Shown: positions 1-40,397 of the stretch, in pieces
How the letters are laid out: each line of letters opens with the position of its first letter
How positions within the stretch are numbered: the first letter of the stretch is position 1
Assembly: GCF_024721305.1 (NCBI RefSeq)
Contig: NZ_JAMXOD010000023.1
Coordinates: 1 to 40,397, forward strand
Origin: Aequitasia blattaphilus
Lineage (GTDB): Bacteria; Bacillota; Clostridia; Lachnospirales; Lachnospiraceae
DNA: 40,397 bases
Direction: 5' to 3'
Made by a program: the position numbers and the translations under genes
Notes under the pieces: model-generated
Database searches by the model: none
The model's input: only the letters and a program-made list of their open reading frames with translations
What the model was told of the DNA's origin: nothing

Positions 1-93
1 TTTTTCGGTTTGGAAGTAATGCTGACGAATGTTGTAGATGGCTTGATTGGTGAGAAGCTCACCACTTCTTGCAGCAAGGGAGGTCACTATTGT
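1..93. other. Unassigned left edge
   Basis: This stretch lies downstream of the polyferredoxin gene's stop and runs to the window edge. A short open frame exists on each strand, but neither has a start, a ribosome binding site or a recognisable motif inside the window. It may be the cut-off tail of a neighbouring gene. I see no terminator hairpin in it. Confidence 0.3.
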
Positions 94-669
94 TTATTCC
101 GTCGGATTTGATTTCACCTTACAAATCATCTGTGTCATTGTCCCCATCGGACAGTACACGCACCAGGAGCGAGGCATAAAAAGAAGCATTGTTGCCAGAC
201 CTAAAACGGTAGAGGTCAGCATGACACTGTAAAAACCAAATGCAAACTGTGCCACACCTGGAGCCACCATCGACGTGTTTACCCAGTTCCAGGGAAGCTT
301 AAATGTCCATAATAATGTGACTTTTTCCTGCAATGTTGCCCCACCAAAAACAAGATAGGTAGAGTAAAGCATCAAACCAAACATTGTCAAAAAGAATAGC
401 AAAAATCCATAGCGGAACCAAGGGGAACGAAGGAACTTCGGTGGAGTCTTCTTTCTTGATAAGCCACATCCTGCACCCAGTAATTCAAAGAGCTGTCCTC
501 GCCCACAATATTTATTACAGTAGGTCTTTCCACCACCGAAAAGAGAAATCAGCAATGGTGTGATGAAACAAATCATACCAAGCCATGCAAATAAAATATT
601 GAAAATCCCTAAAATAAGATACACCGCCGAGGCAATCCATAAATAATCAAACCATTGTTTCTTACGCAT
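94..669 (-). CDS. Membrane 4Fe-4S polyferredoxin (NapH/YccM-like)
   Basis: A 191-aa membrane protein, probably an electron-transfer subunit in the cytoplasmic membrane. Hydrophobic segments lie near residues 10-45, 85-110 and 140-165. Two cysteine clusters face each other: CNKYCGRGQLFELLGAGC near residues 51-68 and CVYCPMGTMTQMIC near 170-183. This is the paired Cys layout of the Fer4_5 family (NapH, CcoG, YccM). Its start overlaps the end of the upstream ferredoxin gene by 8 nt, so the two are translationally coupled. Together they likely feed electrons to a reductase; the nearby hcp and the shared operator point to Hcp, but that link is inference. The protein is shorter than NapH-type proteins and lacks extra ferredoxin domains, which the separate upstream ferredoxin may supply. 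Confidence 0.8.
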   Translation of the reverse strand: MRKKQWFDYLWIASAVYLILGIFNILFAWLGMICFITPLLISLFGGGKTYCNKYCGRGQLFELLGAGCGLSRKKTPPKFLRSPWFRYGFLLFFLTMFGLMLYSTYLVFGGATLQEKVTLLWTFKLPWNWVNTSMVAPGVAQFAFGFYSVMLTSTVLGLATMLLFMPRSWCVYCPMGTMTQMICKVKSNPTE

Positions 670-868
670 ATATTTCCTCCCTTATCACCACAGATATCGT
701 TCCTGCTGGACAGACCTTCTCACATTTTCCACATCCCACACAAGCATCCCCATCAACCACAGCACAAATTCCTTTGTGGATTAGAATGGCTTGCTTTGGA
801 CAATACTTTACGCAGTTTCCACAGGCTACACACTCCTTGTCAACTACAGCAATTTTTCCTTTTCTCAT
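662..868 (-). CDS. Small 2x[4Fe-4S] ferredoxin
   Basis: A 68-aa soluble ferredoxin with two classical cluster motifs, CVACGNCVKYCP near residues 13-24 and CVGCGKCEKVCP near 43-54. Each gives CxxCxxCxxxCP, so the protein should carry two [4Fe-4S] clusters as a low-potential electron carrier. It is the first gene of a two-gene operon and overlaps the membrane polyferredoxin gene by 8 nt. A GGAGG-type site (AAAGGAGGACGTT) precedes the ATG. A palindromic operator, TGTTGTAAAAACAACA, lies about 50 nt upstream. A related palindrome precedes the regulator/hcp pair, so the operon is probably controlled by the adjacent Crp/Fnr protein. Confidence 0.9.
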   Translation of the reverse strand: MRKGKIAVVDKECVACGNCVKYCPKQAILIHKGICAVVDGDACVGCGKCEKVCPAGTISVVIREEIYA

Positions 869-917
869 AACGTCCTCCTTTTTTTAACATACCTTAATAT
901 AGACTCTCCCAAAAGTC

Positions 918-933
918 TGTTGTAAAAACAACA
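918..933. promoter_or_regulatory. Crp/Fnr-type operator upstream of ferredoxin operon
   Basis: TGTTGTAAAAACAACA is a perfect inverted repeat with 6-bp arms and a 4-nt spacer. It lies between the ferredoxin operon and the regulator gene. It shares the core GTTGT-N4-ACAAC with the site at 1637-1652. Assignment to the neighbouring Crp/Fnr regulator is inference from position and symmetry. Confidence 0.6.
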
Positions 934-953
934 CAAGCCTTGTTCCCATTTTC

Positions 954-1625
954 TTATTGCGGTGTTTTCATTAATACAAACTTATTCTTATCAAACTGAA
1001 TAATGCCATCATCCCGCATTTTACAGAGAGTATTGGATAAGGCGCTACGTTCTACAGAAAGATAATCTGCAAACTCCTGACGATTAAAGGATATGGTGAA
1101 GCTATTGCTTCCCTTTGCGATTGCACAAGCAGATAAATAGGATAAGACCTTCTCTTTTGTGGTACGCTTCGTAATATGTTCCATCTTACGAGTCAGCAAG
1201 ATATTTTTATTCGCAATTACTTTCATCAAATTTCGAATCAGACGTGCATGAAAAATGCAGGCTGAGGAACAAGAGGTGAGGATTCTTCTCGAATCTACCA
1301 GTAAAAATACACCCTCTTCCTGAGCAATCACTGACACTGGCAATGCCGCTACCTCCCCACAAGAAAAAGCCTCTCCAAACATATCACCCTCCTGAACATC
1401 TGTCAGTATCGTACGATTCCCCCAATAGTCCTCTTGTACAACGTGAGCATTTCCCTGCAATACAATTCCCACATAATCAGGACGGTCTCCTGCATGAAAT
1501 ATGACAGCCCCCTTTTTAACTTTTATTTCTTTTGCATTTAAGCAGCTTAATAAAGACTCCATATCTTCCTCTGCAATACCGGCAAATAGCGGGCATCTTC
1601 TCATTACATCAAAATATTTTTTCAT
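954..1625 (-). CDS. Crp/Fnr-family regulator (HcpR-like)
   Basis: A 223-aa transcription factor. Residues about 8-125 form a cyclic-nucleotide-binding-type beta-roll (KKGAVIFHAGDRPDYVGIVL, then EGDMFGEAF). A dimer helix follows, and a Crp-type winged helix-turn-helix sits at the C-terminus (NRQEFADYLSVERSALSNTL near residues 180-199). The cysteines are not in the N-terminal CxxC arrangement of FNR, so a bound 4Fe-4S sensor is unlikely. It is divergent from hcp, the arrangement typical of HcpR/NO-responsive Crp-Fnr regulators. The intergenic palindrome at 1637-1652 suggests control of both hcp and itself, and the matching palindrome at 918-933 extends the regulon to the ferredoxin operon. The ligand is not evident; HcpR as its precise identity is a contextual guess. 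Confidence 0.85.
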   Translation of the reverse strand: MKKYFDVMRRCPLFAGIAEEDMESLLSCLNAKEIKVKKGAVIFHAGDRPDYVGIVLQGNAHVVQEDYWGNRTILTDVQEGDMFGEAFSCGEVAALPVSVIAQEEGVFLLVDSRRILTSCSSACIFHARLIRNLMKVIANKNILLTRKMEHITKRTTKEKVLSYLSACAIAKGSNSFTISFNRQEFADYLSVERSALSNTLCKMRDDGIIQFDKNKFVLMKTPQ

Positions 1626-1636
1626 TCTTTCTCCTT

Positions 1637-1652
1637 CGTTGTTTTAACAACC
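1637..1652. promoter_or_regulatory. Operator between regulator and hcp
   Basis: CGTTGTTTTAACAACC contains GTTGT-N4-ACAAC, the same core and spacing as the site at 918-933. It lies about 12 nt upstream of the regulator ATG and about 70 nt upstream of the hcp ATG. A degenerate third copy (TGTTGTTTTTATTGTA) follows at about 1657-1672. It is likely an autoregulatory and hcp operator. Confidence 0.6.
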
Positions 1653-1723
1653 GATATGTTGTTTTTATTGTATTATGATAGATTCGTAAAGTCAATAATC
1701 GAATGAAAATGGAGGATTTATTT

Positions 1724-3286
1724 ATGAGCAATATGTTTTGTTTTCAATGTGAACAAACTGCCGGCGGTAAAAGTTGTACTGGAAAGGCTGGCGTCTGTGG
1801 CAAACAAGATACCACAGCAAATTTTCAAGATAAACTAACCGGCGCATTAATCGGTCTGTCCCGTGCTGCAAAGCATAGTGTACCTACCGATAATACCCAC
1901 CGGATCATGATGGAAGGTCTTTTTACGACTGTCACAAACGTTAGTTTTAACGATAGCACCCTGCAGGATCTCATCGAAGAGATACATCGGGAGAAGGAAA
2001 AGTTATATGCCGGAGCTGAAGATATTGATATGAACACCATTTGGAATGGCAATGAAGATATCCGTTCTCTTAAGTCTCTTATCTTATTTGGAATCCGCGG
2101 TATGGCAGCCTATGCTTATCATGCTTACGTTCTTGGATACACAGACAATGATGTGAATCAATTTTTCTACGAGGCGTTATCTGCCATTGGAGAGGATTCC
2201 TTTGAAATCGCCCAGCTTCTTCCTATTGTGCTAAAAACAGGAGAAATTAATCTGAAATGTATGGAGCTTCTTAATCAGGCGAATACGGAATCCTATGGTA
2301 CTCCCGTACCTGTGACGGTACCTTTGACAGTAGAAAAAGGGCCTTTTATCGTAGTCAGCGGTCATGACCTTCTTGACTTAAAGCAGCTCTTAGAACAAAC
2401 CAAAGATAAAGGAATCAACATCTATACCCACGGAGAAATGTTGCCTGCTCACGGATATCCAAAGTTAAAGGAATATCCTCATTTAAAAGGGAACTTTGGT
2501 ACTGCGTGGCAAAACCAGCAAAAAGAATTTTTAGATATCCCGGCTCCTGTTCTATTTACAACAAACTGTTTAATGCCGGTAAAAGACAGTTATCGTGACC
2601 GCGTATTTACAACCGCAGTTGTTTCCTATCCAGAAATGGTACATATTGATGAAAGAAAGGATTTTACTCCTGTTATTGAAAAAGCCCTGGAACTAGGTGG
2701 TTACTCTCGGGATACTGAATTCACTGGTATCAATGGGGGCAAAACGGTAACAACCGGTTTTTCTCATGGCACTGTATTATCTGTAGCAGATAAAGTAATT
2801 GATGCCGTAAAAGCAGGTGACATCAGCCATTTCTTCCTTGTAGGCGGATGTGACGGCGCAAAGCCAGGCCGTAATTACTACACTGATTTTGTAAAACAGA
2901 CTCCAGAGGATTCTATTATCTTAACGCTTGCTTGTGGTAAATATCGATTTAATGATTTGAATTTGGGTGAAATCGGCGGACTGCCCAGAATTATGGATAT
3001 GGGACAATGCAATGACGCTTATTCTGCAATCAAGGTAGCTATTGCTTTAGCAGAAGCCTTTGACTGTGGCGTAAATGATTTGCCTTTGACCTTAGTGCTT
3101 TCATGGTATGAACAAAAAGCAGTTTGTATCCTGCTGACGTTGTTACATCTTGGTATTAAAAACATCTTGCTAGGACCAACTTTACCTGCATTTGTGTCAC
3201 CTAATATTTTAAACTTCCTGGTTGAAAATTATGCTCTGACACCTATTTCTACTCCTGAAGAAGACTTAAAGAAGATTCTGGGATAA
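1724..3286 (+). CDS. hcp: Hybrid cluster protein (hydroxylamine reductase)
   Basis: A 520-aa Fe-S protein. It begins MFCFQCEQTAGGKSC and has the N-terminal cubane-cluster ligands C6, C9, C18 and C25 (Cx2Cx8Cx6C). Downstream it has the hybrid-cluster regions: GHDLLDLKQLLEQ, the TNCLMPVKDSY loop, GGCDGAKPGRNYYTDF and LACGKYRFNDL. Hcp proteins reduce hydroxylamine or nitric oxide and act in nitrosative stress defence, usually with a ferredoxin or Hcr as electron donor. No hcr gene is present, but a ferredoxin operon sits across the divergent regulator. I chose the ATG at 1724 because GGAGG lies 8 nt upstream; an in-frame ATG at 1703 has no ribosome binding site. A strong stem-loop follows the stop. 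Confidence 0.95.
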   Translation: MSNMFCFQCEQTAGGKSCTGKAGVCGKQDTTANFQDKLTGALIGLSRAAKHSVPTDNTHRIMMEGLFTTVTNVSFNDSTLQDLIEEIHREKEKLYAGAEDIDMNTIWNGNEDIRSLKSLILFGIRGMAAYAYHAYVLGYTDNDVNQFFYEALSAIGEDSFEIAQLLPIVLKTGEINLKCMELLNQANTESYGTPVPVTVPLTVEKGPFIVVSGHDLLDLKQLLEQTKDKGINIYTHGEMLPAHGYPKLKEYPHLKGNFGTAWQNQQKEFLDIPAPVLFTTNCLMPVKDSYRDRVFTTAVVSYPEMVHIDERKDFTPVIEKALELGGYSRDTEFTGINGGKTVTTGFSHGTVLSVADKVIDAVKAGDISHFFLVGGCDGAKPGRNYYTDFVKQTPEDSIILTLACGKYRFNDLNLGEIGGLPRIMDMGQCNDAYSAIKVAIALAEAFDCGVNDLPLTLVLSWYEQKAVCILLTLLHLGIKNILLGPTLPAFVSPNILNFLVENYALTPISTPEEDLKKILG

Positions 3287-3294
3287 TCAAGACT

Positions 3295-3331
3295 ATTTGA
3301 AAAGGAGCTGCTGGGCAGCTCCTTTTCAAAT
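3295..3331. terminator. Bidirectional stem-loop terminator after hcp
   Basis: The 17-bp perfect stem ATTTGAAAAGGAGCTGC / GCAGCTCCTTTTCAAAT has a 3-nt loop (TGG). The A/T-rich foot supplies the U tract in both directions. It separates the convergent hcp and RelA/SpoT-domain genes. Confidence 0.85.
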
Positions 3332-3353
3332 TGGTCCTCAGACACTCCCACCC

Positions 3354-4343
3354 CTAGTCAATTAAATCATTCTGAAACTCAGACAAATGCTCAAAGGGAA
3401 GAATGAGTCTTCCTCTAAAAAGCCCACAGCCATCATTGACTACACTGTTACTGACAGCTCCAAACATATTTACATCAACCTTTGATAAATCAAGTGTATG
3501 GAGCTTAACAACCCGTTCAAAGGCTTCATCAAAACAGAGACATTCCCCTATCGGTATTTTATCTCTTCTTGTTCTCTCTGTTTCTTGCCGCTTCTCATAT
3601 CCTAAATGATTCGCTGGACCAATTTCCGCATAATCATCCATTTCTTTGGTTCGCAATTGTACCTCTATATAACTTCTGGCAAGATTGTCATATAATGTGA
3701 TATGAAGAGATTCATAGCCACTTGAATCAGTGTTTTCTATATAATCTCTATAATATGGTCTTAGGTTTTCTTTTAGTTTGTCTGAATACTTTGCTCCCTC
3801 TCGCTCTGAAACCTCTATGCTAAAGCCTCGTTCTTCTAAGAATTCCGGTATTATATTTGCTATCTGGTAAAGGTAATCCAACTCAATTTCTTTTCGGTTA
3901 TCGCCTTCCTTGATATGACACTTTGGTAAGGATATCACAATGCGATAAGCAATCAAATCTCTAAAACAGCTCAGTTTCTGTTTTAAATTCTCGATTGAAG
4001 GAAATTCTCCGTATTCTCTATAGTAATCATAGATATGCTTCACAATATATCCGTTAAATTTCTCTTCTGCACGAATCAATGATTTTATTCGCCCTTTGAA
4101 GGTAAATGCAAGAAATGGATATTCTTTAGACATCAGCTTATACAATTCTCGAATTCGTTGTGACTGTGATGTTAAAAAATCGTTGTGTTCCAACATATCT
4201 ATTTGTTGTAATAAGAAATTGCAGTGAACCATATCAATGCTGTTGTGGGTTTCAATGGAGACCTTCCTTAATTCTTTCCCGTACATCTGTAGAATTTTTA
4301 GTACAGTATATCCAGAGTACAAATAATCATTTAGTGTTATCAT
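3354..4343 (-). CDS. RelA/SpoT-domain protein (putative small alarmone synthetase)
   Basis: A 329-aa protein with a RelA_SpoT nucleotidyltransferase core. Motifs run in order: AFTFKGRIKSLIRAEEKFNG near residue 80, FRDLIAYRIVIS near 127-138 (the R-D-x-x-x-x-R element that binds donor ATP), SSGYESLHITLYD near 207-219 and IEVQLRTKEMDDYAEIGPAN near 226-245. These match the synthetase half of (p)ppGpp synthetases. No HD hydrolase, TGS or ACT domain is present, so it is a stand-alone synthetase-like enzyme. At 329 residues it is longer than RelQ or RelP (about 210-230 aa), with a roughly 70-residue helical N-terminus and a C-terminal tail. It could make (p)ppGpp, or it could be a toxin-type SAS; I see no antitoxin partner next to it. 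The ribosome binding site is GGGGGGAT. Confidence 0.75.
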   Translation of the reverse strand: MITLNDYLYSGYTVLKILQMYGKELRKVSIETHNSIDMVHCNFLLQQIDMLEHNDFLTSQSQRIRELYKLMSKEYPFLAFTFKGRIKSLIRAEEKFNGYIVKHIYDYYREYGEFPSIENLKQKLSCFRDLIAYRIVISLPKCHIKEGDNRKEIELDYLYQIANIIPEFLEERGFSIEVSEREGAKYSDKLKENLRPYYRDYIENTDSSGYESLHITLYDNLARSYIEVQLRTKEMDDYAEIGPANHLGYEKRQETERTRRDKIPIGECLCFDEAFERVVKLHTLDLSKVDVNMFGAVSNSVVNDGCGLFRGRLILPFEHLSEFQNDLID

Positions 4344-4375
4344 AATTGTTTTGATCCCCCCTTTTTATTGGACGT

Positions 4376-4404
4376 AAAAAGACGTCCTGCTTACGCAGAA
4401 CGCC
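4376..4404 (-). terminator. Terminator downstream of nitroreductase
   Basis: On the minus strand GGCGTTCTGC-GTAA-GCAGGACGTC forms a 10-bp stem with two G-U pairs, followed by TTTTT. It ends the nitroreductase transcript before the RelA/SpoT-domain gene. Confidence 0.75.
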
Positions 4405-4446
4405 TTTGTTCTTCTTTTATGATAATACACTATTCATAAGGAAATA

Positions 4447-5136
4447 TCAAACCAAACGTGGATTTTCTGTTTTCCATTCAAAATTTTCCTCACCGGCTCC
4501 CAGAGCAAAATGATACTTTCCAATACCCAAGTCCACCCCTGATAAATGGCCGTTACCATATGTAATCTGCACTTGTTTACCTTCTCCTATGACTTTAAAA
4601 GCTTGCTTATTTAATGCTGTTGGTGCAAGCAATAACGCCTCTACACCATTTTTAAACCATTGTGGAACAACACTCCCTTTATATTCACTTATTTCCGTTG
4701 CCACCTTAGATTTATGAGGAACTCCTTGTGTTTCGCCATAACCTACGGCTATAATTCCATTTATTTTCACATGATCCATTGCTAGATTCTTCTGAGCTCC
4801 TTTCTTGTTAAACATGCCACCTACCCACCAAGTGTTGAGCCCCATTGTCTGTGCATAAAGAATCAAATCGGTACCACAATACCCCAGCTTTTCATCCAAG
4901 TCTAATGTTTCGGTACCTGCAAGGATAAAATAATTATTCACACCTCTTGCCAATATCATTTTAGCTATACCGCTAAGACCTTCTGAATTATGAGTTACTA
5001 ATGCAAGGTTAAGGCCATGAACTTTATTATTGTCTGCAATCCTTTCCTTTAGACACGAAACAATATCTGCCGGGATATCCTTATTTTTATACTTTCGAAC
5101 TGTATGTCTCTCTTTCATTGCTTCTTTCATTGTCAT
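4447..5136 (-). CDS. Nitroreductase-family protein
   Basis: A 229-aa FMN-dependent nitroreductase-fold protein. The N-terminus carries the family signature MKEAMKERHTVRKYKNKDI, whose Arg residues contact FMN phosphate. The central LGYCGTDLILYAQTMGLNTWWVGG and GIIAVGYGE elements are typical of the 'NAD(P)H nitroreductase TM1586'-type branch. The substrate cannot be predicted. I start at the ATG at 5136 (MTMKEAM) because GGAGCG lies about 10 nt upstream; a longer frame reaches 5208 but adds a non-homologous hydrophobic stretch and has no good ribosome site. The gene stands alone and ends in its own terminator. Confidence 0.8.
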   Translation of the reverse strand: MTMKEAMKERHTVRKYKNKDIPADIVSCLKERIADNNKVHGLNLALVTHNSEGLSGIAKMILARGVNNYFILAGTETLDLDEKLGYCGTDLILYAQTMGLNTWWVGGMFNKKGAQKNLAMDHVKINGIIAVGYGETQGVPHKSKVATEISEYKGSVVPQWFKNGVEALLLAPTALNKQAFKVIGEGKQVQITYGNGHLSGVDLGIGKYHFALGAGEENFEWKTENPRLV

Positions 5137-5280
5137 CAAATATATCGCTCCTATATACATTATTGTGTTTGCTTGCTTATATAAACATGATACCACATAT
5201 CTTATCATACTAAAGCTCTGTTTACTATATTCTTCACTAATACAAGCAATTTTCTAATTAAGGTGAAATGCAATACGACT

Positions 5281-5337
5281 ATTATTCCGTTAATTCAATC
5301 ATTATTGTTCCGATATCCTTGATATTATTCCGCTAAT
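5281..5337. promoter_or_regulatory. Paired ATTATTCCG(T/C)TAAT repeats upstream of fic
   Basis: ATTATTCCGTTAAT (5281-5294) and ATTATTCCGCTAAT (5324-5337) are near-identical direct copies spaced 43 bp. Each is itself an ATTA-N6-TAAT palindrome. They lie just upstream of the Fic gene, whose product has an N-terminal DNA-binding domain, so autoregulation is plausible but unproven. Confidence 0.4.
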
Positions 5338-5371
5338 AGGATATGCTATCTGTAAGATTGGAGTGATAATT

Positions 5372-6259
5372 ATGTTTATGACTGTAAAACAAGCTTCTGA
5401 AAAATGGGGTATTTCAGATAGACGTGTACGCATTTTATGTAATGAGGGTAAAATAGATGGCGCTTTTCAAAAAGGGCGCGCTTGGAAGATTCCCAGTGAT
5501 GCACAAAAACCAGCTGATGGAAGATATAAATCGAATGAAAGTATGTTGGATATGATTGACCGCAAAAAAGCTGAATTAGACGCAAAGAGACCTCTCACCC
5601 CAGGTGAAGTTGCAAGGTTAACTGACGAGTTCATTGTTGAATACACCTATAACTCAAATGCGATAGAAGGAAACACACTAACCTTACGAGAAACCGATAT
5701 GGTTCTTAGAGGTCTTACAATTGACAGCAAGCCACTAAAAGACCATATGGCGGCAGTTGGACATAAAGAGGCCTTTGAATTCGTCAATGCTTCCGTGCAA
5801 GAAGCCAAGCCACTTGCTGAAAGTATTATTAAACAGATACATTATCTCATATTAGTGGACAAAAAAGAGGATCGTGGGGTTTATCGAAAAATACCTGTTC
5901 GGATTATGGGTGCCAAACACGAACCCGTACAGCCCTACTTAATTGAACCAAGCATGGGACAACTTCTTATGAACTTCTCAGAAAACACAGAGCATATCAT
6001 TCCTCGCTTAGCAAAATTTCATATACAGTTTGAAGCGATACACCCATTTATCGATGGAAATGGGAGAACTGGAAGATTGCTTGTAAACCTTGAATTAATG
6101 AAAGCCGGATATCCCCCCATTGACATAAAGTTTGCAGACCGATTAGCCTATTACAACGCTTTCGATGAGTTTCATACCAAGAAAAAAACAAATGCTATGG
6201 AAAAACTTTTTGCCAACTATCTAAACCAAAAATTAGATATTTATTTAAACATGCTATAA
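5372..6259 (+). CDS. Fic-domain protein with N-terminal helix-turn-helix
   Basis: A 295-aa fusion. Residues 1-50 form an excisionase/MerR-like DNA-binding domain (TVKQASEKWGISDRRVRILC, then GRAWKIPSDA). The rest is a Fic domain with catalytic motif HPFIDGNGRTGR (HPFx[DE]GNGRxxR) near residue 222. It has an N-terminal inhibitory helix motif in TYNSNAIEGNTLT (class II [ST]xxxE[GN]). Fic enzymes usually transfer AMP to Ser/Thr/Tyr of a protein target; the target is unknown. All catalytic residues are intact. The start at 5372 is preferred because GGAG is 8-9 nt upstream; a GTG at 5363 would overlap that site. The paired repeats upstream may be its own operator. It is flanked by opposite-strand genes, so monocistronic. 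Confidence 0.9.
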   Translation: MFMTVKQASEKWGISDRRVRILCNEGKIDGAFQKGRAWKIPSDAQKPADGRYKSNESMLDMIDRKKAELDAKRPLTPGEVARLTDEFIVEYTYNSNAIEGNTLTLRETDMVLRGLTIDSKPLKDHMAAVGHKEAFEFVNASVQEAKPLAESIIKQIHYLILVDKKEDRGVYRKIPVRIMGAKHEPVQPYLIEPSMGQLLMNFSENTEHIIPRLAKFHIQFEAIHPFIDGNGRTGRLLVNLELMKAGYPPIDIKFADRLAYYNAFDEFHTKKKTNAMEKLFANYLNQKLDIYLNML

Positions 6260-6282
6260 GTCAACAACGTAACCATCAGACC

Positions 6283-7494
6283 TTAACGTTCCACGCAATG
6301 TTTTAAGGATTTCTTGCTCTCTTCCCAGCGCTTACAAAGCAAAATACCAACTAACAAAAGTATGGGGAAAATAATTGCAGCCAATATTCCCACCTTAAGG
6401 TTGTCATGATACCTACTAGATATTAGTCCCACCAGCGTTGGTCCCCCAGAGCAGCCAATATCGCCACCAAGGGCAAGCATGGCAAACAATGCTGTTCCAC
6501 CATTTCCCATAGCAGATGCCGCCTTACTAAAGGTGCCGGGCCACATAATTCCTACCGACAATCCACAAACCCCACAAGCGATTAAACTCAGCTGAGGGCT
6601 AGGCAGCAATGAAACCCCGAGATAAGAGGCAACGCAAAGGAGACTGCTGTAGATCATGAAACGGTCCAAATTAATCCGGTCTCCGTACTTTCCATAAAAC
6701 AGTCTGGATAGTCCCATCATAATAGCAAACATCATTGGTCCCGCCAAATCCCCCAAAGATTTGGTGATACCCAGGCCTCTTTCAGCAAATACAGAAGCCC
6801 ACTGACTCACTGCCTGTTCACTTGCACCGGCACAAATCATCATAATAAGCAGCACCCAGAAAAGCTTCATTTTAAATAAATCCTTAAGCTGCAAGCCTGA
6901 CTCACCCTCTGGAAGCAGAGGAGCAATCGGTACTTTTATAAAGGCCAAAGCGTTACCTAGGGGAATGACCGCCCAGATAATCGTCAATACTTTCCAGTTA
7001 CTGATTCCAATGAACTGAAAAAACAAGGTAGATAGTGCTACTACTCCTACATGACCCCAGCAGTAAAAAGAATGAAGCATGCTCATAGCTCTTTCTTTAT
7101 TTTCTGAAGGACAAGCCTCCACCACAGGACTTACTAACACCTCCAAGAGTCCACCACCAATCGCGTATATTATAACGGCTGTTAATACACCTGCATAAGA
7201 ATTTTTCATGATTTCTGGCAGAAAGGTGAGTGCAATAAGTCCTCCAGCAGCAAATAGATGTGCCAGCACCATGGAAATCCGGTAGCCAATACGGTCTATA
7301 AACTTAATTGATAACACGTCCACTAAAAGCTGAACCCCGAAATTGATGGTGACTAACATCGTGAGCTGTGAAAAAGAAATATGATACGTTCTGCCAAATG
7401 TCAGAAACAGCAGGGGTGCAAAGTTATTAACGATAGCCTGAACAATATAGCCGATAAAGCAGGCTACTATAGTTTTATTGTATTTATTACTCAT
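6283..7494 (-). CDS. MFS transporter
   Basis: A 403-aa, about 12-helix permease of the major facilitator superfamily. The N-terminal half has the family loop LVDVLSIKFIDRIGYRIS between helices 2 and 3 (the motif A position), and the second half repeats it as RLFYGKYGDRINLDRFM. A positively charged tail (CKRWEESKKSLKHC) lies in the cytoplasm. It resembles FucP/YfmO-like sugar or small-molecule permeases but the substrate is not readable. It is divergently transcribed from the AraC regulator at 7614. Three repeats in the shared intergenic region suggest direct control by that regulator. Confidence 0.8.
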   Translation of the reverse strand: MSNKYNKTIVACFIGYIVQAIVNNFAPLLFLTFGRTYHISFSQLTMLVTINFGVQLLVDVLSIKFIDRIGYRISMVLAHLFAAGGLIALTFLPEIMKNSYAGVLTAVIIYAIGGGLLEVLVSPVVEACPSENKERAMSMLHSFYCWGHVGVVALSTLFFQFIGISNWKVLTIIWAVIPLGNALAFIKVPIAPLLPEGESGLQLKDLFKMKLFWVLLIMMICAGASEQAVSQWASVFAERGLGITKSLGDLAGPMMFAIMMGLSRLFYGKYGDRINLDRFMIYSSLLCVASYLGVSLLPSPQLSLIACGVCGLSVGIMWPGTFSKAASAMGNGGTALFAMLALGGDIGCSGGPTLVGLISSRYHDNLKVGILAAIIFPILLLVGILLCKRWEESKKSLKHCVER

Positions 7495-7530
7495 GATGTT
7501 AATCTCTCCCGTTTTATTTTGTTTATTCTT

Positions 7531-7599
7531 ATAGGACTATATCACATCTTATCTTCACTTTCATTGGACTAAATCGGATTTTTATAGTACTATATCACA
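7531..7599. promoter_or_regulatory. Direct-repeat operator between MFS and AraC genes
   Basis: ATAGGACTATATCACA (7531-7546) and ATAGTACTATATCACA (7584-7599) differ at one base and are in the same orientation. A degenerate third copy (ATTGGACTAAATCGGA, 7563-7578) lies between them. Start-to-start spacings of 32 and 21 bp put all three on roughly the same face of the helix, as expected for AraC-family sites. Confidence 0.6.
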
Positions 7600-7613
7600 A
7601 AAGAGGTGATTAA

Positions 7614-8519
7614 ATGCAATTATATAAAATAACCACAGATGATACCCTAAGAGAAACGGTACAACACGGAAGCAATGACTTTCATTTCGCTTATTATGTA
7701 GATGATATTTGGAAATACGATTTTCACTATATCGATTGGCATTGGCATCACGAACTTGAATTCGTAACTGCTGCCAAGGGCTCAGTGATTTGTCTGATCG
7801 ACACAGAAGAAGTGATTTTAGAAGAAGGCAACAGCCTTCTTATTAATAGTGGTGTCATGCATCGTTTTGAAACAAAAGATGGAGCAATCATGCCCAACAT
7901 TGTTTTTTATCCCAGTCTTATCGCCCCGGAAGGAAGCCTTATCTATGAGAAGTACATTCTCCCATTTATAGAGTCTGACTTCACTTATCAAATGTTTACA
8001 CCTGCTGTTTCTTGGCAGAATCAAGTCCTTCGGATTCTTTGTTCCCTCTATAAATATTTAGATGGCTCAAATATCTCTGAGCTCTACATTCTTCAACAGC
8101 TTGCACAACTATGGAATGTATTAATAGAAAATATAGAAATACCTGTTCCCTCTGCAACTGAAAAAGACAGCTTTACAAAGCACTACAAGATTCAGACGAT
8201 GATTCAATTTATCCATGACCACTACCAGGAAGAACTGACGCTGGCTGACATCGCTAGCTCTGCTGCCATCAGTAAAAGCAGTGCTCTGCAACTTTTTAAG
8301 AATGGAATCCATCTTTCACCAGTGAAATATCTTATCCAATACCGACTAAGTCAGGCTGCTCTATTGCTGCGCACTACAAAACAGACGATTTCTGTAATCG
8401 CCCAAAATACCGGTTTTCAAGATGTCAGCTATTTTTGTCGCAAATTTAAGAATTTTTATCAGATGCAGCCAGGAGAATATAGACAGAGCAAAGGGGATTC
8501 AGCTTACTTTTCCAATTGA
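7614..8519 (+). CDS. AraC-family regulator (cupin + HTH_18)
   Basis: A 301-aa regulator. The N-terminal cupin sensor includes IDWHWHHELEFVTAAKGSV near residues 39-57 and a second barrel segment EEGNSLLINSGVMHRFE. The C-terminal double helix-turn-helix starts near residue 195 (YQEELTLADIASSAAISKSS, then TISVIAQNTGFQDVSYFCRK), the standard AraC/XylS signature. The effector is probably a small sugar-like ligand bound by the cupin. It is divergent from the MFS gene, and the repeats between them are its likely binding sites. GAGGTG lies about 8 nt before the ATG. Confidence 0.9.
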   Translation: MQLYKITTDDTLRETVQHGSNDFHFAYYVDDIWKYDFHYIDWHWHHELEFVTAAKGSVICLIDTEEVILEEGNSLLINSGVMHRFETKDGAIMPNIVFYPSLIAPEGSLIYEKYILPFIESDFTYQMFTPAVSWQNQVLRILCSLYKYLDGSNISELYILQQLAQLWNVLIENIEIPVPSATEKDSFTKHYKIQTMIQFIHDHYQEELTLADIASSAAISKSSALQLFKNGIHLSPVKYLIQYRLSQAALLLRTTKQTISVIAQNTGFQDVSYFCRKFKNFYQMQPGEYRQSKGDSAYFSN

Positions 8520-8543
8520 TTTCTAAATTTCCATAACATTTAT

Positions 8544-9296
8544 TCAAGCTTGTTTTAATAATAGTTTTAAAAATCTCTTATCATTCATCTGCTCGTTTGT
8601 TAAATACTCTCCATCAAAAAACAGAGCATAAGTTGTAATTGGAGTCGGTGCATTTTGAGCTTCTTCTTTGCTTTGCAGATGAATCGTCTTGAATTGCACA
8701 TTTTGTTCCTTGGCAACCCCTTCTAAAACAGGAACATATTTCCCATTAAATGGACATTGGTTCGTGTAATACAAAACATATCCCATTTCTTCAATGCGAG
8801 GATGTTTTGCACACTCTTTGTATTGTGGCTGCAATGCATCTTCTGTAAATGGTAAAGACCATAATTGAATACCATTATCTGCTTCATCACATACATTAAA
8901 GCCCTTAAGTTTTAAGAATTTAGGATCCGCCAAAAACGGTTTTTTCTTTTGGGACGATAAAATACATATCCCCTTTTTCCCTTTACTTTTGCTATCTTCA
9001 ATACAAGCATTTAATAAATCTGTTGCATAACCATGTCCTTTGAAAGAACCAGAAACCCACAAACAATCAATATACATATATCCCTCTGCATCAATTGGGT
9101 TCCATGCATTTTCTACAGGTATATACTCGATAAAACACTTGCCCCGTTCTTCACTCTTCAAAAAAACCAAACCATCATCAAATCTCTCTTGTAACCATGC
9201 TTTTTTGGATGACACCTGAATATCATTGTTTTTTGAAAGCGCACAACAGATATGCTCTTTATCTATATTTTCCTTTGTCACTCTAATATACTCCAT
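8544..9296 (-). CDS. GNAT acetyltransferase with YoaP-like C-terminal domain
   Basis: A 250-aa two-domain protein. Residues about 1-145 form a GNAT fold with the acetyl-CoA loop VSGSFKGHGYATDLLNACIE (R/Q-x-x-G-x-G/A variant). The C-terminal part, from about YVLYYTNQCPFNGKYVPVLE, resembles the thioredoxin-like YoaP domain with a single Cys (NQCPF). Such proteins acetylate unknown small molecules or proteins. The start at 9296 is supported by AGGAGG 8 nt upstream; the longer open frame to 9452 overlaps the next gene and has no ribosome site. It stands at the end of a loose minus-strand run of genes. Confidence 0.8.
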   Translation of the reverse strand: MEYIRVTKENIDKEHICCALSKNNDIQVSSKKAWLQERFDDGLVFLKSEERGKCFIEYIPVENAWNPIDAEGYMYIDCLWVSGSFKGHGYATDLLNACIEDSKSKGKKGICILSSQKKKPFLADPKFLKLKGFNVCDEADNGIQLWSLPFTEDALQPQYKECAKHPRIEEMGYVLYYTNQCPFNGKYVPVLEGVAKEQNVQFKTIHLQSKEEAQNAPTPITTYALFFDGEYLTNEQMNDKRFLKLLLKQA

Positions 9297-9346
9297 CTTG
9301 AAACCTCCTATAAATTCAAACAATGTTATTACACAAATGTCATTTC

Positions 9347-9784
9347 TTAGGTATTCTCCTTCACTATGAGCAAATGGCAGAAACCGAACAGCAAAGAAAA
9401 AGCAGTCAGAAATATATGCCGAAGCAGTATCCCATTCATCAAAAACAAACATACCGGAACGATTGCAAGTCCATAAAGTGTCTCTTTTTTGCCTTTCGTT
9501 TTAGTCGTCCACAAAACAGCATATATGGTTAATAAAACAACTGTTAAACAAAACCATAGAATCATATACTTAACGGAAGAAAATCCAAACTGCCAATGAG
9601 GAACTGCCAAAGGTATAATCATAAATACCATACATCCGTATCTACCAATCTGTTCAAAAATGTTGATGAGATGGTATTTGCTGCTAAAGCTTCCTGCAAT
9701 ATTCTTTCTTACTGCAATAATATTGATTATGATCAAGCATGTAACTGCCACTCCATTTATAAAGTTAATCCAACCAAATCCCAC
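9347..9784 (-). CDS. Small integral membrane protein, unknown function
   Basis: A 145-aa protein with about five hydrophobic segments (near residues 8-25, 48-62, 72-92, 103-120 and 125-142) and short charged loops such as TTKTKGKKETLYG. I do not recognise the family. The start is GTG at 9784 with GGGAGAAG just upstream. It follows the VOC gene after 12 nt, so the two are probably co-transcribed. Membrane topology is the only firm statement. Confidence 0.6.
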   Translation of the reverse strand: MGFGWINFINGVAVTCLIIINIIAVRKNIAGSFSSKYHLINIFEQIGRYGCMVFMIIPLAVPHWQFGFSSVKYMILWFCLTVVLLTIYAVLWTTKTKGKKETLYGLAIVPVCLFLMNGILLRHIFLTAFSLLFGFCHLLIVKENT

Positions 9785-9796
9785 TTTTCTTCTCCC

Positions 9797-10264
9797 TTAA
9801 TTATCACACAAAAGCTTTTCCAGATCAGATATGGATACATCCATATGCTTCGATACCTGTTCCATTGTCATTCCAATGCATAAAAAGCGATTTATGACTG
9901 CCTTCATGTTTTCTCCCACCTCAATTATATGCCCGTCAGGGTCATAGAATTTTATCGACCGTTGTCCCCATGGTGCTTCTTTGACTCCCTCATCTAAACA
10001 AGTGATATCACTACGCTTTTCAAGTTTTTCAATAAACTCATCAAAAGCATCTTCTTCGAAATAGAGTTCCATATTATGTGACTTATTTAGAACACTTTCT
10101 TTCGGCTTATCAATCAACCAGTCAAATTCTTGTTGCAAAGATATTTCCCCAAAAGAAACGTTGATACCGTAATCTTGATAAACCTTGAACCCGAATAATT
10201 CTTGATAAAATGCCTTGGACAGATTTACGTCTTTTACTGCAATACATACACCTTTATATTTCAT
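9797..10264 (-). CDS. VOC/glyoxalase-fold protein
   Basis: A 155-aa protein with a vicinal-oxygen-chelate fold. It shows IAVKDVNLSKAFYQELFGFKV near residues 8-28, NMELYFEE near 68 and, in the second module, PWGQRSIKFYDPDGHIIEVGE near 98-118. That last block is the usual end of a glyoxalase/bleomycin-resistance domain and supplies the metal-binding Glu. About 38 extra C-terminal residues (VINRFLCIGMTMEQVSKHMD) look like a short helical DNA-binding-like appendage. The substrate is unknown. Confidence 0.8.
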   Translation of the reverse strand: MKYKGVCIAVKDVNLSKAFYQELFGFKVYQDYGINVSFGEISLQQEFDWLIDKPKESVLNKSHNMELYFEEDAFDEFIEKLEKRSDITCLDEGVKEAPWGQRSIKFYDPDGHIIEVGENMKAVINRFLCIGMTMEQVSKHMDVSISDLEKLLCDN

Positions 10265-10313
10265 ATATAAAATGCCTCCTGTAAATTTTCTTATAATAAT
10301 ATCAGAATTCTCC

Positions 10314-10763
10314 CTATTTTCGGGTTTTCCATACCGTGGCCAAAATATCTTTGAGTACCAGCATAGCGTCTAGTTCATTATAATTGTATTTCTGTCTTAA
10401 ATCATCAAGCAGAATCCCAAGTTCTTTTGCATAAAAATCTGTTTTTACTTGCTGTTGATAAGTAATAAGTACTGGGTACTTCTTTCCCCACGCTTTTGTC
10501 CAGTCAACCTTATCAGTAACTTCATCACTTGTTTTATCAATCACTTCCTGGATCTCTTGAACATCCAAATCAAAATCGATTAATTCATCTAAGGATAAAT
10601 GATACAAATTAGAGAGACGTTTTGATTGTCGGATATCCGGAAGTGTTTCTCCTAATTCCCATTTTGAAATTGTTTGTCTGCTAACACCTAATTTCTCAGA
10701 AACTTCCTCTTGTGATAGACCACTTTTCTTTCTTGCGTTGTATAAATTATTTCCAAGTTCCAT
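10314..10763 (-). CDS. XRE-family transcriptional regulator
   Basis: A 149-aa protein. Residues 5-60 are a Cro/CI helix-turn-helix (ARKKSGLSQEEVSEKLGVSR, then QTISKWELGETLPD). The remaining 90 residues are a helical domain with no motif I recognise, possibly for oligomerisation. GGAGG precedes the ATG by about 9 nt. The target is not evident; neighbours on both sides are on the same strand but separated by gaps. Confidence 0.85.
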   Translation of the reverse strand: MELGNNLYNARKKSGLSQEEVSEKLGVSRQTISKWELGETLPDIRQSKRLSNLYHLSLDELIDFDLDVQEIQEVIDKTSDEVTDKVDWTKAWGKKYPVLITYQQQVKTDFYAKELGILLDDLRQKYNYNELDAMLVLKDILATVWKTRK

Positions 10764-10793
10764 TTGCCGAACCTCCTTTTTAGTATAGGATAA

Positions 10794-10960
10794 TTATAAT
10801 TTATTATTCGAAACAATACTACCAAGGAGAAACGACAAATATGTTAGTTTTACGGGCATTTCATGGTTTTCGCCTTCAGGATTTTTCTCTACCATATGTA
10901 TATCACTGTAAAAGCACTCCACCCCAGCAGAGTCTACTTCCTTTTTTACGGTACTCACCT
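10794..10960 (-). pseudogene. Possible gene remnant between XRE and flavodoxin genes
   Basis: The minus strand holds an open frame of about 57 codons with protein-like composition (for example GVECFYSDIHMVEKNPEGE), ending in TAA at 10794. No start codon or ribosome site fits its 5' end, which begins right after an in-frame TGA. I do not recognise the family. It could be a decayed gene end, or chance. Confidence 0.25.
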
Positions 10961-10985
10961 TTGTTCCTCAATACCCTCCGCACTT

Positions 10986-11510
10986 TCATAGTTCTTGGGC
11001 ATACTGAATAAGCGGCGCTATGCTTGCCCTGTCTATAAAATGTACATTTCCACCATAGCTATCTTTAAACGCGATATCCTCATCCGTCAGCTCTGCTTCC
11101 GCTTTCTTGTCTATCGTCATTTTCTTCATCATAGCCATCATGCCGCGATGGGGGAGACTGAGCTTTCCGTAATCCATGCCACCACGCAGATGAAATACCT
11201 TTGTTTTCTCTCGCAGTCCCTCTGGTATATTCTTATGAACAATTTCAGTATAGTCTGTGGTTTCGGGGTTTGCCATACCAACGGTAAAAACAATCAGATT
11301 ATTAATCGGGTTTTTCACCACCAAATCAATGCCTAAAATACCACTGGCATAAAGACCGCCGCCATGTATCACAAGGTCATACTTCTGCAATTCAGCAGGA
11401 GTTGCCTCTTTTCTCTCTAACAGTGTCGCCCCCAACTCCTCGGCAATCCACTGAGCATATTGCTTTGTTGTGCCATAGTGAGATTTATAAGTTACAACTA
11501 TATTTTTCAT
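10986..11510 (-). CDS. Flavodoxin-domain protein (protoporphyrinogen-oxidase-like)
   Basis: A 174-aa FMN-binding protein. The N-terminus MKNIVVTYKSHYGTTKQYAQ has the phosphate-binding T/S-x-T-G/T-x-T-like loop of flavodoxins. DLVIHGGGLYASGILGIDLV and NLIVFTVGMANPE are the other FMN loops. It fits the Flavodoxin_5/HemG-like group used in redox homeostasis or heme metabolism. The start at 11510 is set by GGAG 8 nt upstream. It follows a winged-helix regulator at 11564-12094 with a short gap, probably in one transcription unit. Confidence 0.8.
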   Translation of the reverse strand: MKNIVVTYKSHYGTTKQYAQWIAEELGATLLERKEATPAELQKYDLVIHGGGLYASGILGIDLVVKNPINNLIVFTVGMANPETTDYTEIVHKNIPEGLREKTKVFHLRGGMDYGKLSLPHRGMMAMMKKMTIDKKAEAELTDEDIAFKDSYGGNVHFIDRASIAPLIQYAQEL

Positions 11511-11563
11511 GTGACTACTCCTTTCCATGTAGCAAGACATTTTCAATTGCGTTTAGGATTACA

Positions 11564-12094
11564 CTACTGCGGTGGCGTAAGAATCGTCCCCAGTGTGCGT
11601 AATTTTCTTTCTTTAGAAGGTTTATTCTCCATAATCTTCGCAGCAATCTCATCCATCTGACGGATTGCCTCTTCCAACTCTTCATCTGAAATATAAATCG
11701 GTACAGCGTTGAAAAAGCTGATGTCACCTTTAATATCAATGTCGCTTTTTTTACAATAGTCCCCAAAAAGTTTAGTCAATCCTGAAATGTACTGCATGAA
11801 TAGAGCCATATATGCTTCCCCTGAATTATCATCAACAATACTTGCTATACCTGCTTTAAAATCAATGGCAAGGGCATATGTACGCTCTATCGTTCCTCGA
11901 ACCGGAGTCTCTTTAACCGTTTTTATTACCCCCTCTGTCAACATCCGCTTAATATAGCGATACAGCGTCGTTTGTGGTATATCTGGATGCAGCTGCGCTA
12001 GTTGCTTTGCTGTCATTTCCTTCCCACCACTTAAATTCATGTAAATTTTCCCCATAATAGGATTCATCAGACAATCTATAAATTTATTATCCAT
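11564..12094 (-). CDS. Winged-helix (ArsR/PadR-like) regulator, copy 1
   Basis: A 176-aa regulator with an N-terminal winged helix (EMTAKQLAQLHPDIPQTTLY, then KRMLTEGVIKTVKE and a basic wing RGTIERTYAL). A C-terminal ligand/dimer domain ends in GTILTPP. It is a clear paralogue of the protein at 14085-14627: both start MDNKFIDCLMNPIM/MNQKLIDCFMNPVM and keep DIxxTLYR, PVRGTIE and SGEAYM. The ATG at 12094 is preferred over GTG at 12097 for ribosome-site spacing. It probably controls the flavodoxin gene downstream and itself. The C-terminal family is often annotated as 'helix-turn-helix domain-containing protein' with no ligand known. Confidence 0.8.
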   Translation of the reverse strand: MDNKFIDCLMNPIMGKIYMNLSGGKEMTAKQLAQLHPDIPQTTLYRYIKRMLTEGVIKTVKETPVRGTIERTYALAIDFKAGIASIVDDNSGEAYMALFMQYISGLTKLFGDYCKKSDIDIKGDISFFNAVPIYISDEELEEAIRQMDEIAAKIMENKPSKERKLRTLGTILTPPQ

Positions 12095-12231
12095 CACCGC
12101 TTCTCCTTTTCCATATAGGTAATATTACCATTTTGGAAACGATAGTGCAAGAATAATTTATCTGCTAAGCAAATATTTATGCTAATGCTCTCTTCATTTT
12201 TTTTCATTGGTGTACGTATATTCTTGGCTAT

Positions 12232-12245
12232 CCATGTATACATGG
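12232..12245. repeat. Perfect 14-bp palindrome in intergenic region
   Basis: CCATGTATACATGG is a perfect palindrome in the roughly 200-bp gap upstream of the copy-1 winged-helix gene. It could be that regulator's operator, though no second copy was found near copy 2. The rest of the gap holds nothing I can name. Confidence 0.3.
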
Positions 12246-12296
12246 TATAAGTATTTTTTTCTCTCTCAATCTGGAATTTATCTGTTTCTACTCAGC

Positions 12297-12758
12297 CTAC
12301 AGTTTTATTTTATTAATATCCTCTGTAATAATCCAGTCGTCCATATTACTTTCTCTGTTATACTTAAATGATTCAATTTCTTCCAATTGAGATATTTCAT
12401 AGACAGCTAAAAATTTCTTTCCTGCCCACCTCTTATATTGGTCTTTTGACAGATTTAATTCTTTTTCATACTTTTCTACAAAAGCAATAGATTCATCGGG
12501 TGACATTTTTTCACTTTCAACTACTTTGGAGATAATTCCTCTATGAGTAACAATCATGTCACCACCCGTTTCAACAAAATATATTTCATCATTTACTTTT
12601 GCTCTGCCGCCTAAAGGACATTTTCTACCTGCTGCGCCTCTAATAATCATTGTTTTTTCATTATGAAGTAGCTTTTCTAACTCTTTTGCCTTTGCATTTA
12701 GATATACCAAGTGTTGGGCAATTCCTTCTTTTTCCTGATACCATTCCGCTTTAGCCAT
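12297..12758 (-). CDS. Hypothetical protein, possible ASCH/PUA-like fold
   Basis: A 153-aa soluble protein. The middle section GGRAKVNDEIYFVETGGDMI followed by VTHRGIISKVVESEKMSPDE, and the later AGKKFLAVYEISQLEEIESF, follow the pattern of ASCH/EVE-type PUA-like domains (a G-D-x-V/I-Y-F strand, a regulatory strand and a late K/F-L-x-V-Y-E strand). Such domains bind RNA or modified nucleotides. This is fold-level pattern matching with modest confidence. It lies between a CPBP protease and a regulator without obvious coupling. Confidence 0.55.
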   Translation of the reverse strand: MAKAEWYQEKEGIAQHLVYLNAKAKELEKLLHNEKTMIIRGAAGRKCPLGGRAKVNDEIYFVETGGDMIVTHRGIISKVVESEKMSPDESIAFVEKYEKELNLSKDQYKRWAGKKFLAVYEISQLEEIESFKYNRESNMDDWIITEDINKIKL

Positions 12759-12793
12759 ACTCTTTCTCCTCTACGATTTCAAATTTAATCTAC

Positions 12794-13552
12794 CTAAAAC
12801 TCTGCTTTCTGCCTAACGACGACAAGGGAAACAACAACACAGATAATTGAAGTCAAAATTGTTCTAACGATTGAAGCAGGAACAATAACTTGCATAAATG
12901 CATTTAGCAGAGCGTGATAAAACACACACAGCCAAAGACTTTTTGTGATGTGATAAATAGCTCCTAATACAAAGGCTGTTCCAAAAAGACTTATCAGGAA
13001 TAATCCAATATCTTGCGGCTGCATAATTAAAATGGAACCATCCACAACAAAAAACATTATATGCCATATTCCCCAAAGGATTGTTACCAGCATAGATGAT
13101 ATCCCAAATGAAAACTTACTTTCCAGAGCAGATCCTAATAGATACCGCCAACCAATTTCCTCTATACCACCAAATAATATTGCAGCCAAAAACAATCCCG
13201 GCAAATCAATCCAGTCCTTGCCTGCTTGCAATTGTCCTTTCAATATTCGTGTCGCAAATAGAATGAAAAGGAATCCAATAATAGCAACGTAGTATCTGAT
13301 TGGTTGTTTCACATTTAGAAATTCTTTTAGTAATGTAAAGCAGCTATCTATCCACTCATACCTCTTTGCTGTAAACGCCCCAGCTACCGCTGTAGATAAA
13401 CCACCAACCGCAAGCACAATTATGCCGTAAACACTTCCGTAAATCGGCTGCTTAAACGCATTTAGAGCTAGCATAAGAACACACATCGGAGTCATAATCC
13501 CAAAGCTAATTGTGAGATACCTCTTAATTACTTGATTCACAGATAAATTCAT
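12794..13552 (-). CDS. CPBP-family intramembrane metalloprotease
   Basis: A 252-aa polytopic membrane protein with the Abi/CAAX-protease signature: EEIGWRY (EExxxR) near residue 145, WGIWHIMFF (FxxxH-type) near 172 and FYHALLNA (HxxxN) near 222. These are the catalytic Glu and His residues of the type II CAAX-prenyl-endopeptidase/Rce1 fold. In Firmicutes such proteins are linked to bacteriocin self-immunity or peptide maturation, but here there is no adjacent precursor. Start at 13552, with AAAGGAG 5 nt upstream. Confidence 0.85.
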   Translation of the reverse strand: MNLSVNQVIKRYLTISFGIMTPMCVLMLALNAFKQPIYGSVYGIIVLAVGGLSTAVAGAFTAKRYEWIDSCFTLLKEFLNVKQPIRYYVAIIGFLFILFATRILKGQLQAGKDWIDLPGLFLAAILFGGIEEIGWRYLLGSALESKFSFGISSMLVTILWGIWHIMFFVVDGSILIMQPQDIGLFLISLFGTAFVLGAIYHITKSLWLCVFYHALLNAFMQVIVPASIVRTILTSIICVVVSLVVVRQKAEF

Positions 13553-13580
13553 TTCCTCTCCTTTGTTTCCCAATCGTCTC

Positions 13581-14062
13581 CTAGGTAAGCAAAAATCCTC
13601 TAACCACCTTATAATATTCTGATGGACAGGTCAGCATTGGAACGTGTCCGCATCCCTCCTTGTTAGTGATGTCAAGCTGTGTGAAAATATAATCTTATTC
13701 ACCAGCTCCGGCCGGCACTTTATAAGATTTTGGATATGTACTCCACCATTGGAATGCCCGATTGCATCACAAGATTTCACACCTTCCTCTTTAAGAATTG
13801 CTGCAAGACCAATACCTGATAGTGAAAAAGATGGCAATGGCGGTACGGATAATGCAATTACCTGATATTCATCTTTAAATTGCTCTATTAAAGGTAATGC
13901 CAAATAATGCCCGACTACATTAGATAACAAAGCCAGCATTACCTTATTTCCACTTCCGCTTACCGAATAGCGCCATGTTTCCTCTCCAATTTTCAATTCT
14001 TTAATGGTACAACTAATATCTCCATAATACTCGTTACTAATAATTTGAATATTTCCACTCAT
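13581..14062 (-). pseudogene. Alpha/beta hydrolase, internally deleted and frameshifted
   Basis: The first 143 codons encode the N-terminal half of an alpha/beta hydrolase: a beta-strand core and the nucleophile elbow CDAIGHSNGG. The frame then runs into TGA after SLTRRDADTFQC. In another frame the same DNA continues as GCGHVPMLTCPSEYYKVVRG and a few further residues to TAG at 13581. That is the typical family C-terminus with the catalytic His (GHVPM). The cap and the acid-bearing segment between Ser and His, about 100 residues, are missing. A deletion has therefore fused the two ends out of frame. It sits right after the copy-2 winged-helix regulator, presumably its former partner. Confidence 0.75.
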
Positions 14063-14084
14063 CTTCTATTCTTCTCCATAGAAT

Positions 14085-14627
14085 TCACTCATTCTTTTCT
14101 TCTGGTGGGGTAACAACCAAACCTATATTTCTAAGCCGCCTATTCTCTGCTGGCTCATTGCATGCCAATTCTGCTACCACCTCCATAATTCTTATTATCG
14201 CACTTTCTAACTCTTCATTCGATGCATAAATCGGTCTTATATTAAATGCACTAATATCCTTTCTTATGTCGATATCATCTTGTTTGCAATAATTTTGAAA
14301 AGACTTGATCAGAATAGAAGTGTACTGCATAAAAAGCATCATATATGCTTCACCTGAATTGCTTTCAACAATATCTTCAAGGCCTTTTTCAAATTCATCA
14401 GAAATCGAATATGTCTTTTCGATAGTTCCACGCACTGGCTTTTCTTTGACAACAACAATTACACCATCTTTCACCATTCGCTTTAAATGGCGGTATAATG
14501 TTGCCTGTGCAATATCTGGATGACTTTCCGCCAGCTGCCTTGCTGTCATCTCTGCATTTGCAGAGATATCCATAAACAGTCTGCACATCACCGGATTCAT
14601 AAAACAGTCAATAAGTTTTTGATTCAT
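14085..14627 (-). CDS. Winged-helix (ArsR/PadR-like) regulator, copy 2
   Basis: A 180-aa paralogue of the regulator at 11564-12094. The N-terminal winged helix reads EMTARQLAESHPDIAQATLY, then KRMVKDGVIVVVKEKPVRGT. The C-terminal domain has SGEAYMMLFMQYTSILIKSF and ends near GLVVTPPEEKN. Start at 14627 (MNQKLID), with AAAAGGAGAG upstream; the longer frame to 14681 lacks a site. It likely governed the adjacent hydrolase, which is now broken. Confidence 0.8.
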   Translation of the reverse strand: MNQKLIDCFMNPVMCRLFMDISANAEMTARQLAESHPDIAQATLYRHLKRMVKDGVIVVVKEKPVRGTIEKTYSISDEFEKGLEDIVESNSGEAYMMLFMQYTSILIKSFQNYCKQDDIDIRKDISAFNIRPIYASNEELESAIIRIMEVVAELACNEPAENRRLRNIGLVVTPPEEKNE

Positions 14628-14710
14628 AACGGCTCTCCTTTTCATTTTAATAATATTATCACATTGATAACAATGAGTCAAGGAGCTATATTTGCCACAT
14701 AAAAACAGAC

Positions 14711-14762
14711 AAAAAAGCTCCTCACCACTGGAACTTTATCCGGTGATGAGGAGTCTTTTTTT
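14711..14762. terminator. Bidirectional terminator after the SDR operon
   Basis: A 14-bp stem (CTCCTCACCACTGG, 14718-14731, with CCGGTGATGAGGAG, 14740-14753; a few mismatches) has T runs on both flanks: A6 before it for the minus strand and T7 after it for the plus strand. It ends the minus-strand sugar operon. Confidence 0.85.
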
Positions 14763-14775
14763 AACTATTCTTTTA

Positions 14776-15561
14776 CTAAAGGGTAGTCGTGAATCCCCCA
14801 TCAATACTGATACTCCAACCATTTACATAATCTGAGGCCTTACTTGCCAGATACACTACCGTTCCCATTAAGTCTTCCATCTCTCCCCAACGCCCTGTCG
14901 GAATTCTATTCGTGATTTTGTCATAAAAGGTCGTGTCCTTCCGAAGTTCAGCATTCACTTCGGTCGCTAAAAATCCAGGTGAAATGGCATTCGTTTGAAT
15001 ATTGTATTCACCAAGCTCATTGGCAAACACTCTTGTCAAGCCGATAATTCCATGCTTTGCTACCGTATACGGTGGGCAGTGTTTATCTGCCGTATAAGAT
15101 AGCGCTGAACCAATATTGATGATTTTGCCATTACCTTGCTCCTTCATTACTTTTGCCACGGCATGGGATAGAAAGTACACAGCATTTAAATCTAAATTAA
15201 TACACATGTCCCAATATTTATCCGGGTAATCATCAAAGGAGGCAAAAGCGCTAGCTCCCGCATTGTTTACCAAAATATCAATTCGTCCGAATTGTTCCAG
15301 ACAGCTTTCCACAATTCGCTCAATATATGACTTGTCAGTTAGATCTCCTTGTAAAAAAGCGATACGTCTTCCCTCGGCCTCTACCGCACTTCTTATTTCG
15401 TTAGTATCTTCCGTAAAATGTGGCACAAAGATATCTGCTCCCGCTTTTGCAAAGGCGACTGCATATGCCATTCCCAAGCCTTGATTAGCACCGGTAACAA
15501 TAGCCACCTTCCCTTTAAGACTAAAGAAATCCAGAGAAAATTGTCCAAATTCGTTTGCCAT
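14776..15561 (-). CDS. SDR-family oxidoreductase (gluconate-5-dehydrogenase/KduD-like)
   Basis: A 261-aa classical short-chain dehydrogenase. It has the TGANQGLG cofactor loop (TGxxxGxG) near residue 23, NNAG near 93, catalytic Ser in NIGSALSYTA near 148 and YTVAK (YxxxK) near 160. The spacing and the C-terminal ISIDGGFTTTL resemble gluconate 5-dehydrogenase and 2-deoxy-D-gluconate 3-dehydrogenase. It should interconvert a sugar acid or polyol and its keto form with NAD(P)H. It is the last gene of a five-gene operon and follows the transketolase pair after 12 nt. Confidence 0.85.
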   Translation of the reverse strand: MANEFGQFSLDFFSLKGKVAIVTGANQGLGMAYAVAFAKAGADIFVPHFTEDTNEIRSAVEAEGRRIAFLQGDLTDKSYIERIVESCLEQFGRIDILVNNAGASAFASFDDYPDKYWDMCINLDLNAVYFLSHAVAKVMKEQGNGKIINIGSALSYTADKHCPPYTVAKHGIIGLTRVFANELGEYNIQTNAISPGFLATEVNAELRKDTTFYDKITNRIPTGRWGEMEDLMGTVVYLASKASDYVNGWSISIDGGFTTTL

Positions 15562-15573
15562 TCTAATATCCTC

Positions 15574-16536
15574 CTATCCTAACATTTTCTTAATTGTCGC
15601 CACAATTCCCTTGCGGTCCATTCCGTAATACGCATATATTTCGTCAGAATCTCCCAGTACTGAAAACTGATCCGGCATGGCTACACGTTTAAACTTCCCT
15701 TTATAACTAGCTTCACAAAGAACTTCTGCTACTGCCCCACCTAATCCTCCATTTATTGAATGATCCTCCACGGTAACAATATTTCCAGTTCTATTTGCCA
15801 CCCTTAAGATTGCTTCTGTATCTAAGGGCTTAATCGTATGCATATCGAGTACACCAACGGAAATCCCTTCGTCCTTCAAAATTTTTGATGCCATCATGCA
15901 TTCGTAAAGGCTTGACCCTGTCGATATAATGGTAGCATCATCACCTTCAATTAAATCAATGGCTTTACCAATTTCGAAGTCGTAATCCCCCGCATAGATA
16001 TCTGGTGAACCAGCTCTGTCAATCCGAATAATCATTGGTCCTTCGTAATCCAGGGACGCACGAATCACTTTACGGCACTGTCCTGCATCAGCTGGTACAA
16101 CTACCGTCAAATTGGGGATTGCACGATATAACGCTAAGTCCGCAATGTCATTATGGGTTGGTCCACCGCCAGCGGTTACTCCTGAATGTGTTCCAATCAA
16201 ACGCACATTCACATCATTGTATGCGATATCTGTGTGAATCTGATCCGCTGCTCGTAGTGGCAGAAACGGGCCGAATACCTGAGCAAAAACAGTATGTCCA
16301 GCCAATGCCATACCTGCTGATGCACCTACTTGATTTGGTTCTGCAATACCAAAGTTAAAACATCTATCTGGATACTTTGTAATCATTTTTCCTGCACATG
16401 ACGAAGGTGCCACATTATCACTATAGGTAAAGAGAAATTCTTTTCCTTCATCTGCAAGTTTCATTAGTTCCTCTCCATATGCCTCTCTAGCATTGGATAG
16501 CATCTGGTCAAAATCAAACGTCGTCTTAACAGCCAT
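15574..16536 (-). CDS. Transketolase, C-terminal subunit
   Basis: A 320-aa subunit holding the pyrimidine-binding and C-terminal domains of a split transketolase. It includes CFNFGIAEPNQVGASAGMAL (with the TPP-activating Glu), THSGVTAGGGPTHNDIADLA and VVPADAGQCRKV. The last third (GVLDMHTIKPLDTEAILRVA, then TVEDHSINGGLGGAVAEVL) is the transketolase C domain. It pairs with the N-terminal subunit encoded 2 nt upstream to form an alpha2beta2 enzyme that moves a two-carbon ketol unit between sugars. Split transketolases occur in pentose, apiose and sulfosugar pathways, so the donor cannot be assigned here. Confidence 0.9.
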   Translation of the reverse strand: MAVKTTFDFDQMLSNAREAYGEELMKLADEGKEFLFTYSDNVAPSSCAGKMITKYPDRCFNFGIAEPNQVGASAGMALAGHTVFAQVFGPFLPLRAADQIHTDIAYNDVNVRLIGTHSGVTAGGGPTHNDIADLALYRAIPNLTVVVPADAGQCRKVIRASLDYEGPMIIRIDRAGSPDIYAGDYDFEIGKAIDLIEGDDATIISTGSSLYECMMASKILKDEGISVGVLDMHTIKPLDTEAILRVANRTGNIVTVEDHSINGGLGGAVAEVLCEASYKGKFKRVAMPDQFSVLGDSDEIYAYYGMDRKGIVATIKKMLG

Positions 16537-16538
16537 AA

Positions 16539-17405
16539 TTATCTCACCTTCCTATTTTTTTCTACATCTTTAAGCGCTTCTTCTAATTGTTCTTTTGCAA
16601 TTCCGCCGCCGTGCCATTTATAGTTGCCTTCCATAAAATCTACACCTTTTCCCTTTACCGTATTTGCAATAATAAATATCGGCTTTCTTCGCGCCTGTGA
16701 ATCAGAGTCTGGCAATGAATCCAGAGCCTCACACACCTGCATCATATCATTTCCATCTTCTATATTAATCACATCCCAACCAAAGGCTTCTAATTTCTTA
16801 TCCAATGGATCCAGATTCATAACCTGTGCCGTCGTTCCTGTCATTTGCACTTGGTTCTTATCCACAATTGCCACTAAATTCCCTAATTGGTAATGACCTG
16901 CGGCCATGATAGCTTCCCAATTGGTGCCTTCATCCATCTCGCCATCACCCACTAAGACAAGTGTACGCCAAGAGGCTTTGCTCGCTCTTGCCCCTAGTGC
17001 CATGCCGACTGCGATAGGAAGTCCGTGTCCAAGTGACCCTGCTGAAGCTTCAATTGCCGGCACGTACTTTCGGTTTGAGTGCATCCCAAATTGAGCGGTA
17101 TCTAAAGTTTCGAAATGCTCCACCATATAGTCCATGGTATACATTCCCATGTCTTGAAAAATTGTGTACAGGGTCTCGCTGCAATGTCCTTTACTTAGCA
17201 CAAAGCGATCTCGCTCCTCCATCTTCGGATTTTTCGGATCATACTTCATATATTCATAATATAAAGCAACTGTCATCTCAACAATCGATAATTCCCCGCC
17301 AAGATGCCCCATCCCTATTTGATAGATAAAATTCAAAAGATCTTTCCTGATCTTTACACATTTATCCTCTAGCTCAACTACTCTTTTTATATCTATCTTG
17401 CTCAT
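16539..17405 (-). CDS. Transketolase, N-terminal subunit
   Basis: A 288-aa subunit with the TPP diphosphate-binding domain: GMGHLGGELSIVEMTVALYY near residue 32, SKGHCSETLYTIF near 70, and the metal/TPP motif GDGEMDEGTNWEAIMAAGHY through AIVDKNQVQMTG near 153-189. The motif GDG-x(~25-30)-N is intact. The stop is 2 nt from the start of the C-terminal subunit, so translation is coupled. It is downstream of the zinc alcohol dehydrogenase gene after 16 nt. Confidence 0.9.
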   Translation of the reverse strand: MSKIDIKRVVELEDKCVKIRKDLLNFIYQIGMGHLGGELSIVEMTVALYYEYMKYDPKNPKMEERDRFVLSKGHCSETLYTIFQDMGMYTMDYMVEHFETLDTAQFGMHSNRKYVPAIEASAGSLGHGLPIAVGMALGARASKASWRTLVLVGDGEMDEGTNWEAIMAAGHYQLGNLVAIVDKNQVQMTGTTAQVMNLDPLDKKLEAFGWDVINIEDGNDMMQVCEALDSLPDSDSQARRKPIFIIANTVKGKGVDFMEGNYKWHGGGIAKEQLEEALKDVEKNRKVR

Positions 17406-17421
17406 TCTCTATTTCCTCCTT

Positions 17422-18474
17422 CTAAAGGTCTTTGTTACAATGGATTAGTATTTTCGGGTATTTTCCTGATACCTGTGCAGCAAAGGCCGCTTCCGCATCA
17501 TCAATAAAAAACTCTTTGCTAATAAAATCCTCTAGTTGATACTTAGACAACGATTGAATCGCTCTTGGGAAAGCATAGGGTGCTACATAAAATCCCGTCA
17601 CCGTCAATTCATTAAAGTAACAGTATTCATATAAATTGAACGGCATTTCAAAGGATTTAGGATACATAGCGCCATATATCAATTTTCCACCTCTAGCCGT
17701 AATTTTAGGCAAATCACCTACTGCCCGCACCGATCCTGAGCAGTCAATAACTGTGTCAAATCCTCGTCCTTCAGTTATACGCAAACCTTCCTCTATGGTA
17801 CTTTGTGTTGTTGGATCAATTACATGTTCTGCGCCATATTTAAGACCTAACTCTCGTCTTGCTTCAATTGGTTCTATTAATGTAACGCTAGTACCACCAA
17901 ATCTCACTATCGATTGTATCGCCAGTAAACCTATTGGTCCGCCACCTGAAATTGCAATCCGTTCACCGTATCTTGGATTTACTTTATCCATCATCCGCAC
18001 GGCTATTGATATCGGCTCTAACATACAGCCTTCTTTTAAGCTCACGTTATCTGGGAGTTTGTATACCTGCGACTCATGCCATACAATATACTCACTCATA
18101 CCTGGACGATTGTATTCATCCCCATGTTCACAAAACTGTTGTTGACCATTTTGGCAATAGTAACAAGTACCACAGAACTTCAGAAAGTTGCCTGCTACAC
18201 GATCTCCAACTTTCAATCCTTTTTTAGTAGCCTTTTTTCCTAGTTCGACAATTACTCCTGACACTTCATGTCCCAGTCCAAACGGCACATCCCAACCAAA
18301 AATATTTTCTACTAAATGGGGATCCGATCCGCAAATCGCACAGTAGGCCACTTTGATTTTCACGTCTTCATCTCCCACTTCCTGTTCCTCGATATCCAAA
18401 ACAGCTACTTTTCCCTTCTTTTCTTCATCGGGGTCATTTAATTTTCCCACTTTTACAACGGATATTGATTTCAT
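17422..18474 (-). CDS. Zinc-dependent alcohol/polyol dehydrogenase (MDR family)
   Basis: A 350-aa medium-chain dehydrogenase. Catalytic zinc ligands are in YCAICGSDPHL near residue 45 and GLGHEVSGVI near 72. The structural zinc lobe is CGTCYYCQNGQQQFC, and the Rossmann loop is ISGGGPIGLLAIQ near 173. An Asp/Glu-type acidic residue after the second strand (TLIEPIEARRE) favours NAD(H). It resembles sorbitol and L-threonine/butanediol dehydrogenases and should oxidise a secondary hydroxyl of a polyol or sugar. It is the second gene of the operon, after the GPH transporter. Confidence 0.85.
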   Translation of the reverse strand: MKSISVVKVGKLNDPDEEKKGKVAVLDIEEQEVGDEDVKIKVAYCAICGSDPHLVENIFGWDVPFGLGHEVSGVIVELGKKATKKGLKVGDRVAGNFLKFCGTCYYCQNGQQQFCEHGDEYNRPGMSEYIVWHESQVYKLPDNVSLKEGCMLEPISIAVRMMDKVNPRYGERIAISGGGPIGLLAIQSIVRFGGTSVTLIEPIEARRELGLKYGAEHVIDPTTQSTIEEGLRITEGRGFDTVIDCSGSVRAVGDLPKITARGGKLIYGAMYPKSFEMPFNLYEYCYFNELTVTGFYVAPYAFPRAIQSLSKYQLEDFISKEFFIDDAEAAFAAQVSGKYPKILIHCNKDL

Positions 18475-18500
18475 CTCTTTTCCTCCTTACAAACCGATTT

Positions 18501-19925
18501 TTACGACAGATTTTCCCGCTGTGCATTTCGATCAGCAATCTTCTGCTGTATATCTGAAACAGTTTCTTCGTCAAGTCGATAAAATATACCAAAAATTACA
18601 ATTGTCACTCCAATTACCGCCAACGGAAGCAATGTTGTTAAATTGCGAATTGTTTGAACTACCGCCTCCGTTTGCACTTCATTCGCAACATATCCTGCCG
18701 ACTCCATTACCGCTGTCGGCAAAGAACCACCGATAATCATTGCAAATTTAATTCCCAAACCAATCAACGTCATTACAATCGCTGTGTACCGTTTCCCTGT
18801 CTTCCAATCGGCATATTCCACTGGGTCAGTAATAATCGACCACAGTATTCCCATTAGAATTCCATATCCAAAGGAGGTAATCGCCCGGGCTGCCAACATT
18901 CCGCCTAGTGCTCCAGGTGGCATAAAATAGAGCACCAAGGCTCCTATAGCAGCTAGTACCAAGCCTAACATAACCGTACCTTTTTTCTTAATTCTTCTAG
19001 TTAACCAAGGTACACATGGCACGCCCGCCACTGAGGGAAGCATCATCATCATTGAAAACCAAGACAACATATCTTCTCGACCTGCATAGTACTTTATGTA
19101 GTAAGCTCCCATAGTGGATTGAACCTGACTTAACGTATAGACTCCTAAAAAAAGCAAAAACATTATAAAAACGGGACCTACGGTAAATAATAAACGGAAT
19201 ACATCTTTTATATTTGCTTTGTTATTCGGATCAACCGGCGGTGCTGGAACTCTTTCAATTATCTGGTGCGAACCCCATAATAAAATAATTACCATAACCG
19301 CCGCCATAATAGCGGTAGTTACCATGTAGCCCTGAGCCAATGTCATATACTTTGTTAAAAAACCACTTAAATTGGGTAACATAATCGCACATACAACACC
19401 ACCTGACTGAGCCAGCATCATTCTCGTTGATTGAAGTCTTGTTCTTTCATTCTGATCATTTGTCATTAACGACGCTGCCGAAATATAGGGCTGAATTATA
19501 AATGTATACAGCATATTCAATAAGTTATAGGTAATAGCTGCCCACACTAACTTCATTCCATATGAAAAATCTGGAGTCGTATAAGTCAAAACAGCGGCAA
19601 CACCAAAGGGAATCGCACCCCACATTATATATATCCAGTACTTTCCTTTCTTAAAGGATAATCGTTCACAGATTGTGCCCATCAACGGGTCGTTGATGGC
19701 ATCCCACAGTCTCGAAACTGCAAACAGAATAGCTACATGCCCTGGTCTAATACCAAAAATATCGGTGTAAAAATAACTGATATAGAGAGCGATACATTGA
19801 AAAACCAAATTCATTGCGAAGTCAATGGATGAATACCCCCAAACTTCTTTCCTTGCTAATTTGTAGTACCCGTACTGGGAACTTGTTTTCTCCCAATTCG
19901 CTGGATCCTTCATATTCTTACTCAT
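18501..19925 (-). CDS. GPH-family sugar:cation symporter
   Basis: A 474-aa, about 12-helix permease of the glycoside-pentoside-hexuronide family. Diagnostic segments are RKEVWGYSSIDFAMNLVFQC near the N-terminus, SRLWDAINDPLMGTICERLS (the family's R-x-W-D-x-x-x-D-P motif) and EYADWKTGKRYTAIVMT later. It should import a sugar, glycoside or uronide with Na+ or H+. Start at 19925 (MSKNMKD), with TGGAGG upstream. It is first in the operon with the dehydrogenase, transketolase and SDR genes, which points to uptake of their substrate. Confidence 0.9.
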   Translation of the reverse strand: MSKNMKDPANWEKTSSQYGYYKLARKEVWGYSSIDFAMNLVFQCIALYISYFYTDIFGIRPGHVAILFAVSRLWDAINDPLMGTICERLSFKKGKYWIYIMWGAIPFGVAAVLTYTTPDFSYGMKLVWAAITYNLLNMLYTFIIQPYISAASLMTNDQNERTRLQSTRMMLAQSGGVVCAIMLPNLSGFLTKYMTLAQGYMVTTAIMAAVMVIILLWGSHQIIERVPAPPVDPNNKANIKDVFRLLFTVGPVFIMFLLFLGVYTLSQVQSTMGAYYIKYYAGREDMLSWFSMMMMLPSVAGVPCVPWLTRRIKKKGTVMLGLVLAAIGALVLYFMPPGALGGMLAARAITSFGYGILMGILWSIITDPVEYADWKTGKRYTAIVMTLIGLGIKFAMIIGGSLPTAVMESAGYVANEVQTEAVVQTIRNLTTLLPLAVIGVTIVIFGIFYRLDEETVSDIQQKIADRNAQRENLS

Positions 19926-20209
19926 TTCTCTTTCCTCCAACCATTAACAGTTACATTTAACAAGCCGGCCTTGTTTAATCGATCTTGATGTAATTATATA
20001 TTGCCCCCTTATTTTGTTCAATTTCCAGGACAGACCTGATTTATTAGAATATTGTCCTTTTGAGTAAATATTGTTTGTTAATTAATAAACATTTACATTT
20101 GTTTTTTCACAATCCCAACTTTTCATTTTTGTAATTCTATGATATTCTTTTACTGTAACGAACATTTATCGACATTATCTGCTGAAGACGGGGAAAGGAG
20201 TTGATTTTT

Positions 20210-21124
20210 TTGTACCATCAACCAATACATTATCTGTGTGACCCTAATCTGCATACGGTGCCTTTAGGCACATATGATCTGCTCATCAGCTACGTTGATA
20301 AGCACGATGAAAACACTGTGGAATTTCCCCATGAACACCCGAAAGAATATGAAATATATTATGCTTTAAGCGGAGAGGTGGATAACTACGCTCACTCCCA
20401 AAACTGTCATTTAAAAGCAGGGGAATTTCTATTTGTTAATTCGGGAGTAGAACACGGCACTCTATACAAACCAGAGCAAGGGAAGGAGTATTTAACTTTT
20501 GTATTTTCTTTCCGAAAGAAGAACTCAGCAAACAAAGAATCAAAAGATAATATCGTTGAAAAGTTTTTAGAAACTATTGAGAACCATTCCTATATTATCG
20601 GTTCTGACACTTCTAGCTGTGCCAAATATATTGACGCCATGCTAGCAGAGGCCGCAACCAGGGAATGGGGATGGGAATATCAACTCCCATTCCTATATAC
20701 AAACTTCCTGCTTTCACTCATCAGAAATTTTATTGGTCCAATTTCTGTAGCAACCGGTAATTCTTCTGCAACCCTTCCGATTCAGTTTACAAAGTATCTC
20801 CATGCAAACTATCAGAATAAGGATTTGTCAATTCAGGAATTAGCCGATCATTTTTATATGACACCCAGACATATCAGCCGCTTATTCAAAGAATATTTTA
20901 AGGCCAGCTTATCAAAAACCCTAACACTCTATAGAATTAGCTATGCAAAAAATTATCTACAGAATACAAAATACTCTGTAGATGATATTGCTGACAAAGT
21001 TGGGTTTAGCTCTGCCAGTACTTTATCGCGACTATTTAAAGAATATGAAGGAATCACCATTTCCGAATATCGATATCTCTGTAAGCAGAATAAAGCAATC
21101 ATAAATAATAAAAACCTAGAATAG
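20210..21124 (+). CDS. AraC-family regulator of the sugar operon
   Basis: A 304-aa regulator, divergent from the GPH symporter operon it presumably controls. The N-terminal cupin reads FPHEHPKEYEIYYALSGEVD near residue 40 and KAGEFLFVNSGVEHGTLY. The C-terminal AraC domain reads LSIQELADHFYMTPRHISRL, then YSVDDIADKVGFSSASTLSR. No ATG is available near the 5' end. TTG at 20210 is 9 nt after GGAAAGGAG and is the best start; TTG at 20201 abuts that site. A terminator overlaps its stop codon. Confidence 0.85.
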   Translation: MYHQPIHYLCDPNLHTVPLGTYDLLISYVDKHDENTVEFPHEHPKEYEIYYALSGEVDNYAHSQNCHLKAGEFLFVNSGVEHGTLYKPEQGKEYLTFVFSFRKKNSANKESKDNIVEKFLETIENHSYIIGSDTSSCAKYIDAMLAEAATREWGWEYQLPFLYTNFLLSLIRNFIGPISVATGNSSATLPIQFTKYLHANYQNKDLSIQELADHFYMTPRHISRLFKEYFKASLSKTLTLYRISYAKNYLQNTKYSVDDIADKVGFSSASTLSRLFKEYEGITISEYRYLCKQNKAIINNKNLE

Positions 21125-21169
21125 CTATCCCTTTAAAACAAAGCGAAAACTAATTCTAGGTTTCTTTTA
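21112..21169 (+). terminator. Terminator of the AraC gene
   Basis: AAACCTAGAAT (21112-21122) pairs perfectly with ATTCTAGGTTT (21153-21163) across a 30-nt loop and is followed by a T-rich run. The left arm overlaps the end of the coding sequence. The next roughly 210 bp to 21381 hold nothing I can assign. Confidence 0.75.
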
Positions 21170-21381
21170 TGATTTTTATTTCACCAATAGTAAATTCAAA
21201 GCACACCTTTACCCAGTTACAAATTTACTATATCACTACATCCTGTAATTAGCATAGTCGCTAATCGTATTGTTCTCGAAATTATGCTTTGGCAAGTTTT
21301 TAGGCACAGGTGAAAATAATGGTGATTCATCATTTGCACAGCAATATCAATTCCTTAAATCTCATTTTCATCTAATTCACA

Positions 21382-22505
21382 CTATTCGAAGAAGGATTCA
21401 AGTGAAAGATTGACCACGTTGGCATCTCCTTCCACAGTCACTGGAGTTTTCGTAAAGAGATATTTGAAAGTCGTGTACTTACTGAAGTGAGCAGCTCTCT
21501 CATTCAAACCCTCGACTGTCTTGTTCACCTTGAACGAGTTTCGCCACTTGCATTCACCTACAAGCAATTCTTTGCCCGTCACGGACTCTAGGACGACATC
21601 TAGCTCATGCACGTTACCTTTCTTATCTTTTCCCCACCACTTGCCAAATGACTTGACAACGAAGGGCAACCCCCTCCTACCATTCAATCGACGAAGATAC
21701 TGGCGGCTGACTTCCTCAAATATTGGACCAATAAAGTCCGACAAATCATCCAATGCCAAAGCGAAATAGATATCCCCATTACCACGTTCAATTTCTGTTC
21801 TAATAGAAAGGATATAACGATACCAAAAGGCAATAAAATTTTCCATAATTTGGTATCTACTCGTCTTCCCCTTTAAGGGATTTGATCCAAAGGGAATGAC
21901 TCGCTCAATGTAATTTAATTCCTGCAAGGTGATGAGATATTTTGAAATCAAGCTACTCTCAAGCTTTGTAAACCCTGCAATCTTCCCCAAGGTATTTGAA
22001 CCACTGGCAATAGCCTGAAGTACAGCATTGTAGTTAGCTGGCTCCCTAAATTCTTGCTTCATCAATAAGATTCCTTCATTGTTTAGATAGCCATTGATTT
22101 CAAAATAAAGTTCTCGAAGATTCTCTTCAAAACTCAATTCCTGATCAATCAATGACAGATAATAAGGCGTCCCACCGACACAAGCATAGTACCGTATTTT
22201 ATCTTCATTACTTGCATTTGGATAAAAACGCGCCGAATCATAATAGTCTAGCGGGTTTATCTTCAATTGACCAGTCCTCCTACCAAATAGAGGGCTCTTT
22301 TCCCCTAACACTTGATTCTCCATAAAACTCATTGATGAGCCACATAAAATCAAGAAAATGTTTGTATCCTTAAATTCATAGTCGATCACATATTGAAGGA
22401 TAGAGTTGAGGGATTTATTAGCTGATGCGGCGTAGGGGTATTCGTCAATAACAACCACCAAGTGTTTATCCCCCCATTGCTCTTTAATCATTGCAATAAT
22501 CCAAA
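21382..22505 (-). pseudogene. 5'-truncated AAA ATPase (DUF234 / archaeal-ATPase type)
   Basis: The sequence encodes the C-terminal roughly 375 residues of a P-loop ATPase with a DUF234-type nuclease-like C-domain. It starts just before Walker B (HLVVVIDEYPYAASANKSL) and carries sensor LILCGSSMSFMEN and the PD-(D/E)xK-like ELDVVLESVTGKELLVGECK. The Walker A segment, about 80-90 residues, is absent. The first available start codon (GTG, 22536) lies inside the terminator of the upstream ABC operon and has no ribosome site. I therefore read it as a gene beheaded by insertion or recombination, marking the left boundary of the peptide island. The rest of the frame is intact, so loss may be recent. 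Confidence 0.75.
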
Positions 22506-22527
22506 GTAGTAAAATAGTCAAAGGACT

Positions 22528-22565
22528 AAAAAACACTACTTATAATTATGATAATCATAAGTAGT
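22528..22565 (-). terminator. Terminator of the S8/ABC operon
   Basis: On the minus strand ACTACTTATGATTATC pairs with GATAATTATAAGTAGT-type sequence as a 31-bp near-perfect palindrome (one mismatch), followed by GTTTTTTAG. It is an AT-rich intrinsic terminator 28 nt after the permease stop. Confidence 0.7.
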
Positions 22566-22592
22566 ATACATGACATCTGCTAGAAGTTAATT

Positions 22593-25082
22593 TTACAATT
22601 CAGCATCATTCAAAGTGTCTGCAATTTCCTTTGGGGCTGTTAATTTCCAAATTACCAGCGGTATCCCTACTGATAATAGAATGATGAACGGCGTCATTAC
22701 TATCAATGGTGCTAGGGAGAAGCTATATGTGGCAGTCCACTGTGACTCAATATAGAATTTGACTACTGTTGTAATTGATATAATACTTAGAAAATATGAG
22801 GTGACTAAAATAATTGCTGCCATATTAGTCCCTTCAAAGAGCAACATTGTTGCAAGTTGCTTTTTTGTCATTCCCAATCCTTGCATTAATACAAATTCCT
22901 TTTTTCTTGAATTTATTGAATTAAAAATTAAGTTAATCAAATTAACAATTCCTATAATAGTCATCATAATCGCAATAATTTTCTGTATTAGTGTAGCTGC
23001 TCTTGTTTCATCCTTATAATTTTTCTCTATGCTATCTTGAGTTATGATTTGTAATTCATCATCCTGATTATACTTGTTGATAATAGCATTTACCTTTTCA
23101 CTCTTACCATTTTTAGTATTAAAGAAAAACTTTTTGGGCGTATTCCTTGGAAATAGAATTTGAAACGTTAAATTGGGCATATAAAAATCAATATGAAATT
23201 CTGCTCCACTCATTTCTTTGCCTTCTATAATCGGATATTGTGCATCTACGATCGCCATCACTTCATATTTTTTTCCGTCAATCTCCACTAATTCACCTAC
23301 TTTAAAATTAGGTTGTTGTTCTTCGAAATCCCCCCCAATGCTCCCTTGTGCAATGATGTAATCACCACTAGAGAATTTTTCTTTATCAATAATACCATCA
23401 ACTACTCTTTCAGAAATTCGGTCTGTAACTACTCCATCAATTCCATAAATAATAGCAGTACATTGATGCTCCGTCTTCATTCTTTCATAACCATCTATCC
23501 ATGCATAATTTTGGGCCATATAATCCAAGATTTCGCCATTGTTTTTTTCATAATATCTGGTAATATTCTCATATGCCACATCTGACAAGACAACTGCTGT
23601 ATCCTGCATATATAATGTACCTTTTTCGGATATTTCATCCGTGTTTAAAAGATCATTTATTAGTTCCGTTGAAATTGTGTCTCCTTGAGAATTATAATCT
23701 CCCCATGAAGTTACAGCCGTCTTCTCAGTAATTGTATAGTTACTAATCGCCACTTCATCCATATATTTATCTATGTCAAAGCTCTGTTCAATAACATATA
23801 TCCCACTTAGCACAACTAATGCAACTACCATCATAATAAAAGTCAAAGTATTTCTCTTTTTAAATCTTCCCAAATTTCCTATACTCATTTGAAACAAACT
23901 CGATATACTTGGTGCTGCTCTTCTAGTTTTTTTATTATAATCATGGCTATTTGTACTCTGTAATAATTCATCTGTATTTATATTACAAATAAAATGAATT
24001 GGTTTAATACAACAAAGGACGGCCACACCAAGAATCATCAGCGCACTCGTGAAAAAATCTATGCTGCTCTGATATACCATAATATTTTCTAGTCTTCCTA
24101 AGATACTATCAACCAAAAAAGTCCCTATAATACTTCCCATTCCTAATCCAATTACAATTCCACTGATTGTAATTATACTTATTTGCCTTAAGAACACATA
24201 TCTTAATTGACCATCTGTTGCCCCGACTATCTTTAGACGTCCATACAACTTTATATCAGTCATTGCGGTTATATGAATAATATTATACAAAACCAACAAT
24301 TCACAAATGAGCACCAATAAAATCCCTACTTTATAAGGCATAGTTTCTACACCCATTGAACTTCTAAGTGATGCATCGTAAACACTATTTAGAACCAGCT
24401 CTTTCCCTTCTATATCAAGTTCCTTCATCATTTTACTAAACATTGAATTCCAGTCTTTACCCCTATTAAAAGTAATTGCTATATCATAGGTATCAGAACC
24501 CTCCAAGACCATTTCTTCTGATACCCAAATTACTCTTTTTGCTCGCAAATCGCTTCCATTCCAACTGCCCACTACGGTAAATTCTTCATTCGTATTATCT
24601 TTGTTAGGAAAACTAAGCGTTACTTTATCACCTAGTTGCTTGTTGCCTAGTTCTTTTAGGATTGTAGAATCTAACGCAATTTCATTCCGGTGCGTTGGCA
24701 TTCTCCCTTCTTCTGGCAATGCTAATGCATACTCCGCATAAATTTGATCTGCAAATCGAACTTCTGTTGGTCTACCCCCAAATTCACTATTTGTCCCTTC
24801 CCCAATATATATTGATTTGCCACAATCACTAATTTTTTCATAAGTTTCTATCTTCTCATACTCAACTTCTGAAATTCCAGATACCACTCCATGTGCAGCA
24901 TTACCATACTGTTCTAAATAATTTCGCTCCATATTTTTATATGTCGTTGTTGATAATATTCTAAGTGCAGTGACTAACAATGTTATAACACTCACTACAG
25001 CTATAAGTAAAAAGTTTCTAAGCAAATGATTTTTAAAGTTCCTATTCATCAATTTCTTAATCATCTGCTTGTTATTTTTCAT
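22593..25082 (-). CDS. FtsX/MacB-type ABC permease
   Basis: An 829-aa membrane protein. One helix near residues 20-45 is followed by a large extracytoplasmic MacB-PCD-like domain of about 200 residues. Three helices follow near residues 255-360, then a second helix-plus-extracellular-domain unit from about 410 and three C-terminal helices (IIAIMMTIIGIVNLINLIFN and two more). This is the two-module FtsX layout of peptide or lipoprotein exporters and antimicrobial-peptide resistance transporters. It overlaps the upstream ATPase stop by 4 nt, so the two form one transporter. Placement directly behind a precursor peptide suggests immunity or export for the island's product. The substrate is inference. 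Confidence 0.85.
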   Translation of the reverse strand: MKNNKQMIKKLMNRNFKNHLLRNFLLIAVVSVITLLVTALRILSTTTYKNMERNYLEQYGNAAHGVVSGISEVEYEKIETYEKISDCGKSIYIGEGTNSEFGGRPTEVRFADQIYAEYALALPEEGRMPTHRNEIALDSTILKELGNKQLGDKVTLSFPNKDNTNEEFTVVGSWNGSDLRAKRVIWVSEEMVLEGSDTYDIAITFNRGKDWNSMFSKMMKELDIEGKELVLNSVYDASLRSSMGVETMPYKVGILLVLICELLVLYNIIHITAMTDIKLYGRLKIVGATDGQLRYVFLRQISIITISGIVIGLGMGSIIGTFLVDSILGRLENIMVYQSSIDFFTSALMILGVAVLCCIKPIHFICNINTDELLQSTNSHDYNKKTRRAAPSISSLFQMSIGNLGRFKKRNTLTFIMMVVALVVLSGIYVIEQSFDIDKYMDEVAISNYTITEKTAVTSWGDYNSQGDTISTELINDLLNTDEISEKGTLYMQDTAVVLSDVAYENITRYYEKNNGEILDYMAQNYAWIDGYERMKTEHQCTAIIYGIDGVVTDRISERVVDGIIDKEKFSSGDYIIAQGSIGGDFEEQQPNFKVGELVEIDGKKYEVMAIVDAQYPIIEGKEMSGAEFHIDFYMPNLTFQILFPRNTPKKFFFNTKNGKSEKVNAIINKYNQDDELQIITQDSIEKNYKDETRAATLIQKIIAIMMTIIGIVNLINLIFNSINSRKKEFVLMQGLGMTKKQLATMLLFEGTNMAAIILVTSYFLSIISITTVVKFYIESQWTATYSFSLAPLIVMTPFIILLSVGIPLVIWKLTAPKEIADTLNDAEL

Positions 25083-25765
25083 ATTTGCTTTCTCCTTTCG
25101 CTTATTTTTTGTACCTTACCATCTCGCAAGTAAATCACTCGTTCTGCATTATCTGCAATCTCCATATCATGCGTAATTAAGATAGCTGTCTGATTAAACT
25201 CTCTACATGTCATCTTTAACAATCCTGCAACCTCTAAACTAGCTTTACTATCAAGACTTCCTGTCGGTTCATCCGCCAATATTACTTTAGGCTTTGTGGC
25301 CAATGCTCTTGCAATTGCTACCTTTTGTCGTTCTCCATTAGAGAGTGCCACTGGAAGCATATCCATCTTATCATCCAATTTTAAAAGATATGCAATCTGA
25401 TAAATATACTCTCTATCAACATCTCGGCCATCTAATTCTAGTGTAAAAATAATATTTTCATACACATTCAATTCCGTTAATAAGTTGTATTCGCGAAAGA
25501 CAAATCCTATATTTCTACGCCGAAAGAGTGCTTTATCATCCTTTCTAAAAAACGAAATATCAGTACCTTCAATTAGGACTTTTCCGCTATCTGGTTGTCG
25601 CAATCCACCAATCAACTGCATTAAGGTTGTTTTCCCACAACCAGATGGTCCTACAATTGCTGTAAACCCTTTTTCTATTTCCAGATTTATATTGTCAATA
25701 GCCTTAACAACATTCGGTTCTTTGCCATAGCTTTTATTTAAGTCTTTCAGTTCAATTACCTTCAT
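25079..25765 (-). CDS. ABC transporter ATPase (MacB/LolD type)
   Basis: A 228-aa ATPase with Walker A GPSGCGKTT near residue 40, Q-loop FREYNLLTELNVYENI, a signature ALSNGERQKVAIARAL (LSNGE in place of LSGGQ), Walker B VILADEPTGS and H-loop LITHD. The EPTGSLD block is diagnostic of the LolD/MacB/SalX group. It is coupled to the FtsX permease downstream (4-nt overlap). It follows the 64-aa precursor gene after 15 nt, so transporter and peptide are made from one message. Confidence 0.9.
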   Translation of the reverse strand: MKVIELKDLNKSYGKEPNVVKAIDNINLEIEKGFTAIVGPSGCGKTTLMQLIGGLRQPDSGKVLIEGTDISFFRKDDKALFRRRNIGFVFREYNLLTELNVYENIIFTLELDGRDVDREYIYQIAYLLKLDDKMDMLPVALSNGERQKVAIARALATKPKVILADEPTGSLDSKASLEVAGLLKMTCREFNQTAILITHDMEIADNAERVIYLRDGKVQKISERRKQI

Positions 25766-25780
25766 TCTATCTCCTTCAAA

Positions 25781-25975
25781 TTAACTTAAAACTGTAATCG
25801 TTGGCATCATAACTGTGCTAAAACAATCCGAGGAACAACGTTGTGCATTTACCCCTGAGCAACTATCATAGCCATCTATCACGTCTGCCAAAAAGAATTC
25901 ATCGTCGTCTAAATCATCTTCGGTAATAATCTTTTCTCGTAAACTCATCCCATTCTTTTTATTCTTCCAAAACAT
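25781..25975 (-). CDS. Divergent Cys-containing RiPP precursor (fourth of the island)
   Basis: A 64-aa peptide with a strong ribosome site (AAGGAGG, 7 nt before ATG). The N-terminal half is charged (LREKIITEDDLDDDEFFLAD) like a leader. The C-terminal half is DVIDGYDSCSGVNAQRCSSD followed by CFSTVMMPTITVLS. Cysteines are C39, C47 and C51. Aligned with the three tandem precursors at 39228-39736 it keeps acid-G-Y-x-x-C, an R before the second Cys, and D-C at the third, giving [DE]GYxxC-x6/7-C-x2-D-C. It lies between the subtilisin-like peptidase and the ABC transporter. Whether the distant radical SAM enzymes also modify it is inference. Confidence 0.75.
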   Translation of the reverse strand: MFWKNKKNGMSLREKIITEDDLDDDEFFLADVIDGYDSCSGVNAQRCSSDCFSTVMMPTITVLS

Positions 25976-25990
25976 TTCGTTTCCTCCTTA

Positions 25991-27073
25991 TTATTTGTAT
26001 ACACTTTTTATGTAACCATTTCGTTGCTTTCCGATTATCATTCGTTCATATGTACTCAAAATCGGAAATATTGTTATTACTTTAATTTGACAATCCACCA
26101 GAAAGTTCAATAATGTCAATAGGTATTCATTATTTTCATATATGAACTGATTGGTTAATGAACCTATATAAAAATAATCGATTTCTTTTACCATCTTCTT
26201 TAGTTTGCTTCTATCAAAAGGATATAGTTCATGAAAGCAAGTATCAATATCGCAAACATCTTTGTACATCCCATATATTTGCATATTATTAAAATCCATA
26301 TCATCTGCAAAATAAAGCACTTTTTTCTTCTCAAGTGAGTATAACTCCCTCTTATCCCGCTTGTTAAAATAAATTTTTTCAATATTGTCTCGCTTTATAA
26401 AATGTTTTAAAAAGTCCATAAAGCTTATCACATTATTTTCTTTTTTTTCGTCTGAAACATACATCCTACAATAAACGCCTGCAAGATAAGGGCATAAAAA
26501 GCTATTTCCCTTCCGCACTCCACATCGAACAATGTCAGGTATATAAACCTCATTATCTGAAAATTTAATCACCTTATCTTTATATGTAACCTTACAAAAC
26601 GAACTTGATTCTGCGGATGTTGTAACACCGATTACATTATCAAAATTAGCTGGATATGATTTCATGCCAGGTATATTATGGTCTGCTGCAAAAATCACAA
26701 TACCTTTTTTAACAGCTTCATCACAGACTTTTTTTAATTGATCAATTTTTCTTGCTGTAGCTGTGCAACTCCCTAGACTTAAATTAATTACATCCACTTG
26801 CTGTTCTATACAAAAATTGATCGCATCAATAATTATGGACAACGTACATTTATTGTCTCCTCGCAAGGTCTGAACTGATAGGATATTAATATCCGGAGCC
26901 TCTTTTAATAACACTTTAATTACTTCCGTTCCATGAGAGTTAATTCTACCGTTATGTTCTCTCCGAAACCCTTGTCCATCATAATAGTAATCATCAATTG
27001 TCTTTCCTTTAAAAATGACATCTTTCTTATTGACCCCTGAATCAATTACTGCGACTACCATTTTTTTATTCAT
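25991..27073 (-). CDS. Cytoplasmic S8 subtilisin-like peptidase
   Basis: A 360-aa serine peptidase. The catalytic triad is intact: D11 in VVAVIDSGV, H47 in INSHGTEV and S191 in GNSFLCPYLAG (GxSxxxPxxAG). N133 (AADHN) is in the oxyanion position. It has no signal peptide and no propeptide; the protease domain begins at residue 5, so it should act inside the cell. Residues about 205-360 form an extra domain I do not recognise (for example KKVLYFADDMDFNNMQIYGM). Placed 15 nt before a precursor gene, it is the best candidate for the leader peptidase. The exporter at 33898 lacks a C39 protease domain, so a separate leader protease is needed. Confidence 0.85.
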   Translation of the reverse strand: MNKKMVVAVIDSGVNKKDVIFKGKTIDDYYYDGQGFRREHNGRINSHGTEVIKVLLKEAPDINILSVQTLRGDNKCTLSIIIDAINFCIEQQVDVINLSLGSCTATARKIDQLKKVCDEAVKKGIVIFAADHNIPGMKSYPANFDNVIGVTTSAESSSFCKVTYKDKVIKFSDNEVYIPDIVRCGVRKGNSFLCPYLAGVYCRMYVSDEKKENNVISFMDFLKHFIKRDNIEKIYFNKRDKRELYSLEKKKVLYFADDMDFNNMQIYGMYKDVCDIDTCFHELYPFDRSKLKKMVKEIDYFYIGSLTNQFIYENNEYLLTLLNFLVDCQIKVITIFPILSTYERMIIGKQRNGYIKSVYK

Positions 27074-27106
27074 TTTCTATCATTCCTTTCTTCAGATAGT
27101 CATTTT

Positions 27107-27459
27107 CTATCTTCGTTTTCCCTTTGGTGTCATATCGAACTCTACTGCAATAATGTCCACAATCTGTTTATTCGCTAAAACTATCGGTAATGGCATCAGT
27201 TCTCTGGTTTCATTATCTGCATACCCAAACATCATTCCTTGATCACCTGCACTAATAATGGCCTTCTGGTCTACACCAAGTACGATATCTGACGATTGTT
27301 GTTTTATTGATATTTTAATCTCTACATCACCAAGCGAAAATCCATCCGCATCACTTTAGTAGCCGTTTTCACTAATTACTGTTCAGACAATTTGTGGAAT
27401 GTCTAACTTTGCTTTTGTTGTTATCTCTCCCATTACCAACACAATACCAATATTATTTG
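27107..27459 (-). pseudogene. metK: metK (S-adenosylmethionine synthetase) relic
   Basis: Read in one minus-strand frame, this stretch gives IGIVLVMGEITTKAKLDIPQ, then (after two stops) SDIVLGVDQ and [20 protein letters not shown] followed by PLPIVLA. These are unmistakable MetK segments, including the [10 protein letters not shown] loop and the VxGEITT strand. In-frame TGA and TAA occur in the middle, the first roughly 40 codons are absent, and homology fades after PLPIVLANK. The C-terminal two-thirds of MetK is missing. It cannot be functional. It sits between the agr-type promoter at 27482-27548 and the S8 peptidase gene. Confidence 0.8.
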
Positions 27460-27481
27460 TTGGATTTTTTGTTATTTCAAT

Positions 27482-27548
27482 TTTATGTTCAAAAAAAACT
27501 TTCTACAATAGGAGATGATTAATTCACCCGTGCCACTGTCTAACTGGA
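27482..27548 (-). promoter_or_regulatory. AgrA/LytTR-type promoter of the S8-precursor-ABC unit
   Basis: On the minus strand CCAGTTAGACAGTG lies upstream of GAATTAATCAT, with the two half-boxes 21 bp apart. A -10-like CATAAA (27487-27482) begins 27 nt after the proximal box. Geometry and sequence match the promoters at 30463-30530 and 39849-39915. LytTR regulators such as AgrA bind direct repeats of about 9 bp with a 21-bp period, so this is a plausible AgrA target. The S8 start lies about 410 nt downstream, past the metK relic. Confidence 0.5.
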
Positions 27549-27600
27549 TCGATTTTTCTTATTTCTCAATGCTATTTATCAAGACTATTTCTTCGCAATA

Positions 27601-27634
27601 TAAAACCACCTGTAGATCATAATCCCACAGATGG
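27601..27634 (-). terminator. Terminator of the agr operon
   Basis: On the minus strand CCATCTGT pairs with ACAGGTGG (one G-U pair) across a 13-nt loop, followed by TTTTA. It is 26 nt past the agrD stop. Confidence 0.7.
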
Positions 27635-27659
27635 CTCTATAATGATTTTCTTAATACAA

Positions 27660-27815
27660 TTATAAACATTTTAAGTTTACTAATTCCTCTGGTACTTCTT
27701 CTTGGTAAAAACTCCATCCACTATAACTAACGACAGCGGTTAATGCTAACGACCTTGTTATTTTAGCAAAATGACTTAACAGTAGCTTTTTCCATTTACG
27801 ACAGACCTTCCTCAT
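27660..27815 (-). CDS. agrD: AgrD-like autoinducer peptide precursor
   Basis: A 51-aa peptide with an excellent ribosome site (AAGGAGG, 7 nt before ATG). It has a basic amphipathic N-terminal helix (MRKVCRKWKKLLLSHFAKIT) and a hydrophobic stretch. The AgrD-type core/recognition region is SGWSFYQEEVPEEL, whose P-E-E-L matches the AgrB recognition tail. Aligned with clostridial AgrD peptides (C-x4-x-Q-x-x-x-P), Ser replaces the usual thiolactone Cys, predicting an ester-linked autoinducer near SGWSF. It overlaps the agrC end by 20 nt and is last in the operon, whereas most agr loci place agrD after agrB. It is too short for standard ORF thresholds. Confidence 0.8.
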   Translation of the reverse strand: MRKVCRKWKKLLLSHFAKITRSLALTAVVSYSGWSFYQEEVPEELVNLKCL

Positions 27816-29097
27816 GATACTTCCTCCTTACATTTTTTACGGGAATAATAGCACTCGCTATAAAGAATTTTCCTTCTGTAGCTAATGCTAAAACTGCTCC
27901 ATATTTTTTTAATGTTTCACGTACATTCATTATTCCTAAACCATGTAATCTTTTGTTTTTTTTCTCTGTAGCTAATAGCTCATACTCTTTACTTAAAGTC
28001 ATGCTATTTTTTATAACGATTGAAAGCATTTCTCCTTTCGTATTAACTTCAAAATATATAATTCTCTTCTCCATTTGAACTTTTTTTGTCGCTTCAATTG
28101 CATTATCTAATAAATTCCCAAATATCGAACTAATGTCTAATGGATCTATGAACTCTCCATGATAAAAATCTGCTTTTATCTCTAAACGTATTTCATACTT
28201 GCTTGCTTTCGCAATCTTATCTGCTAAAATTATGTCCAAAAACTCATTACCAGTATCATAATAATTTTCATATGAGTTCAATAGTTTTTTTGTTTTCTCA
28301 CTAATTTCATTCTTGTCAGACAGTAAAAAATGATTTTTCAAGTCATGATATACCTCTTTTATTTTTTCCTCTGCAAGCAGTCTTTTTAAGTAATATTCAT
28401 TTTTCAGCTTCAAATGATCATTTTCTTGTGCTTCAATCCGTTGTCGTTCTTGCATTTTTGTATAATTTTGCAAAAATATAACTAATGATACAAATGCAAG
28501 AAAAATACATATAGAGCACAGGATGAATAAATCAGCGCTTTTTGTATCATGTACCGCTGGTAAACTAATATGTATTGCAAATAATGTAATCATAAATGGT
28601 ATAGTTACTATTGGAATTAGTAATATTTCACGCAAATTGATTTTTTTCATACTTTTTTTCATAAAAGGCTTTAAAGTATACATAATCGTAAAATGTGTTG
28701 CATGAACAAGAAGATTTACTGTCAAAGAATAATCTTCATATATTGCATTATCCGAAAAAATAGGTTCATTAAAATTGTTCCAAACCTGTACAACAAAAAT
28801 TTGAGATATATAAAGTAAAAACATATAAATAATATTGTATACTGCAAGCTTTATCCATTTACATTCAAATACAAATACACCTATGCATGCATAGCTAGCA
28901 ACAATAATAACCATTTTAATCATTAAGTTTACATCAAAAAAAGATAATACTACCGTAATACCAATACATACAAAAAAATAAAACACTCTTCTAATACTTC
29001 CCTTTACTTTTTCATTTGACAAAAATATCAATAAAGTAATCACTTCAAACGCCGTGGAGACTATATCTATAATCACTGCTGACAATAAACTACTCAT
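27796..29097 (-). CDS. agrC: AgrC-like sensor histidine kinase (GHKL)
   Basis: A 433-aa kinase with about six to seven hydrophobic segments in the first 220 residues, forming a polytopic autoinducer sensor domain. A cytoplasmic kinase follows. The phospho-acceptor region is EVYHDLKNHFLLS near residue 245, as in AgrC/BlpH kinases (HDxxNH). The N box is SSIFGNLLDNAIEAT, and the G region KRLHGLGIMNVRETLKKYG is typical of HATPase_c_5. The ATG at 29097 overlaps the agrA stop as ATGA; an upstream TTG also exists. It should sense the AgrD-derived peptide and phosphorylate the LytTR regulator encoded upstream. Confidence 0.85.
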   Translation of the reverse strand: MSSLLSAVIIDIVSTAFEVITLLIFLSNEKVKGSIRRVFYFFVCIGITVVLSFFDVNLMIKMVIIVASYACIGVFVFECKWIKLAVYNIIYMFLLYISQIFVVQVWNNFNEPIFSDNAIYEDYSLTVNLLVHATHFTIMYTLKPFMKKSMKKINLREILLIPIVTIPFMITLFAIHISLPAVHDTKSADLFILCSICIFLAFVSLVIFLQNYTKMQERQRIEAQENDHLKLKNEYYLKRLLAEEKIKEVYHDLKNHFLLSDKNEISEKTKKLLNSYENYYDTGNEFLDIILADKIAKASKYEIRLEIKADFYHGEFIDPLDISSIFGNLLDNAIEATKKVQMEKRIIYFEVNTKGEMLSIVIKNSMTLSKEYELLATEKKNKRLHGLGIMNVRETLKKYGAVLALATEGKFFIASAIIPVKNVRRKYHEEGLS

Positions 29098-29804
29098 CCC
29101 CTTGTCCCCCAATACCTAGCCAAGGCTTCCAAAAATCCTTTTTTCTTTGTCTTACTTAATGGTATGCGCTCATTTGTACATAACTTCACTTCTGTACTTT
29201 CTACATTTTCTACATAAAACAAATTCACTAAATATGCTGAATGCGACCTTTGAAAACCCATTTGTCCTATTTTCGACTCCATCTCCTTCAAGCTCCAAAA
29301 GCACACCAAATTTCCTATGTCTGTATGCACCAGCAAATTTCTATTAAATGTATCAATATAACTTATATTCTTTAAAAAAATCCGATGTTTTCCATCGTTA
29401 TTATGAAAAAATATATAGGGCTCTTCTTTTACCAACAATTTTTGTACCCATCGCTCCAATTCATCTTTTAACCGCATATAAGAAATTGGTTTTTGAATAT
29501 AATTTCCTGCATTTACTTTATAACTTTCAAATGCATACTGTAACATCGAGGTAAGGAAAATAATGATAACATCTTTATCTATTTCTCTTATTTTTTTAGC
29601 CGTCTCAATTCCATTTAATCCTGGCATTTTTATATCTAGGAAGATAATATCATAATCCCCAATATAAGAAGATACCAACTCTTGTCCTCTTAAAAAGGTA
29701 TATGGTATCATTTGCACTCCTGTTTCCTCTGTATACCTCTCAATCAACCTTTTTAAACCTTCCACTACCTTCTCTGAATCATCACATATCGCTATCTTAA
29801 TCAT
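29094..29804 (-). CDS. agrA: AgrA-like LytTR response regulator
   Basis: A 236-aa regulator. Residues 1-120 form a receiver with acidic pocket D8/D9 (ICDDS), phospho-acceptor D57 in DIIFLDIKMPGLNG, T at the switch (IFLTSML) and K near 106 (IQKPIS). Residues about 135-236 form a LytTR DNA-binding domain (ISYIDTFNRNLLVHTDIGNL, then GFQRSHSAYLVNL and RIPLSKTKKKGFLE). It starts 3 nt after agrB and overlaps agrC. LytTR proteins bind paired 9-bp repeats; three such sites precede the three transcription units of this island, making this the likely master regulator. Confidence 0.9.
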   Translation of the reverse strand: MIKIAICDDSEKVVEGLKRLIERYTEETGVQMIPYTFLRGQELVSSYIGDYDIIFLDIKMPGLNGIETAKKIREIDKDVIIIFLTSMLQYAFESYKVNAGNYIQKPISYMRLKDELERWVQKLLVKEEPYIFFHNNDGKHRIFLKNISYIDTFNRNLLVHTDIGNLVCFWSLKEMESKIGQMGFQRSHSAYLVNLFYVENVESTEVKLCTNERIPLSKTKKKGFLEALARYWGTRG

Positions 29805-29807
29805 GTT

Positions 29808-30425
29808 TTATTCCTCATCAAGAACAACACTATTTGCTTCATATCTTATGTTCTTAATACTTTCTACAATCAATAATATTGATATTAAAAATAGGGCTAA
29901 AATTATAAATAGACCCATTTCTTTCATCCTATTTGACATAAATATTGTCAATACAACAACCATGTTTACAAAAAGCAATCGTATTCTAATTTTTCGTCTA
30001 TACACTGGAACCTGATTCGGCTCAAAGGGCCTCTTTTTATGTTCAACTGGTGCTAAACGCAAAATCACAATATCAGCAATAATCATAAGTACATATAAAT
30101 AACTTTCCAGCACACTATTACTCAATATAATGTAATTCCATACACAACATAAACACATATAACTTCCTGTAAAAACAAGGGTGCAGTTTCTTCTGCATGA
30201 GGCATGATATCCTCCTGCAAATACCCTGATCGGGATAAATGCCAGAAGAAAAACAATTGTTTCAATTCTTCTACCACATAGCATACCGATTAACAGAATT
30301 AATGAAATGTTAATCATCTCTCCTAAAAATAACTTCATGCCATAAAAATAAATATCATATTCCATTTCCTTTACAACATTATTTCTGATAAATAATTTAA
30401 CAACCTTATCTGCTATATGCACCAT
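29808..30425 (-). CDS. agrB: AgrB-like autoinducer-processing membrane peptidase
   Basis: A 205-aa membrane protein with five to six hydrophobic segments. The catalytic dyad is H74 and C81 in FAGGYHASCRRNC, the AgrB Cys-protease motif. It removes the C-terminal tail of AgrD and forms the macrocycle. It is the first gene of the agr operon (agrB-agrA-agrC-agrD). The ATG follows GGGGGGATAAAGGG. The double LytTR-type box 71 nt upstream implies positive feedback by AgrA. Confidence 0.9.
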   Translation of the reverse strand: MVHIADKVVKLFIRNNVVKEMEYDIYFYGMKLFLGEMINISLILLIGMLCGRRIETIVFLLAFIPIRVFAGGYHASCRRNCTLVFTGSYMCLCCVWNYIILSNSVLESYLYVLMIIADIVILRLAPVEHKKRPFEPNQVPVYRRKIRIRLLFVNMVVVLTIFMSNRMKEMGLFIILALFLISILLIVESIKNIRYEANSVVLDEE

Positions 30426-30462
30426 CCCTTTATCCCCCCCTAATTCAGTTAATTAAAGTAAT

Positions 30463-30530
30463 CCTATACAAATATAGTTCATCTCACAATATCTGTTGAT
30501 TAACTGGGACATTTCAGTGCTTAACCGGAT
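30463..30530 (-). promoter_or_regulatory. AgrA/LytTR-type promoter of the agr operon
   Basis: On the minus strand CCGGTTAAG and CCAGTTAAT are 9-bp direct repeats with a 21-bp period, the architecture of AgrA sites. A -10-like TATAGG (30468-30463) begins 27 nt after the proximal AGTTAATCAA. The plus-strand text TTGATTAACT-N8-TCAGTGC is shared exactly, spacing included, with the precursor promoter at 39849-39915. Confidence 0.65.
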
Positions 30531-30590
30531 GTTTGTGTCACTTTTCTATTTGTATTTCTATTTGTATTTTTATATATTTTTTTCTTCTTA

Positions 30591-31025
30591 TTATACACAA
30601 ATTTCATATTTCTTTCCACCTATGTTCAAAAAAAATTTTCGACAAAATTCACCTTTACATATATTGAATAAATATTCAGAAGGTACTACATCATAAAGTA
30701 ATCCATTTCTACCTTTTATAAGCTTAAAGCTCATAAAAGCAGTTTCGCTATTTACTTGCACTTTTTGCATCTGGTCTGCTATTGCCTGATAAATCTCCCA
30801 TCTATTCACTTCTTCAGACTCTTTGATTTGGAAAAAATGATATTCTATATTTGTATTAATGACAGTTTTCATATATTCTAAATATCTTTGAGCGACTAAA
30901 GAATCTACTAGAAGCCTAAACGACCGCTCAGTAGATTCTCTAATCATTCTAACTAATATTTCTATCATCTCTGGTGAAGTTAATATTATTTTCTCATTTT
31001 CAATCGTAAACTTATGCTCTTTCAC
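30591..31025 (-). CDS. Unknown protein at end of the radical SAM operon
   Basis: A roughly 144-aa soluble protein, rich in charged helices (TSPEMIEILVRMIRESTERS, then NTNIEYHFFQIKESEEVNRW) with a C-terminal stretch containing two Cys (FNICKGEFCRKFFLNIGGKK). I do not recognise a family. The GTG at 31025 has AAGGTGG 9 nt upstream and overlaps the permease stop by 14 nt; an in-frame ATG at 31049 is the alternative. Tight coupling to the Bce-type transporter suggests a role in immunity or peptide handling. It is the last gene of the unit. Confidence 0.6.
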   Translation of the reverse strand: MKEHKFTIENEKIILTSPEMIEILVRMIRESTERSFRLLVDSLVAQRYLEYMKTVINTNIEYHFFQIKESEEVNRWEIYQAIADQMQKVQVNSETAFMSFKLIKGRNGLLYDVVPSEYLFNICKGEFCRKFFLNIGGKKYEICV

Positions 31026-33135
31026 CGATTGCAACCACCTTTTTTGCATTTTTTACTGATATATTGTAGATAGTATATTGATACAGAGCCACTAAAGTAC
31101 AAAGGAATATCTCAACCACCATAATTTTCATTTCTCCTGCCGTCAAACGCCCATCATTTTGCCATAAAGTCAATGGATACCAAATCATCATTGCCAGACA
31201 GCCAATCATCGTTGGCAGTATATAAATACTTCTGAGCAGTTTCCTAAGCACCCGCTGCAAGTAAATATCATTTGCTCCTAATTTCCTAAGGTCATTAAAC
31301 ACACCCTCATTTCGGATAGTCATTGACATACTACGTGTATACGAGATAATGCCCACCGCTGCGAAGCAAATAATCGTTACAACTATAAACAACAGATAAA
31401 ACACCGCAAAAGATATGAAACCATTTTTAATTTCCAGTATTTTAATTTGAGGTATATACTTCCAATCTGGATATTCTTCTGGATGGTCTGCATTCACTAT
31501 TACTAGTTCACCATACCCATACTCTTCACCACCACCTGCAAGCATTTCTTGCTTTTCATCATAGTTAGACATATGCATCATACTACTCGGTGCTAGCCCA
31601 ACAAACTGTTTATATAATTCCTTACTAAATTCATAAGAATTCTCACTTTCATCTACATTAAATACCACATCTGTCTCTAACAAATTGCCCGTCAATCCTG
31701 TTTTTAGAATATTATAATCATCATCACTAATCACAAAACGACTATTTGCTGCAAACCCGTCCGCAACAATCAAACCTGCCCCTTCTTGTGTACCTTGATA
31801 TGCCAAGTCCTTTTCCACATTACTATACGGATTTTTTACATAGTCCAAATCATTAAACTTATTAAATGAGTTTTCATAAACATTATCATCTTTCAAAAAA
31901 TAATACTCACCAGTATTAACAACTATACTTCTATCCATCAACTCATTATATTGGCTTGCTGATATAAAAGAATAGTAAAAGCGTTCTTTTTCATACTCTT
32001 GTTTCAGCTTTCCATTGCTATCCAAATCGTCTCTATTTACTCCACTACCTATAAGCCGAATCCAATAGACCTCTTGGTACTCTGTTATTTGCACCTTATG
32101 ACGTTTCGCCATAGTCTCAATCATTTCTTGGTTGATACCATTCATATCATTCAAGAATGTCAATCTAGCATCAATTGGAGTCTCACGTATCATAGCCTGC
32201 TCTACCATATATTTTGTCGGTGTATACAAGCAAGCAAATAAACTACAAATAATAAGAAGAGTCACTACTAGCATATTCTTTACTGCAGAATTACCTTGAA
32301 ATTTTAGCATACCATAAGTAATTATATTTTTATAATATCTCTGTGGCTGACGCCCCCTCTTATGCACACTAATGGAATATACCATAATCCGATAGATACC
32401 CCAGACTACTGGTAAAAAGAATAGATTGCTCCATGCTCCTATTGGTCGGTTTGTCACTCTTGCTATGCTAGGGAATATTACTGCCATAATCACCAAACCA
32501 ACTACTAAAGCAATTGTTCCAAGCATAACATAGCTTCGACTCATTTTATCATTTACTTTCTCGCTTTTACGTTCTTCATTAAGAATATCCATAATATTGC
32601 TTCTTTTCATGAACCTTGCAGCTAAAAATAAAATAAATGTTCCTACAATCATTGCAAATAGCACTGATATTAAAATACCGCCGACAGATAATAAGGATAC
32701 TTTTTCAATTCCTGTCGAAAGTGTAATTTGAAAAGCTTTCAAGATGATAAATGATAAGAGTATTCCTATTATTATCCCGAAGCCTGAACTATTGATTATA
32801 ATTCCAATTAAGTCTATATAAAGTGCCCTAGCTAATTTTTTCTTCTGGCTCCCCAATGCTAAAAACAAACCAATTTCTTTACTTTTATATCGCAAAAACA
32901 AACCACCTGCATATGCCGTAAATACAAAACATCCCAGTAAAGCAACACCAAAAATCATATATACTTGTTTAAGAGAGTCTCCACCTTTTGGTAAAACATC
33001 TTTTACCGCTGTATTTGTAACAATTGATATAAATGCCGAAATTAAAATCATGGCAAAAGTAATGCAAAATCTAATTTGTCTATAATTTACCCTTCCACTT
33101 TTCTGTAACTTTGCAAATACTTTATTCATTGTCAT
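31012..33135 (-). CDS. Bce-type FtsX ABC permease
   Basis: A 707-aa permease with about ten helices. One is at the N-terminus, three lie near residues 55-180 and two near 210-250. Helix 7 near 290 is followed by a large extracytoplasmic domain of roughly 270 residues, and three helices lie near 575-690. A big external loop between helices 7 and 8 is the hallmark of BceB-type permeases, which protect against cell-wall-active peptides by target removal. The ATG at 33135 has GGTGG upstream and overlaps the ATPase end. No BceRS two-component pair is present; AgrA may regulate it instead. It probably confers self-immunity. Confidence 0.85.
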   Translation of the reverse strand: MTMNKVFAKLQKSGRVNYRQIRFCITFAMILISAFISIVTNTAVKDVLPKGGDSLKQVYMIFGVALLGCFVFTAYAGGLFLRYKSKEIGLFLALGSQKKKLARALYIDLIGIIINSSGFGIIIGILLSFIILKAFQITLSTGIEKVSLLSVGGILISVLFAMIVGTFILFLAARFMKRSNIMDILNEERKSEKVNDKMSRSYVMLGTIALVVGLVIMAVIFPSIARVTNRPIGAWSNLFFLPVVWGIYRIMVYSISVHKRGRQPQRYYKNIITYGMLKFQGNSAVKNMLVVTLLIICSLFACLYTPTKYMVEQAMIRETPIDARLTFLNDMNGINQEMIETMAKRHKVQITEYQEVYWIRLIGSGVNRDDLDSNGKLKQEYEKERFYYSFISASQYNELMDRSIVVNTGEYYFLKDDNVYENSFNKFNDLDYVKNPYSNVEKDLAYQGTQEGAGLIVADGFAANSRFVISDDDYNILKTGLTGNLLETDVVFNVDESENSYEFSKELYKQFVGLAPSSMMHMSNYDEKQEMLAGGGEEYGYGELVIVNADHPEEYPDWKYIPQIKILEIKNGFISFAVFYLLFIVVTIICFAAVGIISYTRSMSMTIRNEGVFNDLRKLGANDIYLQRVLRKLLRSIYILPTMIGCLAMMIWYPLTLWQNDGRLTAGEMKIMVVEIFLCTLVALYQYTIYNISVKNAKKVVAIGERA

Positions 33136-33880
33136 CACGATCACCACCATTCAACTTACCTAATACATTTAGTAATTCTTGATGAAACTCATTCCGATTT
33201 CCTTTGTTTATTAGTTCGATATAAACTTTCCCATCCCGCATTACAATTACACGATCACAATGACTTGCGGCAAAACTATCATGGGTTACCATAAAGATCG
33301 TTGCTTTTAACTTCTTTTTCGCCTCAATAAATGCCCCTATTACTGCCTCACTAGAACGACTATCTAAATTTCCTGTTGGCTCATCTGCAAGAATCATTAA
33401 TGGATCATTCATTAACGCTCTAGCTACTGCTGTTCTTTGTCTTTGTCCACCTGAAATTTCCGTCGGATATTTTTTAGCAATATCCTTGATTCCAAACAGC
33501 TCTAACAAAAGCTCCGCCTTTGATTCCATTTGTTGATATGGAGCCTCCTTAATTACTTGTGGAATACATACATTTTCAAACACATTCAAACCATCTAGTA
33601 GCATAAAATCTTGAAAAACAAATCCTAGCCTTTCATTTCGCACTTTTGCTATCTGCTCTTCATTTAGCTTTCCTAAATCCTTATCTGCTAATAAAATTTC
33701 ACCTTTTTCATACGGAATATATTGCGATATACAGTTTAAGAGCGTCGTCTTCCCACTCCCTGATGGCCCCATTACAGCAACAAATTCTCCTTTTCTCACC
33801 TTAAAGTTGACATCCTTCAAAACATTATACTTTGCTTTTCCTGTCGTATATGATTTAAATAATTTTTTTACTTCTAGCAT
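33122..33880 (-). CDS. Bce-type ABC transporter ATPase
   Basis: A 252-aa ATPase with Walker A GPSGSGKTT near residue 40, Q-loop FVFQDFMLLDGLNVFENV, signature ISGGQRQRTAVARAL, Walker B MILADEPTGNLD and H-loop MVTHDS. The EPTGNLDS block places it with BceA/SalX/MacB ATPases. The ATG at 33880 has GAGGAGG upstream; the frame extends to a TTG at 33895 that overlaps that site. It overlaps the permease gene by 14 nt, and the two form one transporter. Confidence 0.9.
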   Translation of the reverse strand: MLEVKKLFKSYTTGKAKYNVLKDVNFKVRKGEFVAVMGPSGSGKTTLLNCISQYIPYEKGEILLADKDLGKLNEEQIAKVRNERLGFVFQDFMLLDGLNVFENVCIPQVIKEAPYQQMESKAELLLELFGIKDIAKKYPTEISGGQRQRTAVARALMNDPLMILADEPTGNLDSRSSEAVIGAFIEAKKKLKATIFMVTHDSFAASHCDRVIVMRDGKVYIELINKGNRNEFHQELLNVLGKLNGGDRDDNE

Positions 33881-33897
33881 AATTTGCCTCCTCAATT

Positions 33898-35574
33898 TTA
33901 ATACGCTTCTATCACATTTTCTAAGTTTACTTGTTGGACTGTTTTATTTTTCACTGCGTATATATTGTCAAAGAATTTACATTCTTCTATATTGTGCGTG
34001 ATAAAAACAACAATTTTATCTTTCTTTATTTTATCAACTAATTGAAACAGTAACTTACGCCGTTCAACATCAATAGATGCCGTACTTTCATCAAATATCA
34101 AAATATCTGACTCTTTTAATAATGCCCGCAAAACATCTAATCGTTTTTTTTGTCCTCCTGATAAATTACTAGTTCCGGAATTCAATACTGTGTTCCACTT
34201 ATCTGGTAAATTATCAATTTCTTCATAGAGATCTAACAATTTGCTATATTCTATTTGCTTGGCATGATTACGTTTGTTCCCTATATTAATATTTTCAATA
34301 ATACTACCTTCATAAAACAAAGATTCTTGTGCTACAAATGCAATTCTATCTCGCAATGTTTTTACTGATAAATCATTGATTTTTTGATTATTAATAAGGA
34401 TTTCGCCCTCTTTTGGATCATATAGGCGAAGAATCATCTTCACCATGGACGATTTACCACAGCCACTCCCACCTATAAATGCCGCTACTTCCCCTTGCTT
34501 TAATTCAACATTAATCTTTTCGAGGACAGAACTCCCCTTTATATATTCAAAGTCTACATCATTGAAACGAATACTACTAATTTTATCTTCTTCAATCTGA
34601 ATTCCCTTTTCCTCTTCTTCTTCATATGCTAATACGCTATAAAGCCTTTTCATTGCAATAACTGTACTTTGATAACTATTATTAAATTCTGCGAAGAAAG
34701 ACATTGGTGAAACTAACATCCCTTGATAATTAATCAGTGCTGTAATAGCTCCTACAGTAAGTTGACCTGAAATCACGCTAAATCCACCAAGTAGCCATAT
34801 AAATGCCGCTAACAAATAAATCAACAAACCTCCACTATTGATGTTTACCGAATAGACTACTTCTAGCTTAATTTGATTCCTATATTGACTCGAATATATT
34901 TCTTTAAACTTTTGATTAACATACTCATAAGCTGAATATATTTTTGTAATAAGTACATTCGTATAGTTTTCGGCAAGAGAACTGAGTGCTTTCTCATTCC
35001 ATTTCATGCTCTTCTCTGCCAAGTCTTTAACTTTAACACCCCAAAATTTATTGTTCATAATATAAAATACCAGAAGTACTACTGATATAACCATTACTCT
35101 CCAATCCATGGAGAGAATCATTATACTTGCCATAATAAATGTAACAATATTGCTTAACGACTTAATTAGCATATAACCACAATTTTCTTTGATTGTATCT
35201 ACCTCTTTGTTATATTTCGATAAAATATCACTCAGGCTATTTTCATCAAAATATGAATATTTCATTACAGATATTTTATTATTTAACTCTGTTCGCAACC
35301 GATAGCTTAATCCTTCTGCAATCTTCGCTAATAAATAGTCTTTTGCAACATTTAAGCCTGCAACAAAGAAATAGCAAAGCAGCATTATCACTACCATCTG
35401 CACAAACAATTTTGTATTTTTATTTGGAAATGCGTTATCCAAAAGTGTTCTACAAGTAAGAGGAATACACATTGTCACCATACTTTGCAGCACTGTAACT
35501 AAACAAACTAGCACAAAATATTTTTTCTCCATTAATATATATTTTTTTAAAAACAATCTATATACTTTACTCAT
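33898..35574 (-). CDS. ABC exporter, fused membrane and ATPase domains
   Basis: A 558-aa half-transporter. Residues about 1-310 form a six-helix exporter domain. Residues about 330-558 form the ATPase with Walker A GGSGCGKSS, signature LSGGQKKRLDVLRAL, Walker B ILIFDESTAS and H-loop FITHN. Unlike many RiPP exporters it has no N-terminal C39 peptidase. It follows the third radical SAM gene after 8 nt and should export the mature peptide, acting as a homodimer. Confidence 0.9.
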   Translation of the reverse strand: MSKVYRLFLKKYILMEKKYFVLVCLVTVLQSMVTMCIPLTCRTLLDNAFPNKNTKLFVQMVVIMLLCYFFVAGLNVAKDYLLAKIAEGLSYRLRTELNNKISVMKYSYFDENSLSDILSKYNKEVDTIKENCGYMLIKSLSNIVTFIMASIMILSMDWRVMVISVVLLVFYIMNNKFWGVKVKDLAEKSMKWNEKALSSLAENYTNVLITKIYSAYEYVNQKFKEIYSSQYRNQIKLEVVYSVNINSGGLLIYLLAAFIWLLGGFSVISGQLTVGAITALINYQGMLVSPMSFFAEFNNSYQSTVIAMKRLYSVLAYEEEEEKGIQIEEDKISSIRFNDVDFEYIKGSSVLEKINVELKQGEVAAFIGGSGCGKSSMVKMILRLYDPKEGEILINNQKINDLSVKTLRDRIAFVAQESLFYEGSIIENINIGNKRNHAKQIEYSKLLDLYEEIDNLPDKWNTVLNSGTSNLSGGQKKRLDVLRALLKESDILIFDESTASIDVERRKLLFQLVDKIKKDKIVVFITHNIEECKFFDNIYAVKNKTVQQVNLENVIEAY

Positions 35575-35582
35575 AAACAGCC

Positions 35583-36899
35583 TTATTCTCCCTTTATAAA
35601 ATCCTTGTGCCCCTGAAATCTTTCAAAGATTACTACATTTAAGTAACTTGCAATTCTTGTGAGTGCACTTTCTATCGACTCATTTCGTCTATAATAGTAC
35701 ATAGCATAATCCAACATTAACTTTGTATAAATGCATTTATCCGTGCCAGCTAGTCTATCCTCACTCTCTGCCATTTCTGCTGCACATGGCCCCGGGCAAA
35801 AATACTGATACTCGCAGCCAATACACCCTTTATTTTTATCAACCCGGAAAATCTGTTGATACTTTTCTGCTTGCTTTTTGTTCTTTAAATCCACTTGAAT
35901 CTCTTCAATCGAAAGTTGTCGAATATTTCCCATTGAAAACTTCTTATCTTTAAAGTTTCCGCACATATAGGTTGTGCCATCTGGATGAATTGCTAGTATT
36001 TTCCCATAAGCACCACAATTTTGTTTAGGTTGTAAATCCGCTAAGTAACTTCCTGCTAAAGTTTCTTCAAGATACTGTTTTTTTAATAAATATGAAATAA
36101 TTTCATGTTGAATTTTTATATGTGCATATTCACTTAATGCAAGCTCTTTTGCTGTTTTATCTTCCTTTGCTCTTCCCATCAAGGTTACTATCCTCGTTGT
36201 TAAAGCTGCATGGTATTTATGGCATAAATCGATTCCCTTGTAAACATACAGTAAACTCTTCTGATCAATCACATAAGATAATGAAAGAAATACATCCGAT
36301 TCATTGGCTGCCTTAAATACCGTTTCCATTCTCGCTAGCAATTTAGGATTGTCAAATAAATTTTCAATACTTACTTCTAAAATTCCTATCCGCTCAAAAT
36401 TTCTTTTTATAAATTCTGGACTTAATAATAGCCCATTTGTTTGGAATACTATTTTCTCTCTTCCAAACTCGGCTGCAAATAGAGATAAAACCTCTTCTAT
36501 ATCCATTCTAACCAATGGTTCCCCACCAGTTATCACTATCTTTTTTAGTGAAAGTTTTCTTAGTTTTGGTATTAATTCCTCTTTTATCTCTTGCAGAGTT
36601 AAATCATTTTCTGTCCCTACATGTGGGCCTGAGTTCATTGTACAAAAAGAACAGTTCAAATTGCATTTTCCAGTAACTGAAAAATATACACTTTGTATTT
36701 CGTCCTCTTTATTCTCAGTTTCATCTAATAACTGATATCTCTCTTGAAGATATTTTTCAAATGCTTCCTTTCTCTCTGTTGTCGAGGTTTCTTCATTAAA
36801 TTTCCTTTTACTCATTTTTACCCAGTGAAAATTTGTTGTATTTAAAAAAATAACGGTTTCATTCTTCTCTCTCTTAACCAATTCCTCTAACTTAATCAT
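35583..36899 (-). CDS. SPASM radical SAM peptide maturase 3, with RRE-like N-terminus
   Basis: A 438-aa radical SAM enzyme. The cluster motif CNLNCSFC is at C79, C83 and C86; the SAM-binding GGEP is in KIVITGGEPLVRM. The C-terminal SPASM Cys-rich domain spans about 300-410 (CGAYGKILAIHPDGTTYMCG, then CIGCEYQYFCPGPC). The first roughly 65 residues before the barrel (NETVIFLNTTNFHWVKMSKR) resemble a PqqD-like leader-recognition element, which the other two enzymes lack; that is fold-level inference. It likely installs a thioether or C-C crosslink on the precursors. It is co-operonic with the two other maturases. Confidence 0.9.
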   Translation of the reverse strand: MIKLEELVKREKNETVIFLNTTNFHWVKMSKRKFNEETSTTERKEAFEKYLQERYQLLDETENKEDEIQSVYFSVTGKCNLNCSFCTMNSGPHVGTENDLTLQEIKEELIPKLRKLSLKKIVITGGEPLVRMDIEEVLSLFAAEFGREKIVFQTNGLLLSPEFIKRNFERIGILEVSIENLFDNPKLLARMETVFKAANESDVFLSLSYVIDQKSLLYVYKGIDLCHKYHAALTTRIVTLMGRAKEDKTAKELALSEYAHIKIQHEIISYLLKKQYLEETLAGSYLADLQPKQNCGAYGKILAIHPDGTTYMCGNFKDKKFSMGNIRQLSIEEIQVDLKNKKQAEKYQQIFRVDKNKGCIGCEYQYFCPGPCAAEMAESEDRLAGTDKCIYTKLMLDYAMYYYRRNESIESALTRIASYLNVVIFERFQGHKDFIKGE

Positions 36900-36907
36900 A
36901 GTACCAC

Positions 36908-37984
36908 CTACATTACCAGATGACTGATTATTTCTTCATTATCCACATGAATCTTATGCATAAGTTTTCTCATCTTGCAAAAGATTTTTAAAGGTTTATT
37001 GACATCACCTGTACCTGCTAAATTTTGCATAATACATGACTGCTCTACACAATACTGGGAAATATCACAAGATTCACATTTTGGATTGTCAATTCCTCGG
37101 AAATTAACCAGTTTTCTGATTCTCTCTTTTTCTATTTTTTTAGTTACATTTCCTAATTCAACAGATGAATCTAAATACCCCGGACAAGCATAAACTCCAC
37201 CATCAGTTCTGACATATGAACTAACTATTCCAGCCCCACACGAATAGAATTTTTTCCTTTCCTGTTTTTTCAGGTTCACTACCTTATCGGCAAACTCCCA
37301 GCGAAATCCTTGATTATTTTTCGCACAGTCAATAAAATAATCAAACGACCGCTCAATTTCCTTTTCTAATACTGCAATTTGTTCATCTGTCCACTTAATG
37401 CTTAAATCTACTCCTGTGTCAATATATCTAAGTCCTAACTCCTGGGTTAAAAAAACTAACGATTCATAATATTTTTTGTAATTATTTTCCGTCACTACAT
37501 TAGTAACTTGAACTACTTTCCCTGTTCGCTCTTCAAATTCTTTAATGTACTTCAAATTCTTTAATATGATATCGAACGACCCTGCCCCTGATGTTGTAAC
37601 TCGGTTCATATCATGAGTCTCTTGATCCCCGTCAATGCTAATCTTCAAAGTGAATTCCTTTTCAATTAAATAATTCAAAATATCCTGATTGAAAATTGTA
37701 GCATTGGTTGTTGTTGAGAACAGCAAAGAATAACCATAATCTTTATTCTTTGCTTCTACATAAGAAACCATTGTTTGTAACATCTGAAAATCTAAAAATG
37801 TTTCTCCTCCAACAAAATCTATCCACAAGGTATTATCCTTATGTAGCTTCCCTTTTTCAAAAGCTAAATTAATAGCCTTATATCCTATTTCATCTGACAT
37901 CTTAGAGCCTGCTTTTTCTCCTAAATAGCAATATTTACACATCAGATTACACTTTTGATTTATTTCCAATGTTAAAATGTACAT
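36908..37984 (-). CDS. SPASM radical SAM peptide maturase 2
   Basis: A 358-aa enzyme. CNLMCKYC at C12, C16 and C19 starts almost at the N-terminus. The SAM motif is FVGGETFLDF (GGE), and the strand KISIDGDQETHDMNR is typical of peptide maturases. The SPASM region runs CGAGIVSSYVRTDGGVYACP, then CESCDISQYCVEQSC and a later IFC. It is clearly paralogous to maturase 1 (same CNLxCKYCY opening and SIDGDxETHxxNR). Only 4 nt separate its start from the end of maturase 1. It probably crosslinks Cys to an acceptor residue in the same precursors. Confidence 0.9.
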   Translation of the reverse strand: MYILTLEINQKCNLMCKYCYLGEKAGSKMSDEIGYKAINLAFEKGKLHKDNTLWIDFVGGETFLDFQMLQTMVSYVEAKNKDYGYSLLFSTTTNATIFNQDILNYLIEKEFTLKISIDGDQETHDMNRVTTSGAGSFDIILKNLKYIKEFEERTGKVVQVTNVVTENNYKKYYESLVFLTQELGLRYIDTGVDLSIKWTDEQIAVLEKEIERSFDYFIDCAKNNQGFRWEFADKVVNLKKQERKKFYSCGAGIVSSYVRTDGGVYACPGYLDSSVELGNVTKKIEKERIRKLVNFRGIDNPKCESCDISQYCVEQSCIMQNLAGTGDVNKPLKIFCKMRKLMHKIHVDNEEIISHLVM

Positions 37985-37988
37985 AATA

Positions 37989-39152
37989 TTAAATCACCTC
38001 TCTCTCTTGCTCCACTGACCTCATAATATCTAACATATAAGTACTTAGAGGTGTTTTATGGGAAAATGCTAATTCAATAAAGTTCATGACTCGCTTATTG
38101 TAGTTCTGATATAGTTCTTTAATCACTTTATAGTTATGATTGTATAAAATTCGCTGCAATCTACAGATATTCTCATGATGCTGATTTAAAAATCCCGTCA
38201 TTTTATAATTTAAAAAACCACACTTCGCACCACTACAAGTAAATGCAATATCACACTGTTTACAGCTAGAACATTTTTTAACATTACATCTTGCAGTACT
38301 AATAAACTTCTTCCTATCAAATTGTGTTGTTACACTCCCCATGTTCCAAGGCTTTTGATTTGATACAAAACCACAAGGGAAAAATTCACCTTTACTATTT
38401 ATAATCAAGTGATTTGTAGATCCCGCTGAACAATATGATGGCATCCGTTTATATACAAAAGTAGAAATTTTATAATCATAAAGATTTAAAATGCAATCAT
38501 CATTTTTTATTAATGTGTTTAAATAAAATTCATCCAATTGAGTCAACTGCTGATCATACTCATTTATCTGTTCTTCTGACCATTTGCTCATTTGATCTAA
38601 TCCTATATTAATCTTCTTAACTCCCATGTCATAAAAATATAGGACATTTTTATATAGTAAATGGACATTATTTGTTGTAACCGTCATCCTCACCGCAAAG
38701 TCCACATTATTTTCCAACATATAAAACATATTTTTCATAATAATATCGTAAACATCTTTTCCATTCACACTATGCCGATTCAAGTTATGAGTTTCTCTGT
38801 CTCCATCTATACTAATAGATGTCATTACTTGATTCTCCACCAAAAAAGAGACTGTTTTAGGATCTAATAAAATCCCATTTGTTGTTATCTGTAACTGAAA
38901 TAATTCCTTGATTTTCATATACTTTTGATTTATAATATCAACGACTTTAAATAATATTTGTTTGTTCATTAGTGGTTCACCACCCAACAGTAACAAATCA
39001 ATATTGTCATTAGGCATGTTATTTTCAACAATAAAAGCAAGACATTTCTCTAATGTACTTTCTGTCATATAGCTTTTATTTTTGCGATCTCCTTCATAGC
39101 AATATTTGCATCGAAGATTGCAATCATCTGTTAAATACAATGTACACTCCAT
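37989..39152 (-). CDS. SPASM radical SAM peptide maturase 1
   Basis: A 387-aa enzyme with CNLRCKYC at C11, C15 and C18, GGEP in LLLLGGEPLMNK and TSISIDGDRETHNLNRHSVN. A SPASM domain from about residue 240 holds many Cys (YCSAGSTNHLIINSKGEFFP, then CKQCDIAFTCSGAKC). It is the first maturase gene after the three precursors; a stem-loop separates them. The group resembles clostridial Cys-rich-peptide maturases (CcpM-like), an assignment made from architecture only. It likely acts on the YxYC/RCLNDC region of the precursors. Confidence 0.9.
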   Translation of the reverse strand: MECTLYLTDDCNLRCKYCYEGDRKNKSYMTESTLEKCLAFIVENNMPNDNIDLLLLGGEPLMNKQILFKVVDIINQKYMKIKELFQLQITTNGILLDPKTVSFLVENQVMTSISIDGDRETHNLNRHSVNGKDVYDIIMKNMFYMLENNVDFAVRMTVTTNNVHLLYKNVLYFYDMGVKKINIGLDQMSKWSEEQINEYDQQLTQLDEFYLNTLIKNDDCILNLYDYKISTFVYKRMPSYCSAGSTNHLIINSKGEFFPCGFVSNQKPWNMGSVTTQFDRKKFISTARCNVKKCSSCKQCDIAFTCSGAKCGFLNYKMTGFLNQHHENICRLQRILYNHNYKVIKELYQNYNKRVMNFIELAFSHKTPLSTYMLDIMRSVEQEREVI

Positions 39153-39177
39153 TTTTCAGTCCCCTTTCTTAATTACA

Positions 39178-39199
39178 TGAGGATGCTGACACATCCTCA
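39178..39199 (-). terminator. Stem-loop between precursor and maturase genes
   Basis: TGAGGATG pairs with CATCCTCA (8 bp, 6-nt loop). No T run follows on the minus strand, so it is more likely a partial attenuator or mRNA-stability element that raises precursor over enzyme levels. Confidence 0.55.
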
Positions 39200-39227
39200 C
39201 GTTTATAAACAGTTTTCTTACTTCATT

Positions 39228-39398
39228 CTAATTAAGGTCACTGATAAATGGAGTTGCTTTTCCACCACCACCACAGTCATTTAAACATCTTGATTTATGA
39301 GAATTGCAATATGCATATCCTTCTACTTCATCATCTTGTTCTGCTGTTCCTTCTGCTTTTTCTCCATTACTTTTTGGTAATTTGTTTTTTTCACTCAT
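39228..39398 (-). CDS. RiPP precursor peptide 3 of the tandem array
   Basis: A 56-aa peptide. The hydrophilic leader starts MSEKNKLPKS. The C-terminal core is EGYAYCNSHKSRCLNDC followed by GGGGKATPFISDLN. Cysteines are C31, C38 and C42 (C-x6-C-x3-C). The ribosome site GGAGA lies about 10 nt before the ATG. It is nearly identical in core to precursor 1 (39566-39736), and the leader start (EKNKLPK) is also shared. The repeated family next to three radical SAM genes marks it as the modified substrate. No GG-protease site is obvious in the leader; the Gly run lies inside the core. Confidence 0.85.
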   Translation of the reverse strand: MSEKNKLPKSNGEKAEGTAEQDDEVEGYAYCNSHKSRCLNDCGGGGKATPFISDLN

Positions 39399-39412
39399 CT
39401 TTTAATCTCCTT

Positions 39413-39562
39413 CTAATTCAGTGTGCTGATGTATGGTGTCGTATTACTATTACAATCATTTAAACATTTAGATTTACTAGAAGTACAATATGCATATCCT
39501 TCTACTTCATCTGTTTCATTTTGAAGCTGTTTCTCAGCTATTTCTTTATTTTCTTTCTCCAT
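39413..39562 (-). CDS. RiPP precursor peptide 2 of the tandem array
   Basis: A 49-aa peptide starting MEKENKEIAEK, with core EGYAYCTSSKSKCLNDC followed by NSNTTPYISTLN. Cysteines are C26, C33 and C37, with the same C-x6-C-x3-C spacing. The Gly4-Lys segment of its neighbours is replaced by NSN, but TP-[FY]-[IL]-S-x-L-N at the end is kept. It starts 3 nt before the end of precursor 1 and ends 14 nt before precursor 3. It may give a second, slightly different product. Confidence 0.85.
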   Translation of the reverse strand: MEKENKEIAEKQLQNETDEVEGYAYCTSSKSKCLNDCNSNTTPYISTLN

Positions 39563-39565
39563 AAT

Positions 39566-39736
39566 TTAATTAAGATCGCTCAAAAATGGGGTTGCTTTCC
39601 CTCCGCCACCACAGTCATTTAAACATCTTGCTCTATGAGTCTGGCAGTATGCATATCCTTCTACATCCTCATCCTGATTGTTTCTTTCGGTTACAGATTC
39701 TTCGTTACCTTTTGGTAGCTTGTTTTTTTCATTCAA
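39566..39736 (-). CDS. RiPP precursor peptide 1 of the tandem array (TTG start)
   Basis: A 56-aa peptide beginning at TTG (39736), eight nt after GGAG. An ATG lies 4 nt further in but in another frame, giving only 13 codons. The TTG frame gives NEKNKLPKGNEES, matching precursor 3's leader. The core is EGYAYCQTHRARCLNDC followed by GGGGKATPFLSDLN. Cysteines are C31, C38 and C42. It is the first and best-placed precursor behind the Agr-type promoter. The weak TTG start may tune dosage. Confidence 0.85.
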   Translation of the reverse strand: MNEKNKLPKGNEESVTERNNQDEDVEGYAYCQTHRARCLNDCGGGGKATPFLSDLN

Positions 39737-39779
39737 AATTAATTCTCCTTTTTCTTTTATTTAGTATCTTTTCCCATTT

Positions 39780-39809
39780 TCATGGCTTATCTCTTGCCAT
39801 GCTCATCAT
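39780..39809 (-). CDS. Possible 9-codon leader ORF before the precursors
   Basis: A perfect AAAGGAG site precedes ATG ATG AGC, giving MMSMARDKP. A second micro-frame, MKMGKDTK, overlaps its stop (ATGA). The ATG lies 73 nt from the Agr-type box, matching the 71 nt seen for agrB. It may be a translated leader, a decayed precursor start, or chance. Confidence 0.3.
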   Translation of the reverse strand: MMSMARDKP

Positions 39810-39848
39810 CGCTCCTTTCCGTTACTTTAAGTAACTTTTCATATACAC

Positions 39849-39915
39849 AGTATCACAGCCTTTCGTGAATGTATATCGAGATTGATTAACTCGACTTACT
39901 CAGTGCGTAATTAAC
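39849..39915 (-). promoter_or_regulatory. AgrA/LytTR-type promoter of the precursor/maturase unit
   Basis: The plus strand reads TTGATTAACT-N8-TCAGTGC (39882-39906), identical in both blocks and spacing to the agr promoter. On the minus strand the proximal box AGTTAATCAA is followed after 27 nt by GATACT (39854-39849), a -10-like hexamer. The distal box is weaker (ATTACGCAC instead of GTTAAGCAC). Confidence 0.65.
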
Positions 39916-39919
39916 CCTA

Positions 39920-40030
39920 AGTAAGGAAATATCACCTTACTATATGTACCATGGCACAAAAATCACCGTCTTCGAAGACCACTTCGCTGTGGAATTCAAA
40001 TCCGGTGTCAGTATTGATATAAACGAATAA
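39920..40030 (+). pseudogene. C-terminal remnant, probably of a serine recombinase
   Basis: A plus-strand frame ends GTKITVFEDHFAVEFKSGVS IDINE and a stop at 40030. The strand pattern (KITVxxxxxxVEFKSGVxIxI) resembles the extreme C-terminus of large serine recombinases. No upstream coding part is visible before 39920; the region there is the island promoter. It looks like a leftover of a lost mobile element. Confidence 0.4.
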
Positions 40031-40080
40031 GAGAGCCGGTCGCCCTGATGGTATCATACCATAGGGTGGCTTGCTCTCTT
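40030..40080 (+). terminator. Nested stem-loop terminator
   Basis: AGAGAGC pairs with GCTCTCT, and inside it CCCT-ATGGTAT pairs with ATACCAT-AGGG. It is followed by TTTG. It terminates the former recombinase gene on the plus strand. Confidence 0.65.
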
Positions 40081-40110
40081 TGTTTACGATTTTGGCTCTA
40101 TACTAAATAA

Positions 40111-40397
40111 GGAAACACTGGCGGTGAGAAGTTCCAATGTATACTTGTTGATGGAAAGAAAAATCGAATTATAGACATTCTTCCCGATCGTAAATTCAGT
40201 CACCTTACTGCTTACTTTTCCTCCTTCTCTAAGCATGAACGCCAGAAGGTAAAGTTCTTCGTTTCAGACATGTGGAAACCCTATATGGAGATTGCCAAAG
40301 CCTATTTCCCTAATGCAACGATTATCGTTGATAAATATCATTTCTTCAGAAAACGATGACGCCAACCCTTCGTAAGTATTACAAACAAAGTCGACGA
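40111..40397 (+). pseudogene. ISL3-family transposase remnant
   Basis: The frame from 40111 gives GNTGGEKFQCILVDGKKNRI, then VKFFVSDMWKPYMEIAKAYF and IIVDKYHFF. These are the DDE-region blocks of ISL3 transposases (GEKYQC, DMWKPY, VDKYH). A stop lies directly before GNTGG. After KYHF the usual RQVTWAFENV segment is missing, and the frame shifts by one base: the following text reads RKR stop, but RKRMTPTLRKYYKQSR once a base is restored. The element runs off the window. It is not functional. Confidence 0.8.

What the first reader, a model, noticed from the sequence alone, without database searches (positions are those of the whole stretch)
22535..39915. Agr-controlled multi-precursor radical SAM peptide island
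One strand carries three precursors, three SPASM radical SAM enzymes, an ABC exporter, a Bce-type transporter, a complete agr system, a cytoplasmic subtilisin-like peptidase, a fourth precursor and a second FtsX transporter. Everything needed to make, mature, cleave, export, resist and time a Cys-bridged peptide is present. The precursor motif [DE]GYxxC-x6/7-C-x2-D-C is not one I can tie firmly to a named RiPP class; the closest known relatives are clostridial Cys-rich-peptide/CcpM-type and ranthipeptide systems.
Basis: partly seen in the sequence, partly recalled or inferred. Interest (0 to 1): 0.88.

Follow-up and report, generated by a model that had tools for sequence, protein, structure and literature searches.

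The report
Quorum-linked three-enzyme Cys-crosslinked peptide operon
A bacterium carries an operon that very probably makes small cysteine-crosslinked peptides with three radical enzymes, trims them inside the cell and exports them; it belongs to a recurring, chemically uncharacterised group of such operons, here with a cell-density sensing module added, and its product is unknown.

Summary
Confirmed. On the minus strand, 22593-39736, lie four Cys-rich precursors, three radical-SAM/SPASM enzymes, an ABC exporter without C39 peptidase, BceAB, AgrB-A-C-D, a QhpE-like subtilase without signal peptide and a MacB/FtsX transporter. No family-level NCBIfam model shown reaches its cut-off for precursors or maturases: not CcpM, Clo7bot, SCIFF, PapB or QhpD by those cut-offs. 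Three genomes (Anaerocolumna sp., Paenibacillus bouchesdurhonensis, a Eubacterium MAG) hold relatives of the precursors (EGYAYC-x6-C[LM]NDC) beside the same enzyme set. Trees of the maturases and subtilase recover the same six loci: a co-inherited set. A wider group with CxxDC precursors occurs in Clostridium, Blautia, Lachnotalea and on C. difficile and Paraclostridium sordellii plasmids. BceB, AgrB and AgrD were not found in the fetched stretches of the five nearest relatives; here BceAB-agr sits, beside a metK pseudogene, between exporter and subtilase: probably a grafted module. Agr control is inferred. Best reading: a ranthipeptide-like multi-thioether RiPP made by qhp-like logic (crosslink, cytosolic cleavage, export). 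A 2022 survey mentions a possibly identical uncharacterised "Cluster 115". New variant of a known kind.

The parts
39566..39736 (-). precursor P1 (56 aa, TTG start after AAGGAG), EGYAYC-x6-CLNDC
39413..39562 (-). precursor P2 (49 aa), EGYAYC-x6-CLNDC
39228..39398 (-). precursor P3 (56 aa), EGYAYC-x6-CLNDC
39175..39202 (-). 12-bp-stem hairpin between precursors and maturases (region dG -20.3, z -4.6), perhaps a partial terminator or processing site
   Evidence: function inferred
37989..39152 (-). rSAM C, stand-alone PapB-like radical SAM/SPASM, paralogue 1
36908..37984 (-). rSAM B, stand-alone PapB/QhpD-like radical SAM/SPASM, paralogue 2
35583..36899 (-). rSAM A, radical SAM/SPASM; predicted N-terminal beta3-alpha2 domain, RRE-like by inference
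33898..35574 (-). ABC exporter, membrane plus ATPase domain, no C39 peptidase
33122..33895 (-). BceA-like ATPase (named by its partner)
31012..33150 (-). BceB-like permease
30591..31049 (-). 152-aa protein of unknown kind, start overlaps BceB end; no relative in 8 related loci, no usable fold
29808..30425 (-). AgrB
29094..29804 (-). AgrA-type LytTR response regulator
27796..29112 (-). AgrC-type histidine kinase
27660..27815 (-). AgrD; ring perhaps S-G-W-S-F, read by eye against the P. sordellii AgrDs
   Evidence: ring inferred
27116..27460 (-). metK pseudogene fragment (residues 45-177), perhaps a scar of the grafted block
25991..27073 (-). S8 subtilase, QhpE-like, no signal peptide
25781..25975 (-). 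precursor P4 (64 aa), DGYDSC-x7-CSSDC
25079..25765 (-). MacB/LolD-type ATPase
22593..25082 (-). FtsX/MacB-type permease

Best explanation
A RiPP operon, probably acquired, of what I call the CxxDC group. Short precursors with an acidic leader carry a core E-G-Y-A-Y-C-x6-C-[LM]-N-D-C and a short tail. rSAM A (with an RRE-like N-terminal domain) and two stand-alone PapB-like enzymes act in the cytosol and join Cys sulfurs to non-alpha carbons of nearby residues, most simply Cys38 to Asp41 of P1 (Cys-x2-Asp), up to three thioethers (2 Da lost per bridge). The QhpE-like subtilase then cuts the leader inside the cell, and the C39-less ABC exporter secretes the core. BceAB and the MacB-type pair most likely protect the producer, which makes a bacteriocin the likeliest product. 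The agr module, probably grafted between exporter and protease, probably times the operon. Shown by sequence: parts, co-inheritance, precursor conservation, position of the agr-BceAB block. Inferred: the chemistry, order of steps, immunity, agr control, bioactivity.
For: Y28, C31, C38, D41 and C42 (P1 numbering) invariant in 10 class-I precursors from six loci. The same six loci in four clades of three trees: rSAM B clade 100/100 and rSAM C clade 98/97, rSAM A 100/100 and S8 100/99. Identities of the window to Eubacterium MAG / Anaerocolumna / Paenibacillus: rSAM C 52/48/46, rSAM B 46/46/46, rSAM A 42/38/38, exporter 50/54/47, S8 41/32/29%. Best named maturase model for rSAM B and C is PapB, E 7e-60 and 1e-58; for S8 it is QhpE, E 1e-30. 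The qhp precedent (passages of PMC7876137): QhpD makes Cys-Asp/Glu thioethers, QhpE cuts the leader before export by the ABC transporter QhpF. PapB accepts Cys-Xn-Asp, n 0-6 (passages of PMC9413430). rSAM A model: pLDDT 85.9; nearest solved folds are SPASM-type RiPP maturases and kin (SkfB, 5why/5wgg, anSME, PqqE, SuiB, TigE; TM 0.46-0.59 by query length). CxxDC in 16 of 22 loci against 0.44 expected. Tight operon: gaps of -38 to +15 bases except 75 (hairpin), 165 and 586.
Against: No maturase reaches a family-level cut-off, so the crosslink type rests on distant homology; rSAM A also resembles the sactipeptide maturase StsB (68.6 bits). No PqqD/RRE Pfam hit in six rSAM-A relatives or the window's own. 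No regulator binding site was searched for with a tool. AgrB, AgrD and BceB have no match in the fetched stretches of the five nearest relatives. Three loci of the wider group (L066, L078, L107) show no CxxDC ORF. Several long branches are flagged in the rSAM A and S8 trees. No expression or mass data.
Confidence: 0.7

Rival explanations
1. It is a CcpM-type (or lachnocin-type) Cys-rich clostridial peptide system, as the reader leaned to.
For: CcpM cassettes L067, L074, L091 and the lachnocin cassette L090 share S8, ABC exporter and agr.
Against: Window rSAM B and C score 148.4 and 110.3 against the CcpM cut-off of 500 and lack its first ~85 residues; three maturases of 358-438 aa; S8 of 360 aa against 477-488 aa in those three CcpM cassettes and 560 aa in the lachnocin one.
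Confidence: 0.07
2. Sactipeptide: the enzymes make Cys-to-alpha-carbon thioethers.
For: rSAM A has StsB as its second-best match.
Against: rSAM B and C match PapB (203, 199 bits), SCIFF and QhpD models better than the sactisynthase models shown (RumMC 77.0 for B, StsB 61.7 for C). A mixed product (one sactionine by rSAM A plus ranthionines) stays open.
Confidence: 0.15
3. The peptide is a signal or other non-antimicrobial molecule, and BceAB/MacB are sensors or exporters rather than immunity.
For: SCIFF ranthipeptides are reported to take part in quorum sensing in clostridia (Chen 2020, seen only as cited in PMC8326336 and PMC11352710); agr sits in the operon.
Against: Bce-type and MacB-type pairs, precursor arrays and the plasmid location of relatives are typical of bacteriocins (recalled, no call).
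Confidence: 0.25
4. Agr is a passenger that does not regulate the peptide.
For: AgrB and AgrD not found in the stretches of the five nearest relatives; agrB in 0 of 20 PapB-selected cassettes; a metK pseudogene at its border; gene order B-A-C-D; the precursors lie about 9-11 kb upstream of the agr genes.
Against: Intact, overlapping agr genes in the direction of the operon; agrB in 7 of 19 S8-selected cassettes against 0 of 21 S8 loci without cassette, Fisher p 0.0027, and in two of three plasmid cassettes.
Confidence: 0.3

Closest known systems
qhp operon (quinohemoprotein amine dehydrogenase gamma-subunit maturation: QhpD, QhpE, QhpF)
   Same: radical SAM thioether enzyme, QhpE-like cytosolic subtilase, ABC exporter acting on a ribosomal peptide
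   Different: three maturases instead of one, 49-64-aa precursors, likely immunity genes and agr; no QhpA/B/G among the cassette genes annotated here; QhpD and QhpE cut-offs not reached
PapA/PapB freyrasin (ranthipeptide)
   Same: stand-alone PapB-like maturases, Cys and Asp in the core
   Different: core with three Cys and CxxDC, not six CX3D motifs; two PapB-like enzymes plus rSAM A; PapB cut-off not reached (203 and 199 against 340)
CcpM Cys-rich peptide and lachnocin cassettes
   Same: S8, ABC exporter and agr beside the rSAM gene
   Different: longer maturases with an N-terminal part, longer S8, CcpM and lachnocin cut-offs not reached by the window enzymes
Cluster 115 of Kostenko et al. 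2022 (PMC9062424; section 4 and passages read)
   Same: 3-5 rSAM enzymes, a peptidase, precursor with at least three Cys, one in an Asp-Cys motif; uncharacterised
   Different: a hydrolase is named and agr is not in the text I saw; its sequences are in a figure and supplement that I could not see, so identity with this group is open
Streptococcal RaS-RiPPs (Rgg/SHP)
   Same: quorum-sensing module beside an rSAM RiPP
   Different: agr instead of Rgg/SHP, other precursors (recalled; listings and abstracts only)

Membership tests
PapB ranthipeptide maturase (NF047865) | curated score 340 | tested here: not met
   202.9 and 198.7
PapB ranthipeptide | S to beta/gamma-carbon bond in the product | not testable with these tools
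   needs MS/NMR
CcpM (TIGR04068) | curated score 500 | tested here: not met
   148.4, 110.3; cousins L067, L074, L091 pass
SCIFF (TIGR03974) | maturase score 425 | tested here: not met
   126.6, 151.0; precursors have 3 Cys, not 6
Clo7bot (TIGR04334) | maturase score 600 | tested here: not met
   77.6 for rSAM C; not among the 25 best shown for A and B
qhp system | QhpD score 453 and QhpE score 165 | tested here: not met
   150.3/116.6 and 106.8
precursor families of NCBIfam | any model above cut-off | tested here: not met
   4 window and 10 relatives' precursors; best RiPP model TIGR04118, 13.3 and 14.1 against 35
agr system | AgrB, AgrD, AgrC-type kinase, LytTR regulator together | tested here: met
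agr system | regulates the neighbouring operon | not tested
   needs expression data
BceAB | BceB-like permease with ATPase | tested here: met
   PDB 7tcg BceB, E 5e-8 over residues 7-336, sole match at E 0.001
radical SAM/SPASM | CxxxCxxC plus seven SPASM Cys | tested here: met
   invariant columns in A6 and A11; Pfam SPASM passes for rSAM A only; NCBIfam SPASM domain TIGR04085 passes for rSAM A
CxxDC class I (this report) | EGYAYC-x6-CxNDC precursor with 2 PapB-like, 1 rSAM A, S8, exporter | tested here: met
   window, L121, L130, L146; L079 and L120 with looser precursors

The most novel reading that the evidence does not exclude
A distinct RiPP class: a fixed trio of radical SAM enzymes builds an overlapping multi-thioether knot around CxxDC, using a qhp-like cut-before-export pathway, in a cassette shared between Clostridia and Paenibacillus that swaps regulatory and immunity modules (agr-BceAB here).
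Probability: 0.45. Interest if true: 0.75.

Novelty: new variant of a known kind. Interest (0 to 1): 0.6.

Why it matters
It links three things usually seen apart: multi-enzyme radical SAM thioether chemistry, a QhpE-like intracellular subtilase as likely leader protease, and agr quorum sensing. The 17-residue conserved core and three enzymes of 358-438 aa are easy to test in E. coli and would show how three related enzymes share one short substrate. Related cassettes on C. difficile and P. sordellii plasmids suggest that such pathways move on plasmids.

Tried and rejected
Named families: hmmscan against NCBIfam and Pfam gave no family-level model above cut-off for precursors or window maturases; only the 25 best models per protein are shown there. 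PHROGs and PADLOC were not run. First genome-contig scan, with the rSAM C sequence alone, found nothing; an alignment did. Precursor profile searches: A1 hit 7 of 398 family genomes at E 0.01, of which only the window and a relic in G353 convince me; the other five are partial 22-23-bit matches not followed up. A1 hit 5 of 392 order genomes at E 0.001, only the window convincing; A9 hit 1 of 388 phylum genomes, the window itself. A1 missed the G345 precursors, so these rates are lower bounds. Viral contigs with precursors or rSAM C: no relative. Plasmid search with rSAM A put the same C. difficile and P. sordellii plasmids among its best rows; its other rows, and the S8 rows, were not examined. 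The Anaerococcus and P. bifermentans hits were looked at and not used. Dedicated SAM synthetase idea: the metK fragment is a pseudogene, 43% to host MetK, and tblastn finds none in the other fetched loci. The 152-aa protein: no family above cut-off, no relative in the loci searched, unusable fold (pLDDT 39.7). The 8-kb distance rule missed the window itself, where S8 and rSAM genes lie over 8 kb apart; I count it by eye.

Literature: ten searches. In the listings, abstracts and passages that I saw, only the Cluster 115 passage (PMC9062424) resembles this group. Papers not in that library, and supplements, were not seen.
Full report
What is there. The window is one whole contig of 40397 bases of an unnamed 3.2-Mb genome. 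On its minus strand, read 5' to 3', stand P1, P2, P3, a hairpin, rSAM C, rSAM B, rSAM A, an ABC exporter, BceA, BceB, a 152-aa unknown, AgrB, AgrA, AgrC, AgrD, a metK fragment, an S8 subtilase, P4, an ABC ATPase and an FtsX permease. Gaps are -38 to +15 bases except after P3 (75, hairpin; z -4.6 against shuffles), before AgrB (165) and after AgrD (586, with the metK fragment). G+C is 32% against 39% for positions 1-20000. Right of P1 a transposase-like remnant (ISL3-like, recalled) runs into the contig end; left of FtsX stands an ATPase gene whose Pfam match covers only the C-terminal half of the ATPase domain.

Identity of the parts. PapB is the best named model for rSAM B and C (202.9 and 198.7, cut-off 340), with QhpD, CcpM and SCIFF among the next; rSAM A matches WgkB, StsB and MoaA weakly. 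The radical SAM and SPASM cysteines are complete. The AlphaFold model of rSAM A (12 rows, pLDDT 85.9) starts with three strands and two helices at high confidence, an RRE-like layout, and its nearest solved folds include SkfB, 5why/5wgg (CteB, name recalled), anSME, PqqE, SuiB and TigE at TM 0.46-0.59 by query length; Pfam shows no PqqD domain, so the RRE label is inference. The subtilase is QhpE-like (106.8, cut-off 165), has D11/H47/S191, and begins at its catalytic domain. The exporter has no C39 domain match. BceB's only solved relative at E 0.001 is BceB.

Relatives. Searching plasmids with rSAM C led to P. sordellii C171 and C116 and C. difficile pTW11 cassettes with two or three rSAM genes, a small Cys peptide, S8 and ABC exporter, the two P. 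sordellii ones with full agr. An S8 profile hit 200 of 398 genomes of the family; I fetched 40 listed places in 33 genomes, chosen from the top and from those with short S8 frames; 19 of 40 are rSAM+S8+ABC cassettes by the rule.

In the PapB-like tree, and in the rSAM A and S8 trees, the same six loci group together with strong support, each PapB-like paralogue in its own clade (several long branches are flagged there). A precursor and a 26-residue rSAM B fragment survive as a relic in G353. The subclass is rare: profile searches found it in few genomes.

Wider CxxDC group. Precursors with CxxDC occur in Clostridium oryzae (two), C. saudiense, Lachnotalea glycerini, Blautia sp. XA-2221, Blautia sp. 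Marseille-P3201T (ten), C. difficile pTW11, P. sordellii and unnamed relatives; Romboutsia weinsteinii has CxxNC. Shuffling the residues of intergenic short ORFs gives 0.44 loci with CxxDC expected, 16 of 22 seen; the motif was chosen after seeing part of these loci.

The graft. BLASTP at E 1e-5 finds no BceB, 152-aa, AgrB or AgrD relative in the stretches of L121, L130, L146, L120 and L079, and the agrB and agrD profiles find none there; AgrA-type regulators are matched in all five (weakly in L079, L121 and L130) and an AgrC-type kinase in L120. BceA matches only the MacB-type ATPases there, at 35-39%. In L130 the order is PapB-like, rSAM A, PapB-like, exporter, S8, ATPase, FtsX; in the window BceA to AgrD plus the metK fragment stand between exporter and S8. 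Gene order differs in the other four. Gain in the window lineage is the simplest reading. agrB is found in 3 of the 22 short-S8 loci (window and the two P. sordellii plasmids), and in 7 of 19 S8-selected cassettes against 0 of 21 S8 loci without cassette (Fisher p 0.0027). Those seven have S8 of 476-621 aa; of the five whose rSAM I scanned, three pass CcpM, one lachnocin, one (L071) nothing. None of the 20 PapB-selected cassettes has agrB; two PapB-selected loci without S8 do (L152, L155). So agr is a recurring but optional partner.

How it likely works. By the qhp precedent (passages of PMC7876137) crosslinking comes first, a cytosolic subtilase then removes the leader, and the ABC exporter secretes the product. 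PapB's tolerance of Cys-Xn-Asp with n 0-6 (passages of PMC9413430) makes a Cys38-Asp41 bond plausible. Three Cys and three maturases suggest up to three bridges; which enzyme makes which bond is open.

Known or new. PMC9062424 (section 4 and passages read; [quoted passage not shown] This may be the same group; I could not see its sequences. No NCBIfam model above cut-off names the 14 precursors tested. I rate it a new variant of a known kind (rSAM thioether RiPP), interest 0.6.

Noticed in passing
window 27116-27460 (-): metK pseudogene, residues 45-177, 43% identical to the host's intact MetK, with in-frame stops
   Followed up: yes
window 39930-40397 (+): transposase-like remnant (ISL3-like, recalled) at the contig end
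   Followed up: partly
window 21382-22536 (-): ATPase_2/DUF234 gene whose match lacks the N-terminal half of the ATPase domain, next to the cassette
   Followed up: no
L111 1681-19251: ten short ORFs with C[DN]P-x-[DN]-C-x2-DC in arrays around one rSAM-S8-ABC cassette in Blautia sp. Marseille-P3201T
   Followed up: partly
L121 15299-16156; L079 2172-3071: zinc-dependent phospholipase C-like protein with a signal-like start inside the L121 cassette; the L079 protein only looks alike by eye
   Followed up: partly
L155 and L152: agr modules beside several PapB-type rSAM genes without S8
   Followed up: no
L077 13787-16048: 753-aa rSAM protein, possibly a fusion of rSAM A and a PapB-like enzyme
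   Followed up: no
window 30591-31049 (-): 152-aa protein overlapping the bceB end, no relative found in the loci searched
   Followed up: partly
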